Source of the DNA: Nitratireductor sp. GISD-1A_MAKvit
Lineage (GTDB): Bacteria > Pseudomonadota > Alphaproteobacteria > Rhizobiales > Rhizobiaceae
Reading direction: 5' to 3'
Length of the DNA stretch: 64,000 nucleotides
Assembly (NCBI RefSeq): GCF_040819555.1
Contig: NZ_CP161920.1
Coordinates: 695,501-759,500 of the forward strand
The translations under genes were made by a program, and so were the position numbers. This document shows, in pieces, positions 1 through 64,000 of the stretch; position 1 is the first letter of the stretch, and each line of letters starts with the position of its first letter. The notes below the pieces were generated by a model. That model had not been told where the DNA came from. It saw nothing but the letters and a program-made list of their open reading frames with translations, and made no database searches.

Positions 1-1439
1 CGGTGCAGTGCCTTGACGGCTTTTTCCAGGTCTTCACTGCGGACAAGAAACTGTACGTCGACGCCGCGGCCTGTCTCCTGGGAGGCGAGCGGTGCAACGC
101 CCGCCGTGTCCAGGGCCTTCAGCCCTTCCAGCATGACGCCAAGTCCGGTCAGGTCGCGACCGATCACCGACACCATGCCTGCGCGGCGCGCGGTGATGCG
201 GGCAGCGGGATAGCGTTCGGCCAGATCGCGTTCCACCCGGCGCACGGATTTGAGCGTCGCCTCCAGATGGTGAACGATGGAATTCGCGTTCGAGCTTTTC
301 GACACGATACGCACCCGGTGGCGGGTGAGCGATTCAAGGATCGCCGCGTCGTAGCCCTTCACGCCCACCATGTCCTGCTCGAAGAGTTCGAGCGAGGTGA
401 CGGGCAGGCCGGTGACCATTTCCACGCCAACCCCATCGGCAGGCTCGGCATCGATCAGCGTGCCGGGATCCTCCGGCTCGAATGCATTGGCGACGCGCAG
501 CGGAACGCCTGCCTGGCGTAGTTTCTTCGCTGCCTTCGGATGAATCGCCTCCATGCCCATATTGGAGAGCTGGTCGGCGACATCGTAGTTGGTGCGGCCG
601 ATCTTGCGCACATTCTCCGGTCCCACGAGGCGCGGATCGGCGCTGGAAAGATGGAACTCCTTGTGAATGATCGCCTCGCGCGCACCGGTCAGTGCCGCAA
701 TGGTGGCGAAAGTCACTTCCGAGTAGCCGCGGTCGAATTCGCGCATCAGCCCTTCGCGGCATTGCGAATAGCCGGTGACAATGGGCAGTTCGCGCGACAG
801 GTCGATCTCGTCGAATGCCTGTTCGATGCGCTCGTTGAGGCTTGGCTGCGTTTCATCGCGCCAGCCGGTGAGGTCGATGAAGCGTGCATTCACGCCCGAG
901 CGGCGCAGAAGCAGGGCCAGATTGTTGGCCGAATGCGCCTCGCCCAGCGCCGACAGAAGCTCACGGATCGTCTGCATGTGCTCGCCGAGCTGGAAATGCC
1001 CGTAGGAGCACAGGCGCTGCAGGTCGATCAGGCAGCCGCGTGCGCCCTCGATGCGCTCGCGCACGAAATCGTCGGCGGCGTTGCGGTCGGCGGCCTCCTC
1101 GAACATCTCTTCGTTGATGGCGTGCATGGCGCGGCTCACCGCGCTCAGCGCTTCCATCCACCCATGTTCGTTGTCGGCATGGGCGAACAATGCATAGACA
1201 CCCGGCTCGCCCGACTTCTTGTGTTCCAGCAGCTTGTCCGTGATGCCGCCGAAAGCGGAAACGACAAAGACGCGGTTGTAGAGTGCATCGCCCTTGCGTT
1301 TGCCGATCAGGATCGTGTCGAGCAGTTCGCGCGCACGGCTCATCGACGTGCCGCCGATCTTCTCGACGGTGTGGATGCCTCGTTGTTGCTGGTTGGTGCG
1401 GCCCTTCTCGGCCGCACCGCTTTCTTGTCGGTCAGTCAT
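1..1439 (-). CDS. ask: Aspartate kinase of the ectoine cluster (Ask_Ect), 3' end beyond the window
   Basis: Phosphorylates L-aspartate, the first step towards aspartate-semialdehyde, the precursor for EctB. I translated the frame from the ATG at 1439 to the left edge and found no stop: about 479 residues are present, and the family is about 480 long, so only a few C-terminal residues are missing. The N-terminal kinase signature KIGGTSM is at residues 27-33, and the C-terminal half carries the ACT-type regulatory region (VSVIGRDLTG). It follows ectD by 21 bases on the same strand, as expected for the dedicated ectoine-operon aspartokinase, which in this family is relatively insensitive to feedback. 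Last gene of the ectABCD-ask operon. Confidence 0.93.
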   Translation of the reverse strand, partial: MTDRQESGAAEKGRTNQQQRGIHTVEKIGGTSMSRARELLDTILIGKRKGDALYNRVFVVSAFGGITDKLLEHKKSGEPGVYALFAHADNEHGWMEALSAVSRAMHAINEEMFEEAADRNAADDFVRERIEGARGCLIDLQRLCSYGHFQLGEHMQTIRELLSALGEAHSANNLALLLRRSGVNARFIDLTGWRDETQPSLNERIEQAFDEIDLSRELPIVTGYSQCREGLMREFDRGYSEVTFATIAALTGAREAIIHKEFHLSSADPRLVGPENVRKIGRTNYDVADQLSNMGMEAIHPKAAKKLRQAGVPLRVANAFEPEDPGTLIDAEPADGVGVEMVTGLPVTSLELFEQDMVGVKGYDAAILESLTRHRVRIVSKSSNANSIVHHLEATLKSVRRVERDLAERYPAARITARRAGMVSVIGRDLTGLGVMLEGLKALDTAGVAPLASQETGRGVDVQFLVRSEDLEKAVKALH

Positions 1440-1460
1440 GATGTCCAGTTCGGTTTTGGC

Positions 1461-2396
1461 TTATGCCAGTTTCCCGGTCTTGATTTCGACAGGGGTCGGA
1501 TCGCCGCGCTCGGCGAGAAAATCGGGCCGGGCCTTTTTCGCGCCATAGGGCTCTTCAAGCCGGTTCGACACGGCGTTGAAAACGAAGAAGGCGTTGGAGC
1601 GCGGAAACGGCGTGATGTTGCCGTTGGAGCCGTGCATCGTGTTGCAGTCGAACAGCACCAGCGTGCCCGCCTTGCCGGTGGCGGCGGTGATGCCATGTTC
1701 GTTCGCCAGCTTGCCCAGCGCCTCATGCGAGGGCACACCCACTTCCTGCTTTTTGAGCGAGGATTTGTGGTTGTCATCGGGTGTTTCACCGGCACAGGCG
1801 ATGAACTGTTTGTGCGAGCCTGGCATCAGCATGAGCGGGCCATTCAGCGCATCATTGTCGGTCAAAAGCAGCGAGGCGGATACAGCGCGCATGCGCGGCA
1901 TGCCGTCCTCGGCGTGCCAGGTCTCGAAATCCGAGTGCCAGTAGAATTCCTTGCCGGTGAAGCCCGGCTTGTAGTTCAGCCGCGACTGGTGAATGTAGAC
2001 CTCGTCGCCGAGAAGGAAGCGGGCAATGCCGGCCACGCGCCGGTCGCTTGCGAGACGGTGGAAGAGGGAGCTCTGTTCGGGCAGCTTGAAGATGGTGCGC
2101 ACTTCATCCGAGCCGGGCTCGGTGATGACGCAGTCTTTAATCAGATCGCGCTCGCCATTGCGCATGGCGGCGGATTCGGCTTTCAGCGCCTCGACCTCTT
2201 CGGCCGTGAAAATGTCTTTGAGGATCAGGAAGCCGTCACGGTCAAACTGGTCGGCCTGCTGTGCTGTCAGGGGCGCATCGGGGCGCCACTGGCTCCAAAC
2301 GGTTCGGTCCTGCCGGGGCAGCCAGCGTTCTTCGGGCAGCCTGCTGGGATAGGGATCCTGACTTCTTCGGTCACGTTCCTTCGACATCGCTGTCAT
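1461..2396 (-). CDS. ectD: Ectoine hydroxylase
   Basis: Iron(II)- and 2-oxoglutarate-dependent dioxygenase that converts ectoine to 5-hydroxyectoine in the cytoplasm. At 311 aa it has the usual family length. The signature FYWHSDFETWH lies at residues 151-161; H154, D156 and H255 (in NTMHGSNGN) form the expected H-x-D...H iron triad with the spacing known for EctD. The start at 2396 has AAGGAG eight bases upstream; a second in-frame ATG three codons on is possible. It is separated from ectC by 86 bases holding a hairpin. Confidence 0.97.
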   Translation of the reverse strand: MTAMSKERDRRSQDPYPSRLPEERWLPRQDRTVWSQWRPDAPLTAQQADQFDRDGFLILKDIFTAEEVEALKAESAAMRNGERDLIKDCVITEPGSDEVRTIFKLPEQSSLFHRLASDRRVAGIARFLLGDEVYIHQSRLNYKPGFTGKEFYWHSDFETWHAEDGMPRMRAVSASLLLTDNDALNGPLMLMPGSHKQFIACAGETPDDNHKSSLKKQEVGVPSHEALGKLANEHGITAATGKAGTLVLFDCNTMHGSNGNITPFPRSNAFFVFNAVSNRLEEPYGAKKARPDFLAERGDPTPVEIKTGKLA

Positions 2397-2431
2397 GGTC
2401 GTTCTCCTTTTCTTTCAGGGTTTTCGCCGTT

Positions 2432-2492
2432 GGATGCATCAGCCTGGCACCCCGATGTTGAAGGTGCCAGGCTTCGGAAAGGTTATGCATCC
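2432..2492 (-). promoter_or_regulatory. Hairpin between ectC and ectD
   Basis: Nested inverted repeats: an inner perfect 11-bp arm AGCCTGGCACC (2441-2451) with GGTGCCAGGCT (2463-2473), and an outer GGATGCAT (2432-2439) with ATGCATCC (2485-2492). The outer arm overlaps the ectC stop. No U tract follows, so it is more likely an mRNA-stabilising or attenuating hairpin that lowers ectD relative to ectABC than a full terminator. Confidence 0.5.
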
Positions 2493-2875
2493 TCCAGCGC
2501 ATATGAGCCGTCGGCCTGGTGCACTTCCTTGCCGGAAACCGGCGGATTGAAGGTGCATGCCATGATCATCGGCTTTTCTGCGTCGGCGCGCAGAATGTGC
2601 TTGTCGTGCTTGTCGAGCGCATACATGACGCCCGGCTTGATCTTGTGAACTTCGCCGGTCGCGCAATCTTCGATGGAGCCAGTGCCGTCGACGCAATAGA
2701 CGCATTCAAGATGGTTCTTGTAATGCATGTGCAGTTCGGCGCCGGCATGGATGGTGGTGATGTGGAAGGAAAACCCCATCTCGTCCGACTTCAGAAGAAG
2801 ACGCACACTGTCCCACCCTTCCGAGTGGACATGACGTTCGGTGTTCTTGGCTTCGTTCAGGTCGCGCACGATCAT
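2483..2875 (-). CDS. ectC: L-ectoine synthase
   Basis: Cupin-fold enzyme that cyclises N-gamma-acetyl-diaminobutyrate to ectoine with loss of water. The 130 aa match the family length. The cupin core is visible as [20 protein letters not shown] (about residues 38-57) with the metal-binding E and H residues, followed by [15 protein letters not shown] and the second cupin motif [16 protein letters not shown]. It begins five bases after ectB ends, so the two are co-transcribed and probably translationally linked. Confidence 0.97.
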
Positions 2876-2880
2876 GTTCG

Positions 2881-4170
2881 TTACTCCGCTGCGATTTTGG
2901 TGTTCTGGGTTTTTTCGGCAACGGCAGACTGAAGAATGTCCAGCCCGCGGGCAAAGGTTTCCTGCTCGATGTTGAGCGGGCAGAGGATTTTCACCACCTC
3001 GTCATGCGCGCCGGAGGTCTCGATGATCAGGCCGTCGCGGAAGCAGCGTTTGCAGATGTCGCTTGCCAGCTCGCCTGAGCCCACATCCACGCCCATCATC
3101 ATGCCCCGGCCCTTCACGCGGGCGTCGGGCAGAAGCGCGGCGATCTCGTTGAGGCGTTTCTCCAGATAGGCGCTGCGCTCGGCGATCGTGGCGCGAAATG
3201 TGTCGTCGGCCCAGTATTTCTCCAGCGCCACGCGGGCGGTGACGAAAGCATGGTTGTTGCCGCGGAACGTGCCGTTGTGTTCGGCCGGGCCAAACACGTC
3301 ATATTTCGGCTTCACCAGAACCGTGGCGAACGGAAGACCATAGCCCGAAAGCGACTTCGCCATGGTGATGATGTCCGGCGAAATGCCCATCTCCTCGAAG
3401 GAGAAGAAATTGCCGGTGCGGCCGCAGCCTGCCTGGATGTCATCGATGATAAGCAGCGCGCCATGGGCGCGGGCGATCTCGCTCACACGGCGCACCCATT
3501 CGCGCGATGCGGCATTCAGCCCACCTTCACCCTGCACGGTTTCGAGCAGGATTGCTGCCGGCTTTTCAACGCCGCTGGAGGGCTCCGAAAGCATCCGGTT
3601 CAGAAGATCGGCCGTGTCGATGTCGCCGCCCATCGCACCGTCATAGGGAATCCGCGTGACATGGTTGAGCGGAACGCCGGCACCGCCGCGATGATAGCCA
3701 TTGCCGGTTGCTGCCAGCGCGCCAAGCGTGACGCCGTGGAAGCCGTTTGTGAAGGACACGACATTCTGGCGGCCGGTCACCTTGCGTGCGATCTTGAGGG
3801 CTGCCTCGATGGCGTTGGCCCCGGTCGGGCCGGTGAACAGGACACGGTGGTCCATGTCGCGCGGGCGCAGGATCAGGCGCTCGAAGGTTTTCAGGAATTC
3901 GGCCTTCGCGTCCGTGTGCATGTCGAGCCCGTGGGTGACGCCGTCGCGCTCGATATGCGCAATCAGCGCTTCCTTCATGTCCGGGTCGTTGTGGCCATAG
4001 TTCAGGCTCGAACAGCCGGCCAGAAAGTCGATGTAATCGCGACCTTCGGCGTCTGTCAGGGTCGAGCCGCTGGCCTTTGTGAACACGGTAGAGAAGCTGC
4101 GACAATAGCTGCGCGCTTCCGACTCGCGTCGCGTGAAAATCTGTTTGTCGTCCGTCGTAACGGTCGTCAT
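2881..4170 (-). CDS. ectB: Diaminobutyrate-2-oxoglutarate transaminase
   Basis: PLP-dependent class III aminotransferase that makes L-2,4-diaminobutyrate from aspartate-semialdehyde with glutamate as amino donor. At 429 aa it matches EctB. Visible are [13 protein letters not shown] (cofactor phosphate binding, residues 114-126), the PLP aspartate in IIDDIQAG (about 243) and the Schiff-base lysine in MAKSLSGYG (K272). The reading frame is open further upstream to 4293, but the ATG at 4170 has AAGGA just before it and gives the normal N-terminus; the longer form would overlap ectA. Confidence 0.96.
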
Positions 4171-4216
4171 GTTTTTTCCTTCGGATTGTTCGGTCGTGCG
4201 GATATGGACGCCGCGA

Positions 4217-4819
4217 TCAGGCGGCGTCGTCGCTCCGGGCCTCGCCTGCCTCGCGCAGGGACATCCAGTTTCCGCGTAATTCGTCGGACGCATCTTCGGT
4301 GAACCGGATTGTCACCATGTGTTCGGTGGCGTGCTTGCCATCGAAATGAGCGTCCTTGCGGAAGTAAGGCTCGTGGCTGAGTTCACCGCCGCTCCTGCGG
4401 GCGAGCGAGGAAAACAGTCCCCAGCTTGCCTTGTTGTCGGAGGTGATGGTGGTCTTGAGAGCCTGAACGTTTTCGCAGGCTTCCCGTTCGAGCAATGCGG
4501 CAAGCAGTTTCTTGCCGACGCCCATGCCCTGGACACTCTTGTCCACGGCGACCTGCCAGACGAACAAGGTGTTGTCTTCATCCGGCAACAGATAGGCCGA
4601 TACCCAGCCCACCAGCGCTCCATCGCTGGTTCTTTCGGCGGCGATACAGGTGTCGCCGAAATGGTCGCACTGCAACAGATTGCAGTAGAGTGAATTCTCG
4701 TCGAGCGGCTCGCAGGACTGGATGAGCCGCCACACGTCAGCGCCGTCTTCCTTGCGCGGAGGGCGATAGACAATTTCGGGCGATCGCTTGCGTACAAGCT
4801 TGATGTCAGTGGTGGCCAT
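4217..4819 (-). CDS. ectA: L-2,4-diaminobutyrate acetyltransferase
   Basis: GNAT-fold enzyme that acetylates the gamma-amino group of diaminobutyrate. The EctA signature YRPPRKEDGADVWRLI is near residue 20, followed by LDENSLYCNLLQCDHF and the acetyl-CoA loop KSVQGMGVGKKLL. The frame extends to 4873, but the ATG at 4819 has GAGGAG six bases upstream and yields 200 aa, a normal length. First gene of the ect operon; the promoter lies immediately upstream. Confidence 0.96.
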   Translation of the reverse strand: MATTDIKLVRKRSPEIVYRPPRKEDGADVWRLIQSCEPLDENSLYCNLLQCDHFGDTCIAAERTSDGALVGWVSAYLLPDEDNTLFVWQVAVDKSVQGMGVGKKLLAALLEREACENVQALKTTITSDNKASWGLFSSLARRSGGELSHEPYFRKDAHFDGKHATEHMVTIRFTEDASDELRGNWMSLREAGEARSDDAA

Positions 4820-4841
4820 TGGTCTCCTCATAGCGCGCCGA

Positions 4842-4869
4842 ATATTATGACTATCGAAGGATATTTCAA
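4842..4869 (-). promoter_or_regulatory. Sigma70-like promoter of the ect operon
   Basis: On the minus strand TTGAAA (4864-4869) and TAATAT (4842-4847) are separated by 16 bases and sit 22 bases before the ectA ATG. The whole ectA-ectR interval is A+T-rich compared with its surroundings. A divergent MarR repressor would be expected to bind here. Confidence 0.5.
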
Positions 4870-5040
4870 CCACTTAAATCCGAAATGGTTCCATAACGAG
4901 CGCAACGCCATGTATTCTATGGGCTTCTGAGGAAAATTTTATTCGCTAATCAAAATATATTTTCTCTGCTATTGATGGGTATGTGGAGAGCGGGGGCTGA
5001 GAATCGCCGCTTCGGTCTCCGGGTTCTGGGGAATGGCGGC

Positions 5041-5517
5041 ATGGAAGATCGTACTGAAACAAGCCTGATTGCATTGCGTCGCATCCTGCGCGCAACGGAG
5101 CTCAACGCGCGCACGCTTGCGCGGGCCACCGGCCTGACGACACCGCAGCTCATTGTGCTTGAGATCGTGGCTGCAGCCGGCAGGGCGACGCCAAAGGACA
5201 TCTCGGGCAAGGCCGGCGTGGGGCAGGCCACGGCTACGTCACTGGTCGACAAGCTGGAAGCGCGGGGCCTGGTGACGCGCACGCGCAGCGAGCGCGACAA
5301 GCGTGTGGTCTGGGTGGCGCCGACGGAAGAGGGGCGCGCCTTGCTGAAAGCCGCGCCCGACCCCCTCCAGAAGACATTTTCTGAGCAGTTTCAGGCGCTG
5401 CCCGACTGGGAGCAGGGCATGATCGTGGCGGCACTCGAGCGTGTCGGCGCGATGCTCAATGCCGGCGCGCTGGACGCCGCGCCGCTGCTCGATGTCGGCG
5501 CGGTCGATCGCAAGTAG
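5041..5517 (+). CDS. ectR: MarR-family regulator of ectoine synthesis (EctR type)
   Basis: Winged-helix DNA-binding protein encoded divergently from ectA; in other bacteria EctR represses ectABC-ask and is relieved by salt. The product is about 158 aa. The MarR core runs from ALRRILRATELNARTLARATGL through the recognition-helix region ISGKAGVGQATATSLVDKLEARG to the wing VTRTRSERDKRVVWV. The start at 5041 gives a typical N-terminus; an upstream TTG at 4972 would add 23 residues with no homologous look. Its stop lies eight bases from the end of the convergent DUF4139 gene. Confidence 0.85.
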   Translation: MEDRTETSLIALRRILRATELNARTLARATGLTTPQLIVLEIVAAAGRATPKDISGKAGVGQATATSLVDKLEARGLVTRTRSERDKRVVWVAPTEEGRALLKAAPDPLQKTFSEQFQALPDWEQGMIVAALERVGAMLNAGALDAAPLLDVGAVDRK

Positions 5518-5525
5518 GCTGCGCT

Positions 5526-7521
5526 TCAGAACGTCCCGATCAGCGCCCGGACCTCGTCATTCAGACGGTCGCGCTGGCTTTCGGCCTCTGCCTGTTCCTC
5601 CCTGAGATCTGCGATCCGGTTTTCCTGTTCTTCGAGCATGCGCATATAGCGCTCGGCCAGAGCGCTTTCGCGGGGGACAGAGCCCAGATTATCGCGGATG
5701 CGGGCCTGGTCACCGGCGGTTTGTTCCAGCGCCTGCCGCACATTTGCGAGCGTGCGTTCGGCACGCGCTGCCTCGCGTTTGAGTGCTGCGAGCGACTTCA
5801 GTTTTTCGACGGTTTCGCCGTCGGCTGCCGAACCCGCCCACACGTAGAGTGCGTCTGCGCTGGCATCGGCAAGGGCGAAGTTTTCCGAGCGGCTGCGTTC
5901 CATCACGGCCCTGACGGTGGCGGAGCCACCGGCTTCCACCGTGGCACGGAGGCGGTAGTGGGAGGGTGTCGCGCTGTCGAGCGCCGATGCCTCCATCTTC
6001 CACCCGTCGCGGCGCGGATGTTCAATGAGAATTGTACGCCGGGCGTCCGAAGCGCCCTTGATCCTGTAGGTGGTTATGATCCGTGAGACGGTCGTTGTTC
6101 GCAAAACGCCATCGCTGATCGCGATCTGCCCGACGGTTTCCTGCGGTTTCGTCTCCGTCGTTATCTCGACCTTGCGGTCGCTCGCAAAGCTTGCCATGCG
6201 GCTTTCGCCGGCCGGAATGCCCATTAGCTGCGCATCGCCCACATAGCCGCTTGTGCGATCATAGACCGTGACGATCCCCGGCGGCAGGCTTGCCTCGGTA
6301 TCGTTTGTAAGGAACACGGCGGCAACGGGGTGAATTCCGCCGCTCTCCGGCTGGAACACCGAAACCCGCTCAGCCTGAACCTCGGCGTCCACGAATGGCA
6401 GGGAGAGGCTTTGCCCGGCAGCGAGGCTCACGGCATTCGGCAGATGGTAGGTTGCGCCCGTCCTGCCCTCGCGGGCCCTGGGTGGCGTTTGTCGGTGCGG
6501 CAGGTTCCATCCTCACCATATCTGCCATTGGCGCTGCGGCTGCCGCTCCCTTGAAAGCGCGCATCTGGCGGGGGGAGGTGCCCATCTGGGCCATCTCCAA
6601 GCCAGCCGCGTCATCGGGGCGCGGTGGAGCGGCGTTGCCGACAGCCACGGGGATTTCCGGGCGTTCGCTCCAGTACCGCTGATGCAGTTTCTGCGCGAGC
6701 GTGACAGGGGCGCCGGAAGAAAGTGTCAGGCCGACATTCTTCCAGTCTTCGCCGGTTGCGTTTTCGATCACCGCCCAGGCCTGCAGCCGGGCGGGACCTT
6801 CCTCAGCGGCAACCAGCCGGTAGGCCGTTTTCCAAACGGGCGCCGGAACCACATAGGACAGGGCGATATCGCGCTCGCCTTCGCCAGACAGAGCGATTGC
6901 CACGGTCCGTATGGCGTCCGTGCGTCCGCGCCCGCTCACCTTGGCGGCTTCACGCAGGCGTGCCCGCATGGCTTCGTCGCGAATGTCCAGCTGGGTGTCG
7001 GTTCCAAGCTTCAGAACGTCAACCGTTCCGTCAGCGGTCATCACCGAGAGAACCCGTTCGATGCGGGGGGCGGCTTCGCTCCCCGCCTGCTGCGTATCGA
7101 CACCGAGGATCATGCCCTCGACGGTGCGGCCGCCCGATGTGGCCCGCACAGACACGCCCTGCAAAGCAGCCGCCAGCGCCGGAACAGAGCCCATCTCTCC
7201 TGGGCTGAAAGGCAGGCGGCGAAACGTTTCTTCCACGGGCGAGAGCCCATCGAGCGTCACGGCATCGATCGTGCCTGAGGGGTCGTTTACCACGAGGCTT
7301 TTGAGGAAATCGTCCACCTGATCGAGTGGAATGTCGATGTGCAGCGTGCCGTCCCCGTCGATGCGCGCGGAGCGTCTCACTTCGGCCAGTCCACCGGAGG
7401 AGAGTGTGAGCGCCTCGATCTTCCCGCTTTCGATGACCTCTGCAAATGCAGGCGTCACCGAGTGTAAGAGCACGAGACAGACACCGGCAACGGTGTTGCG
7501 GGAAATGGTTCTGATTTTCAT
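5526..7521 (-). pseudogene. DUF4139 domain secreted protein, frameshifted
   Basis: The N-terminal part (7521 to about 6457) begins with a Sec signal peptide ending SVTPAFA and carries the DUF4139 signature VPAPVWKTAYRL followed by WAVIENATGEDWKNV. The C-terminal part continues one frame over with ATYHLPNAVSLAAGQS and ends in a coiled-coil-like helix (AERTLANVRQ...EEQAEAESQRDRL). Removing one base of the CCC at 6457-6459 joins them into about 664 aa. The function of the family is unknown; a periplasmic location is inferred from the signal peptide. Probably a consensus error rather than a decayed gene. Confidence 0.75.
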
Positions 7522-7710
7522 GAGGCGTCGTTGGGCTGGCACGTCTTGTCTCCACGCTGGTGAGATCCGAGAGATTGTCTCAATCAATCTCTGGTAGCAA
7601 CGTATCTGGATTGGAAAGTGGCGCGATTGCGAAAATATCGCGATCACGTGAGATTTCGGTGCAGGTCTTCCGATTGGAACTGGCGGCGCAGAGGTGTTGA
7701 AATCCGTCCG

Positions 7711-8871
7711 TCAGACCTTCCGCAGGATGTCTTCGCCAGCCTCCTGAAGCGCGCTGCATGATGACAGGCCGGCGAGGTTGAGCGTGATCTCGACCTCCTT
7801 CGCCAGAAGCGCGATCAGATGCGCGACCCCTGCTTCACCCGCAGCCGCGACGGCCCAGGCAAATGGCCGCCCCATCAGCACGAAATCGGCACCCAGCGCC
7901 AGCGCCTTCACGATGTCGCTGCCACGCCGGAACCCGCTGTCCACCATGAGTGCGACTGTGGGGCCGAGTGCCTGGCGCACGGCGGCGATCTGGGAAACCG
8001 TGGAAAGCCCGTGGTCCAGCTGGCGCCCGCCGTGGTTGGACAAGACGATGCCATCGATGCCGGCATCACGCGCTCTTGCGGCGTCTTCGGGATCGCAAAT
8101 CCCCTTGACGAAGAGCTGCCCGTTCCAGTCTTCGCGCAGTTTTGCCACCGTGTCCCAGGTGAGGTTCTTGTCGAGCCTGCGCGAGAGATTTCCGGCCTGC
8201 GCCAGCGCGCCCTTTCCGAATTCGGGCCTCCCCTTAACCAGCTCCACTTCGGGGAAGCCGCCACGCAGAAGGTCGAATGACCATCCGGGGCGTTTTGCGA
8301 ATTGCCAGATAAGCCCGGGTGTCATCCGGTCCACGCTGCGAAACCCGTTTTTGACATCCCGCTCGCGGACGGAGGTGATCGCAGTGTCCACCGTCAGGAA
8401 GATGCGGTCCACCCCTTCAGCGCGGCAGGCTTCGAGATGGGCCGCATTCACCTCCGGATCCTCATCGAGGTAAAGCTGGAAATCGGGCACCGCGCCGGCG
8501 GCCAATCGGATGGTGCGCAGACCATTGATCGAGAAGGTCGACAGGACAAAAGGCACGCCCGCCTGCGCTGCCGCCCGTGCAACGGCGATGTCGCCATCAC
8601 GTCGATAAAGTCCCATGAAGCCGACGGGCCCGGGGCCGAAGGGCAGGGCGGAAGGGCGCCCCGCGACGGTCACCGAAAGATCGTTGGCTGGAGCGAGCGG
8701 AGCCAGCACCCTCTGCCGCAGCGCATAGGTGTCGAAATCCGACCGGTTTCGTCTCAGTGTCGTTTCAGAAAATGCTCCCCCGTCGATATAATCGGCGAAG
8801 ATGCGTGGCAGACGCCGGCGGGCGGCGGCGGCAAAACCCTCGACATTCTGATACCGACGGTCAAGGCTCAT
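7711..8871 (-). CDS. FMN-dependent 2-hydroxy-acid dehydrogenase (LldD/mandelate dehydrogenase family)
   Basis: TIM-barrel flavoenzyme that oxidises an L-2-hydroxy acid to the 2-oxo acid. The 386 aa fit the family. Seen: ADYIDGGA near residue 27, the FMN lysine in LFVKGI (K256), the catalytic histidine and substrate-binding arginine in SNHGGRQLD (H280, R283), and the flavin phosphate site DSGFRRGSDIVKALALGAD. Its ATG overlaps the stop of the kinase gene by four bases (ATGA). As last gene of an operon with a HutC-type operator it may oxidise imidazolelactate to imidazolepyruvate; lactate or another 2-hydroxy acid is equally possible from sequence alone. Confidence 0.88.
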   Translation of the reverse strand: MSLDRRYQNVEGFAAAARRRLPRIFADYIDGGAFSETTLRRNRSDFDTYALRQRVLAPLAPANDLSVTVAGRPSALPFGPGPVGFMGLYRRDGDIAVARAAAQAGVPFVLSTFSINGLRTIRLAAGAVPDFQLYLDEDPEVNAAHLEACRAEGVDRIFLTVDTAITSVRERDVKNGFRSVDRMTPGLIWQFAKRPGWSFDLLRGGFPEVELVKGRPEFGKGALAQAGNLSRRLDKNLTWDTVAKLREDWNGQLFVKGICDPEDAARARDAGIDGIVLSNHGGRQLDHGLSTVSQIAAVRQALGPTVALMVDSGFRRGSDIVKALALGADFVLMGRPFAWAVAAAGEAGVAHLIALLAKEVEITLNLAGLSSCSALQEAGEDILRKV

Positions 8872-10172
8872 TCGGGGCGGATCCTGTCGAAGAATTCGCT
8901 GAACATGTCCGCGCCCTCGACCGGGCGGGAGGCTGCCGAAAGCGCCACCGACAGGCCGATCGCGGAGGAGACCGGATTGTGTCGGTCGGCACCTTCGCCC
9001 GCGTTGAGGTTCATCACGAGCGTGGGCGAGAGGAAGAGGCCGGTGCGGATGATGTCTTCCCAGTCGTCCGGCAGCATGTTCCTGTCGCTCAGGTGGCGCA
9101 GCCAGGGGCGCCAGAACGTGTCTGCCTTGGCTTCGAGAAGCGCCTTTCTTGCCGGCGACAGGCGCCAGTCGGTTTCGAAATCGAGAATGCCATCTGCCAG
9201 CCGCACTTCCGCCCGATAGCGCTCGGCGGCCATTTCCGGATTGTAGAGCCAGAATGGGTGCGCAAAAATGTTGTGAAAGGTGGATTTCACCTCGGCCAGA
9301 AGCGCAGGCACCTTGTTTCCGGCAAAGGCGGGGTCGAAGAAGGCCAGCCGGTCACGCTCCTTCGAACGCACATACCAGACATTCGCATTGTGGGCGTCGC
9401 CATGGGCCACGATCCCGCCGGCCGAGGCGGTGTTGGCAGGTTCATAGCGCCGATGCGCATCGTCAAAGGCCTGGCGCAGCGTTGCCGCATGGGTAACACC
9501 GTTCACCCGTATCCCTGCGTCCGCCATGTCCTCCCAGCGCAGCGACACGCCATTGGGGAAATCAAAGCGTTTTCCCACGTAGAATTTGGCCAGCCGGCCT
9601 CCGGGATAGTGTCCACCCGGCAGATCGACAAGCCGTTCGTAGAACAGGCGGTGGATGGGTTCTGATGCCGCCTCGTCGGGGGTTACGGGGTGCAGCGTCT
9701 CGCAGGCGACCTTCAGGATATGCTTGTTCAGATCCGTCTCCGCCTGCCGCGCCCGCTCTATGGCGTTGGTGTCGGGCGTCTGGTCGAGCTCGAACAGCAC
9801 GTCGGAAAAGCGTGGGTCCGTGCGCCGGCGATACACCAGAAGCTGTTCGCCGGGCAGGGTGGACATGTGAACCGGCTGATCGACGGGCAGGCCGGCCCCC
9901 GACAGGATGTCGGCGCGGTAATATTCGCCCGTCATCTCTTCTTCACCCTCTTCCTGATGGAACTTGAAGAAGAAATCGTCTGTTCCCGACCGGAAGAAGC
10001 CGTTGAGCGAGTTGAGCGAATATTGATCCACATTGATGACGAGTTCCGCCACCGGAATGTCGAAGAGACCCGCGATGAAGGTTTCGAGCATCCCGGCCGC
10101 ACGGGCCGCGTCCTGCCGCGCCACGGCGCGGATTTCGGCGGTGCGCGACAGGGCGCGGGTCTCGGTGGTCAT
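8868..10172 (-). CDS. APH-fold phosphotransferase in the catabolic operon
   Basis: 434-aa protein with the kinase-like fold of aminoglycoside and choline phosphotransferases: possible ATP lysine in FFFKFH (K70), catalytic loop HGDAHNAN (257-264) and metal-binding aspartate in AFFDPAF (D280). A resistance role is unlikely: the gene sits between an alcohol dehydrogenase and a 2-hydroxy-acid dehydrogenase with ATGA overlaps on both sides, so it probably phosphorylates a small hydroxyl-bearing metabolite of the pathway. The ATG at 10172 has GGAG six bases upstream; a GTG ten codons earlier would lie inside a tandem duplication. Substrate unknown. Confidence 0.75.
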   Translation of the reverse strand: MTTETRALSRTAEIRAVARQDAARAAGMLETFIAGLFDIPVAELVINVDQYSLNSLNGFFRSGTDDFFFKFHQEEGEEEMTGEYYRADILSGAGLPVDQPVHMSTLPGEQLLVYRRRTDPRFSDVLFELDQTPDTNAIERARQAETDLNKHILKVACETLHPVTPDEAASEPIHRLFYERLVDLPGGHYPGGRLAKFYVGKRFDFPNGVSLRWEDMADAGIRVNGVTHAATLRQAFDDAHRRYEPANTASAGGIVAHGDAHNANVWYVRSKERDRLAFFDPAFAGNKVPALLAEVKSTFHNIFAHPFWLYNPEMAAERYRAEVRLADGILDFETDWRLSPARKALLEAKADTFWRPWLRHLSDRNMLPDDWEDIIRTGLFLSPTLVMNLNAGEGADRHNPVSSAIGLSVALSAASRPVEGADMFSEFFDRIRPE

Positions 10173-11182
10173 GTCGGTCTCCTGCAATCCGGTCTCCTGC
10201 AATCGATGAGTGTCTTGATCCCCGCGCTCTCTCCCGCAAGCAGCCGTTCGTATGCTGCCGGCACCTCGTTCAGAGGGATGGTCGCGGCGATGAATGGGTC
10301 GAGATGCGCTGCCAGTTCGGGCAGCATCGCGGCAATCTCTACGAGCTCGTCGCCGAAGGCATGACAGCCGATCAGCGCGATTTCGCGCTCGACCAGTTGC
10401 ACGGGATCTATGATTTCGGCTGCGCCTCCGATCCCCACCAGCCCGAGGCGACCGGCCCCCGCGATGCTTGCAAGGAGGCTTCGGATGACGTGGGGCGACC
10501 CGGTGGTGTCAATCGCGTGGCGATAGCGATGGTTTTCAAGCTCTTTGAGGCCTGTCACCGTCGCCCCGGTCACCCGTTCCACCAGATCGGTGCGCTCCCG
10601 GTTGCGGTCGACGATACGCACGGGGTGGCCTGCGCGGGATGCGAGCAGCGCGATGAACGCGCCAATCGGCCCGCACCCGGCAACGACGATTTCAGCGCCA
10701 TCGGGAACGGCCATGAGGTTCAGGGCGTGCAGCGCCACCGCAAGCGGCTCCGCCATGGCCAGGTGACGATCAGCCACGCCGTCCGGTGCCGCAATGACAT
10801 TGCGGGCGGGCAGGGTGACATGTTCGGCAAACCCGCCATCGATGCTCTCGCCGATAAACCCCAGCCGAGCGCATACCTGGCCAAATCCCTCGAGGCAGGC
10901 CGGGCAGTTTCCGCAGACGTGGCGGCTGTCAACGATCACCCGGTCGCCAATGGCGACATGGGTCACGTCCACACCCCGATGTGTCACCGTTCCGGTGAAC
11001 TCATGCCCGGCAATGGAGGGGGCGCGGGAAATCCACGCCCCGGTCCGGTAATTGTGGAGGTCCGAGCCGCAAATGCCCGCAAGCGATACCGCGAGTGTGA
11101 CCTCGTCGCGTTTGGGAGCAGGCGGGGCGGGCACGTCTTCGTGCCTCAGTTCCCCGACGCCGTGCAGCCGGACCGATTGCAT
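10169..11182 (-). CDS. Zinc-dependent medium-chain alcohol dehydrogenase
   Basis: 337-aa NAD(P)-dependent dehydrogenase of the threonine/sorbitol dehydrogenase branch. The catalytic zinc site is seen as CGSDLHNY and GHEF, the structural zinc lobe as CGNCPACLEGFGQVC, and the nucleotide fold as VVAGCGPIGAFIALL followed by the acidic strand end IVDRN. The ATG at 11182 overlaps the TGA of the histidinol-dehydrogenase homologue (TGATG); a GTG one codon earlier is possible. It probably oxidises a secondary alcohol in the same route. The C-terminus is extended by a 15-bp duplication (DCRRP twice). Confidence 0.87.
   Translation of the reverse strand: MQSVRLHGVGELRHEDVPAPPAPKRDEVTLAVSLAGICGSDLHNYRTGAWISRAPSIAGHEFTGTVTHRGVDVTHVAIGDRVIVDSRHVCGNCPACLEGFGQVCARLGFIGESIDGGFAEHVTLPARNVIAAPDGVADRHLAMAEPLAVALHALNLMAVPDGAEIVVAGCGPIGAFIALLASRAGHPVRIVDRNRERTDLVERVTGATVTGLKELENHRYRHAIDTTGSPHVIRSLLASIAGAGRLGLVGIGGAAEIIDPVQLVEREIALIGCHAFGDELVEIAAMLPELAAHLDPFIAATIPLNEVPAAYERLLAGESAGIKTLIDCRRPDCRRPT
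10175..10204. repeat. Two exact 15-bp tandem copies at the adh/kinase junction
   Basis: The unit GATTGCAGGAGACCG (minus strand) occurs twice without a gap. It encodes the DCRRP-DCRRP tail of the alcohol dehydrogenase and at the same time duplicates the GGAG ribosome site of the downstream kinase gene. Confidence 0.9.
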
Positions 11183-12510
11183 CACATGTCTTTCAGGTAT
11201 TCTAGGCGAAGGTCGCTGACAGCGATGGCGTGGGACGAAAAGCCTTCGTATTCGGCAAGCGTCCTGGCTGCCTGAGCCATCTCCGGATACCCCTTTTCGG
11301 TGACGTAACCGACCGAGCTGCGGCGGATGAAATCCGTAACCGACAGCGGCCCATAGGTGTTTGCGCCCCGGGAGGTCGGCAGCACCGCATTTGGTCCCAG
11401 CGCGAAATTGGCGATGGAAACGGGTGTATGGGTGCCGAGAAGAATCTCGGATGCCTCGGTGATCTCACCCAGATAATCGAACGGTTTGGTCGAGAGGATT
11501 TCGAGATGCTCTGGCGCGTATTCGTTCACGAAGGCGCAGGCATCGTCCATGTTCTGGGCGAGCACGATGCCGCCGGACCTGCCTGTCAGCACCGTGCGGG
11601 AGAACTCGACCCGCTGTTCGGTCATCCGGCCCCAGAGTTCGGGCAGGGTGGCAAGTGCCTCTTCCACCACCCGTTCCGAAGGCGTAACGAGCCAGGCCGA
11701 GCTGTCGGGGCCATGCTCGGCCTCGATCAGAAGATCCATCGCGGCGAGCCGGCCCGAAATGGTGTCATCGGCAAGGATCATGCCTTCGGAGGGGCCCGCC
11801 GGCAGACCGGGGTCGATGACGCCGGCCAGAAGCCGCTTCGCGGCCACAACCCAGGGGCTGCCCGGGCCAACGATCTTCTGCGCTTTCTTCACGGTTTCGG
11901 TGCCGAAGGCTGCCGCCGCCACTGCCTGTGCACCGCCGCATTTGTAGATCGTTTCAACGCCGGCAATGCGCGCTGCAACCAGCGTGGCGGCATCGACCTT
12001 TCCATCCGGTCCCGGCGGCGTGAAGATGGCGAGGTTGGGCACTTTTGCGACCACACCGGGCACCGAGGTCATCATGGTGACCGAAGGGAACGAGCCCTTG
12101 CCGCGCGGCACGTAAAGCGCCACCGAATTGATCGGGAGGTAGCGGTCGCCGGCAAAGGCACCGGGACGCACTTCCTTCAGCCACATGGGCTCTGGCGCCT
12201 GTTCTTCATGGAAGGTGCGGATGTTGCCGATGCCGAAGCGGATCGCCTCGATCACCTTTTCATCCACGGCCTTGAAGGCTTCGTCAAACTCGGCTTCGGA
12301 CACTTTGAGCGTTTCGGCGGTCAGAGGCGCCGCCTTGTCGAAATCGCGCCCGAAGCGGACGAGGGCTGCGTCACCCTCGGTCTTCACCGCATCGATGATG
12401 GGCTGCACCTTGTCCAGAAAGAAGGAGAGATCGGATTCGGACCGGCGGGTAAGACCGGCGCGTTCCGCTTTTCCAAGTCCAGCGAGTTTCTGGACGTTTA
12501 CTTCAGCCAT
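11182..12510 (-). CDS. Histidinol dehydrogenase homologue, catabolic paralogue
   Basis: 442-aa member of the HisD family, NAD-dependent enzymes that take a primary alcohol through the aldehyde to the acid. The catalytic pair E334-H335 (EYAPEHLE) and residues E422 and H427 match E. coli E326-H327, E414 and H419. Two metal-site positions differ: Q259 is E263 (IEAEHGPDS) and D360 is N368 (SIANFALG); H367 is A375. It lies between an ABC transporter and dehydrogenase genes, away from other biosynthetic his genes. Candidate substrates are histidinol or a similar imidazole alcohol; sulfopropanediol (as HpsN) is the known non-histidine precedent. The start has AGAGGA upstream. Confidence 0.85.
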   Translation of the reverse strand: MAEVNVQKLAGLGKAERAGLTRRSESDLSFFLDKVQPIIDAVKTEGDAALVRFGRDFDKAAPLTAETLKVSEAEFDEAFKAVDEKVIEAIRFGIGNIRTFHEEQAPEPMWLKEVRPGAFAGDRYLPINSVALYVPRGKGSFPSVTMMTSVPGVVAKVPNLAIFTPPGPDGKVDAATLVAARIAGVETIYKCGGAQAVAAAAFGTETVKKAQKIVGPGSPWVVAAKRLLAGVIDPGLPAGPSEGMILADDTISGRLAAMDLLIEAEHGPDSSAWLVTPSERVVEEALATLPELWGRMTEQRVEFSRTVLTGRSGGIVLAQNMDDACAFVNEYAPEHLEILSTKPFDYLGEITEASEILLGTHTPVSIANFALGPNAVLPTSRGANTYGPLSVTDFIRRSSVGYVTEKGYPEMAQAARTLAEYEGFSSHAIAVSDLRLEYLKDM

Positions 12511-12559
12511 AACGGATCCTCTCAGTCAGGTTGGCCGGCGGAACGAAGCCGCCAGAACT

Positions 12560-13358
12560 TCATTTTGATTTCAGAAAGATTTCGAGCCCCACCAGCCGGT
12601 CGAGCAGCCAGACCGCCAGCAGCGCGATGACGACGAAGACAGAGGAAATCGCGGCAAGGTCCGGTGTGATGATCGAACGGATGTTGTTGTAGATCTGGAC
12701 CGGCAGGGTGACCGTTCGGGCATCGGTCAGAAGCAGCGAGACGAGGAATTCCGTCATGGCCAGCACGAACATGAGCAGGCCGCCGGTAATGACGCCGGGC
12801 ATGACGCCGGGAAGCGTGACGAACCAGAAGGTTTCAAACCGGCCCCGCTCCGCAGCTTGCCGCCGCCAGCTCCAGATCTTTGTCCAGAGATGCTGCCGAA
12901 GACGACACCGACCAGATGATGAAGGGCAGGTTGATGACGGCCAGAGCCACCCCCACGGGCCAGAGGCTGCCAAGAACGCGCCATTCGCCGAAAACCAGCA
13001 TCATGCCGATGCCCGATCCGATCAGCGGGATGGTGAAGGGCAGGAGGAGGTAGATCTGGATCGCGTTGGAAAAGCGCATGCGAAAGCGCGACAGGGCAAG
13101 CCCTGCAAGCGTGCCCACCGGCACGGACACGATCAGACAGATGGTCGACACGATGAGCGAGCGGACAAAGGCCTGGCGCAGGTCCCGCGCCATGGCGATT
13201 TCCTCATACCATTTGAGCGAGAACCCCTTGGGTGGGAAGGCGATCATGTTTTCGGTCGTGACCGAGGCGCCGACCACGATGATCGTGGGAATGGACAGGA
13301 TCAGGATGCAGAACCAGACAATGCCCCAAAACAGGATGCGCTGCGAGGTGGCGGTCAT
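12560..13358 (-). pseudogene. ABC transporter permease, PotC type, frameshifted
   Basis: Second inner-membrane permease of the polyamine/opine-type transporter. The first part holds the N-terminal membrane segments up to LELAAASCGAG; the second continues one frame over with RFETFWFVTLPGVMPGV (the EAA loop that contacts the ATPase) and two further membrane segments. Removing one base of the CCCC at 12843-12846 gives a continuous 265-aa protein. ATGA overlap with the upstream permease gene. Probably a consensus error, because the rest of the operon is intact. Confidence 0.85.
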
Positions 13359-14320
13359 TTCCTGCCTCCCATCCCGAGGGTTCCCGCGCCGAAGGTCGCA
13401 ATCACGATGCCGACGAACACGGAGCCGAGCGCGACCAGAAGCAGGGCCAGCGCAGCACCGAGCCCCTGATCCGCCGTGCGGAAGAACTGGTCGTAAATTG
13501 CATTGGCGATGAAATCCTGCGAGCCGCCGCCCAGCATTGCCGGCATGGCGAAATCGGTCAGCGCGAGCGTACCGACCACCAGCCCCGCCCCGATCAGCCC
13601 GGGCTTGGCCATCGGAATCACCACATGGCGGAAGCTCTGAAACCAGTTTGCTCCGAGAGACGAAGCGGCTGTTTCCGTCTCACGCGGGATGGCCGTCAGG
13701 GCCGGCGCAAGCATGAGCACGGCGAATGGCAGCATGTATTGGACGAGCCCGAAAACAACCGCGGGGAAATTGAACAGGAGCCTGATCGGCTCGATCCCGA
13801 CCAGTCCGAGCGCATCGTTCACCGCGCCCGAGGTGCCAAGAACGATCAGAATGCCATAGGCGCGCACCACCTGACCGATGAAGAAGGGCAAGAACAGAAT
13901 GATGAGCAGCGTCTTGCGCACTGCCGCGCTGTGCGTGCGCACCATGATATAGGAATATGGCAGTGCCAGCGCGAGGGTAAACACCACCGTCAGGAGCGCG
14001 CCCAGCACCGAACGCCAGATGACCCGCCCATAGGTCGCGCTTTCAAAAACGGTGCCATAGTTTTCGAGCGTGTAGTTCTCGGAGGGCAGAAATGTTGCAC
14101 GGTCCAGTGTGTGGAAAGAACTCTCCGCCATCTGCACAAGCCCCAGCACGAGAAGCCCGACGAGAAGCAGGGCCGGTGTGATGAGTGCCCAGCCCGAATA
14201 GGGCGCCAGGCGCGACGGCCAGAACCTGTCCAGCGCCCCGTTGAGCAGATCCATGATCCGCCAACGCAGTGGGTATCTGAACGAAGTGCGGTCCTGGTCC
14301 TTGGATAGCGTTTCAGACAT
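13355..14320 (-). CDS. ABC transporter permease, PotB type
   Basis: 321-aa integral membrane protein of the polyamine/opine-type permease group. The first membrane segment is GWALITPALLLVGLLVLGLV after a cytoplasmic N-terminus; the EAA loop reads AASSLGANWFQSFRHVVIPMAKPGL. It pairs with the PotC-type permease, whose start codon overlaps its stop by four bases. Forms the channel of the importer encoded by this operon. Confidence 0.9.
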   Translation of the reverse strand: MSETLSKDQDRTSFRYPLRWRIMDLLNGALDRFWPSRLAPYSGWALITPALLLVGLLVLGLVQMAESSFHTLDRATFLPSENYTLENYGTVFESATYGRVIWRSVLGALLTVVFTLALALPYSYIMVRTHSAAVRKTLLIILFLPFFIGQVVRAYGILIVLGTSGAVNDALGLVGIEPIRLLFNFPAVVFGLVQYMLPFAVLMLAPALTAIPRETETAASSLGANWFQSFRHVVIPMAKPGLIGAGLVVGTLALTDFAMPAMLGGGSQDFIANAIYDQFFRTADQGLGAALALLLVALGSVFVGIVIATFGAGTLGMGGRK

Positions 14321-14360
14321 CTTGGCTTTCCGGGGGGAGCGGTAGAGGAGAGAAAAGGGA

Positions 14361-14433
14361 CGTGCCGCGCAGCTGGGCAGAGCGGCACGCCGCTTGAGTC
14401 ATTTGCCGGCGCGTTGAATAACGTCGCCGGCAA
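14361..14433 (-). promoter_or_regulatory. Two hairpins after the binding-protein gene
   Basis: In the 123-base gap between the binding-protein and permease genes are CGTGCCGC/GCGGCACG (14361-14368 with 14382-14389) and TTGCCGGCG/CGCCGGCAA (14403-14411 with 14425-14433). Without U tracts, they probably stabilise the upstream message so that more binding protein than permease is made, a common arrangement in ABC operons. Confidence 0.45.
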
Positions 14434-14443
14434 GTCGAAAACT

Positions 14444-15541
14444 CTAGCTCTGCATGATCTCCTTGAACTTGGCGAACCAGTCGCTTTCGTTCTGAACCTG
14501 CACCGCCGAAGAAATCCGGATGAGGTTTTCGAAGTCCTCGGGCTTGGTCGGATAGGACGGGTCACCTGCGAGCCCTTCTGGCGGGGTAAGCCCCGGCACG
14601 ACGCCGGGCAGACCCAGGCCATCGAGCCAGATCTGCTGGCTTTCGGTCGAAAGAGCGAGATTGATGTACTGCTTGGCCCAGTAGAGTTCGTTCTCCGGCA
14701 GACCCTTGGGGATCCACAGGCAGTCGGTGTCGAACTTGCAGCCCTCTTCCGGCACGGTCCAGGCGAGCTCAACGCCGTTTTTCTTGGCAGCGAGCGCGTT
14801 GGTGGAAATGGTGCAGGCGGCATCGATTTCGCCATTCTGGAACCAGGTGGTGAAGTCGGGATCCTCGCCCAGAAGCGGATTTTGCGCTTTCATCTCGCGC
14901 ACGAAATCCCAGCAGGGGTCCATCGCATCGGGAATACCGTCGAGCGACCCGCCACCGGCGACCTGCGCCGGGAAGTGGAAACCGATGCCGTCATTGTAGA
15001 GGGCAACGCGACCCTTGAATTTCGGATCGAGCAGATCGCGCCAGGATTTCGGTGCTCCATCGGGGAACGCTTCGGGCCGATAGGCGAGAACGTAGACATA
15101 GCCATAGGTGTTGACCATCGGGAAGCCGTCCAGGCCCACCGGCTTGGCGAGATCCGTGGTGTTGGCGAGATTGGGCAGGTCGGAAATGTCTTCGGTAACC
15201 CCACGAAGCGCCGATTTGGTCGCGTTGGTGGTGGTGTCCCAGTTGATGTGGATCGGCGGAATACGGTTCTGGGCGACAGCGGCCCACACCTTGGGCTGGA
15301 TCTCGTTGTCTTCGGTGAGGTCGTGACGAACGGCAATGCCGGTCATTTCCGTGAACCGGTCGGACACGCCTTTCTTCAGGGATTCGACCCATTCGCCGCC
15401 CCAGGCGCGGACGATGATCTCCGAAGGCTTCTCCGGCTCCTGCGCGAAAACGCGCGTGGTCGGGAGCGAAGCGAGCAGCGCGGCGCTGCCCGTGGCTGCG
15501 CCGGCCCGAAGGACGCCACGGCGTGTGAAGGTCTTGGTCAT
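14444..15541 (-). CDS. ABC transporter substrate-binding protein, PotD type
   Basis: 365-aa periplasmic solute-binding protein of the extracellular family 1/6 group used for polyamines, opines and other small cations. The N-terminus has a twin-arginine-like signal (TRRGVLRAGAATG ... TTRVFA) followed by the mature start EIIVRAWGGEWVESLKKGV. GAGGAG precedes the ATG. Its gene lies 38 bases after the ATPase gene. The ligand cannot be read from sequence; operon context suggests a histidine-related amine or acid. Confidence 0.88.
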   Translation of the reverse strand: MTKTFTRRGVLRAGAATGSAALLASLPTTRVFAQEPEKPSEIIVRAWGGEWVESLKKGVSDRFTEMTGIAVRHDLTEDNEIQPKVWAAVAQNRIPPIHINWDTTTNATKSALRGVTEDISDLPNLANTTDLAKPVGLDGFPMVNTYGYVYVLAYRPEAFPDGAPKSWRDLLDPKFKGRVALYNDGIGFHFPAQVAGGGSLDGIPDAMDPCWDFVREMKAQNPLLGEDPDFTTWFQNGEIDAACTISTNALAAKKNGVELAWTVPEEGCKFDTDCLWIPKGLPENELYWAKQYINLALSTESQQIWLDGLGLPGVVPGLTPPEGLAGDPSYPTKPEDFENLIRISSAVQVQNESDWFAKFKEIMQS

Positions 15542-15579
15542 AGGTACTCTCCTCTTTTGCGACTCAGTTCGTGTTGTTG

Positions 15580-16710
15580 TTATGCTGAGTTTCTGAAAAT
15601 CTTCATATCGCGGCGGTTCCAGCCGATGGCCACGCTTGCCCCCACGTCGAACAGGTCGAAACTGTCGGGATCGTGGTGATAGACGTGGAAAACGGTGCCG
15701 GGCAGCGTTTTGGCTTCCACCACGTACATCTGGCGTTCGCCTTCGAAAATCGTGTCACGCACAAGGCCGTCGAGCGAGACATCGCAGGCCTTAAGCGCGG
15801 ACTGTGTCGCTCCCATGCGGATCTGTTCGGCGCGAATGGCGGCAAGCGCCGGCGTTCCGGGTGGAATGTCGCCCACGGGGGCACCCTTCAGGAGCTGGTC
15901 TCCGGCTTTCAGTTCGCCACCATCGGTCACGGTGCCTTCAACCGAAGACGAAAGGCCCAGAAAGCCTGCGACAAACGGGTTTGCCGGTTCGCGATAAAGG
16001 TCGACAGGCCGGGCATGCTGCTGGATGCGCCCGCCATCCATCACGATCACGTCATCCGAAACGACCAGTGCTTCGCGCTGATCGTGGGTCACGTTGATCG
16101 TGGTCACGCCCAGTTCGTGCTGGATGCGGCGGAATTCGAGCTGCATCTCCTCGCGCAGCTTCACGTCCAGTGCGGCCAGCGGTTCATCGAGAAGCAGGAG
16201 ATCGGGCTCGAACACCAGTGCACGCGCAATCGCAACGCGTTGTTGCTGCCCGCCGGAAAGCTCGTTTATCCGCCGGTTGCCATATCCCTGCAGTTTCACG
16301 AGTTCAAGAAACTGCTCGACCCGTCCGGGAATGCTGCGCGGATTGAACCGGCGCATCCTGAGCGGGAAGGCGACGTTTTCGGCCGCCGTCATGTGCGGGA
16401 AGAGTGCCAGCTTCTGAAACACCATGCCGATGGACCGGCGATGAGGAGGTGTGGCATGGACAGGCTTGCCGTAGATCGTGATCTCGCCCGAGGTTTGCTC
16501 CTGAAACCCGGCGATCATGCGAAGCAGGGTTGTCTTGCCGGAGCCGGAGGGGCCGAGAATGGTCAGGAACCGCCCCTTCTCCAGCTCGAAACTGGCGTTG
16601 TCCACGGCCAGCACGCCATTGCCGAAGTCCATCGAAACCTTGCTGGCGCGGACCGCGATCTCTCGTGCCGGCTGCGACGCGCTGGTTTCTGTGGCTGGAT
16701 GTTCGCTCAT
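15580..16710 (-). CDS. ABC transporter ATP-binding protein, PotA type
   Basis: 376-aa ATPase energising the importer. Walker A GPSGSGKTT, Q-loop VFQKLALFPHMT, signature LSGGQQQR, Walker B LLLLDEPLAALD and H-loop VTHDQ are all present, followed by the C-terminal TOBE-like domain typical of PotA/MalK proteins. First gene of an eight-gene minus-strand operon running to the 2-hydroxy-acid dehydrogenase; a 12-bp palindromic operator lies about 55 bases upstream. Confidence 0.93.
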   Translation of the reverse strand: MSEHPATETSASQPAREIAVRASKVSMDFGNGVLAVDNASFELEKGRFLTILGPSGSGKTTLLRMIAGFQEQTSGEITIYGKPVHATPPHRRSIGMVFQKLALFPHMTAAENVAFPLRMRRFNPRSIPGRVEQFLELVKLQGYGNRRINELSGGQQQRVAIARALVFEPDLLLLDEPLAALDVKLREEMQLEFRRIQHELGVTTINVTHDQREALVVSDDVIVMDGGRIQQHARPVDLYREPANPFVAGFLGLSSSVEGTVTDGGELKAGDQLLKGAPVGDIPPGTPALAAIRAEQIRMGATQSALKACDVSLDGLVRDTIFEGERQMYVVEAKTLPGTVFHVYHHDPDSFDLFDVGASVAIGWNRRDMKIFRNSA

Positions 16711-16763
16711 CTTGATCCCTGATGTCGGTGCGGCTGGGAGAAGCTAAGCACCTTCTGGAAAAT

Positions 16764-16775
16764 AAGTATATACTT
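16764..16775. promoter_or_regulatory. HutC-type operator before the transporter operon
   Basis: AAGTATATACTT is a perfect 12-bp palindrome and contains GT-A-TA-T-AC, matching the GT-N-TA-N-AC consensus reported for HutC-subfamily GntR repressors. It lies upstream of the PotA-type gene and would block transcription of the whole operon. Confidence 0.6.
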
Positions 16776-16817
16776 TTCGGCAGAGTGGGGCGCCTCGGTG
16801 CCGAAATTTTCATCCGG

Positions 16818-17594
16818 CTAAATTTTAGCCAGATATCCTCCGTCGATTACAATACACTGACCGCATACGTAATTTGCCCCGCTGGATGCAAGAAATTCCA
16901 CCGCGCCAGTCAGGTCGGAAAGCTCGCCCAGCCGCCCTGACGGAATGTTGCTGATCATCTTTTCCACCCAGGCCCTGTCTTCGTAGAACACGCTGGTCAT
17001 GTCGGTTTCGAAGTAGCCTGGCGCGATTGCGTTGACCCGGATCCCCATCGGCGCCCATTCCGCCGCCATGGCGCGGGTGATGCCAAGTATGCCGGTTTTC
17101 GAGGCGCCATAGGGCACCGCGCCGGGAACGCCGACAAAGGAGGTGAGCGATGCGAGATTGATGATGGCCCCGCCGCCAGCCTGTGCCATTTTCGCGGCAA
17201 CCGCCTGAGCCACAAAGAATGCGCCCTTGAGATTGGTGTCCACCACCTTGTCCCAGAGCGCTTCATCGACGGAAAGTGTGTCGCGAACCTCTTCCACGCC
17301 CGCATTGTTGACAAGGACATCGATCGGGCCGAGCGGCTCGATCTGGTCGCGAATTGTCTTGACGTTGCGCTGATCAAGCGCGATGCAGCGGACTTCGGTT
17401 CCAAGCGCTTCGATTTCCTGCGCAACAGGTTTCAACGCTTCGGTGCTGCGGGCTGTGAGGATGAGCTTTGCCCGATCGCGGGCAAACGCCAGTGCAATCT
17501 CACGCCCGATGCCACGGCTCGCGCCGGTTACAACAACTGTTTTTCCTGAGAAATCAAAGTTCAGGTCGGATAAGTTATTATTATTGTTGCTCAT
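16818..17594 (-). CDS. Short-chain dehydrogenase/reductase
   Basis: 258-aa classical SDR using NAD(P). Seen: the cofactor glycine motif TGASRGIG, NNAGV, catalytic serine in LASLTSF, YGASK with the active Tyr and Lys, and the C-terminal VIDGGY. I chose the ATG at 17594; the longer frame to 17627 would cross the operator. It is transcribed away from the aminotransferase gene from a shared control region. Probably one of the pathway's hydroxyl-oxidising or epimerising steps; substrate unknown. Confidence 0.88.
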   Translation of the reverse strand: MSNNNNNLSDLNFDFSGKTVVVTGASRGIGREIALAFARDRAKLILTARSTEALKPVAQEIEALGTEVRCIALDQRNVKTIRDQIEPLGPIDVLVNNAGVEEVRDTLSVDEALWDKVVDTNLKGAFFVAQAVAAKMAQAGGGAIINLASLTSFVGVPGAVPYGASKTGILGITRAMAAEWAPMGIRVNAIAPGYFETDMTSVFYEDRAWVEKMISNIPSGRLGELSDLTGAVEFLASSGANYVCGQCIVIDGGYLAKI

Positions 17595-17615
17595 GAGGTC
17601 CCCACTCCTCTTGAC

Positions 17616-17627
17616 ATGTCTATACAT
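17616..17627. promoter_or_regulatory. HutC-type operator between the SDR and aminotransferase genes
   Basis: ATGTCTATACAT: the GTCTATAC core (17618-17625) fits GT-N-TA-N-AC and is flanked by AT on both sides. It lies 23 bases from the SDR start and about 40 from the aminotransferase start, so one site can control both divergent genes. A TTGACA is at 17611-17616. Confidence 0.65.
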
Positions 17628-17666
17628 ATGTAGGCTGTTAATGACCGTGAGTCAACGGAGTTTCCC

Positions 17667-18782
17667 ATGCAGCCACCCAGATTTTCGGCCAGATCAGAGC
17701 TGGCCTCGCTTCAGCGCTACAATTCCGGCCTGACACTTGACGATGTGGCGCAGCGCGCGGGAGGCCGCAGGATCGCCAAGCTCGGTTCCAATGAAAACCC
17801 GCATGGTCCGGGCGCGGCGGTGAGGGAGGCGATGGCAGACGCCATTTCCCGCCCCTTTGTCTATCCCGACCCTTCGGCCAGGGCTCTGGCCGCAGAAATC
17901 GCCGGCGCGACGGGTCTTGCCGGCGAGCGGGTCGTATTTGGCGACGGGTCGGAGGATCTGCTGAACGTTCTCGCGCGCGCCGTGCTGCGGCCGGGCGATG
18001 AGGTGGTTACCCTGTTCCCTTCGTTCCCGCTTCATGAGGACTATGCGGTGATGATGGGTGCGCGCGTTACGCGCATCGAGCTCACGCAGGAACGCAGGAT
18101 CGATATGGAGGCGTTGCTTGCGGCGGTAGCGCGTCCCGTGCGCCTGACTCTGATCGCCAATCCGATGAACCCGGCCGGCGTGTGGCTTGCGCCTGACGAT
18201 CTGAACGCGCTGCTTGCCGCCCAGCATCCCGACAGCCTGCTTTGTCTCGACGAAGCCTATGTCGAATATGCAGCCGGCGCCGACTATGTTTCCTGTCTTG
18301 ACCGGCTCGGCGCACACGACAAGCCGCTGCTTGTCCTGCGTACGTTCTCCAAAGCCCATGGCCTGGCTGCGCTGCGCATCGGCTATGGTGTGTCGAACAG
18401 CGACGATGTCATCGGGGCGATGAACCTGGTGCGCACGCCGTTCAACGTGAACGGTGTCGCACAGGCCGCAGCGCTGGCCGCCATGCAAAACACGGATGAG
18501 ATGGTGACCGCCGTGGCCGAGACCGTTCGCGAGCGGAAAAGAATGGCCACCGCCCTGACAGGCATGGGGCTGGAGGTGCTGCCCTCAAAGGGCAATTTCC
18601 TGTTCGTCAACTGCGCGCGCCCGTCGGTGGAAGTCGCCGATCAGCTCATCGATCTCGGCGTTATCGTGAAGCCGTGGAAGCAGGCCGGGTATGAAAACTT
18701 CCTGCGTGTTTCCGTCGGTCTGGCGTGGGAAAATGATCAGTTTCTGGATGCTCTGGTCTGCATTCTCAAAGGCAGGCCATAA
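17667..18782 (+). CDS. HisC-like pyridoxal phosphate aminotransferase
   Basis: 371-aa class I/II aminotransferase of the histidinol-phosphate/aromatic branch. Seen: LGSNENPHGP, ANPMNPAG (in place of the usual NPNNPTG), DEAYVEY (D195) and the PLP lysine in RTFSKAHGLAALRIGYG (K229). GGAG lies upstream of the ATG. It is divergent from the SDR and shares its HutC-type operator, which argues for a catabolic role such as imidazolepyruvate to histidine rather than histidine biosynthesis. Other aromatic 2-oxo acids or sulfopyruvate cannot be excluded. Confidence 0.85.
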   Translation: MQPPRFSARSELASLQRYNSGLTLDDVAQRAGGRRIAKLGSNENPHGPGAAVREAMADAISRPFVYPDPSARALAAEIAGATGLAGERVVFGDGSEDLLNVLARAVLRPGDEVVTLFPSFPLHEDYAVMMGARVTRIELTQERRIDMEALLAAVARPVRLTLIANPMNPAGVWLAPDDLNALLAAQHPDSLLCLDEAYVEYAAGADYVSCLDRLGAHDKPLLVLRTFSKAHGLAALRIGYGVSNSDDVIGAMNLVRTPFNVNGVAQAAALAAMQNTDEMVTAVAETVRERKRMATALTGMGLEVLPSKGNFLFVNCARPSVEVADQLIDLGVIVKPWKQAGYENFLRVSVGLAWENDQFLDALVCILKGRP

Positions 18783-18814
18783 AACCGGTTGGTCTGAAGC
18801 CCGACCGGCGCTGA

Positions 18815-20152
18815 TCAGACAAGAACACGCCGCAGCACCTCGCCAAAGCGGTGCTGCACCGCGTCGCGACGAACGTGCCGCCCGTGCTGAACCACATGCT
18901 CGCCTGCCGCCCAGACATGATCGACATCGACGTCTCGGCCAAAGACCCAGCGGTCGATCAGGTTATCGCCGTTTGGCGCCAGGTCGAGCGGATCGGAGAG
19001 TGACACGAGATCAGCGGGAGCATCGACGGCGATTTCGGGGGAGGGTGCATCCAGCGCCTGTGCGCCCCCGGCCAGTGCGGCATCCAAGAGCCGCCGCCCG
19101 GTTGATCCGCCTTCCTCCGCGAGAACGTTCCGCGCCCGCTTTGTGAGGCGTTGCCCGTATTCCAGTACCCGCAGCTCCTCTGCCACGTCGATGCGCACAT
19201 TGGAATCCGTACCGATGGCGATGCGCCCGCCCGCGTTCAGAAAATCCGGCGCCGGGAAAAGACCGTCGCCCAGATTTGCCTCGGTGACGGGGCAGAGACC
19301 CGCCACCGCGCCGCAGGCAGCAAGTCGCGCGGTTTCCCTCTCGGTCAGATGTGTCGCGTGGATGAGGCACCAGTCCGCACCCACATCGAAATTGTCGAGC
19401 AGCCATTCGACCGGGCGCTGGCCATGGTGATCGAGGCAGTCCTCGACTTCCTTCACCTGTTCGGAAATGTGGATGTGCAGCCTGCGTCCCGGCAGGGCGG
19501 CGGTCAGCGCGGTCAGGTCTTCGTGGCTCGCGGCACGCAGCGAGTGCGGTGCAAAGCCGACGCGGTCCTGCGGTCGGGTGATCCGTTTGTCACAGCGCTC
19601 GATCAGCGCGATGAAGGCATCGATATCATGGAGGAAACGGCGCTGGCCCTCGCCGGCAGGCTTCGGGCCGAAACCGCCATGGGCGTAGAACACGGGCAAG
19701 TGGGTGAGTGCAATTCCGGTTGTCTCGGCAGCGTCGAAAATCCGCTCTGAAAGCTCGGCGGGGTTGTCATAAGGTGCGCCGGAGGGATCGTGGTGCAGGT
19801 AGTGGAACTCACCCACACGGGTAAAGCCCGCTTCCAGCATCTCGACATAGGCCATCTCTGCCAGCGCTGAAACATCTTCCGGGCTGACCGAAAGGGCGAA
19901 GCGGTACATCATTTCGCGCCAGGTCCAGAAGCTCTCCTGTCCCGCGCCGCGCATTTCGGTGAGGCCGGAATGGCCCCGCTGAAAGGCATGGCTGTGGACG
20001 TTGGGCATGCCCGGTATCAGTGCGTCCACCCTTGTATCGTCCGGATGCGGGTGTGTTTGCGCCACAATCTCGGTGATGCGTCCTGCCGACCCGGAGACCC
20101 GGACGTTTTCTGCCCATCCCGATGGCAGCAGCGCAATTCTTGCGAAGATCAT
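18815..20152 (-). CDS. hutF: Formimidoylglutamate deiminase
   Basis: Amidohydrolase that converts N-formimino-L-glutamate to N-formyl-L-glutamate plus ammonia, the fourth step of the five-step histidine pathway. The 445 aa match HutF. The metal site NVHSHAFQRGHSG is near residue 51, with IHISEQ, HATHLT and GTDSNVRID further on. The start is the ATG at 20152 (GTG one codon earlier), preceded by AAGGGG. Encoded divergently from the hutI operon, with a HutC-type operator between. Confidence 0.95.
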   Translation of the reverse strand: MIFARIALLPSGWAENVRVSGSAGRITEIVAQTHPHPDDTRVDALIPGMPNVHSHAFQRGHSGLTEMRGAGQESFWTWREMMYRFALSVSPEDVSALAEMAYVEMLEAGFTRVGEFHYLHHDPSGAPYDNPAELSERIFDAAETTGIALTHLPVFYAHGGFGPKPAGEGQRRFLHDIDAFIALIERCDKRITRPQDRVGFAPHSLRAASHEDLTALTAALPGRRLHIHISEQVKEVEDCLDHHGQRPVEWLLDNFDVGADWCLIHATHLTERETARLAACGAVAGLCPVTEANLGDGLFPAPDFLNAGGRIAIGTDSNVRIDVAEELRVLEYGQRLTKRARNVLAEEGGSTGRRLLDAALAGGAQALDAPSPEIAVDAPADLVSLSDPLDLAPNGDNLIDRWVFGRDVDVDHVWAAGEHVVQHGRHVRRDAVQHRFGEVLRRVLV

Positions 20153-20241
20153 CACTTGCCCCTTTTGATTGCTTCCGCATCACCTCCCGGCCTCAGGGGC
20201 GAGGAAGGTGAAGAATCATCTTTCAATCCACTTGCCATTAT

Positions 20242-20249
20242 GTCTATAC
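20242..20249. promoter_or_regulatory. HutC-type operator between hutF and hutI
   Basis: GTCTATAC, identical to the cores at 17618 and 26850, inside an A+T-rich stretch (TATGTCTATACTTATATAA) between the two divergent hut transcription units. It probably controls both hutF and hutIHGUD. Confidence 0.65.
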
Positions 20250-20292
20250 TTATATAACGACGAGCGCAAAGCCGAAATTCCGAGAGGACACC

Positions 20293-21478
20293 ATGTCGAA
20301 CACGACCATATGGGCCAATGCCAGATTGGCCAACGGAAGCAGCGAGCCGGTGGACATCGTGGTCGCCGACACTCGGATCGTGTCGGTCGGGGAGAATGCC
20401 GATCGCTCGGGTGCGCGCGTGGTCGATTGCGAAGGGCGGCTGGTAACCCCCGGACTCATCGACTGTCACACACATATCGTGCATGGCGGCGACCGGACGC
20501 GCGAGTTCGAGATGCGGCTTGAAGGCGCCAGCTATCAGGAGATCGCCCGGGCGGGCGGGGGCATCGTTTCGTCGATGCGCGACACCAGGGCGCTGGATGC
20601 CGACGGGCTGGTCGAGGCTTCACTTGCCCGTGTCGATGCGCTGCTATCCGAGGGTGTGACAACCATTGAAGTCAAATCCGGCTACGGCCTCGCGATCGAA
20701 GCGGAAATGAACATGTTGCGCGCGGCTCGCGCACTGGAGAGCATTCGCCCGCTGCGCATCCGCACCACGTGGCTTGCCGCTCATGCCATGCCGCCGGATT
20801 TCGATGGTAGCAAGGCCGATTATATCCGCGACGTGGCGATTGCCGGTCTCCGGCAGGGCCCATGCAGAAGGGCTCGTCGATGCCGTCGATGGCTTCTGCG
20901 AATCGATTGCCTTTTCGGCTGATGAGATAAGGCCCCTGTTTGAAACCGCGCGCGCGCTCGGGCTTCCGGTGAAGCTGCACACCGAACAGCTGACGCGTTC
21001 CGGCGGCACACGATTAGCGGCCGATTTCGGGGCGCTGTCGGTCGATCATTTCGAGTATGCGGAAGCTGAAGAGGTTGCTGCAATCGCTGCATCGGGAACG
21101 GTCGCGGTGCTCTTACCCGGTGCCTTTTACATGCTCAACGAAACCCGCAAGCCGCCCGTCGCAGCGCTCCGGGAGGCCGGGGTGCCGATGGCGCTTGCCA
21201 CCGACTGCAACCCTGGCACCTCGCCTGTTTCGTCGCTGCTCACCACCATGAACATGGGCGCGGTTCTGTTCAAAATGACGGTGGATGAATGTCTCGCAGG
21301 TGTCACCACCAACGCTGCCCGGGCCCTCGGTCTTCAGCACGAAGTGGGCACTCTTGTCCCGGGGGCTTCTGCCGATCTTGCGATCTGGGACGCCGAAACG
21401 CCGGCCCAACTGGTCGGCCGCATCGGGCTCAATCCTCTCCATCAACGCGTATTCAAAGGAACCGTCTCCCATGGCTGA
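20293..21478 (+). pseudogene. hutI: Imidazolonepropionase, frameshifted
   Basis: Metal-dependent amidohydrolase that opens 4-imidazolone-5-propionate to formiminoglutamate. The first part carries the metal motif DCHTHIVHGG and [11 protein letters not shown]; the second, one frame over, continues [22 protein letters not shown] and the metal aspartate in TDCNPGTSP. Removing one base from GGGCCC at 20856-20861 restores a 394-aa protein of normal length. The 3' end overlaps hutH by eight bases. The rest of the pathway is intact, so a consensus error is more likely than real loss. Confidence 0.92.
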
Positions 21479-23000
21479 AACGCTGATTCCCGGTCAGGTG
21501 TCTCTGCGCACACTTGCAGATGTCTACTGGAACGCGACCGATGTGGTTCTTTGTGAAAGCGCGCTGCCGGGCATCAAGGGCGCCGCCGAGCGCATTGCCA
21601 GCGTGGCGGAAGGAAACGCGCCGGTCTATGGCGTCAATACCGGTTTTGGAAAGCTCGCTTCCATCCGCATCGAGGCGGCGGAAGTTGCCACCCTGCAGCG
21701 CAATCTCATCCTCAGCCACTGTTGTGGGGTTGGCGCGCCGCTCGCTCCCGAAATCGTTCGGCTGATCATGGTGCTGAAGCTCATGTCGCTCGGGCGGGGG
21801 GCGTCAGGGGTCCGCGTCGAGATCGTGGCTTTGATGCAGTCGATGCTCAAGGCGGATGTGCTGCCGCTCATCCCCGAAAAAGGGTCGGTTGGTGCCTCGG
21901 GCGATCTTGCGCCTCTTGCACACATGACCGCCGCCATGATCGGCGAGGGTGAGGCTTGGCATCAGGGTGAACGTTTGCCCGCGCGCGAAGCACTCTCGCG
22001 TGCAGGCCTTTCCCCGGTGGAACTGTCGGCCAAGGAGGGACTTGCGCTCATCAACGGAACCCAGGTTTCCACGGCTCTGGCGCTGGCAGGCCTCTTCCGG
22101 GCGGAGCGCGCCCTGCAGGCATCCCTTGTGTCCGGGGCGTTCTCCACCGACGCCGCCATGGGATCGACAGCGCCCTTCACGGAGGAAATCCACACGCTTC
22201 GCGGCCATCGCGGCCAGATTGAGGTCGCTGCAACGCTGCGCAGGCTCCTTGAAGGCAGCCAGATCCGCAACAGCCATGTGGATGATGACGAACGCGTGCA
22301 GGACCCCTACTGCCTGCGCTGCCACCCGCAGGTTTCGGGTGCCTGTCTCGATCTTCTGCGCCAGGTGGCTGCAACGCTCGAGATCGAAGCCAATGCGGCG
22401 ACCGACAACCCGCTTGTTCTTTCGGACGGCGCAGTGGTCTCGGGAGGCAACTTCCATGCCGAACCGGTGGCCTTTGCCGCCGATCAGATCGCGCTTGCCG
22501 TTGCCGAAATCGGGGCCATCGCCCAGCGGCGCATCGCCATGCTGGTGGATCCGGCGTTGAGCTTTGGGCTGCCTGCATTCCTCTCTCCCAGACCCGGCCT
22601 CAACTCTGGTCTGATGATTGCGGAGGTGACTTCGGCTGCGCTGATGAGTGAAAACAAGCAGCTCGCGCATCCCGCATCGGTGGATTCCACGCCCACATCG
22701 GCCAATCAGGAAGATCATGTCTCCATGGCGTGTCACGGGGCGCGGCGCCTGTTGCAGATGACCCAGAACCTCTTCCACATCATCGGCATCGAGGCTCTGA
22801 CCGGAGCGCAGGGCGTCGAGCTTCGTGCTCCGCTGAAAACCTCGGAGCAACTCGTCGCTGCAATGGCCCGTTTTCGGCAAGATGTGCCCGCAATCGGCGA
22901 CGACCGGTATATGGCGGATGATCTGGAAAGGGCCGCCGAACTCGTTCATTCCGGCGCTCTGACGGCGCCAGTGCAAAAGCTGCTTCCGGAGGTGTTCTGA
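21471..23000 (+). CDS. hutH: Histidine ammonia-lyase
   Basis: First step of histidine breakdown: L-histidine to urocanate and ammonia. 509 aa, the normal length. The self-forming MIO cofactor comes from the ASG triad in [15 protein letters not shown]. The substrate-binding YGVNTGFG is near residue 53. The ATG at 21471 follows AAAGGA and overlaps the hutI stop; its own TGA overlaps the hutG ATG by one base. Confidence 0.97.
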
Positions 23001-23815
23001 TGGATCCGGTTCTTGTTTCACGGGGCGAAAGCCCACTGGTTCTGGGGCTTCCGCACACCGGCACCCATGTGCCTGACGACATTGCAGACAAGCTGAACGA
23101 AGAAGGTCGGCTGCTGCGCGACACGGACTGGCATATCGACAAGCTGTATGAGGGGCTGGTGCCTGGTGCCACCACGGTTCGCGCCACGTTTCATCGCTAC
23201 GTGATCGATCCGAACCGTGATCCTTCCGGCGTGTCGCTTTATCCCGGCCAGTCGACCACCGGGCTGGTCCCGCTCTCCAATTTCGACAATGTGCCGATCT
23301 GGAAGACGGGAGCAGAGCCCGACGAGGCGGAGATCACCCGCCGGAAAAATGCTTTTCACGCGCCCTACCACGCTGCCCTGATGGCCGAGCTTGAGCGTGT
23401 CCGTGCGATCCACGGCTATGCCGTTCTTTATGACTGCCACTCGATCCGGTCGGTCATTCCCTGGCTGTTTGAAGGCACACTCCCCGATTTCAACATCGGC
23501 ACCGACATGGGCCGCACCTGCGCACCGGAGATCGAGCAGGCGGCCATGGAAGCGACTGCCGCAACCGGCCGCACCCATGTGCTCAACGGCCGTTTCCGGG
23601 GAGGCTGGACGACCCGACACTATGGACGACCGGAGGAAGGGTTCCACGCGGTTCAGATGGAGCTTGCGCAGGTCTCGCATCTGGAAAACGAGGAACCGCC
23701 CTTTGCCCTCCATGACGAAAAGACCACCCGCCTTCGTGGCGAGCTGCGGCATATCCTGAACGAAATTCTGCGCGCTGCGGCAAGCACCGCCACGCGTGCC
23801 GACAAGCCCTGTTGA
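23000..23815 (+). CDS. hutG: N-formylglutamate deformylase
   Basis: Last step of the five-step route: N-formylglutamate to glutamate and formate. 271 aa, a member of the N-formylglutamate amidohydrolase family, with [24 protein letters not shown] and the metal-site motif [11 protein letters not shown]. It pairs functionally with HutF; together they replace the one-step HutG formiminoglutamase of enteric bacteria. Confidence 0.95.
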
Positions 23816-23828
23816 AGAGGACGATCCG

Positions 23829-25526
23829 ATGACCAATCCCCGTCACAACCAGCGCGATGTTTTCCCGCCCACCGGAACCGAACTGAACGCGAAGAGCTGG
23901 CTGACCGAAGCGCCGCTCAGGATGCTGATGAACAATCTGCATCCCGACGTGGCCGAAAACCCGCACGAACTGGTTGTCTATGGCGGCATCGGCCGTGCGG
24001 CCCGGACCTGGGACGATTTCGATGCCATCGTGGCGTCGCTGAAGGATCTCGAAGCCGACGAGACGCTCATTGTTCAGTCGGGCAAGCCCATCGCCATCAT
24101 CCGCACCCACGCGGATGCGCCGCGCGTCCTGATCGCCAATTCGAACCTCGTTCCCGAATGGGCCAACTGGCAGCATTTCAACGAGCTCGATAAGAAGGGC
24201 CTGATGATGTACGGCCAGATGACCGCTGGCTCGTGGATCTACATCGGTGCGCAGGGCATCGTTCAGGGCACCTACGAGACCTTCGCCGAAGCCGGGCGCC
24301 AGCATTATGATGGCGATCTCACCGGCAAATGGATCCTGACCGGTGGTCTTGGCGGGATGGGCGGCGCACAGCCGCTTGCTGCGGTGATGGCCGGTGCCTG
24401 CTGTCTTGCCGTGGAATGCGATGAGACCCGCGCAGACTTCCGCATCCGCACCCGGTACTGCGACGAGAAGACCGACAGTCTGGATGAGGCGCTGGCGATG
24501 ATCGGCCGGTGGACCGAGGCAGGCGAGGCGAAATCCGTGGCGCTGATCGGCAATGCCGCCGAAGTGTTCCCGGAGATCCTGCGCCGTGTGCAGGCGGGTG
24601 AGCCGGTTCCCAATGGCCGGCCCGACATCGTAACCGACCAGACCTCGGCGCACGATCCCTATCACGGCTACCTGCCCAGGGGCTGGACCGTGGCCGAATG
24701 GCGAGCACGTCAGGAGAGCGACCCCGAGGCGGTGAACAGGGCTGCCCGCGCTTCCATGAAAGATCATGTCGAGGCGATGGTGGGCTTCTGGGAGGCAGGT
24801 ATCCCGACGCTGGATTATGGCAACAACATCCGCCAGATGGCGATGGAAGAGGGCATGGAGAACGCCTTCGCTTTCCCGGGGTTCGTTCCTGCCTATATTC
24901 GCCCGCTGTTCTGCCGTGGCATTGGCCCGTTCCGCTGGGCGGCACTTTCGGGCGACCCGGAAGACATCTACAGGACCGACCAGGCGATGAAGGAGCTGTT
25001 CCCCGAAAACGAGCACCTGCACCGCTGGCTCGACATGGCGCGTGAGCGCATTGCCTTTCAGGGGCTGCCGGCGCGCATCTGCTGGATCGGGCTGGGCGAT
25101 CGCCACCGCGCGGGCCTGAAATTCAACGAAATGGTAGCGAATGGCGAACTCAAGGCGCCTGTCGTCATCGGGCGGGACCATCTCGATTCCGGTTCGGTCG
25201 CTTCGCCCAACCGCGAGACAGAGGCGATGCGGGACGGGTCCGACGCGGTGTCCGACTGGCCGCTGCTCAATGCGCTGGTCAACACGGCATCGGGGGCCAC
25301 ATGGGTGTCGCTGCACCATGGTGGCGGCGTCGGCATGGGCTTTTCGCAGCATGCGGGCGTGGTGATCTGCGCCGACGGCACACCGGAAGCCGCCAAAAGA
25401 CTGGAGCGGGTTCTGTGGAACGACCCCGCCTCGGGCGTCTGGCGCCACGCCGATGCCGGCTATCCCGAAGCGCTGGAGTGCGCCCGGCAACATGGCCTGC
25501 GCCTGCCGCGCATTCTGGGCGCATGA
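23829..25526 (+). CDS. hutU: Urocanate hydratase
   Basis: NAD-containing enzyme that turns urocanate into imidazolonepropionate. 565 aa, the usual length. Seen: the glycine-rich NAD region [16 protein letters not shown], the catalytic-cysteine region [19 protein letters not shown] and the C-terminal [15 protein letters not shown]. The ATG at 23829 follows GAAGAGGACG; the frame is open upstream but would overlap hutG. Confidence 0.97.
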
Positions 25527-25527
25527 C

Positions 25528-26079
25528 ATGAAAGGTGCGGTCCACCGGGGGGCGGAGCGACGTTTTGCCCCCTGGAAGAACGGCGGCGGCGAAACGGCCG
25601 AAATCCTGTGCTCGCCGGAAGGGGCGGGCTACGACGATTTCGACTGGAGGATCAGCACTGCGCGGGTCGGCCAGTCCGGCCCGTTCTCAAGCTTCCACGG
25701 GGTTCATCGATCGCTCACCGTGATCGAGGGGGGCGCCATGCGGCTGACCTTCGATGCTGCCCCGCCGCTGATGGTCGGACCTGAAACCGGTCCGGTTTGT
25801 TTTCCCGGTGATGTCGCCTGTCATGCAGAGTTGATCGGCCCTGCGCTGCTTGATCTCAATGTCATGGTGCGCGCGCCTTTCGGCGTCCGTGTCGTGGCTG
25901 CGGATACGGGCGTGGCGCCACTGGGCGGAGCCGTCGAACGCTTTGTCTTTGCCCGTGATGCGCTGCCCGCTCTGGGGCTCGAACGGCATGATCTTCAGCA
26001 GGTCCCGCCTGAGGAAAACGTGCCACCGCTTGGCGGTGCACTTGTCATCGACATTACCAGACAAGCGCGCGGGAGCTGA
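25528..26079 (+). CDS. hutD: HutD family protein
   Basis: 183-aa cupin-like protein found in many hut operons; proposed to limit excessive hut expression, mechanism unknown. The family signature FAPWKNGGGETAEI is at residues 13-26, followed by DFDWRISTARVGQSGPFSSF and the LTVIEGGAMRL segment. The ATG lies one base after the hutU stop, so the two are tightly linked. Converges with hutC. Confidence 0.93.
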   Translation: MKGAVHRGAERRFAPWKNGGGETAEILCSPEGAGYDDFDWRISTARVGQSGPFSSFHGVHRSLTVIEGGAMRLTFDAAPPLMVGPETGPVCFPGDVACHAELIGPALLDLNVMVRAPFGVRVVAADTGVAPLGGAVERFVFARDALPALGLERHDLQQVPPEENVPPLGGALVIDITRQARGS

Positions 26080-26093
26080 CCGCATGCAGCACT

Positions 26094-26822
26094 TCAGCTG
26101 CGCGCTCCGAACTCGGCGGTCAGCTGATGCGCTTCTCCGGGATAGAGAAGCCGGGCATAGGTGATCCAGTCGTCATTGATCTGGGTTTTGCGCAGGATCT
26201 CCAGGCAGGCTGCACCGACGGGCAGGCGCAGCTGATGGGCATCCCGGCCCGAAATATTGATCGCCCGCACCGAGTGGCGCACGTTCGACCACGGCATCGA
26301 ATGAAGCAGCCATGCACCTGGCAGTTCGTGTGAAAAATCCACCGTCGCGGCGTCCGGCACGGCGGTCAGGTTGATGGCCCGGGTTTCCAGGCAGAAGGGC
26401 TCGTCATCGGCGTAATGCACGCCCTGCAGGTAGATCGCCATGTCCCGGAGCGCGGCCTGCCTCACACCCAGAACGCGCAGGTCGTTCTGACCCAGCGTGC
26501 GGGTTTCCTGTGACAGGAGCTTCCAGTCATAGCGCCGGCCGAGCGCAGCCACTTCGTCGGCAATGTTGTTGATCTCCATCACGGCCGACTGCGCCCGCGC
26601 TTTTGCGACAAACGTGCCCCGGCGCTTGCGCCGGGTTATGAAGCCATTTGCCGAAAGCTCGGTCAGCACCTTGTTCATGGTCATCCGCGAAACGCCGTAC
26701 TGCGCGGCGAGTTCGGTTTCCTTGTCCAGTTGATGACCCGGCGGCCACTCGCCATCGACGATCTTGGAGCGAATCTCCTCCAGAATCCGGGTATGCAGTG
26801 ATTCGGACATGGACGGTGGCAC
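26094..26822 (-). CDS. hutC: GntR-family histidine utilisation repressor
   Basis: About 242-aa regulator: N-terminal GntR winged helix (LHTRILEEIRSKIVDGEWPPGHQLDKETELAAQYGVSRMTMNKVLTEL in two stretches) and a C-terminal UTRA ligand domain ending YARLLYPGEAHQLTAEF. HutC senses urocanate in studied species. The GTG at 26822 has GAGG six bases upstream; the ATG at 26810 is an alternative without a good ribosome site. A GTCTATAC operator 28 bases upstream suggests autoregulation. Confidence 0.94.
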   Translation of the reverse strand: MPPSMSESLHTRILEEIRSKIVDGEWPPGHQLDKETELAAQYGVSRMTMNKVLTELSANGFITRRKRRGTFVAKARAQSAVMEINNIADEVAALGRRYDWKLLSQETRTLGQNDLRVLGVRQAALRDMAIYLQGVHYADDEPFCLETRAINLTAVPDAATVDFSHELPGAWLLHSMPWSNVRHSVRAINISGRDAHQLRLPVGAACLEILRKTQINDDWITYARLLYPGEAHQLTAEFGARS

Positions 26823-26849
26823 CGCTAACCTCAGGAAAGCCTTGGATTC

Positions 26850-26857
26850 GTCTATAC
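26850..26857. promoter_or_regulatory. HutC-type operator upstream of hutC
   Basis: GTCTATAC followed by AT, the same core as the sites at 17618 and 20242. It lies 28 bases before the probable hutC start and fits autoregulation. Confidence 0.6.
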
Positions 26858-26975
26858 ATATCGGCAGGCGCCGGGTGGCACAAGCGGTATCGGCGGCTGG
26901 AGCAGGTGCTCTCGCCGGCTTCAAATGTAAACCATGTGCCCAGAATGGGCCCTCAGAATGGATTTTTTTGAGAAA

Positions 26976-27052
26976 TGGCGATCCCGACAGGATTCGAACC
27001 TGTGACCCTCAGATTAGGAATCTGATGCTCTATCCTGCTGAGCTACGGGACC
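26976..27052 (-). tRNA. tRNA-Arg (anticodon CCT)
   Basis: Complete cloverleaf on the minus strand: 7-bp acceptor GGTCCCG/CGGGATC, D arm with AGCTCAGCAGGATAGAGC, anticodon stem TCAGA/TCTGA around loop TTCCTAA (anticodon CCT, reads AGG), T arm CAGGTTCGAATCCTG, discriminator G and a genomically encoded CCA (26978-26976). Confidence 0.97.
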
Positions 27053-27129
27053 GCTGTGCCTTCTCATAACGCGATGAAGCCGCTTCGCCAAGATGAAATG
27101 GAACGCTGCCTGGTGCGCATTGGAAGTTC

Positions 27130-28294
27130 TCAGGCGGCCAGGGCGGTTTCGGCCAGGCGCACCCAATAGCTCACGCCGTGCGGAATAGCCTCGTCGTTGA
27201 AATCGTAGGCCGTGTTGTGCAGTGCAGCGCTGTCCCCATTGCCCACAAAGATGAAGGCGCCGGGGCGGGCTTCCAGCATGTAGGAGAAATCCTCCCCGCC
27301 CATGGTCGGCGTGATGTCGGTGTCCACATTGCCCGTTCCGGCCACCTCGCCAGCAACGCCTGCGGCAAAGGCGGTCTCTTCGGCATGGTTGAACGTTACC
27401 GGATAGTTGGAGTCATACTTTACGTCGACCTCGGCCCCGTGAGCGGCCGCCACACCGGCGCAGATCGTGCGCATGCGGCTTTCGGCATCGGTGTTTACTT
27501 CCGTTTTGAGGGTGCGCACCGTGCCGGCCAGTTCCACCGTGTCGGGGATCACATTGAAAGCGTCTCCGGCGTGGAACTTGGTGACCGAAACCACGACCGA
27601 ATCCAGCGGATGCACATTGCGCGAGGCGATGCCTTGAAGCGCCGTGACGATCTGGCTGGCAGCAAGGATCGGGTCGATCACCATGTGCGGCATTGCGGCA
27701 TGGCCGCCGCGACCTTTTACCCGGATCACGAACTCCGCAGTCGCGGCCATGATCGGGCCGGGACGGATTGCAAACTGGCCGACCGGCAGGCCCGGCAGAT
27801 TGTGCATGCCAAAGACGCGCTCGATACCGAAGCGCTCCATAAGCCCGTCCTTCACCATTTCGTTGCCGCCACCGCCGCCTTCTTCCGCCGGCTGGAAGAT
27901 CACCGCGACGCGGCCCTTTGAAGTTTCGCGTCTCGCAGAGATATTTTGCTGCTCCGAGCAGCATCGCGGTATGTCCGTCATGCCCGCATGCATGCATCTT
28001 GCCGGCGACGGTCGAGGCCCAGGGCTTTCCCGTCATTTCCGTCATGGGCAATGCGTCCATGTCGGCGCGCAGGCCGATTGTCGATCCTGTGCCAAGCTTG
28101 CCTTCGATAACGCCGACAACCCCGGTTTTCCCCAGCCCCCGAACCACTTCGTCGCAGCCGAATGCAAGCAGCTTCTCTGCAACGAAATCTGAAGTGCGGT
28201 GCACATCGAACAAAAGCTCGGGATGACGGTGCAGGTCGCGCCTCCACTCGGTGATTTCCGCGTGTAATTCGGCAGAGCGGTTTAAAATGGGCAT
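27130..28294 (-). pseudogene. M20-family amidohydrolase (hippurate hydrolase-like), frameshifted
   Basis: Zinc-dependent amide hydrolase of the M20D group. The N-terminal part has LRADMDALPMTE and GKMHACGHDGHTAMLLGAA with metal ligands C and H; the second part, one frame over, has FQPAEEGGGGGNEMVKDG, the dimerisation domain and PTMGGEDFSYML. Removing one base of CCC at 27914-27916 turns ...NFKG/P into NFKGRVAVIFQPAEE and gives 387 aa, a normal length. The substrate (N-acyl or aromatic-acyl amino acid) is not determined. Probably intact in the organism. Confidence 0.88.
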
Positions 28295-28691
28295 GTCTTT
28301 CCCGTTCCTTCAAACTTTCGCCAGCATTTTTCTTTCCATGGCGCAGAAAGGCGCGCCTGGTCACGAAGGCGATGGGGCGGTTTGGGAGCGTCAGAGTATC
28401 CCATGCCCGCATTTGGTCATCTTTTCGCAGTGGAGCCTAAGTAAAATGCGAGTGCGTCAGATTGCAAGCTGAACCGGAAGGGAGGCGACACCTCGCGACG
28501 TTTGGGGCAGTTTCGCGGTGTTTTGCTATAAGTGGTGGCTTCGCGTTAAATGCCCCGGTCGTGTCAGCGCACGCTATACCGGTTTTCAGTCGGGCGTTGA
28601 AAAGATGCCGCTTGCACGTGAAGCAGCGATCGGCGCATAGAGCAGAACACAATGCCTGCGCTTCAGGCAGACATGAAGTCGGATATTGCGG
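28295..28691. other. Intergenic region, no gene seen
   Basis: About 400 bases between the divergent amidohydrolase and carboxypeptidase genes. I find no convincing ORF, RNA or repeat. It must hold promoters for both genes, but I cannot place them with confidence. Confidence 0.5.
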
Positions 28692-29808
28692 ATGTTTTTC
28701 GTGAAGAAAGCAATGCCCATCGTGGCTGGTGCGTTAATGGGAATGGTCGTTGCGGTGTCGAGTGCTTTGGCTGGCCCGTCCATCGTTTTTGATGTGAACA
28801 GTGGCAAGGTGCTCGCGCACGAGGATGCCTTCCAGCGATGGTATCCGGCATCGCTTACCAAGCTCATGACGGCTTATGTCGCCTTTGAGGCGGTGCGCGA
28901 TGGAGAATTACAATTCGATTCTCCGATTACGATCTCGAAGAGGGCAACGCGCGAGCCGCCCAGCAAGATGGGTTATCCGGCTGGTTCCGTTCTCACGCTC
29001 GACAATGCAATCAAACTCATCATGGTCAAATCGGCCAACGATGTTTCCACCGCCATCGCTGAAAATGTCGGTGGCTCCATCAAGGCCTTTGCCAAGCGCA
29101 TGAACGAAGCGGCGCGCAGGCTGGGAATGACCGATACGAACTATGTGAATGCCCATGGCCTGTTCGAGCGGGAACAGTACAGCACGGCACGTGATCTGGC
29201 GCTTCTGGTTCGTGCGCTTCGTACCGAATTTCCGCAGCATGCCTCCTATTTCTCGCTGGAAGGCGTGAAAACCGGAGGCAAGACCCTGCCGAACTACAAC
29301 TGGCTGATTGGCCGGTTTTCCGGCGCAGACGGCATGAAGACCGGCTATGTCTGCTCTTCGGGCTTCAACCTCGCCGCCACTGCAACACGCAACGGGCGCA
29401 CGCTCGCAGCGATTGTGCTCGGTTCGCTTTCACAGGTGGAGCGTGGCGAGGATGCCGCGAAGCTGCTTGCGGAAGGGTTCAGCCAGGAGGAATCTGAGGC
29501 GGCCACGATCGCCGAGCTTGCTCCCTACGGGAAAAATCGCAACGTCGCCGTCGACATGCGGCGGCAGGTCTGCTCCCAGAAGGCCGTAAAGGCACGTTTC
29601 GCGCGTGGCGACAATGAGAGAGTTCTCGTCGAGCGCTCTCCTTACCTGAAAAAGATGGCGCATAAGCCCCGTGCGGTGGCGGTCAGTCTTGGTGGCGCGA
29701 CCGGGGCCGGCTCCCAGTGTGCCACGCTATGTGGACGTTCCCCGGCCGACGCCGCGTCCCGATTACCCGGTGAAGAGTGCTACCGTTGATGCCGTGCAGG
29801 GCGGGTGA
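28692..29808 (+). pseudogene. D-alanyl-D-alanine carboxypeptidase (S11), frameshifted near the 3' end
   Basis: Penicillin-binding peptidase that trims peptidoglycan stem peptides. A Sec signal peptide (cleavage after VSSALA) is followed by the three S11 motifs: SLTK, SAN and KTG (GMKTGYVC). A C-terminal SPOR-like or other domain is not evident. As written the frame ends at 29789 with an unusual Cys/Arg tail; removing one base of GGGG at 29703-29706 gives a proline-rich end (VPRYVDVPRPTPRPDYPV) stopping at 29808, three bases before the next gene, for 371 aa. The catalytic domain is unaffected either way. Confidence 0.85.
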
Positions 29809-29810
29809 CC

Positions 29811-30920
29811 ATGCCTGACAGAGTTGCGTTGACACTCGTCACGGGGTTTCTCGGAGCAGGCAAGACCACGCTCATCAATCGTCTCCTGCGTGACCCCGCA
29901 CTTTCCGACACTGCGGTCATCGTCAACGAGTTCGGCGCCGTCAGCATCGATCATCTTCTTGTGGAAGAATCCTCCGACGGTGTTATCGAGCTGGCGGATG
30001 GCTGCCTTTGTTGCACCGTGCGCGGCGCGCTGGTGGATACGCTTCTGGGCCTGGATGAGCGGCTGGGCTCGGAGCGTGGCACGGATCTGAAACGGGTGGT
30101 CGTTGAAACAACAGGCCTCGCCGATCCGTTGCCGGTGCTCCAGGCACTGGCCGCCCATCCGGCGCTCGCAGCACGGTTTCGACTCGATGGAGTTGTTACG
30201 CTGGTGGACGCCCAGCATGGGATGCAGACGCTCGAAACCCACCACGAAGCCGGGCAACAGGTGGCGGTTGCAGACCGGCTGATCCTGACGAAAACCGCGC
30301 AGGTGGAGCCTGGCGCACTCGCTGATCTTCGCGCGTATCTCACGGCGCTTGCCCCCGGCCTCGCTCCAGTCGTGGCAGAGGAGGCGGACGCCGCCGCGAT
30401 GATCGATTGCAGCGCGGTGGAGATAGGGGCACGGGCTGCGGAAGTCGCGCGTGTGGCCACTCCGCATCAGCACGACCACCATGGCCACCACCACCATGTT
30501 CACAGTCACGGCGGGGGGCATGAGGAAGGGCATGCGGCTGCACACAGTTCGGCTTTCGACACGGTGCTTCTGATGCATGACCGCACCATCGGACAAGCGG
30601 CGCTGGAAGGGTTTCTCGATCTCCTGCGCAGTCAGTGCGGGCAACGGATCCTGCGCCTGAAAGGCATTGTGGAGCTTCGGGAGGCACCGGATCGCCCGCT
30701 CGTCGTTCAGGGTGTGCGGCAGGTGCTGTATGAGCCGCGCTTCCTGCCCCAGTGGCCCGATGCGGTGCGCGGTGTGCGTCTTGTCGTCATCGGTACCGGC
30801 CTTGATGAAGCCTGGTTGAAGGGGCTGTTTGCGGCCTTCATGGGGGATGCGGCCGTGGACACGCCGGACAGGACAGCTTTGGAAGACAACCCGCTGGCCA
30901 TTGCCGGCATGCGCCGTTAG
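29811..30920 (+). CDS. COG0523 (CobW/ZigA-type) metallochaperone GTPase
   Basis: G3E-family P-loop GTPase that delivers or inserts metal ions. P-loop GFLGAGKTT at about residues 12-20, the metal-binding GCLCC motif near 65, Walker B VVETTGLADP, and a long histidine-rich linker HQHDHHGHHHHVHSHGGGH before the CobW C-terminal domain. The ATG at 29811 starts two bases after the corrected end of the carboxypeptidase gene. The histidine-rich insert suggests zinc or cobalt; with cobS/cobT 11 kb away a cobalamin link is possible but not shown. Confidence 0.88.
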   Translation: MPDRVALTLVTGFLGAGKTTLINRLLRDPALSDTAVIVNEFGAVSIDHLLVEESSDGVIELADGCLCCTVRGALVDTLLGLDERLGSERGTDLKRVVVETTGLADPLPVLQALAAHPALAARFRLDGVVTLVDAQHGMQTLETHHEAGQQVAVADRLILTKTAQVEPGALADLRAYLTALAPGLAPVVAEEADAAAMIDCSAVEIGARAAEVARVATPHQHDHHGHHHHVHSHGGGHEEGHAAAHSSAFDTVLLMHDRTIGQAALEGFLDLLRSQCGQRILRLKGIVELREAPDRPLVVQGVRQVLYEPRFLPQWPDAVRGVRLVVIGTGLDEAWLKGLFAAFMGDAAVDTPDRTALEDNPLAIAGMRR

Positions 30921-30921
30921 C

Positions 30922-31152
30922 TCAGCCGCGCTCCACGAGAAACCGGTGACCGTCAGGGGTGGTTTCCGTTCGCACGAGCACGTGGCCGCTCTCATTGCAG
31001 AACGCGGGTATGTCGATCACGGCGAGCGGATCGGTGGTTTCCAGCCAGACTTGTTCACCGCTTGGCATGCCGGCAAGGCGCTTTCGCGCCTTGAGCACCG
31101 GCAAGGGGCAGTTGAGCCCCCTGAGGTCATATATCGTGGTTGTGGCTGTCAC
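30922..31152 (-). CDS. TusA-like sulfurtransferase
   Basis: 76-aa protein of the TusA/SirA family with the signature LRGLNCPLPVLKARKRL: the cysteine in CPLP carries persulfide sulfur, used in tRNA thiolation or other sulfur relay. It starts with GTG at 31152, two bases after the L,D-transpeptidase stop, and converges with the GTPase gene. The partner is unknown. Confidence 0.88.
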   Translation of the reverse strand: MTATTTIYDLRGLNCPLPVLKARKRLAGMPSGEQVWLETTDPLAVIDIPAFCNESGHVLVRTETTPDGHRFLVERG

Positions 31153-31154
31153 GG

Positions 31155-32489
31155 TCAGCGGCTGAAAAGGTTCTGGATGCGACGACGCAGAGATCGAGAG
31201 CGGGGCGGCTGGGCCCGGGCCTGCGCCTGTATCGCAGACTGGGCTTCCACGGGTTCTGCAGCCGGCACCGAGGCCGTGCGCTCCTCGCCGGTGTCGGGAC
31301 GAGACATCGGAACCGGGACCGTTGCGTCATTGGGTGGCGTTGGTGAAACCGAAGCCGTGGTGCTGCTTTCCGCTTGCACGGAGCCTTCCTGACCCGCGGC
31401 GGCCTCCAGCGCGCTCTGCATGCGCGTGGCCGGTTCCGCCGTATAGGCTGTAGCGGTAGCCGCGACTTCGGGCGTGGCTTCAACGGCTGGCGCCTCGGCT
31501 ATGGCGGTCGGTGTCGGGATGTTGGGTGGCATGCGTGAGACCTTCTCACCCCGCGCGCGGCGCTTGCTCCAGTCGGCAACGAGACGGGCTTCCTCGTGCC
31601 CGGCAATGGTTTCCGACGGCTTCGCCTTTGAGTAATTCCTCTTTGACTGAGCCTTGACGGCCGCGTTGAACGCGATCCCGTAATGCGTCTGATATTGCTG
31701 ATAGGCTGTCAGAAGAGACTCGGGTTGGCTCATCGGAGGGCAGGCGGCGGTGGGGGAAAGGCTCTCGCCCCCTTCCGGTTCGCTGTTGAAGACATAGCGC
31801 CTGTCGCAGACATCCACCTTCGGCGGGATCTTGGTCAGCTCGAAATGGTCGTAACCGACCTTGAGCATTTTCCAGAACTCGAAGTTCGGATCGTTCCGGT
31901 ACCGGGCCATGTTTTCCGCTGTCATGCGGAACGGGAACGCCTGCACCTGAAATTCACGCTGCCCGCCTTTGAAGGAATCGCGGGCGAAGGCATAAATCTC
32001 GGCGATCTGCTCGTCGGTCATCGAGTAGCACCCGGCCGAAGAGCAGGCGCCGTGCACCATGAGATGCTTGCCGGTGCGGCCATTGGCCCGGTCATAGGCA
32101 TTGGGAAAGCCGATGTTGAAAGCGAGATAGTAGCTCGATTTCGGGTTCATCTGGCCAGGGCGGACCGTGTAGAAGCCTTCCGGCGCCTGACGATCGCCTT
32201 CGGTGAATTTCGGGCCGAGCTGCCCGGACCATTTGCAGATGTCGTAGCTGGCAATGATGTCGTAGCGGCCATTGGTCTTGGCCTTCCAGACTTCCAGCTT
32301 TCCTTCTTCCTTGAAAATCCGCATCATCACGGGGGAGGTCTTGGACATCCCCTTGGCTTTCATCGTCTGAACGATGCGTGCCGGCAATTGACGCTCGGCT
32401 TTTGGCGCGATGTCTTCAAGCGTTTCGTTGCATGCGGCCAGCGCAAACGCGGTCGACAGCAAGAAGGCGAATTTGATCAGGCGTGTCAT
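31155..32489 (-). CDS. L,D-transpeptidase lipoprotein (YafK-like)
   Basis: 444-aa envelope protein. The N-terminus is a lipoprotein signal with the lipobox LAAC, so it is probably membrane-anchored. The YkuD catalytic motif is seen as HLMVHGACSSAGCYSMTD (His, Ser-x-Gly-Cys). Such enzymes form 3-3 peptidoglycan cross-links or attach proteins, important in polar-growing Hyphomicrobiales. The last 120 or so residues are low-complexity Ala/Pro/Thr/Ser ending in a basic stretch (RSRSLRRRIQNLFSR), an unusual long tail. Confidence 0.88.
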   Translation of the reverse strand: MTRLIKFAFLLSTAFALAACNETLEDIAPKAERQLPARIVQTMKAKGMSKTSPVMMRIFKEEGKLEVWKAKTNGRYDIIASYDICKWSGQLGPKFTEGDRQAPEGFYTVRPGQMNPKSSYYLAFNIGFPNAYDRANGRTGKHLMVHGACSSAGCYSMTDEQIAEIYAFARDSFKGGQREFQVQAFPFRMTAENMARYRNDPNFEFWKMLKVGYDHFELTKIPPKVDVCDRRYVFNSEPEGGESLSPTAACPPMSQPESLLTAYQQYQTHYGIAFNAAVKAQSKRNYSKAKPSETIAGHEEARLVADWSKRRARGEKVSRMPPNIPTPTAIAEAPAVEATPEVAATATAYTAEPATRMQSALEAAAGQEGSVQAESSTTASVSPTPPNDATVPVPMSRPDTGEERTASVPAAEPVEAQSAIQAQARAQPPRSRSLRRRIQNLFSR

Positions 32490-32936
32490 GGATGTATTTC
32501 GTGTCCCGCCTATTTGGCCCCCGCACGGAAAGCATAACCTGCCCCCGTGCTTATAGAAAATGAACCCTTATGCTTTCGAAAACATTACCCGGCCCGTCAG
32601 GCATTGCGGTCGGACCGTGTCCATTTCGAGGCATTGTCTCGGGCTTTATGGCCTTTTCGCGGCTTTTAGGGAAGGAATGGCACGCATGCAAGACAGGTCC
32701 CCTTCCTGCGGGCTGGCTTTTCGTGATGTACACAATCCTTCCGGCGCCAGAACAGGCGATGGCGACATGCTCAGCGATCTTCATTTTTTGGTATAAAAAT
32801 CGCATTATTTCGCGATATCGGTAAAATACTTGCTTTTTTATCGCGGTCTGCCGCTCAGCTATAGAAAATTTTTCCCCAAAGATTATTTGTGCCGCACCGA
32901 TCAACACGCAGGCGCATGACGCCGCTGGAGAATACA
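32490..32936. other. Intergenic region, A+T-rich, no gene seen
   Basis: 447 bases between two divergent genes. The last 150 bases before 32937 are clearly A+T-rich and probably carry the promoter of the ABC transporter operon. I see no RNA or repeat. Confidence 0.5.
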
Positions 32937-33680
32937 ATGCGCAAACTGATACTGGCAGCAGCACTTCTTTCCGCCTCTGTTTCGGCGGCCCAGGCAGAGA
33001 CCATCCGCGTCGGCATGTCGGGTGGCTATTTCCCCTTCACCTTTGTCAAGCAGGACAAGCTTCAGGGTTTTGAAGTGGATTTTATCAATGCCGTGGCGGA
33101 GCAGACAGGCGATGAAGTGGAATTTATCACGATGAGCTTTTCCGGTCTTGTCGGAGCGCTTGAATCCAGGCGTATCGACACAATCGCAAATCAGATCACC
33201 GTTACCCCGGAGCGCGAGGCGAAATTTGCCTTCTCGCAGCCCTATGTGATCGACGGTGCCCAGGTGGTCGTGAAAAAGGGCAATGAAAGCGAGATCACAG
33301 GGCCGGAGAGCCTGAAAGGGCGCTCGGTGGCTGTCAATCTTGGCTCCAATTTCGAGCAGCTCCTGCGCGAACTTCCCTATTCCGACGAAATCGACATCAG
33401 GACCTATGAAAGCAATCTCGAACAGGACACCGCGCTCGGGCGCGTCGACGCTTTCGTCATGGACCGTGTCAGTGCCAGCCAGGTGATCAGGGAAACACCG
33501 CTGCCGCTCGCGCTCGCCGGACAGCCATTCTCCGAGATCCGCAATGCGCTTCCCTTCCGTAATGACGATGAAGGCAATGCGCTGCGCGACCGCATCGACG
33601 CGGCGATCACCATCCTGAAAGAAAACGGCAAGCTGACCGAAATCTCGCAAAAATGGTTCGGCACCGACATCACCCATTGA
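32937..33680 (+). CDS. Polar amino-acid ABC transporter substrate-binding protein
   Basis: 247-aa periplasmic protein of solute-binding family 3. The Sec signal peptide ends at AQA, then TIRVGMSGGYFPFTFV and LQGFEVDFINAVAEQTG, the family signature. The start at 32937 has GGAG eight bases upstream. Heads a three-gene operon with a permease and an ATPase. Similarity is to cystine, glutamine or general polar amino-acid binders; the ligand is undetermined. Confidence 0.92.
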   Translation: MRKLILAAALLSASVSAAQAETIRVGMSGGYFPFTFVKQDKLQGFEVDFINAVAEQTGDEVEFITMSFSGLVGALESRRIDTIANQITVTPEREAKFAFSQPYVIDGAQVVVKKGNESEITGPESLKGRSVAVNLGSNFEQLLRELPYSDEIDIRTYESNLEQDTALGRVDAFVMDRVSASQVIRETPLPLALAGQPFSEIRNALPFRNDDEGNALRDRIDAAITILKENGKLTEISQKWFGTDITH

Positions 33681-33709
33681 ACACGCAACGCCAATGAGAG
33701 CCGGGAACC

Positions 33710-34384
33710 ATGAGACCGCTTGATCTCGATTACATGCTGGGGCTTGTGCCCGTGCTTCTCAATTATGTGCCGCTGACGCTCGCCATGGCGTCGGTGGCCA
33801 TGGTGGTTGCGCTGTTTATGGCTTCGGTGATGGCCATCGTGCGGGTCATCCGGGTGCCTTTGCTTGATCGCCTCACCCAGCTTTTTATCAGCTTCTTTCG
33901 TGGAACGCCGCTGCTGGTTCAGCTCTTCCTGTTTTACTACGGGCTGCCGCAGGTCTTTTCCTCGTTCTCTGCCATCGATGGTGTTTCTGCGGCCGTGATG
34001 GGGATCACGCTCCATTTCGCGGCCTATATGGCCGAGAGCATCCGTGCCGCCATCCTTGGCGTCGATCGCTCGCAATGGGAGGCCGCGCGCTCGGTGGGCA
34101 TGAGAACAGGGCAGATGATGCGGCGTATCATTCTTCCGCAGGCTGCCCGTATCGCCGCGCCGACGCTGGTCAATTATTTCGTCGACATCATCAAGAGCAC
34201 CTCACTCGCCTTCACGCTGGGCGTGACGGAACTGATGGGAGCGACGCAGAAGGAAGCCGCCGGCAGTTTCCTGTATTTCGAGGCCTTCATTCTGGTGGCC
34301 ATTGTCTATTGGGTGATCGTCGAGGCGATCACGATTGTCCAGCGCCAGTTGGAGGCGCGGCTTGGAAAGGCGGTGGCGCGATGA
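33710..34384 (+). CDS. Polar amino-acid ABC transporter permease
   Basis: 224-aa His/Glu/Gln/Arg-type permease. PLTLAMASVAMVVALFMASV is the first membrane segment of the family domain; SFFRGTPLLVQLFLFYYGLP and the EAA loop EAARSVGMRTGQMMRRIILPQAAR are typical. It is the only permease in the operon, so it presumably works as a homodimer. Its TGA overlaps the ATPase ATG. Confidence 0.93.
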   Translation: MRPLDLDYMLGLVPVLLNYVPLTLAMASVAMVVALFMASVMAIVRVIRVPLLDRLTQLFISFFRGTPLLVQLFLFYYGLPQVFSSFSAIDGVSAAVMGITLHFAAYMAESIRAAILGVDRSQWEAARSVGMRTGQMMRRIILPQAARIAAPTLVNYFVDIIKSTSLAFTLGVTELMGATQKEAAGSFLYFEAFILVAIVYWVIVEAITIVQRQLEARLGKAVAR

Positions 34385-35112
34385 TTTCGGTCAGGGGACT
34401 CACCAAGCGCTTTGGCGCAGACACCGTGCTCGACGGCATCGATCTCGACATTCATACCGGCGAGCGGGTTGCAATCATCGGCCCGTCCGGAACGGGCAAA
34501 TCCACGCTCCTGCGCTCGATCAATTTTCTTGAGAAGCCGGATGACGGCGTCATCGCCATCGGTCCCATCGCGGTCGATGCAAGCCGGGCAAAGGCGCGGG
34601 AAGAGCTGGAACTCAGACGCCAGACGTCGTTCGTGTTCCAGAACTATGCGCTGTTTGCCAACAAGAATGTGCGTGACAACATCGCCGAGGGGCTTGTCAC
34701 GGTCAGGAAATGGCGGAAGTCAGAAGCATATGAGCGGGCGGAGGAGATCCTTGCCACCATTGGCCTGTCCGACAAGGCGGAGAGTTACCCCGCCTCTCTG
34801 TCGGGTGGCCAACAGCAGCGTGTCGGCATAGGGCGCGCCATGGCGGCCGACTCGCAGATCATGCTGATCGATGAGCCCACCTCCGCACTGGATCCCGAAT
34901 GGGTCGGCGAGGTGCTGCAACTGCTCAAGCGCATCGCCGATCAGCGCCAGACCATGCTGATCGTCACTCACGAAATGCAGTTTGCCCGCGATATTGCCGA
35001 CCGCATTCTGTTCATGGATGGGGGAAAGATCGTGGAGCAGGGCCCGCCCGAAACGATTTTCACTGACCCGCAGGATCCACGCACCCGCGCATTTCTGCGC
35101 AAGGTGCTCTGA
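34381..35112 (+). CDS. Polar amino-acid ABC transporter ATPase
   Basis: 243-aa ATPase of the GlnQ/TcyN type. Walker A GPSGTGKST, Q-loop VFQNYALFANKNV, signature LSGGQQQR, Walker B IMLIDEPTSALDPEWV and H-loop VTHEMQFA. Last gene of the operon; it converges with accA, 19 bases away. Confidence 0.94.
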   Translation: MISVRGLTKRFGADTVLDGIDLDIHTGERVAIIGPSGTGKSTLLRSINFLEKPDDGVIAIGPIAVDASRAKAREELELRRQTSFVFQNYALFANKNVRDNIAEGLVTVRKWRKSEAYERAEEILATIGLSDKAESYPASLSGGQQQRVGIGRAMAADSQIMLIDEPTSALDPEWVGEVLQLLKRIADQRQTMLIVTHEMQFARDIADRILFMDGGKIVEQGPPETIFTDPQDPRTRAFLRKVL

Positions 35113-35131
35113 GAAACAACAGGTCTCCGGC

Positions 35132-36084
35132 TCAGAGAGTGCGTCCGATGGCGAGGAATTTTTCGCGACGATGCTCGCGATAATCAATCTTGCCGTCGGC
35201 CATCTCGGCAAAGCCCTTCTCGATCTGCTCGCCGGCGGCGGCGATCACCTTTTCCGGTCCGCGGTGCGCGCCGCCGATCGGCTCGGGGATGATGCCGTCG
35301 ATCACCTTGAGGTTCATCAGGTCCTGCGCGGTGATCTTCATATTGGTCGCCGCATCCTTCGCACGGGCCGAGTCTCGCCACAGAATCGAGGCGGCGCCCT
35401 CCGGCGAGATCACCGAATAGATGGCGTGTTCCAGCATGTAGACCTGATTGGCCGTCGCAATCGCGATGGCGCCGCCCGAGCCACCTTCACCGATGACGAC
35501 GGCGATGTTGGGCACCTTCAGGCCAAGGCAGCGCGATGTCGACTGGGCAATGGCCTCCGCCTGTCCGCGCTCTTCCGCGCCGATGCCGGGATAGGCACCC
35601 GTCGTGTCAACGATGCTGATCAGTGGAATGTCGAACCGGTCCGCAAGGTCCATCACACGGACCGCCTTGCGGTAGCCTTCAGGCCGGGCCATGCCGAAAT
35701 TGTGTTTCAGCCTGCTCTGTGTGTCATTGCCTTTTTCCTGGCCGATCACTGCCACGGATTGCCCGTTGAAGCGTGCAAAACCGGCAATCACCGCATTGTC
35801 TTCGCCATAGGGCCCCGGTCACCGGCAAGTGGCGTGAAGTCGGTGAAGAGGCCGCGCACGTAATCGAGGCAGTGCGGGCGGTCGGGATGGCGGGCCACCT
35901 GCGCCTTCTGCCAGGGGGTCAGCGACCGGTAGATTTCGATGAGTGCGTCCTTGGAGCGCTTCTCCAGGCGTGCGATCTCGTCGGCCACGTCCACCGCTTC
36001 GCCACTTTCGGCGAGCTTCTTCAGTTCAAGAATCTGGCCTTCGAGATCGGCAACGGGCTTTTCAAAATCGAGATAGTTGTACAT
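35132..36084 (-). pseudogene. accA: Acetyl-CoA carboxylase carboxyltransferase subunit alpha, frameshifted
   Basis: Subunit of the enzyme that makes malonyl-CoA, normally essential. The N-terminal part (MYNYLDFEKPVADLEGQI to [11 protein letters not shown]) and the C-terminal part ([49 protein letters not shown]) are in different frames. Removing two bases from GGGCCCC at 35811-35817 joins them as [20 protein letters not shown], the expected family sequence, giving 316 aa. A broken accA would be lethal unless duplicated, so this is strong evidence for sequence error. Confidence 0.95.
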
Positions 36085-36184
36085 TCACTCGCCAAATCGA
36101 ACACGAGACACTGCGATAGAGGCATCTCTGGGTTGAACACGGCCTGCCGCCGATAACGTGACGCTCCACATAACGTTCATAAAG

Positions 36185-37123
36185 CTAATCGGCAAGCGGA
36201 TGGTGCTTCTGAACCAGCTCGGCAAGCCGTTTTTCAAGCACATGGGTATAGATTTGCGTCGTGGATATATCCGAATGACCAAGCAGTTCCTGTACGGCGC
36301 GCAGGTCTGCGCCATTCTGTAGAAGGTGGCTTGCAAAGGCGTGGCGCAGCACATGCGGTGAGATTTTCGCCGTATCGATGCCCGCACGCGCCGCAACGCC
36401 TTTCAATTCCCGCGCGAAGACCTGTCTCGGCAGATGTCCGGTTTGCGAACCGGCGGGAAAGAGCCAGACGCTCTCTGCCCAGACGGGGTTGGCTGCCCGC
36501 ACGGTAAGCCAGCTCTGCATGGCGGTACGGGCCTTGCCGGAGAGCGGCACGATGCGCTCCTTGCCGCCTTTGCCGCGCACGGCAAAGAAGCGCTCATCGC
36601 GAAGTGCAACCGTTACCGGCAGGCTCACCAGTTCCGAAACGCGCAGGCCCGAGGCATAAAGCACCTCAAGCAGCGCATGAAGCCTCACCGCAGCAGCGTG
36701 TCCGGTTGCGCCCACCGGTGTTTCGCGGGTTTCCGCTTCTGCCTGTTCCAGGAGCTTTCCAGTCTCCTCCTCGCTCAGCGTCTTCGGCAGGCCGCGCCCC
36801 TTTTTGGGGCTGTCGAGAACGCCGGTCGGATCATCGCCGCGCAGACCTTCCGCATAGAGAAACTGGAAAAACTGTCTGAGAGCAGAGAGCTTGCGGGTCT
36901 GGGTCGTTGCCGCAAATCCCTGTGCGGAAAGGGTGCTGAGGAAGGTGCGCAGATCGTCCGCCCCGGCATCCTGCAGCGTCTTTCCAGTTGCGGCAAGGTG
37001 CTGCGCGGCATCTTCCAGGTCACGGCGATAGGAGGCTAGCGTGTTGTCGCTGGCGCCGCGTTCGGCTGCCATCATTTCCAGAAAGGCCTCGATCCGCGCG
37101 CCGCTGCCGATCCGGGAGCTCAT
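36185..37123 (-). CDS. xerD: Tyrosine recombinase XerD
   Basis: 312-aa recombinase that resolves chromosome dimers at dif with XerC and FtsK. The N-terminal SAM-like domain is followed by the catalytic domain with R (ASGLRVSEL), K (GKGGKER), H-x-x-R ([14 protein letters not shown]), H (LLGHSDI) and the nucleophile Y (TTQIYTHV). Its ATG overlaps the stop of a 49-codon ORF upstream. It is the chromosomal Xer protein, not an integrase of a mobile element. Confidence 0.95.
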
Positions 37124-37269
37124 TGCGATGGATTCAACTTTTCTGCCGGGATCCGCACGCTCATCTCGCCGGTCTGCGGTTCCACGAAGGTCACGAGAGC
37201 AATCATGGCGCCATAGACCAGCCCGGCCAGGACCGCGATGATCATCAATAGCCGAAAAAGCGTCGGCAT
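37120..37269 (-). CDS. Small single-pass membrane protein upstream of xerD
   Basis: A 49-aa ORF that I translated directly: it begins [20 protein letters not shown], has one hydrophobic segment (about residues 5-28), then [19 protein letters not shown] and ends NPSQ. Its TGA overlaps the xerD ATG (ATGA), so they are translationally coupled. Function unknown; the position between aroK and xerD is where I expect a conserved small ORF in Hyphomicrobiales. Confidence 0.7.
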
Positions 37270-37417
37270 GCCTTCAGTGCCCCGTTCTGTCTTCCCTGCC
37301 CAGCCCGTTTATGGGATGCCGGTTCCCTCTTTGCAAGCAAGTATGTGGGATGGTCGCCTGTCAAGCGCTTGACGGATCATGGCTTTTGTGTCGAAACCGG
37401 CAGGCAGAGGCGCGAGC

Positions 37418-38017
37418 ATGACAGTCACCGAAAACCATTCCATTCCAGATACAGAAGATCTCGCTCGCCGGCTGGGCAGGCGGTCGCTTGTTTTTGTCGG
37501 CCTGATGGGCGCCGGCAAGACGGTGATTGGCCGGCGTGTGGCCGATGTGCTGAAGCTGCCCTTCATCGACAGCGATCATGAGATAGAGACGGTTTCGCGC
37601 ATGACGGTGCCGGATCTGTTCGCGTCCTATGGTGAAACCGAGTTTCGCTCGCTGGAGCGGCGGGTCATCGCACGGCTGCTCAAGAGCGGTCCGCGCGTTG
37701 TCTCCACCGGTGGCGGGGCGTTCATGAATGGTCAGACGCGCCGGGCCGTGGCGCGCCGTGGGGTGTCGGTCTGGCTGAAAGCAGATCTGCCCACCCTGAT
37801 GGAGCGGGTCGGGCGTCGTTCGAACCGCCCCCTCCTGAACAATGCCGATCCCGAAGGGGTCATGCGTCGCCTGATGGACGAGCGCTACCCGCTTTATGCC
37901 GAAGCCGACATCGTCATCCACTCGCGCAACGAGCCCAAGGAGGTCATCGTGGCCGAGGTTATCGACGCCCTCGACGCGTATCTGCAGGACGAATGCCGGA
38001 AGGACACCCGATCATGA
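37418..38017 (+). CDS. aroK: Shikimate kinase
   Basis: Phosphorylates shikimate in aromatic amino-acid synthesis. About 199 aa from the ATG at 37418, which has AGAGG upstream; an ATG at 37379 is a possible longer start. P-loop GLMGAGKT, shikimate-binding DSDHEIE and STGGGAF, and the lid arginine region RRSNRPLL are present. The stop overlaps the aroB start (ATGA). Confidence 0.95.
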
Positions 38018-39142
38018 ACGATGTGAATGCCACGCCCGCCAGGGTGCATGTCTCGCTCGGTGCGCGCTCCTATGACATACTGATCGGGCCGGGCCTGCTG
38101 GAGCGCGCCGGAGCAGAGATCGCCGCGCGCCTTCCCGGTGCGCGCGCAGCCATCGTCACCGATGCCAATGTCGCGGAAAAACATCTGGCGCCTCTTCAGG
38201 AAAGTCTCGCCGCTGCCGGCCTCGAAGCGGCCGCGATCACGGTTGCCCCCGGCGAGCGCTCAAAAAGTTTCGCGACGCTGGAGGAGGTGGTGTCCGGCAT
38301 TCTCGATGCCCGGCTTGAGCGCGGCGACATCGTTATTCCGCTTGGCGGCGGCGTGGTGGGGGATCTGGCGGGCTTCGCCTCCGGCATCGTGCGGCGCGGC
38401 ATGCACTTTGTGCAGGCGCCCACCTCACTGCTGGCCCAGGTGGATTCATCCGTTGGCGGCAAGACCGGCATCAACACGCCCCATGGAAAAAACCTTGTCG
38501 GCGTTTTCCATCAGCCTCAGCTTGTCATCGCCGATACGGCCGTGCTCGACACGCTTTCGCCGCGCGAGTTCCGCGCCGGCTATGCCGAGGTCGCCAAATA
38601 CGGGCTGATCGACCGGCCGGATTTCTTCGCCTGGCTGGAAAAGAACTGGCAGGCAGTTTTCGCGGGCGGTCCGGAGCGTGTTGAAGCCATTGCGCAGTCG
38701 TGTCAGGCAAAGGCCGATGTGGTGGCCCGCGACGAGCTTGAGAAGGGCGACCGGGCATTGCTCAATCTTGGCCATACATTTGGCCATGCACTGGAGGCGG
38801 CGACAGGCTATGACAGCACGCGGCTGGTGCATGGTGAAGGCGTGGCCATCGGCATGGCGCTGGCGCATCGCTTTTCGGCGCGGCTCAATCTTGCAAGCCC
38901 GGACGATGCCGAGCGCGTCGAGGCGCATCTTGCCGCTGTCGGTCTGCCGACCCGGCTTTCCCACGTGCCCGGCGGCCCTGCCTGGCGCCGAACAGCTTCT
39001 GACCTATATCGCGCAGGACAAGAAGGTGTCGCGTGGCGCGCTCACCTTCATTCTCACCCGCGGCGTCGGCCAGTCTTTCGTGGCGAAGGATGTGCCGGCC
39101 AGCCAGGTTCTTTCTTTCCTTGAGGAGGCTCTTTCGCAATGA
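38014..39142 (+). pseudogene. aroB: 3-dehydroquinate synthase, frameshifted near the 3' end
   Basis: NAD- and metal-dependent enzyme forming 3-dehydroquinate. Seen: NAD-site [44 protein letters not shown] and [11 protein letters not shown] with metal ligands. After [11 protein letters not shown] the frame breaks; removing one base of CCC at 38976-38978 continues [20 protein letters not shown] to a stop at 39142, giving 375 aa and an ATGA overlap with the next gene. The corrected overlap strongly supports sequence error over decay. Confidence 0.94.
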
Positions 39143-40404
39143 CAGCCGAGATGTGGATCACAGGTGGCATCATTCTGGGTCTGATCGCGCTCTCCTTCCT
39201 CTTTTCGGGAACCGAGACCGGCATGACGGCCGTTTCACGGGCGCGGTTGCACACGATGGAGGCCAATGGCGAAGCGCGGGCCGGCCTTGTTGCGCGCCTC
39301 ATTCAGCGCCGCGACCGTCTGGTCGGAGCCCTGCTTATCGGCAACAATCTGGTCAACATCCTCGCCTCGGCGCTCACCACCAGCCTGTTCCTGAAGCTGT
39401 TTGGCGATGCCGGCGTGCTCTACGCCACCATCATCATGACGGTGCTGCTTGTCATCTTTGCCGAGATCCTGCCCAAATCCTGGGCGCTTTCAAAGCCCGA
39501 GCAGTTCGCACTCACCGTTTCGCCCTTTGCGCGGCTTGTGGTGCTGTTGTTCGGATTCCTTTCGTCGCTTGCAAACTCTGTCGTGCGGCTTCTGCTTTCG
39601 GTGTTCGGGTTCGATCTGCAGAGCCGTGAGTTCATCCTCTCTGCCCATGAGGAACTGCGAGGCACGGTGGAGGTGCTCCACCGCGAGGGGGCGGTGGTCA
39701 AACAGGACCGCGACCGTGTTGGCGGGTTGCTCGACCTGCATGAGCTGGAAGTCTCCGACGTGATGATCCACCGCACCAACATGCGCTCTGTCGATGCGGA
39801 CGAGGCGCCAGAGATTGTGGTGCGCGAAATCCTGCGCAGCCCCTATACCCGAATCCCGATCTGGAAGGGATCGACGGAGAACATTGTCGGCGTTGTTCAT
39901 GCCAAGGATCTGTTGCGCGCGCTGGGCGATGTGCAGAACGACTACACCAAGATCGACATCGCGAAAGTTGCGTCCAAGCCGTGGTTCGTGCCCGACACCA
40001 CCACTCTACAGGACCAGCTCAATGCCTTTTTGCGCCGCAAGGCGCACATCGCCATCGTCGTCGACGAATATGGCGAGGTGGAAGGCCTTGTCACGCTTGA
40101 AGACATTATCGAGGAAATCGTCGGCGACATTGCGGACGAACACGATGTGGAGGTTCAGGGCGTCAAGCAGGAGGCCGATGGCTCCATCGTGGTGGAGGGC
40201 TCGGTGCCGATCCGTGACCTGAACCGCGCACTCGACTGGAACCTGCCCGATGAGGAAGCGACGACGATCGCAGGGCTTGTCATCCATGAGACCCAGACGA
40301 TCCCTGAGGAAAAGCAGGCTTTCACCTTCTTTGGCAAGCGCTTCATCGTCATGAAGCGGGATAAGAACCGCATCACGAAGCTTCGGATCCGGCCGCTCGC
40401 CTGA
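39139..40404 (+). CDS. HlyC/CorC family membrane protein with CNNM and CBS domains
   Basis: 421 aa. An N-terminal CNNM (DUF21) membrane domain with segments at about residues 5-27, 60-80, 90-110 and 130-150 ([25 protein letters not shown]) is followed by a CBS pair ([44 protein letters not shown]) and a C-terminal CorC/HlyC transporter-associated domain. Members are linked to magnesium or cobalt homeostasis. Overlaps the corrected aroB stop. Confidence 0.92.
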
Positions 40405-40413
40405 TCCTCCGTT

Positions 40414-40704
40414 TTACGCGGTCACCAGCGTGTCGCCTCTCCCGGAGCGGCCCGGTTCGATGGCGAGTGCGTGCACGGGGTCCTTCAGCTCTTCGGCAAG
40501 CAGTTCGTTGACGGCGCGATGCCGTTCGACGCGGCTCATTCCGGCAAAGGCTTCTGAAACGATGCGCACACGGAAATGGGTCTCGCCCGTACCATCGAAA
40601 TGCTCCTGATGGCCTGCATGCAGGTGGCTTTCATTGATCACGGCAAGCCGCTCTGGAGAAAATGCATGGGTCAGCTTGCTTTCTATCGTCGACTGGATGG
40701 ACAA
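40414..40704 (-). CDS. bolA: BolA family protein
   Basis: 96-aa BolA domain protein, partner of monothiol glutaredoxins in Fe-S and redox control. Signature: ESHLHAGHQEHFDGTGETHFRVRIVSEAF, then MSRVERHRAVNELLAEEL. I chose the TTG at 40704 because GAGGAG lies six bases before it and the resulting MSIQSTIESKL fits the family; the frame continues upstream to 40839 without homology. Convergent with the CorC gene. Confidence 0.92.
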   Translation of the reverse strand: MSIQSTIESKLTHAFSPERLAVINESHLHAGHQEHFDGTGETHFRVRIVSEAFAGMSRVERHRAVNELLAEELKDPVHALAIEPGRSGRGDTLVTA

Positions 40705-40849
40705 TTCCGTCTCCTCACACCATATGGGGTGCATCCCCAAATTCACGTTCGATTCAAGCGCTAGGTCGAACTTTGGCCAAAAGTCAATTCTTGTATCCCG
40801 GCGCTGAGCGGCCATACTTCCACACTGATTTGGTGACACGCAGTCCGAT

Positions 40850-41467
40850 ATGAAACCCTACTCGAAATATTTCGAGAAAATTCGCATTCGACCCGACCCG
40901 CAGGCGGAGGCGAAATCGCGCGCGCCCCGCTGCCAGTGGGACGGGTGTGATGAGCCTGGCATGCATCGCGCGCCCGTGGGGCGTCACGCGGAGGGGCAGT
41001 ATTTCCGCTTCTGCGTCGATCACGCGCGGCAATACAACAAGGGCTACAACTACTTCTCGGGTCTCAGCGACACCGAAGTCGCGCGTTACCAGAAGGAAGC
41101 GCTGACAGGGCATCGTCCGACCTGGAAGATGGGCGGCAGTGGCGAGACCCGCGCGGCGGCCGATTTTTCGACCTACCGCTCCGGTCGCGCCGCCTATCAC
41201 AACCGGATGGGCGACCCGTTCAACCTGTTTGGTGAAAAACAGGCCGAGCGCAAGCCGCGCCAAAAACGCCTCAAGCCGCTTGAGGCCAAGGCGCTGGAAA
41301 CACTGGGCCTGGGCGCACAAGCCACTGGCGAAGAGATCAAGGCGCGCTATAAGAACCTTGTGAAGCAGCACCATCCGGATGCAAATGGTGGTGACCGGGG
41401 ATCGGAGGATCGGCTCAGAAACGTGCTTGAAGCATACCGGCTGTTGAAGCAGGCGGGTTTCTGTTAA
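40850..41467 (+). CDS. J-domain (DnaJ-like) protein
   Basis: 205 aa. The J domain is at the C-terminus (about residues 145-203): ETLGLGAQATGEEIKARYKNLVKQHHPDANGG, with the HPD motif that stimulates DnaK, then SEDRLRNVLEAYRLL. The N-terminal part (RCQWDGCDEPGMHRAPVGR ... FCVDHARQYNKGYNYFSG) has Cys/His residues that could bind metal. This layout, with bolA divergent and cobS downstream, is the usual order in Hyphomicrobiales. Client unknown. Confidence 0.9.
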   Translation: MKPYSKYFEKIRIRPDPQAEAKSRAPRCQWDGCDEPGMHRAPVGRHAEGQYFRFCVDHARQYNKGYNYFSGLSDTEVARYQKEALTGHRPTWKMGGSGETRAAADFSTYRSGRAAYHNRMGDPFNLFGEKQAERKPRQKRLKPLEAKALETLGLGAQATGEEIKARYKNLVKQHHPDANGGDRGSEDRLRNVLEAYRLLKQAGFC

Positions 41468-41569
41468 AGCGCGCGTCTGGTAAGACGCCTCGAACGATGT
41501 CTGATGAGACGTCCCGGAAAAACAAAACGTTCAAGCGATGCAGGCGAGGGCCTGGCCGCTGGAGGCATG

Positions 41570-42556
41570 ATGAACAAGATTGACCGCGATATCGCCAATT
41601 TGCCCGACACGACCGTTTCGGTGAAAGACACGTTCGGGTTCGACTCCGACATGGTCGTGCCCGCCTTTTCAGTGGCCGATTCCCACGTGCCGGATGTGGA
41701 CCCCGACTATCTGTTCGACAAGCAGACGACGCTCGCCATTCTGGCAGGCTTTGCCCACAATCGCCGCGTGATGGTCTCCGGCTATCACGGCACCGGCAAG
41801 TCGACCCACATCGAACAGGTCGCAGCGCGCCTCAACTGGCCCTGCGTTCGCATCAATCTCGACAGCCATGTCAGCCGTATCGATCTTGTCGGCAAGGACG
41901 CCATCGTCGTCAAGGAAGGCAAGCAGGTCACCGAGTTCAAGGACGGCATCCTGCCCTGGGCCTACCAGCACAATGTCGCGCTCGTCTTTGACGAGTATGA
42001 CGCCGGCCGCCCGGATGTGATGTTCGTCATCCAGCGCGTTCTGGAATCATCCGGCCGCCTGACCCTGCTCGACCAGAGCCGCGTCATCCGCCCGCATCCC
42101 GCCTTCCGCCTGTTTGCCACCGCCAACACGGTCGGCCTCGGCGACACGACCGGCCTCTACCACGGCACGCAGCAGATCAACCAGGCGCAGATGGACCGCT
42201 GGTCCATCGTCACCACGCTCAACTATCTGCCGCACGATGATGAAGTCGCCATCGTTCAGGCCAAGAACAAGCACTTCCAGACCGAGAAGGGCCGCGAGAC
42301 CATTTCGCGCATGGTCCGCGTTGCCGATCTCACGCGTTCAGCCTTCATGAATGGCGACCTGTCGACGGTCATGAGCCCGCGCACGGTGATCATGTGGGCC
42401 GAAAATGCCGAGATCTTCGGCGATGTCGGTTTCGCTTTCCGCCTCACCTTCCTCAACAAATGCGATGAGCTGGAGCGGGCGCTGGTCGCCGAGTTCTACC
42501 AGCGTGCTTTCGGCGAGGAACTGCCGGAATCGGCTGCGAATGTCGCGCTGAGCTAG
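41570..42556 (+). CDS. cobS: Aerobic cobaltochelatase subunit CobS
   Basis: AAA+ ATPase of the CobNST complex, which inserts cobalt into hydrogenobyrinate a,c-diamide in aerobic cobalamin synthesis. 328 aa. Walker [11 protein letters not shown], Walker [11 protein letters not shown], and [11 protein letters not shown] are present. GGAGG precedes two adjacent ATGs (41567 and 41570); the second has the better spacing. cobT follows after 31 bases. Confidence 0.96.
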
Positions 42557-42587
42557 GCACGCGAACAAGCCCGAGAAAAGACGCCCC

Positions 42588-44474
42588 GTGAGCCAGACCA
42601 ACCGAAAGCCCGGACAACCCGCCGAAGCGCCGCTCGACCCGTTCAAGCGGGCGACCACCGCGTGCATGCGCGCCGTTGCCGGCGATCACGAGCTTGAGGT
42701 CTCCTTCTCCAAGGACAAGCCCTCGCTCACGGGCAGCCGCGCCCGGCTTCCGGACCTGCCCAAGAAGGTAAACGCCGAAGCGCTCACCATTACCCGGGGC
42801 ATCAGCGATTCCATGGCGCTGCGCCGCGCCTGCCACGACATCGATCTGCACCGCCGTCTTGCGCCGGAAGGCAATGAAGCGCGCGCCATTTATGACGCTG
42901 TCGAGCAGGCCCGTGTCGAGGCGATCGGTTCGCGCGCCATGCAGGGCATGGGCGACAACATCGCCGCCATGCTGCAGGACAAATATGAGCGCGCCAATCT
43001 GGCCGAGGTTTCCGAAAAGGCCGATGCGCCGCTTGAGGAAGCCATCGCGTTGATGGTGCGCGAAAGGCTGACCGGCCGTCCTGCTCCGAAGAGTGGCGAA
43101 AAGCTCGTGTCGCTCTGGCGCGACTGGGTCGAGGACAAGGCGTCAGCCGACATCGACGCACTTGCCAGCCAGATCGACGATCAGAACGGCTTTGCCCGCG
43201 CCGTGCGCGATCTCCTTTCCTCCATCGACCTTGGCGAGGACCTTGCCGAGGAAGAGCAGACCGAGGAAAGCGAGGAAGATAGCGACGCGCCTGAAGCGCA
43301 GGAACAGGCCGAGCAGAGCGAAGAGGACGAATCCGGCGGCGAAGAGAGCGAGGGCGAGGAGTCCAGCGGCGAGAGCGAGGACACCGAGACCGGCGAGAGC
43401 GAAGCCGGCGACACCACTGCCGACGATGTTTCCGAGGATGACGAGCTCGATTCGGAGACGCCGGGTGAGGCGCGCCGTCCCGACAGCCCGTTCGACCAGG
43501 CCGCCCGCGACATCGACTACAAGGTCTTCACCACCGAATTCGACGAGACCATCGGGGCCGAAGAGCTTTGCGACGAGGAAGAGCTCGACCGTCTGCGCGC
43601 TTTCCTCGACAAGCAGCTTGCCAATCTTCAGGGCGTGGTTGGGCGTCTGGCCAACCGCCTGCAGCGCCGTCTGATGGCGCAGCAGAACCGCTCCTGGGAT
43701 TTCGATCTGGAAGAGGGCGTGCTCGACACGGCGCGTCTGGTGCGCCTCGTGATCGATCCCATGCAGCCGCTCTCCTTCAAGCAGGAGCGCGACACCAATT
43801 TCCGCGACACGGTGGTGACGCTGGTGCTCGACAATTCGGGCTCCATGCGCGGCCGGCCGATCACGGTGGCCGCCACCTGCGCCGATATCCTGGCCCGCAC
43901 GCTGGAGCGCTGCGGTGTGCGCGTCGAAATCCTCGGCTTCACCACGCGTGCGTGGAAGGGCGGGCAGGCACGCGAGAAATGGCTGAAGGATGGCAAGCCC
44001 GCCAATCCCGGCCGTTTGAACGATCTGCGCCACATCATCTACAAGAGCGCCGATGCGCCCTGGCGTCGTGCACGGCGCAATCTCGGCCTGATGATGCGCG
44101 AGGGGCTCCTGAAGGAAAACATCGACGGTGAGGCGCTTCTGTGGGCGCATCAGCGCCTGATGGCGCGGCCCGAGCAGCGCAAGATCATGATGATGATTTC
44201 CGATGGCGCTCCGGTCGACGATTCGACCTTATCGGTCAATCCCGGCAATTATCTGGAGCGGCATCTGCGCGGCGTTATCGACCTGATCGAAACCCGCTCG
44301 CCGGTCGAGCTTCTGGCCATCGGCATTGGCCATGATGTCACGCGTTACTATCGTCGCGCCGTCACCATTGTCGATGCAGAGGAACTGGCTGGCGCCATGA
44401 CCGAGCAGCTGGCCTCGCTGTTCGAGGAAGAGGGCGCGCGCCGCGGCGGCGGCGCGATGCGACGTGCAGGCTAG
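42588..44474 (+). CDS. cobT: Aerobic cobaltochelatase subunit CobT
   Basis: 628-aa partner of CobS. An N-terminal helical region is followed by a very acidic linker (about residues 215-295, mostly Glu, Ser, Asp) and a C-terminal von Willebrand A domain with the MIDAS motif LDNSGSMRG and [14 protein letters not shown] start. Its end overlaps the next gene by 11 bases. Confidence 0.96.
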
Positions 44475-45480
44475 TCTGCGCCCTTTGGCCCTGCGCCTGC
44501 TGCTTGCCGCGCTGGTCTTTTCGGTGGCAAGCCCGGTAAAGGCGCAGGAACCGTCCATTCCCATGACGGTCAATGCGGTGCCCATCCGACATTTCGCCAT
44601 TGGTTCTCACGACACGCGTTTTGGGCCGCTGGAGTTTGTCGGGGGTCTTTCCATGACCTCGCCGGTGGATCATTTCGGGGCGTTTTCGTCTTTTCGCTTT
44701 GTCTCGCCCGGCGCCGAGTTCATCGGCGTTTCCGACACTGGTTTCTGGTTTTTCGGAACTATGACCCGGGATGCCGAGGAACGTCCCTCCGGCTTCACCG
44801 ATTTTTCCATGCAGCCCATGGTCGACGGCGATGGCAATTCCACGCGCCAGAAATGGACCACCGATGCCGAAGGCATCGCCGTCAAGGGCGAACTGGCGAC
44901 GGTGAGCTTCGAACGTGTACAGCGCATCGCCGAGTTCGAAATCGCGCGCGGTGCCATGGGTTCTGCCATCCGCGATCTGGATTATCTCGTTCCGCGTGAG
45001 GAGCTGCGCAGCAATCGCGGCTTCGAAACCATCGCCTACGCGCCGCCGGGCGGGCGTCTGGACGGGGCGCGGGTCGTCGTTGCCGAGCGCAGCATCGATG
45101 AGGACGGCAATTGCTTTGCCGCCATTCTCGAAGGGCCGATGAAGGGCGTCTTCACCGTTGCACGTTCAGAAGGCTTCGACATCACCGATGGCGCGTTTCT
45201 GCCCGATGGCGATCTCCTTCTGCTGGAGCGCCGCTTCACCTTCGCCAACGGCGTGGCCATACGCATACGCCGGATCGACGGCGCAACCATCGCGCCGGGA
45301 AGCGTGGCGAATGGTCCGGTGCTGTTCACCGCCGGCATGGATCATCAGATCGACAATATGGAAGCGCTCGATGTCTGGCAGCGCGCCGATGGCGCGACCA
45401 TGGTCTCGCTCATGTCCGACGACAACCACTCGCTCCTGCAGCGCAATCTCTATCTGGAGTTTCGGCTGCTTGGGGAGTGA
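44464..45480 (+). CDS. Secreted esterase-like phytase-family protein
   Basis: 338-aa protein of the esterase-like activity of phytase family, a beta-propeller fold. GTG start within the cobT 3' end; the Sec signal peptide ends SPVKAQ. Seen: [46 protein letters not shown] and [14 protein letters not shown]. Often found downstream of cobT in Hyphomicrobiales; the substrate is not established. Confidence 0.88.
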
Positions 45481-45503
45481 GTGGCGACCTATGGCACCAA
45501 GCA

Positions 45504-45652
45504 CCCTCGCCCTTCGCCTTTCGACAAGCTCAAGAAGCTCAGGATGAGGGTTACTTGAGCGTCGCCGCACCAAGAAACTTCTGAAACACGCCAGCCTATC
45601 AACAGCCCTCATCCTGAGCTTCTTGAGCTTGTCGAAAGGCGAAGGGCGAGGG
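45504..45652. repeat. Large inverted repeat, 47-bp perfect arms
   Basis: Arm 45504-45550 is the exact reverse complement of 45606-45652; the 55-base loop has no gene. The arms contain TTCGACAAGCTCAAGAAGCT, itself a palindrome-rich sequence of a kind dispersed in many alphaproteobacterial genomes. It lies between convergent genes and could end transcription from both sides. Confidence 0.85.
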
Positions 45653-45669
45653 CGCCTGGCTCAACCCTC

Positions 45670-47422
45670 TCAGCCGCTGCGTTTCGCCTGCGTTGCCACT
45701 TCGTCCACCGCCTGGCCATCCGCGCTCAGCACCACGCCAAACAGCGCCTCGGCCTCCTCCGCTGTGTAGTATCCCAGCGCCACATCGCGCAAAACCTTCT
45801 CAGGCGCACGCGCCATCGGATCGCCATAGCCGCCGCCGCCGGGCGTGCCCACACAAACCCGGTCGCCGGCTTTCAGCGGAATATCCTGTTCCTTGGAGAG
45901 ATGCGGCGGCACATGGGCTTTCCCATCGCGCCACACCGTCACCTCGTTCACCCTGCCGTCCCTGCCGCCAAGCACGCCCTGCGGACCTGTCCGGCCATGG
46001 TCCATCACGAAGGAGGCGCGGGCATCGCCACGCAGAAGCTCCACCTCATAGGAAAGGCCGAACCCGCCGCGATGCTCGCCGGCACCGCCGGAGCCCTCGC
46101 GCAGCGCATAGCGCCGGTAGAGCACGGGGAAGGGCCTGCTCCATCACCTCCACCGGAGGCGATTTGGAAATGCCGATGGTGGAGCAGCCATTGGTCAGCC
46201 CGTCATGGTTGGCATTGCCGCCATAACCGCCGCCGGAGATCTGGTACATCACGAAATCGCGACCCCGCGCCGGGTCATGCCCGCCAAGCGCAAAATTGCC
46301 GCTGGAGCCGGCGGGCGCTGCGGTCACCTTGTCCGGCAGGGCCTTCACCATGGCCGCGAACACGGCCTCCGCAATGCGCTGCGAGACCTCCGCCGCGCAG
46401 CCTGAAACCGGGCGCGGATAGCGCGCGTCGAGAAATGTGCCTTCCGGTCGCTTGATGATCAGCGGCTCGAACGCGCCGGCGCTCAGCGGCACTTCGGGAA
46501 AGATGTGCCGCATCGCCAGATAGACGGAGGAAAGCGTCGTGGCGAGCACACTGTTCATCGGTCCCATGCAGGGCGGGCTTGATCCTTCGAAATCGAAGGT
46601 CAGCGTGTCGCCCTTCTTTTCGATGGCAAGCGCGATGGTCAGCGGTTCGTCCACCACGCCGTCCGAATCGACAAAAGCCTCGCCACGATAGATCCCGTCG
46701 GGGATCGGCGCGATCAGCGCACGCATTTGTGTCGCCGCGCGGGTGCGCAGCTCGGCAATGGCCTGGCGCACGGTCTCGTCGCCATAGCGGTCGAGCACCT
46801 GCGCCAGCCGCTCGGCACCCACTTCCAGCGCCGCGCCCTGCGCCCGAATATCGCCGATGCGCTGGTCGGCAACGCGGATGTTGGAGCAGATGATCGCGTA
46901 GATTTCCGGGTCGAGTTCGCCCTTCTTGAAAAGCTTCACCGGCGGCAGGCGCAGCCCTTCCTGTTCCACCGCGGTGGCGGAGGCGGAAAAGCCGCCGGGA
47001 ACCGCGCCGCCAATGTCGGGCCAGTGGCCGGTGTTGGAGAGCCAGCAGAAGATTTTCCCATCGCGCCACACGGGCATGGCGAAGCGCACATCCATGAGAT
47101 GCGTGCCGCCGAGATACGGGTCGTTGACGATGTAAATGTCGCCGGGCTCGGGCGCAGCCGTCTCGCCACCCGCGATGCGCTCGATGAGCGTGCGGGTGGA
47201 ATACTGCATCACGCCGACAAAGACCGGCAGCCCGGCCGAGCCCTGCGCAATCAGCGCGCCATCCTCGGCGGCGTAGATGCCGTCCGAACGGTCGTTGGCT
47301 TCCGCTATGACGGGCGAGAAGGCGGCGCGCGAGAAGGTCAGGTCCATCTCGTCGCACACCTGCTGAAGTGCCGCCTGGATCACCGAGAGAGTGATGGCGT
47401 CGAGAGAAGAGGTGTTGTTCAT
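45670..47422 (-). pseudogene. Hydantoinase B/oxoprolinase subunit, frameshifted near the 3' end
   Basis: HyuB-type subunit of an ATP-dependent hydantoinase, 5-oxoprolinase or acetone-carboxylase-like enzyme. From MNNTSSLDAITLSVIQAALQ it has the family core FSPVIAEANDRSDGIY, IYIVNDPYLGGTHLMD and SGGGYGGNANHDG. After PPVEVMEQ the frame breaks; removing one base of GGG at 46132-46134 continues AFPVLYRRYALREGSGGAGEHRGG to TPGGGGYGDP and a stop at 45670, giving 583 aa. Overlaps the HyuA-type gene by four bases. Confidence 0.9.
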
Positions 47423-49500
47423 CGGCCCGCTCCCACCGTGATGATGATGTTCCCATCGGCATCGGATGCCGCCCGGTCGCCGGGTTCGATCACCGTTGTC
47501 GTGTCGAGCTGTTCGAGGATCGCCGGCCCATCGATCACCGCATCGAGCGGCAGTTTTTCGCGGGCATAGACCGGTGTGTCGTGCCAGTCGCCGGCAAACC
47601 AGACCTGTCGTCTTTCGTTCAGCGCTTCGGCCAGCGTTGCCACACGTCCCGCCGGGTCGATCAGGCTGGCAAGGTCGATATCCGCGCGCACGCCGATCAC
47701 CGAGGTGTTGAGATTGACGAGATTGGCGCGGATCTCCGGCAGCCGCACCTTGAAGCGCTTGAAATAGGCGTCCTCGAAGAGCGCCTGCAGCGTGTCGCGG
47801 TCGATCTCGGGGCCGGGCAGCGGCACATTGATGAGATGCGTCTGGCCGACAAACTGCATGTCCACCGTGTGCACGCATTCGATGCGCTCTGGCTGCACTG
47901 TCTCTTCCGTGATCAGCGCCTCGCCCTCGGCGCGCTGCTCTTCGAGCACGCTTTTGACGAGTGCCACGTCGAGGCTCGCGACAGGCCGGTTCACCGTGCG
48001 CACGAAATCGTGCCGCAGATCGGCGACCACGCAGCCGAGCGCATTGGTGATGCCCGGCCGCGCCGGCACCATCACGCGCGGAATGCCCAACTCGCGGGCA
48101 AGGGCTGCCGCGTGCAGCGGTCCCGCGCCGCCAAAGGCAAACAGCGCAAAGTCGCGCGGATCGTGCCCCTTGCCGAGCGAAACCATGCGGATCGCGCCCG
48201 CCATCTTGATGTTGGCGATCTGCAGCACAGCACCCGCCGCTTCCACGCCGGAAAGCCCGAGACGGCTTCCAAGCCTGTCTGCAAAGATTGCCTCGACATC
48301 GGAAACGGAAACCGGGTTGTCGACGGAGAGAAGTTTTTTCGAGTTCAACCGGCCAAGCAGGAGATTGGCATCGGAGATGGTCGGCTCCACGCCGCCACGG
48401 CCATAACAGATCGGGCCGGGCTTTGCACCGGCGCTCTGCGGCCCCACTTCCAGGAGCCCCGCATCGTTGACGCGCGCGATCGATCCGCCGCCGGCTCCCA
48501 CCGTGTGCACGTCGACCATCGGCACATGTATCGGCATGGCATATTCCACCTCGATCTCGTTGGAGACCGCAGGCCGCGCCCCGCGCACAAGCGCCACATC
48601 GGTGGATGTGCCGCCCATATCGTAGGTGATGAGATTGTCGACGCCCGCCCGCCGCGCGGTAAAGGCTGCCGCCATCACGCCGGAGGCCGGGCCGGACATT
48701 ACCGTCTTGGCGGCCTCACGGGCCACATGGGCGGCGGAGATCATGCCGCCATTTCCGTTCATCACCAGAAAGTCGCGCGCATAGCCGAGGCCCTGCAATT
48801 CGTTCGAGAGCCGCGCGATGTAGCGCTCCAGGATCGGCTGCACCGAGGCGTTGACGGCGGCGGTCACGCCGCGCTCGAATTCGCGCGCTTCGGAAAGCAG
48901 CGCATGTCCAGTGGTGATGTAATTGTTGGGCCAGAGTTCGGCGGCAATTTCAGCAGCGCGCTTTTCATGGGTCGGGTTCGCATAGGCATGCAGGAAGTGG
49001 ATCACCAGCGAAACGCAGCCCTGATCGAGCAGCGCCTTCACCGCCGCGCGCACGCCATCCTCATCGAGTGGTGTGAGCACGTTTCCGGCGGCGTCCATGC
49101 GCTCATCCACCTCGAGCCGCAGATTGCGCGGTACCACCGGAGTGAAGGTTCCTGTCATGCCATAGGCCTGTGGCCGTGTGCGCCGCCCAAGCTCAATAAT
49201 GTCGCGGAAGCCGGCGGTCGTTATCATCCCGGTTCTGGCAAGCTGCCGCTCAAGCACCGCATTGGTCGTGGTGGTCGTGCCATGCACGATCAGGCCGATC
49301 TCGGAGGCCGGAACCTCGGTCTCGCGTATCGCGTTGACCACGCCAAAAGCCTGGTTCTCGATGGTGGTCGGAGTCTTGGCGACCCGCACTCCCCTGTCTG
49401 GCCCTTCGCGGGAATCGATCAGGATCAGGTCTGTGAAGGTGCCGCCCACATCGATGCCAACGACCACGGAACCCGAATTGATGCCTTTTTTCTCATTCAT
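47419..49500 (-). CDS. Hydantoinase A/oxoprolinase subunit
   Basis: 693-aa ATP-binding subunit of the actin-like fold, partner of the HyuB-type protein. N-terminal phosphate loop VVVGIDVGGTFTDLILID, VHGTTTTTNAVLERQ, YDMGGTSTDVALV and FGGAGPLHAAALARELGI. I chose the ATG at 49500; the frame is open to 49611 but that part has no family likeness. The pair probably hydrolyses a cyclic amide (N-methylhydantoin, 5-oxoproline or similar) with ATP; specificity is not readable from sequence. Confidence 0.92.
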   Translation of the reverse strand: MNEKKGINSGSVVVGIDVGGTFTDLILIDSREGPDRGVRVAKTPTTIENQAFGVVNAIRETEVPASEIGLIVHGTTTTTNAVLERQLARTGMITTAGFRDIIELGRRTRPQAYGMTGTFTPVVPRNLRLEVDERMDAAGNVLTPLDEDGVRAAVKALLDQGCVSLVIHFLHAYANPTHEKRAAEIAAELWPNNYITTGHALLSEAREFERGVTAAVNASVQPILERYIARLSNELQGLGYARDFLVMNGNGGMISAAHVAREAAKTVMSGPASGVMAAAFTARRAGVDNLITYDMGGTSTDVALVRGARPAVSNEIEVEYAMPIHVPMVDVHTVGAGGGSIARVNDAGLLEVGPQSAGAKPGPICYGRGGVEPTISDANLLLGRLNSKKLLSVDNPVSVSDVEAIFADRLGSRLGLSGVEAAGAVLQIANIKMAGAIRMVSLGKGHDPRDFALFAFGGAGPLHAAALARELGIPRVMVPARPGITNALGCVVADLRHDFVRTVNRPVASLDVALVKSVLEEQRAEGEALITEETVQPERIECVHTVDMQFVGQTHLINVPLPGPEIDRDTLQALFEDAYFKRFKVRLPEIRANLVNLNTSVIGVRADIDLASLIDPAGRVATLAEALNERRQVWFAGDWHDTPVYAREKLPLDAVIDGPAILEQLDTTTVIEPGDRAASDADGNIIITVGAGR

Positions 49501-49568
49501 GGGTGAAATCCGGAATGTGAAACCTTTGTTGACCCGACCAAATGAAATAGGTGTCGAACGCACGAAAC

Positions 49569-49598
49569 TTGACGTCAAATTCATTTGTATACTAATAA
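49569..49598 (+). promoter_or_regulatory. Possible promoter of fpr
   Basis: TTGACG (49569-49574) and TAATAA (49593-49598) are separated by 18 bases. The -35 lies in the perfect palindrome TTGACGTCAA. The region is shared with the divergent HyuA-type gene. Confidence 0.35.
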
Positions 49599-49695
49599 TT
49601 TCGACAGGCAAGAGCAGCCATTGGTGCCGCGATTTGGATTTGCATCCGAACCGGAAACCGGCTTAGAGACTTCCGACCGAACGAGGACAGTATTC

Positions 49696-50523
49696 ATGGA
49701 CAGCGCTGCGCTCCGCGAGAACGACGCCGAAAAGACCCCTGAATTCCCGATTCCCGCCGGCTGCTTTGCCGAGCGCGTGACATCGGTGAAACACTACACG
49801 GACAATCTCTTTGCCTTCCGCATCACGCGGCCGCAAAGCTTCCGCTTCCGCTCCGGCGAGTTCGTGATGATCGGCCTGCCCAATGCGGAAAAACCGGTGT
49901 TTCGCGCCTATTCCATCGCCAGCCCCGCCTGGGATGAGGAGGTGGAGTTCTTTTCCATCAAGGTGCCGGACGGCCCGCTGACCCAGCACCTGCAGAAGAT
50001 TCAGCCCGGCGACACGGTGCTCATGCGCCAGAAGTCCACGGGCACGCTGGTCAACGATGCGCTGACGCCAGCGAAAAACCTCTACATGATCTCCACCGGC
50101 ACGGGTATTGCGCCCTTCGCGAGCCTGATCCGCGATCCGGAGACCTATGAGAAGTTCGACAACATCATTCTCACCCACACCTGCCGCGACGTCGCCGAGC
50201 TCGATTACGGCAAGGAACTGGTGACCGCTCTCAGGGACGATCCGCTGATCGGCGAACTGGTCGAGGGCCGCCTGACCCATTTCACCTCCACCACGCGCGA
50301 AACCTCGCCCGTGATGGGCCGCATCACGACGCTGATAGAGAATGGCGAACTCTTCCAGAAGCTCGGCACCGAGCCATTTGACCGCGAGAATGACCGCGTC
50401 ATGATTTGCGGCTCCATGGCCATGCTCAAGGATGTGAAGGCGCTGGTCGAGAAGGCGGGGCTCAAGGAAGGCTCCAACGCCGAGCCGGCCGACTTCGTCG
50501 TCGAACGCGCTTTCGTCGGCTGA
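49696..50523 (+). CDS. fpr: Ferredoxin-NADP reductase
   Basis: 275-aa FAD enzyme moving electrons between NADPH and ferredoxin or flavodoxin, involved in oxidative-stress defence. FAD site FRAYSIASPAWDEEVEFFSI, flavin/NADP segment LYMISTGTGIAPFASLIRDP, and MICGSMAMLKDVKALVEKAG near the C-terminus. GAGG lies before the ATG at 49696; the frame runs further upstream into an A+T-rich non-coding stretch. Bacterial subclass (ends in V-x-x-F-V-G). Confidence 0.94.
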   Translation: MDSAALRENDAEKTPEFPIPAGCFAERVTSVKHYTDNLFAFRITRPQSFRFRSGEFVMIGLPNAEKPVFRAYSIASPAWDEEVEFFSIKVPDGPLTQHLQKIQPGDTVLMRQKSTGTLVNDALTPAKNLYMISTGTGIAPFASLIRDPETYEKFDNIILTHTCRDVAELDYGKELVTALRDDPLIGELVEGRLTHFTSTTRETSPVMGRITTLIENGELFQKLGTEPFDRENDRVMICGSMAMLKDVKALVEKAGLKEGSNAEPADFVVERAFVG

Positions 50524-51009
50524 GTCCGCGTTTCCGGTTTTCGCCCGACACGACCATCCGCGCCCACTGCGGACACTGGCTGCACCTCTCATTAGGTCTC
50601 GGCTCTCGCTCCGCTCGGCCGGGATGACGAGGGTGGGCAGTTCGCCTCTCCCGTCATCCCGTTCCTTGCCCATGCCCCTCATAAGAACGCAGGCCAACGT
50701 CAGACGCCCCCTTCTACCCGCCTGCGAGGAGACGGCGAGGATGAGGGGCAGGCGTCATCATTTGCAATGATACCGACAGAGGTGGAGAAGACCACAAAGC
50801 ACTGCCCGCCTCTCATCCCCCTGCCGGGATTTTCTTCCGTCAGGACGGCGAGAAGGAGGTCGTCATCCCGGGCTTGACCCGCGACCCATTGGCAGTGCGC
50901 GCAGGAGCACGGCCCGGTTTTCATCCAGCCCCTCTCAATCCCTCTTGACGCTATCCCGCAAGCATGCAAAAAACGCTTTAATAAATCCATAAATCCGGAT
51001 ATTTCGATA
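50524..51009. other. Intergenic region with repeat-like fragments
   Basis: 486 bases. Contains GC-rich fragments of the GTCATCCCGGGCTTGACCCG type common as dispersed repeats in this order (for example near 50610, 50655 and 50860) and no credible ORF. The last 60 bases are A+T-rich with the palindrome ATCCGGAT (50993-51000), a possible ArsR operator just before arsR. Confidence 0.5.
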
Positions 51010-51342
51010 ATGCAGAACGCCGAAGCCATAGAAGCACTGGCCGCGCTCGGGCAGGAGACCCGTCTCGATGTGTTCCGCCTGCTCGTCAAGGCGGGGCCGG
51101 AGGGTTTGCCGGCGGGCGAGGTCGCGGCGCGACTGGGCGTTGTTCAGAACACCGCTTCCGCCCACCTCAAGGTTCTTTCGCAGTCGGGCATGATCCGTGC
51201 AGAGCGGGAAGGGCGCATCATTCGCTACACCGCCGACATGACCGGCTTCCGCGACCTCCTCGCCTTCCTGATGGAAGATTGCTGCAACGGAAACCCGGAT
51301 CTCTGCCGTCCCGCCATCGAGGCGGCAACCTGCCACTGCTGA
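51010..51342 (+). CDS. arsR: ArsR-family arsenic-responsive repressor
   Basis: 110-aa winged-helix repressor: [20 protein letters not shown], helix-turn-helix [25 protein letters not shown], wing [14 protein letters not shown]-terminal cysteines EDCCNG...LC...CHC could bind arsenite, resembling ArsR proteins with a C-terminal sensing site rather than the ELCVC helix type. First gene of the ars operon. Confidence 0.93.
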
Positions 51343-51401
51343 GAGCTTTCACCCGGGGGGCTACCCCTTTCTGCCGCCTTGCCGTTCCCACTGGAAAAAT
51401 G

Positions 51402-52481
<1,080 letters not shown>

Positions 52482-52492
52482 GCGAGACAATC

Positions 52493-52891
52493 ATGACCGT
52501 CACCATCTACCACAATCCCAAATGCGGCACCTCGCGCAATGTGCTGGCCATGCTTCGCGAAGCCGGCGAGGATCCGCAGGTGGTCGAATATCTCAAGACC
52601 CCACCCGGCCGCGAAAAACTGGTGTCGCTGATTGCCGCCATGGGCGTGTCGCCCCGCGCGATCCTGCGCCAGAAGGGCACGCCCTATGACGAGCTGGGTC
52701 TGGGCGAAGACAAATGGAGCGATGACGAGCTGATCGACTTCATGGTCGAGCACCCGATCCTGATGAACCGCCCCATCGTGGAGACCCCGCGCGGTACGAA
52801 GCTCTGCCGCCCGTCCGAAACCGTGCTGGAGCTTTTGCCGAAAGACGCGGTGAAGGCCTTCACCAAGGAAGATGGCGAGGTGGTGCGGTAG
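52493..52891 (+). CDS. arsC: Arsenate reductase (glutaredoxin-dependent)
   Basis: 132 aa, thioredoxin-fold reductase converting arsenate to arsenite for export by Acr3. The active cysteine is in YHNPKCGTSRN (C11), with the arsenate-binding arginines in ILRQKGTPYDELGL and NRPIVETPRGTKLCRP. It starts 11 bases after acr3 ends. Confidence 0.96.
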   Translation: MTVTIYHNPKCGTSRNVLAMLREAGEDPQVVEYLKTPPGREKLVSLIAAMGVSPRAILRQKGTPYDELGLGEDKWSDDELIDFMVEHPILMNRPIVETPRGTKLCRPSETVLELLPKDAVKAFTKEDGEVVR

Positions 52892-53056
52892 GCCATAGGA
52901 GACCGCATTCACGAAAAGCGGGCTTCCCCGCTGTACATTTGCCTCCGACACGCGTAGTACGGCGCAAAAGCGTTGGCAAAATGGCCGCGCTGCGCGCCTG
53001 CCAGGCGATCTGCTCCGCCGATCTCTCGAAGCGCGCTCATTTCCGAAAGAAGATGA

Positions 53057-54856
53057 ATGACCGAGTTCGAAGGCATTGTGCCAGCGCTTGGCCGGGCGTT
53101 GGACAAGCGCGGCTATACCGAATTGACCCAGGTTCAGAAGGCTGTTCTGGAACTGGAACCCGAAGGCGCCGATGCGCTCGTTTCCGCCCAGACCGGCTCC
53201 GGCAAGACCGTTGCCTTTGGCCTCGCGCTGGCGCCGAGCCTGCTTGACGGCGCGGAAAGCTTTGATCGTGCCGCCGCTCCGCTCGGCCTCGCCGTTGCGC
53301 CCACGCGCGAACTGGCGCTTCAGGTCAAGCGCGAGCTGGAATGGCTCTATGCCGAAACCGGTGCCGTCATCGCCTCCTGCGTCGGTGGCATGGACATCCG
53401 TACCGAGCGTCGCGCGCTTGAGCGCGGTGCGCATATCGTTGTCGGCACGCCTGGCCGCCTGTGCGACCACATCCGCCGCAATGCGCTCGACATGTCGGAT
53501 CTGCGCGCTGTCGTGCTGGACGAGGCGGACGAGATGCTCGATCTCGGCTTCCGCGAGGATCTGGAATTCATTCTCGATGCCGCGCCCGCAGAGCGCCGCA
53601 CGCTGATGTTTTCGGCGACCGTCTCGCGCACCATCGCCAATCTGGCGAAGAACTATCAGCGCGATGCAGTCCGCATCACCACCGCCGCCGAGCAGAAGCA
53701 GCATGGCGATATCGAGTATCGTGGCTTCCTTGCCGTGCCGCAGGAGCGTGAAAACGCGATCATCAACGTGCTGCGTTACTATGAAGCACGCAACGCTCTG
53801 GTGTTCTGCAACACGCGCGCCACCGTCAATCATCTGACCGCGCGTTTCAACAATCGCGGTTTCTCGGTTGTCGCACTCTCGGGCGAGCTCAGCCAGAGCG
53901 AACGCACCCATGCGCTTCAGGCCATGCGCGACGGGCGTGCACGTGTCTGTGTCGCGACGGATGTTGCCGCCCGCGGCATCGATCTGCCCAATCTCGAACT
54001 CGTGGTTCATGCAGACCTGCCCACCAACAACGAAACGCTTTTGCACCGCTCGGGTCGTACCGGGCGGGCAGGGCGCAAGGGTGTCAGCGCGCTTATCGCG
54101 GCACCCAATGGGCGCCGTCGCGCCGAGCGCCTTCTGCGCGATGCCAAGGTGCGGCTTGAGTGGACAAGCCCACCCTCCGCGGAAGAGGTTCTTCAGCGTG
54201 ATGACGAACGCCTGTTGGCGGATCCGCATCTGGAAGAAGCGATTCAGGAAAACGAGACCGAATTCGTCAAGGCACTTCTGGAAAAGCATGGCGCCGAACA
54301 GGTAGCGGCAGCCTTTGTCCGGCTTCACCGCGCAAAGCTCTCCGCGCCGGAGGATGTCACGGAAGTCACCATTCAGGATGGCGGCGGCATGCGCGAGGAA
54401 CGCGCGCCGCGCCGCGAGGAATTCGACGCGAGTGTCTGGTTCTCGCTATCGGTTGGCCGCAAGCAGAATGCCGAGCCGCGCTGGCTCATCCCGCTTTTGT
54501 GCCGCGCGGGCGATATCACCAAGCGCGAGATCGGCGCGATCAAGATGCAGCAGGACGAGACCTTCGTTCAGCTCGATGCCGCCTGTGTCGACCGTTTTCT
54601 CGCGGCTCTGGGGCCGCAGGCCGTTCTGGAGCGCAGCATTCGTGTGGTCCAGCTCGATGGCGTTCCGGAGTTTGCGCACCGCAATGGGCCAAAGCCCTTT
54701 GCCGGAAAGCGCAGGCCAGCCGGCAAGCCGCACCGCAAGGGCGGTGAATGGCGCGACGATGCCAAGCCGTGGGCCAAGAAAGACGGCAAACCCGGCAAGC
54801 CGAAATTCGGCAAACCGGCCGGGGGCAAGAAAAAGGCGCGCAAGAATTCCGATTGA
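53057..54856 (+). CDS. DEAD-box RNA helicase, DbpA-type
   Basis: 599 aa. Motifs in order: Q motif LTQVQKAVLE, I AQTGSGKT, Ia PTRELALQ, Ib TPGRL, II DEADEML, III SATVS, V TDVAARGIDLP, VI HRSGRTGRAG. A DbpA-like RNA-binding domain (about residues 460-550, SVGRKQNAEPRWLIPLLC) and a basic Lys/Gly-rich tail follow, pointing to 23S rRNA or large-subunit assembly. An out-of-frame ATG four bases upstream makes the start slightly uncertain. Confidence 0.93.
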   Translation: MTEFEGIVPALGRALDKRGYTELTQVQKAVLELEPEGADALVSAQTGSGKTVAFGLALAPSLLDGAESFDRAAAPLGLAVAPTRELALQVKRELEWLYAETGAVIASCVGGMDIRTERRALERGAHIVVGTPGRLCDHIRRNALDMSDLRAVVLDEADEMLDLGFREDLEFILDAAPAERRTLMFSATVSRTIANLAKNYQRDAVRITTAAEQKQHGDIEYRGFLAVPQERENAIINVLRYYEARNALVFCNTRATVNHLTARFNNRGFSVVALSGELSQSERTHALQAMRDGRARVCVATDVAARGIDLPNLELVVHADLPTNNETLLHRSGRTGRAGRKGVSALIAAPNGRRRAERLLRDAKVRLEWTSPPSAEEVLQRDDERLLADPHLEEAIQENETEFVKALLEKHGAEQVAAAFVRLHRAKLSAPEDVTEVTIQDGGGMREERAPRREEFDASVWFSLSVGRKQNAEPRWLIPLLCRAGDITKREIGAIKMQQDETFVQLDAACVDRFLAALGPQAVLERSIRVVQLDGVPEFAHRNGPKPFAGKRRPAGKPHRKGGEWRDDAKPWAKKDGKPGKPKFGKPAGGKKKARKNSD

Positions 54857-55035
54857 AGCCGGAGGCTTCGGGAGAGGAACAATATTGCGCCGCAACATCA
54901 TCCGGGTTAAACACCGCGCATCCGCTTAGGACCCGGTGAAACTCCGGGTGGCTCTGCCGGCCGCTGATCCGCCGGTGCAACCTCGATCGTTTCTGTCTTT
55001 CCCGGCCGCAGAAGCCTGTCGGCGGTTGGGAGGTC

Positions 55036-56538
55036 ATGTCTCCTGAAGGTTCCATGTTCTCGCTTTCCCATTACCGTGACGAATGGTTCGGCAATATTCG
55101 CGCCGATCTCCTTTCCGGCCTCGTGGTCGCTCTTGCGCTCATCCCCGAAGCCATCGCCTTTTCCATCATTGCCGGTGTCGACCCCAAGGTCGGGCTCTAC
55201 GCCTCCTTCTCCATCGCGGTCATCACGGCCATCGCCGGTGGCCGGCCGGGCATGATCTCAGCGGCCACCGCCGCCACCGCCGTGCTCATGGTCACGCTGG
55301 TCAAGGAGCACGGGCTGCAATATCTGCTCGCCGCCACGGTGCTGGCCGGCCTGTTGCAGATCGGGGCTGGGCTTCTGAGACTTGGCCATCTGATGCGCTT
55401 CGTCTCCCGCTCGGTCATGACCGGCTTCGTCAATGCTCTGGCGATCCTGATCTTCATGGCGCAGCTGCCCGAGCTGATCGGCGTGCCGAACCTCACCTAT
55501 GTGATGGTCGCTGCCGGCCTTGCCATCATCTATCTGTTTCCGCGTCTGACCAAGGCGATCCCATCGCCGCTCATCTGCATCATCGTGCTCACCACGGTGT
55601 CCATCGCCTTCGGTCTCGATGTGCGCACGGTGGGTGACATGGGCGAGCTGCCCTCCACCTTCCCGGTCTTCCTCCTTCCCGACATTCCGCTCAATTGGGA
55701 AACGCTGCAGATCATCCTGCCCTATTCGGCAGCCGTGGCTGCGGTCGGCCTTCTGGAATCGCTCATGACAGCCTCGCTGGTGGATGAGCTCACCGACACG
55801 CAGAGCAACAAGAACCAGGAATGCATCGGACAGGGTCTTGCCAACACCGCCACCGGCTTTATCGGCGGCATGGCTGGCTGCGCCATGATTGGCCAGTCGA
55901 TGATCAATGTGAAATCCGGCGGTCGCGGGCGCCTTTCCTGTTTCGCGGCTGGCGTCTTCCTCCTGTTCATGATCGTGATCCTGGGCGACTGGGTGCGCCA
56001 GATTCCGATGCCCGCACTTGTCGCTATCATGATCATGGTCTCGATCGGCACCTTCTCATGGTCGTCGATCAAGAACCTGCGCGAGCATCCGCTGTCTTCC
56101 TCTGTGGTCATGCTGGCCACGGTCGTCTGTGTGGTGGCGACCCACAATCTCGCCATCGGCGTGCTGGTGGGCGTGCTTCTTTCCGGCATCTTCTTCGCCG
56201 GCAAGATCGCTCAGATCTTCCGCGTCACCTCCACCCTGTCGGAGGACGGGCGCGAGCGCACCTACCGCGTGGAGGGGCAGCTCTTTTTCGCCTCCGTTGA
56301 AGACTTCAACGCCGCCTTCGACTTCAAGGAAGGGCTGGACAAGGTCACCATCGATGTTTCGCGCGCGCATATCTGGGACATTTCCAGTGTTGGCGCGCTG
56401 GACATGATCGTGCTCAAATTCCGCCGCGACGGTGCCGAGGTGGAAATCGTCGGCATGAACGAGGCCAGCGAAACCATCGTCGACAAGCTTGGCATTCACG
56501 ACAAGCCGGGCGCGCTCGAAAAGCTGATGGGCCACTAA
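55036..56538 (+). CDS. SulP-family anion transporter with STAS domain
   Basis: 500-aa inner-membrane permease. The membrane domain starts with [35 protein letters not shown], the SulP signature, and about 10-12 hydrophobic segments follow; a cytoplasmic STAS domain (about residues 415-495, [20 protein letters not shown]) ends the protein. Substrate could be sulfate, bicarbonate or a dicarboxylate. An ATG at 55054 with AAGG upstream is an alternative start. Ten bases separate it from the stress-protein gene, so they form an operon. Confidence 0.92.
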
Positions 56539-56548
56539 GGGGGGCGAA

Positions 56549-57403
56549 ATGTCAAAGATCACCGCATTCATCGACGGTTCCATCTATGCGCAGAGCGTGT
56601 GCGAACACGCGGCATGGATCGCCGGCAGGCTTGAGGCTTCCGTCGAGCTTCTCCATGTCCTTGGCCGTCGCGAGACGGGCAGCGCCCCGTCCGACCTCTC
56701 CGGAAACATCGCGCTTGGCGCGCGCACTTCGCTCCTGAAGGAGCTTTCCGAGCTTGACGAGCAGCGGGCGCGCCTCGCGATGAAACGCGGCCGTGCCATC
56801 CTGGAAGATGGCGAAGCCACCGTGCGCGCCGCCGGCATTGAAGCCGTATCGGGCCGCATTCGTCATGGCGATGTGGTCGAGACGGTGGCCGAAGTGGAGG
56901 AGGGTTCCGACCTTCTGGTGATCGGCAAGCGCGGCGAGGCGGCGGATTTTGCGAAGCTGCATCTCGGCTCCAATCTGGAGCGCGTGGTGCGGTCGAGCCA
57001 TCGTCCGGTCTTCGTCGCCAACCGCGCCTTCAAGCCGATCGACAAGGTGCTCGTCGCCTATGATGGTGGCGCAAGCAGCATGAAGGCAGTGGACGCCATG
57101 TCACGCTCGCCGCTGTTTGCCGGCCTTTCCGTCAAGCTTCTCACGGTCGGCAGCGACACGACCGAGGCACGCAACCGCCTTGCCGAGGCCGAGGCCGTGC
57201 TGCGCGGCGGTGGCATCGAGGTGGCAAGCGAAGTGCTGCCCGGCCAGCCCGAGACGGTCATCTCCGAGCGCGTCGAGAGCGAGAATTACGGTCTGCTTGT
57301 TATGGGTGCCTATGGCCACTCGCGCATTCGCAGCCTGATCATCGGCTCCACGACCGAGGCGATGCTGCGCTCCTGCAAGATTCCGGTCATGCTGTTCCGC
57401 TAG
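56549..57403 (+). CDS. Universal stress protein, two tandem domains
   Basis: 284 aa made of two Usp domains: the first from ITAFIDGSIYAQSVCEHAAW to LLVIGKRGEA, the second from KVLVAYDGGASSMKAVDAM to LLVMGAYGHSRIRSLIIGSTTEAML. Only the second has the clear ATP-binding G-x2-G-x9-G(S/T) loop. It directly follows the SulP transporter gene and may tune it; such pairs recur in bacteria. A strong ribosome site (GGGGGGCG) precedes the ATG. Confidence 0.92.
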   Translation: MSKITAFIDGSIYAQSVCEHAAWIAGRLEASVELLHVLGRRETGSAPSDLSGNIALGARTSLLKELSELDEQRARLAMKRGRAILEDGEATVRAAGIEAVSGRIRHGDVVETVAEVEEGSDLLVIGKRGEAADFAKLHLGSNLERVVRSSHRPVFVANRAFKPIDKVLVAYDGGASSMKAVDAMSRSPLFAGLSVKLLTVGSDTTEARNRLAEAEAVLRGGGIEVASEVLPGQPETVISERVESENYGLLVMGAYGHSRIRSLIIGSTTEAMLRSCKIPVMLFR

Positions 57404-57492
57404 GTCTGGTTGCAGGCCCGGTGGCTCTTTCCAGCCCCGCGCCCGCCATGCCATGAATGGCAAACCCGGATTGCAAGAAGAGAGCGCGAACC

Positions 57493-58659
57493 ATGGCCCA
57501 AACCTTCGTCATCGCCCAGGGTGGCGGTCCCACCGCCGTCATCAACCAGACCGTTGCCGGTGCTGCGCTGGAGGCCATGAAGCTTTATCCCGGCTGCCGG
57601 GTTCTCGGTGCGCTGCATGGCGTGCGCGGCATTCGCGACGGGCGCTTCGTCACCCTTTCTGATCTTTCCGAGGCTGAGCTTCTGCGCATCGCCGCCACGC
57701 CGAGTGCGGCGCTCGGCTCCACGCGCGACAAGCCGGATGCGGCCTATTGCGAGGCAATCATGAGGGGGCTGAAGGAAGTCGGTGCGGATGCCTTCATCAA
57801 CATTGGCGGCAACGATACCTCCGGCACACAGGCCATTCTCCGCGATGCTTCCGGCGGCGGCATGACCTTCATGCACGCGCCAAAAACCATCGACAACGAC
57901 CTGATGGAAAACGATCATACGCCCGGCTTCATCTCGGCCGGTGAAATGGTGGCCGGTGCCTTTCTGAGCATCGATCTCGATTTCCGCGCCCTGCCGGGCG
58001 TTTATGTGGGCATCGTCATGGGCCGCCATGCGGGTTTCCTGACCGCCGCCTCCGCTGCATGGACGCTGGATGAGGAAAGCGGTCCGCATCTCGTCTATGT
58101 GCCCGAGCGCGCCTTCGAACGTGCCCGCTTCATCGAGGACGTGAAGGCGACGGTCGCCCGCCACGGGCGCTGCGTCGTGGCCATGTCGGAGGGTGTCTCC
58201 GATGCCGATGGCCGCTCGCTCATCGAAACGCTGGTGCCAGCCGAAATGCAGGAGCGCGACGCCCACGGCAATCTCAAGCTTTCCGGCAGCGATCTTGGCC
58301 AGGCCATCGAGCGCATTCTGGCCGAGGACCTCGCCGGCCAGCGCGCCCGCGTCGATACGTTCGGCTACCTGCCGCGCGGCAACATCGCCACGACCAGCGA
58401 TACCGACGCGCGCGAGGCATACGAGGCCGGCGCTTTTGCGGTCCGTTCCGTGGACCAGGGCGACGGGTCTGTCGCGCTTCAGTTCGATGGCGAGAAGACG
58501 GTCTGCCGTCTGGTCGATCTCGATGCCGTTGCCGGCAAGACGCGCCACATGCCCGAGACCTATCTCAGACCGGATGAAAACCGTCTGTCAGACGAGGGCC
58601 TCGCCTATCTGCACCGCCTCCTGCCACGCCGCTACGATCCGGCGAAGCCGTTTGTGTAA
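57493..58659 (+). CDS. 6-phosphofructokinase, pyrophosphate-dependent type
   Basis: 388-aa PfkA-family enzyme. The phosphoryl-donor site GGGPTAVIN is at the N-terminus. GGNDT and PKTIDND carry the Asp and Lys that distinguish pyrophosphate-using enzymes from ATP-using ones (which have Gly at both places); the catalytic Asp is in TIDND. GRHAGFLTAASA and the substrate loop MSEGVSD follow. I chose the ATG at 57493. It lies about 90 bases after the stress-protein gene. A reversible PPi enzyme would suit gluconeogenesis as well as glycolysis. Confidence 0.88.
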   Translation: MAQTFVIAQGGGPTAVINQTVAGAALEAMKLYPGCRVLGALHGVRGIRDGRFVTLSDLSEAELLRIAATPSAALGSTRDKPDAAYCEAIMRGLKEVGADAFINIGGNDTSGTQAILRDASGGGMTFMHAPKTIDNDLMENDHTPGFISAGEMVAGAFLSIDLDFRALPGVYVGIVMGRHAGFLTAASAAWTLDEESGPHLVYVPERAFERARFIEDVKATVARHGRCVVAMSEGVSDADGRSLIETLVPAEMQERDAHGNLKLSGSDLGQAIERILAEDLAGQRARVDTFGYLPRGNIATTSDTDAREAYEAGAFAVRSVDQGDGSVALQFDGEKTVCRLVDLDAVAGKTRHMPETYLRPDENRLSDEGLAYLHRLLPRRYDPAKPFV

Positions 58660-58710
58660 GCTTCGCTTTCCTGGAATGTGTCGCGCTTGCGGTGGTGGGA
58701 CGTCGACGGT

Positions 58711-59013
58711 CTAGCGCTTGCGCACGAATTCCGTGCGCAGCACAAGACCCTTGATGCCTTCGTGGCGGCAGTCGATCTCTTCCCTGTTGTCCGTCAGGCG
58801 GATTGTCTTGATCACCGTGCCCCGCTTCAGCGTCTGGCCCGCGCCCTTGACCTTCAGATCCTTGATCAGCGTCACGGAATCACCGTCCGCCAGCGCTTGA
58901 CCTTCTGAATCGACGACCGCGCCGCGCTGCGCCTCAAGCGCTTTCATTTCCGAGGCCGGCATCCATTCGCCGGTGACCTCGTCATACACATAGTCGTCAT
59001 CGCTGTCGGACAT
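58711..59013 (-). CDS. PhnA-like (YjdM) protein
   Basis: 100 aa. The C-terminal PhnA domain is clear: DGDSVTLIKDLKVKGAGQTL, KRGTVIKTIRLT and GLVLRTEFVRK. The N-terminal zinc ribbon of E. coli YjdM is not recognisable (no paired cysteines), replaced by an acidic start MSDSDDDYVYDEVTGEWMPA. Despite the historical name, a phosphonate role is not established. Confidence 0.85.
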   Translation of the reverse strand: MSDSDDDYVYDEVTGEWMPASEMKALEAQRGAVVDSEGQALADGDSVTLIKDLKVKGAGQTLKRGTVIKTIRLTDNREEIDCRHEGIKGLVLRTEFVRKR

Positions 59014-59144
59014 ATCGCGCCTTTCTGAATCCGGGGTTCCGGGTTTTGTTCCGGAAGCTCTCAGCCCGGTCCCTTACTCCACGCTTGCGGTCTTGGCCAC
59101 TCCCATGCACGGGTGAATGGCGAACCCTTCAGCGGCGCTGCGGA

Positions 59145-59594
59145 TCAGTCCTGCTCTTCCAGATCCCTGATCAGGGCCTTCATTTCATCGATTTCGCGCA
59201 ATTGTGCCTCGATGATCTCGTCAGCCAGTTCCCGCACCCGCGGATCGGAGATGTTCGCGCGCCTGCTGGTCAGGATCGCAATCGAGTGGTGCGGGATCAT
59301 GGCCTTCATGTAGTCCACGTCATCCACCGTCGCTTGGCTGCGGACCAGCCAGAGCGAGCCTGCAAAGATGATGGCTGCGCCGGCAACGATGCCAAGATTG
59401 ACAGCGGAGTTCTGATACATCGCCCACATGAAGCCGAGCATGATCACGGCCATGGCCGCCCCCATCAACAGCGCCATCCAGGCCCGGGTTTCACTCCAGA
59501 ATATGTGATCGACCGCGTAGGTGTTGAGATACATCAACCCGAACATCACGATGGTCGAAGTGCCGATCATCGCGGCAAACCGGCTGTAGGACAT
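59145..59594 (-). CDS. DUF305 membrane protein
   Basis: 149 aa. Three hydrophobic segments (about residues 7-27, 38-60 and 68-86) precede a DUF305 core with YMKAMIPHHSIAILTSRRANI, where the HH pair and nearby Met residues could bind metal. DUF305 proteins are often found with copper and metal resistance genes. The ATG at 59594 has AAGGGAG upstream. Confidence 0.85.
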   Translation of the reverse strand: MSYSRFAAMIGTSTIVMFGLMYLNTYAVDHIFWSETRAWMALLMGAAMAVIMLGFMWAMYQNSAVNLGIVAGAAIIFAGSLWLVRSQATVDDVDYMKAMIPHHSIAILTSRRANISDPRVRELADEIIEAQLREIDEMKALIRDLEEQD

Positions 59595-59674
59595 CGGTTT
59601 GGGCTCCCTTTTCCGAACCAGATGTCCTCTCAACTCGCGTCAGGGATCGAGGTTCCGCTGCCCGGTCTCCCGGA

Positions 59675-61237
59675 CTATCTCCGGACGAAGGCGCCGTCAT
59701 TGTAGGCGTCGAAATATTCCACCTGCACTGCCTTGGCCAGATCTCCGTCAATCGAGAAGCGAACCGATGAAACGGAACCCGGCATGGCGTTCTCGTTCAT
59801 CGGGTGAAAGACGAACTCGTCACCTGCCCAGTGCTGGAGCGGGAAGCTGCTTTTCGTGCCTTCCACTTTCATCACCAGGCCGCCATCGGCTTCCTCGACA
59901 ATCAGATTGCCGAAATAGTCGTTGGCGAACGTGCCGGTATAGTCTTCGAGCTCACGAGCGGGCGTTGCATCTTCCGGCGCCTCCTTGCCGGCCAGCCTGC
60001 CGACAGGGTCCAGCATGGGGCCGAAGAGCACCGGATACATCGCCAGCCAGTCGCGCTGGATCTCGCCGAATTGCACGAGATCCATGAAACTCATCGCGAT
60101 GCCTTCCACGAGACCGATGGGCTGTGCGTTGGACAAGACGACAATGCCGATATCGGCCGATGGGATCATGATGTAGTTGGTGGCCGCACCCAGCGCAAAG
60201 GCGCCCGAATGGCTGAGCATAACGCGGCCCGCCGGCGAAACACCAACGCCAAAACCGTAGCCATAGAAGCCGGCGCGTGCGGCCGGCACGGCAGGGCGTC
60301 CCGAGACAGACTGAGGGCTGAGGGCCGGAAGGAGTGCTGCCGTCTCCACGATCTGCCGCCCTTCAAAGGCGCCATTGCCCAGCACCATGCGCATCCATTT
60401 CGCCATGTCGTTCACGCTGGCGCTCACCCCGCCGGCTGGCGATTGTGCATCGGGGTTGCGCTGGAAACGCACCTGCCAGCCATCGTTCCCGCGCATGTGG
60501 CCGTGGGCTCGGTTCTCCCGGGTCACGAAATCGCTCAGTCTTGAGGAGGTGCGGTCCATCCCGAGCGGCTTGTAGATCGCCTCTTCGCTGAGGCTGGCCC
60601 AGTCCTTGCCGGCAACGCCGGCCACGGCTTCGGCGGCAGCCGTCAGGCCGAAATTCGTATAGGCGTATTGCAGGCGTAACGGGCCGGTTTTCAGATGCCG
60701 GAGCTGTTCGAGAATGACCTTCTGCGGATAACCGAGATCCTCAAGGTCGTCGCCGGCATGGTCGGGCAGGCCGGAGCGATGCGCATAGAGATCGCCAATG
60801 GTGAGAAGGGCCGTGGTATGGGGGTTGGAGAGCCTGAACCAGGGCAGGATCTCCGACATCGGCGTGTCCCAGTCGACGACACCTTCACCCACCTGTTGAG
60901 CAACCACCGTCGCGCCGACCGACTTGGAAAGCGATGCCAGCTGAAAGACCGTGTCCGCGTCCACCGCGCCTTCCTCGCCTGCCCTGCGCACGCCATAGCC
61001 CCTGGCGAAAAGAACCTCGTCGCTGCGCACCACGGCGACAGCAAGGCCCGGAACACCGGTCTCCTCCATGGCCTTCGCAATCAGGTCGTCCAGCGCTTCG
61101 ACAGCCTTTTCGATCTGCCCCTCGGGGATCGCCACGCCGGCGGTCTGGGCAGGTGGCGGCAGGTCTCTGGCCAGTGCGGCCGACGGGGTGGCCAGCAGGG
61201 TCAGCGCGGTTGCGGCTGCGAGAAAGCGGGATGCCAT
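59675..61237 (-). CDS. Secreted serine hydrolase of the beta-lactamase/class C family
   Basis: 520-aa protein with a Sec signal peptide ending SAALA. The class C-like catalytic residues are SLSK (in LASLSKSVGA), YTN (QYAYTNFGL) and HSG (MLSHSGAFALG). A C-terminal domain of about 110 residues (LEDYTGTFANDYFGNL...) is of the type found in Pab87/DUF3471-like hydrolases. More likely an esterase or D-peptidase than a true beta-lactamase. Start at 61237. Confidence 0.9.
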   Translation of the reverse strand: MASRFLAAATALTLLATPSAALARDLPPPAQTAGVAIPEGQIEKAVEALDDLIAKAMEETGVPGLAVAVVRSDEVLFARGYGVRRAGEEGAVDADTVFQLASLSKSVGATVVAQQVGEGVVDWDTPMSEILPWFRLSNPHTTALLTIGDLYAHRSGLPDHAGDDLEDLGYPQKVILEQLRHLKTGPLRLQYAYTNFGLTAAAEAVAGVAGKDWASLSEEAIYKPLGMDRTSSRLSDFVTRENRAHGHMRGNDGWQVRFQRNPDAQSPAGGVSASVNDMAKWMRMVLGNGAFEGRQIVETAALLPALSPQSVSGRPAVPAARAGFYGYGFGVGVSPAGRVMLSHSGAFALGAATNYIMIPSADIGIVVLSNAQPIGLVEGIAMSFMDLVQFGEIQRDWLAMYPVLFGPMLDPVGRLAGKEAPEDATPARELEDYTGTFANDYFGNLIVEEADGGLVMKVEGTKSSFPLQHWAGDEFVFHPMNENAMPGSVSSVRFSIDGDLAKAVQVEYFDAYNDGAFVRR

Positions 61238-61311
61238 CGCGAAGTCTCCAGTATGAACCGATTGCACCGACCTTTCTGCTGAAAACTCTTTAACGAAAAT
61301 GAAATGCCGGC

Positions 61312-62193
61312 TCAGCAGAAGAGGTGGCGCTCTTTCTCCACCAGCTCGGCGATGAAGGCCGAGGCGACCTGAACCCGCCGCATGGGGCGCATGGATTCAT
61401 GGTAGACCGTCCAGTAGCTGCGGCGGATGGGCTCGACCCAGTCAAGTGCGATGAGGTCGTCATGCGCGCGCGCGATGAAGGTGTGCAGTATGCCGATGCC
61501 TGCGCCGGAGCGCACCGCCTCCACCTGGCCCATCGCAGAGGAGACGGCAAAGTCTGCGGCCCAGTTCTCCGAGATTTCGGCGGCGTAGTCGAGGGTGGGG
61601 CTGAAGACGAGATCGGGCACATAGCCGACAAGCCGGTGGTGGCGAAGATCGGTGGTGCAACCGGGTAGGTCATTGCTTTGCGCATAGGCTTTCGAGGCAT
61701 AGAGGCCGAGCGTGTAATCCACCAGCTTGGCGGCCACCAGTCGCCCCTCCGTGGGGCGGTCCACCGTCACGGCAATGTCTGCCTCGCGGCGCGACAGCGA
61801 GAGCGAACGCGGAACGGGAACGAGCTGGACGGAAAGGCCGGGGTGGCGTTCCGTCAGCGCACCGAGGCGTGAGGCGAGGAAGGCCACGCCAAATCCGTCC
61901 GGCGCGCCGATCCGCACCGTGCCGCTCACATCTTCGCTTTCGCCGGCTATTTCGGCCCGTGCCGCGATCATGTCGGCTTCCATGCGCTCGGCGGTTGCCA
62001 GCAGCTGCTCGCCCGCCGTCGTGAGTTCGGTCCCAGTGGTCAACCGGTGAAAGAGCTTCGCTCCGATGGAATCCTCCAGTGCCGCCACCCGGCGCGACAC
62101 TGTCGCGTGGTTGAGCCCAAGACGCTTCGCGGCACCCAGAATCTGGCCTGCCCGGGCCACGGCAAGAAAAACGCGCACATCGTCCCAGTTCAT
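61312..62193 (-). CDS. LysR-family regulator divergent from mmsA
   Basis: 293 aa. N-terminal helix-turn-helix MNWDDVRVFLAVARAGQILGAAKRLGLNHATVSRRVAALED, then a type 2 periplasmic-binding effector domain (VRIGAPDGFGVAFLASRL onward). Divergent from mmsA with 144 bases between, so it probably controls mmsA and itself. The inducer is unknown. Confidence 0.92.
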   Translation of the reverse strand: MNWDDVRVFLAVARAGQILGAAKRLGLNHATVSRRVAALEDSIGAKLFHRLTTGTELTTAGEQLLATAERMEADMIAARAEIAGESEDVSGTVRIGAPDGFGVAFLASRLGALTERHPGLSVQLVPVPRSLSLSRREADIAVTVDRPTEGRLVAAKLVDYTLGLYASKAYAQSNDLPGCTTDLRHHRLVGYVPDLVFSPTLDYAAEISENWAADFAVSSAMGQVEAVRSGAGIGILHTFIARAHDDLIALDWVEPIRRSYWTVYHESMRPMRRVQVASAFIAELVEKERHLFC

Positions 62194-62213
62194 TCATCGC
62201 TCCCGCACTCAAC

Positions 62214-62255
62214 ATTTTTGCACGCGACATAATATTTCGACTTTAATTTTTGCAC
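62214..62255. promoter_or_regulatory. Direct repeats ATTTTTGCAC between lysR and mmsA
   Basis: ATTTTTGCAC at 62214-62223 and again at 62246-62255, 32 bases apart, about three helical turns, in an A+T-rich stretch. They could be LysR binding sites or paired promoter elements. Confidence 0.45.
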
Positions 62256-62337
62256 AACGGTTGCTGTTCGCGTCGCGTTGCAAAACCCCGTATGAGTGGT
62301 GACAATGACGCCGACTTCATAATCAGGGAGAAGCCTC

Positions 62338-63834
<1,497 letters not shown>

Positions 63835-63866
63835 GCGAAAAACGCAGCGTTTTTGCGATTTTTCGG

Positions 63867-63899
63867 AAGAACCCGCACCGGTCACCGGTGCGGGTTCTT
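63867..63899 (+). terminator. Rho-independent terminator of mmsA
   Basis: A perfect 15-bp stem (AAGAACCCGCACCGG with CCGGTGCGGGTTCTT), loop TCA, followed by a short T-rich run. It lies 33 bases after the mmsA stop. From here to 64000 I see no gene. Confidence 0.9.
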
Positions 63900-64000
63900 T
63901 CGTTCGGGCGGAGTGTGGCCCGTTCCATCTTGTTTTGCCGGAATTATGCAAAATTGATGCGCGATTACCGTAAATTTTGAGGAAACTCGCTGGAAATCCT

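Follow-up and report, generated by a model that had tools for sequence, protein, structure and literature searches.

What is a nine-gene module for import and oxidation doing beside the genes for histidine breakdown? Within the 64-kb stretch of Nitratireductor DNA analysed here (the window), positions 7711..26857 hold nine cassette genes, encoding an ABC importer, a HisD-like protein, a Zn-alcohol dehydrogenase, an APH-fold kinase, an FMN hydroxy-acid dehydrogenase and an SDR, which together with a divergent HisC-like gene abut hutF-I-H-G-U-D-C:

7711..8871, minus strand: FMN-dependent 2-hydroxy-acid dehydrogenase, LldD superfamily (PF01070, 378.9 bits)
8868..10202, minus: APH/choline-kinase-fold small-molecule kinase, of a family without a Pfam match
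10169..11185, minus: Zn-dependent medium-chain alcohol dehydrogenase (PF08240/PF00107)
11182..12510, minus: HisD-like four-electron dehydrogenase, clade 3 (TIGR00069, tree, active-site residues)
12563..13358, minus: ABC permease 2, PotC type (ORF 12834-13358; frameshift split near 12843)
13355..14320, minus: ABC permease 1, PotB type (PF00528; 51-86% in related cassettes)
14444..15541, minus: solute-binding protein SBP_bac_8, PotD/opine-binder fold (PF13416)
15580..16710, minus: ABC ATPase, PotA type (TIGR01187)
16766..16773, unstranded: HutC-type operator GTATATAC, upstream of the ABC-to-FMN operon
16818..17594 (longest ORF to 17627), minus: SDR family oxidoreductase (PF00106)
17618..17625, unstranded: HutC-type operator GTCTATAC, SDR/HisC-like divergent promoter
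17667..18782, plus: HisC-like aminotransferase (TIGR01141, 289.6 against a cut-off of 276.55)
18815..20155, minus: hutF, formimidoylglutamate deiminase (TIGR02022, 601.2 bits)
20242..20249, unstranded: HutC-type operator GTCTATAC, between hutF and hutI
20293..21478, plus: hutI, imidazolonepropionase (TIGR01224 on both pieces; frameshift split near 20855)
21476..23000, plus: hutH, histidine ammonia-lyase (TIGR01225, 703.3 bits)
23000..23815, plus: hutG, N-formylglutamate deformylase (TIGR02017, 366.4 bits)
23796..25526, plus: hutU, urocanate hydratase (TIGR01228, 932 bits)
25453..26079, plus: hutD (PF05962, 126.5 bits)
26094..26810 (longest ORF to 26924), minus: hutC repressor (TIGR02018, 261.1 against 220, from residue 44)
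26850..26857, unstranded: HutC-type operator GTCTATAC, immediately 5' of the probable hutC start
26976..27052, minus: tRNA-Arg (CCT), right edge of the island

NCBIfam and Pfam profile searches agree with the gene identities of the original prediction, and a predicted model supplies the fold of the kinase. The importer fails the curated polyamine Pot models, scoring 325.6 against 355.6 for PotA, 140.5 against 348 for PotB, 65.7 against 326 for PotC (truncated ORF) and 22.9 against 582 for PotD; its solute-binding protein is 61-92% identical to 18 relatives and has AgtB, AttC, MotA and 4i1d as its best Foldseek matches. A curated LldD identity for the FMN enzyme was rejected, as it falls below the NCBIfam L-lactate dehydrogenase cut-offs (296.8 against 376; 267.4 against 550), and the Zn-alcohol dehydrogenase reaches no NCBIfam cut-off among the 25 matches listed. 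Two-frame matches to intact relatives reveal frameshifts in this assembly in both permease 2 and hutI; HutH, HutU, HutI, HutF and HutG are all present, hutI in its frameshifted form. The hutH gene is shorter than its longest ORF, with a start near 21476, since the curated models match it from residue 66-69 onwards. A search of the same genome with the HisC-like protein found two more matches elsewhere, at 35% each.

The exact sequence GTNTANAC, the HutC consensus used in the original prediction, occurs four times in the window, every time at an island promoter. Because shuffled windows contain 1.32 such sites on average and 7 of 100 shuffles reach four, the count by itself says little, and it is the conserved placement that carries weight. 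The SDR-upstream operator is kept in 16/18 related cassettes and the ATPase-upstream operator in 11/15, and the hutF/hutI site recurs in three further loci (L041, L042, L048); neither cassette operator was found in two Paracoccus onubensis cassettes, and among loci of g88, g92 and G074 the SDR-upstream site is present in 0/5 and the ATPase-upstream site in 1/3. The sites at 17618 and 26850 lie within the longest SDR and hutC ORFs, yet upstream of likelier starts read from the translations (an ATG at SDR residue 12 and hutC residue 39), and HutC relatives align mostly from residue 32-44, with one from 25. With an operator at every transcription unit and its placement conserved across cassettes, the HutC-type co-regulation originally proposed is borne out at the level of sequence.

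How closely does the HisD-like protein resemble histidinol dehydrogenase? The description of it as a HisD homologue holds insofar as it scores 419.1 bits on the curated model TIGR00069, whose cut-off is 243.8, belongs to the same fold family as canonical HisD, and keeps both the catalytic Glu334/His335 and the zinc-binding H266 and H427. It is not, however, a canonical HisD: in the tree it falls in a third, well-supported HisD clade, and Glu263 and Asn368 occupy the positions of the canonical zinc ligands Gln and Asp. Glu/Asn is found in 47/47 clade-3 rows, as against Gln/Asp in 9/9 canonical HisD and 8/8 HpsN-like rows, and a comparison of alignments distinguishes the clade-3 metal site from those of CpHpsN and four solved HisD sequences. 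The position of His367 (in what we take to be E. coli HisD numbering) is Ala in all 26 cassette rows. With two zinc ligands changed, the substrate could differ. Canonical hisD is absent from all 10 Nitratireductor genomes searched and missing from its usual place in 10/10 loci, while hisB is kept in these genomes; clade 3 provides the only HisD-family match in 10/27 genomes. The clade-3 gene, as judged from these sequences, very likely replaces canonical hisD in Nitratireductor, and the clade very likely retains histidinol oxidation.

The evidence supports a physical and mobile unit of island and hut. The complete block, in the order hutC-D-U-G-H-I / hutF / HisC-like / SDR-ABC-HisD-ADH, is contiguous in the window, and five further genomes from two orders share this arrangement: Pseudohoeflea, Citreicella, Celeribacter, a Hoeflea MAG and one whose record is titled Enemella. 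In N. aquibiodomus, hutF-I-H adjoin the cassette and hutU is on another contig; this genome carries two hutU copies (92% and 83%), so that the island hut genes seem to travel with the cassette. Clade-3 HisD lies just after hutU in G048 (L048); in G386 (L121) the two are some 2 kb apart. In the hutU search set hutU was found in 15/15 genomes bearing the cassette, whole or in part. The cassette alone is also found on plasmids, S. meliloti pSymA among them. An attachment-type repeat was sought at the tRNA-Arg edge of the island and not found.

What the sequences show is the genes present, their operators and conservation, the clade of the HisD-like protein and its altered active site; from these we infer a substrate, an order of steps and an inducer, and propose a laterally mobile, HutC-repressed scavenging system that would convert an imidazolyl amino alcohol, diol or hydroxy acid to histidine for the hut route, a reading to which we give about an even chance. 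The co-regulation, the hut unit and a clade that very likely oxidizes histidinol make an imidazole compound akin to histidine our best guess at what is imported; to that extent the original idea of importing such a relative survives, qualified by the occurrence of the core without adjacent hut genes. Its label, 'reverse histidine biosynthesis', does not, since the biosynthetic pathway itself ends by oxidizing histidinol to histidine. In the proposed scheme, the Pot-type importer would take up an imidazolyl C3 compound, with L-histidinol the first candidate, and the diol or imidazolelactate otherwise. Clade-3 HisD would oxidize the terminal CH2OH to a carboxylate, the substrate being held on the metal through a neighbouring NH2 or OH, which would yield histidine directly from histidinol and imidazolelactate from the diol. 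The FMN dehydrogenase may then convert L-imidazolelactate to imidazolepyruvate, which the HisC-like enzyme could aminate to histidine, and histidine would enter HutH-U-I-F-G. HpsO and HpsP are thought to interconvert or epimerize sulfopropanediol; by analogy, the SDR and Zn-alcohol dehydrogenase may interconvert or epimerize the C2 alcohol. Urocanate, the inducer of HutC, would derepress the whole gene set.

The hps cluster for 2,3-dihydroxypropane-1-sulfonate (HpsN, HpsO, HpsP) likewise pairs a HisD-fold four-electron alcohol oxidation with an SDR and a Zn-alcohol dehydrogenase. The C. pinatubonensis hps cluster holds this same trio of folds, its Zn-alcohol dehydrogenase being presumably HpsP, and the island SDR is 41% identical to its HpsO. 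One might therefore take the HisD-like protein for the sulfopropanediol dehydrogenase HpsN and the island for a sulfonate pathway, but we consider this very improbable: the HpsN-specific sulfonate-binding His motif G-R-Y-A/S-H is absent (GKGSF stands in its place), the tree puts the protein outside the HpsN-like clade (support 100/99), and no sulfolactate lyase was found among the island ORFs. Relative to hps, the island has different zinc ligands in its HisD-like protein and adds a kinase, an FMN dehydrogenase, an aminotransferase and hut control. A plain histidine-uptake operon, in which the importer carries histidine itself and both the dehydrogenases and the aminotransferase would be surplus copies of biosynthetic enzymes that matter little to metabolism, seems to us improbable as well. 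The island holds no other histidine transporter gene, and histidine importers are described as common in HutC regulons, with HisXYZ predicted as a new one in Rhizobiales (PMC5343134). Against this, an unrelated type of transporter takes the place of this one in some loci that still keep HisD, kinase and SDR, which makes the enzymes the constant part, and across cassettes the HisD-like protein is conserved about as strongly as the binding protein.

A more serious competitor, possible although we lean against it, is that the HisD-kinase-SDR core has a substrate of its own, an amino alcohol or diol without imidazole, which the cassette would break down, the HutC-type control and hut adjacency being secondary, with urocanate signalling, for example, nitrogen-rich exudate. 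In distant lineages (the genera g88 and g92, and plasmids of Klebsiella/Pantoea) this core lies in fetched regions that contain no hut genes. A purely imidazole reading is the weaker for it, and some of these enzymes may serve other substrates; some of the loci (L108, L111, L112) have a different transporter, with an NMT1/THI5-type binding protein. PLP-dependent lyase-family and glutamine-amidotransferase-like proteins are the neighbours in L122/L125, both from genomes without hutU, and a Shinella clade-3 HisD (52%) lies beside N,N-dimethylformamidase-like and gamma-glutamyltransferase genes. A search for hutU found none in G143 and G258, both with HisD-like and kinase genes. hutU is present elsewhere in all g88 and g92 genomes sampled, and it is enriched with the kinase (8/10 kinase-positive against 88/375 kinase-negative genomes; by genus, 4/6 against 64/271, p 0.03). 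Whole hut-plus-cassette blocks, moreover, are common to different orders; a Pacificitalea plasmid cassette with no hut enzyme gene within the 18.9 kb fetched keeps HutC of the hut-linked island type and operators; and the Pantoea locus L109 has two GTNTANAC sites separating a GntR gene from the cassette.

The scavenging scheme assigns no step to the kinase, which counts against it. It matches no Pfam or NCBIfam family at E 0.001; its predicted model (mean pLDDT 88.7) has an APH-type fold that matches PsiK and methylthioribose, choline and homoserine kinases, and it contains HxDxxxxN, a motif of the APH/choline-kinase superfamily. We tentatively suggest, as a proposal more apt to be revised than to stand, an undescribed mobile catabolic pathway that breaks down imidazolyl C3 alcohols and parallels hps on the imidazole side. 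At its base would stand a third HisD clade in which two zinc ligands are reciprocally swapped (Gln to Glu, Asp to Asn), one that would have displaced canonical HisD in histidine biosynthesis in Nitratireductor and is the sole HisD-family gene in several other genera; the pathway would include a kinase family without a Pfam model. New here are the third HisD clade with Glu/Asn, Nitratireductor without canonical hisD, and the HisD-kinase-SDR core without adjacent hut. If correct, the proposal would extend the textbook hut pathway upstream of histidine, name a HisD clade with a differing metal site, and explain histidine synthesis in a genus without canonical hisD, where annotation tools would call the gene a normal hisD.

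The island shares hutF-I-H-G-U-D-C and HutC operators with a canonical HutC-controlled hut locus, and differs from it in the extra nine-gene module and HisC-like gene under the same operators. In a Proteobacteria-wide HutC reconstruction the his operon is predicted to be under HutC in two gammaproteobacteria, Colwellia and Idiomarina, and the word 'histidinol' is absent from its main text (PMC5343134). If correct, the proposal would also give a role to genes clustered on a model rhizobium's symbiotic plasmid. S. meliloti pSymA carries the same gene set from SMa0387 (hisC3) to SMa0398 (hisD2), with SMa0402 (GntR/HutC); strain 1021 has a HisD match of 71.8%, and the pSymA record of strain M162 (L106) has the order hisC-SDR-ABC-hisD-ADH-hutC-kinase-FMN, with operators at the SDR and ATPase genes. 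Unlike the island, the pSymA cluster lacks genes for hut enzymes within the fetched 29 kb, and has its own distant HutC paralogue (29% identity). A study of an S. meliloti tolC mutant calls the cluster a transporter of unknown function, and reports hisC3, hisD2, SMa0391-0396 and SMa0402 down 8- to 24-fold alongside hutU, hutG and hutH down 8- to 12-fold, a co-regulation that its authors attribute to lowered NtrC (PMC2912261).

The gene content originally predicted for the island was borne out: the cassette genes adjoin hutF-I-H-G-U-D-C in one stretch from 7711 to 26924, laid out as follows.

G000:C2:695501-759500: the window, within the 4.1-Mb two-contig genome of Nitratireductor sp. GISD-1A_MAKvit (G000)
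7711 onward: first half of the island, with genes for an FMN hydroxy-acid dehydrogenase, a kinase, a zinc-dependent alcohol dehydrogenase (Zn-ADH), a HisD homologue, four ABC importer components and an SDR
Up to 26924: second half of the island, with a divergent HisC-like gene and then hutF-I-H-G-U-D-C
26976-27052: tRNA-Arg(CCT), immediately bordering the island on its right side

Two frameshifts are present in this assembly, at 12843 in the gene for ABC permease 2 and at 20855 in hutI, both of which are intact in the relatives compared. Because two flanking genes, encoding a DUF4139 protein and an M20-family amidohydrolase, are also each split into two overlapping reading frames (5526-7647 and 27130-28294), sequencing error in the form of assembly indels is no less likely than decay of permease 2 and hutI into pseudogenes. 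A foreign base composition was ruled out, GC being 0.62-0.63 in both island and flanks. The tRNA-Arg(CCT) at the border is a common type of integration target; integration there was rejected despite the abutting tRNA, as no exact repeat of at least 14 bases of 26941-27052 was found elsewhere within the window.

Alignment and phylogeny of 64 HisD-family proteins resolved canonical HisD (9 rows), an HpsN-like group (8 rows) and a third clade (47 rows) that holds the island enzyme with a support of 100/100. Within the literature searches given below, we know of no description of this group, termed clade 3 here. In HpsN of C. pinatubonensis (CpHpsN), Gln248 and Asp352 are zinc ligands, and a D352A mutant is inactive (PMC11382572). 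Inspection of these two positions revealed Glu and Asn, respectively, in 47/47 clade-3 rows, as opposed to Gln and Asp in all 17 rows outside the clade; all 64 rows retain the catalytic Glu/His pair as well as two zinc histidines. At the position aligned with E. coli His367, every one of the 26 cassette rows has Ala; the remaining rows of clade 3 vary between Ala, Asn, Cys and His. Both the tree and the absence from clade 3 of the HpsN-specific His126 motif speak against the island enzyme being HpsN, a reading we rejected. Since the SDR and Zn-ADH are only 41% and 29% identical to HpsO and HpsP of the sulfopropanediol pathway, orthology with these enzymes was also discarded, the likeness being analogy at most. 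The idea that a hisD with fitness data in Azospirillum brasilense (PMC5764234) encodes a clade-3 enzyme was dropped: the plasmid collection searched does not include its record, and the one of 12 Azospirillum records among the matches listed is 36% identical. Loci L056 and L067 (genomes G009 and G002) represent another group of the HisD fold close to HpsN, in which GGNYPL/GGKFPM replaces the HpsN motif.

This HisD clade with swapped zinc ligands and its apparent displacement of canonical HisD are our strongest new results, together with the operators and gene order conserved in the mobile hut-plus-cassette block. Searching with a canonical Rhizobiaceae HisD gave no match above 41% identity in any of ten Nitratireductor genomes (two 86% complete, eight at least 90%), and a canonical copy at 62-80% is present in 10 of 27 others that have clade-3 genes. 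The order murA, DUF2948, UPF0262, low-molecular-weight phosphatase (UPF0262 named by family search, the other three being presumptive identities) occurs at all ten Nitratireductor loci, each without a hisD between DUF2948 and UPF0262, exactly where one lies in L026, from the sole other genus compared. The HisD-family gene common to all ten genomes encodes a clade-3 enzyme (G000:C2:3750561-3751853, locus L002, which in G000 shares one open frame with a GNAT-like ORF upstream), and at a threshold of 1e-30, 10 of the 27 genomes have no HisD-family match other than a single clade-3 protein. Eight tree rows from such clade-3-only genomes and five Nitratireductor rows fall at several places in the clade, its base included; two of the genomes behind these Nitratireductor rows have a further HisD-family protein, the island copy in G000 and an HpsN-like one in G002. 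Nitratireductor and the other clade-3-only genomes may belong to histidine auxotrophs; HisB was found in all ten Nitratireductor genomes. Judged from these sequence comparisons, clade 3 probably still makes histidine from histidinol; most simply, oxidation of histidinol would be ancestral to the clade, and the cassette enzyme would have been recruited from it.

A HisD-like protein at least 71% identical to that of the island occurs in 8 of 60 genomes (G000 and relatives), and a kinase scan recovered nine named loci, from Pseudohoeflea, N. aquibiodomus, Citreicella, Celeribacter, an Enemella record, Paracoccus onubensis (two), Acidimangrovimonas and a Hoeflea MAG. Matches at 1e-90 were present in 111 plasmid records, most often from Sinorhizobium (52) and Rhizobium (37). 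The complete block is contiguous and in one order (hutC-D-U-G-H-I, hutF, HisC-like, SDR, ABC, HisD, ADH) in the window, Pseudohoeflea L042, Citreicella L189 and L034, Celeribacter L190, Enemella L191 and the Hoeflea MAG L192. Island HutU is 90-92% identical to those of Citreicella, Celeribacter, Pseudohoeflea and the Enemella record and 85% identical to that of the Hoeflea MAG; N. aquibiodomus has two copies, at 90-92% and 83%. This shared order and the high HutU identity suggest that the hut block and cassette have probably spread together between orders. The window HutH (21476-23000) shares only 44-48% identity with HutH of L189-L192, islands otherwise well conserved (hutU 89-92%), as if hutH had been exchanged. 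The Enemella loci (L036/L191) come from a record titled Enemella evansiae TN21-6, an actinobacterium by label, whose cassette and hut genes closely match alphaproteobacterial ones; the record is possibly contamination.

Across a class-wide sample of 385 genomes (thresholds of E 1e-15 for the kinase and 1e-150 for hutU), the kinase was found in 10 and hutU in 96; hutU occurs in 8/10 kinase-positive versus 88/375 other genomes (Fisher p 3e-4), or, by genus, in 4/6 versus 64/271 (p 0.03). The kinase occurs without hutU in G143 and G258, genomes of ~2 Mb in which the HisD-kinase pair lies near PLP-lyase-family and amidotransferase genes.

The HutC-type operator consensus put forward in the original prediction, GTNTANAC, has four exact matches in the 64 kb, every one inside the island. 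Their number alone is only mildly unusual (four matches were reached in 7 of 100 shuffles); what convinces us that these are likely operators is their conserved placement. A match has a chance of ~0.5%, from the shuffle rate, of falling in one 250-base stretch, and one lies upstream of the SDR gene in 16 of 18 core-lineage cassette loci, several of which are close relatives and not independent, and upstream of the Pot ATPase gene in 11 of the 15 core-lineage loci having it. The site is missing at both places in both P. onubensis loci, and at the ATPase gene in L043 and L046. The count covered 23 loci, the remaining five being distant ones (L112, L114, L115, L117 and L119), with the SDR site in 0/5 and the ATPase site in 1/3. 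Outside this count, two sites lie in the interval that separates a GntR gene from the cassette in Pantoea (L109), sites surround the start of the FMN gene in Klebsiella (L108), and L110 has one upstream of the first operon gene.

Urocanate acts as the inducer for HutC. In a quick tree, the HutC beside the cassette of a Pacificitalea plasmid (L107) groups with those of hut-linked islands, and no hut enzyme genes were found in the 18.9 kb examined around that cassette; the cassette regulators of S. meliloti, R. ruizarguesonis, G012 and G020 form a distant HutC lineage (29-30% identity).

The island had been proposed to import a histidine relative and convert it to histidine for the hut route. 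The mobile hut-plus-cassette block with its conserved operators supports part of this proposal, whereas the chief counter-evidence to a purely imidazole role comes from versions of the core (HisD, kinase and SDR) that have no hut genes next to them. The substrate of the cassette is something we infer. A polyamine importer was rejected, curated cut-offs not being reached; the binding-protein fold, from a predicted model of only moderate quality (pLDDT 75.4), matches opine-, polyamine- and GABA-binding proteins and does not tell the ligand. Arthrobacter uses histidinol, Pseudomonas testosteroni uses imidazolyllactate, and imidazole glycerol and imidazole acetol occur naturally. On a Shinella sp. 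PSBB067 plasmid (L110, 11986-13329), a clade-3 HisD lies beside N,N-dimethylformamidase-like and gamma-glutamyltransferase genes, a neighborhood that gives a hint of some amino alcohol, distinct from histidinol, as its substrate.

A literature search on histidinol or imidazolelactate use and hut-linked hisD, in which older subscription papers are not covered, found nothing on the cluster among the papers listed. The main text of a Proteobacteria-wide HutC reconstruction makes no mention of histidinol; it predicts that HutC controls the his operon in two gammaproteobacteria and also predicts a new histidine importer in Rhizobiales (PMC5343134). In S. meliloti, hisD is essential without pSymA/B, for which its authors suggested lost transport (PMC5929573), and we therefore do not draw on that result. 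AbcR sRNAs target SMa0392 mRNA (PMC8844928), and a PhaR study enters SMa0391 as PotA and places a PhaR-type motif near hisD2 (PMC12542648). In an S. meliloti tolC mutant, the cassette genes hisC3 (-11.4), hisD2 (-10.6), SMa0391 (-15.6), SMa0392 (-8.3/-23.5), SMa0394 (-10.5), SMa0396 (-10.1) and the GntR gene SMa0402 (-8.4) decrease together with hutU (-10.3), hutG (-11.5) and hutH (-7.7); the authors refer to the transporter as one of unknown function and invoke NtrC (PMC2912261).
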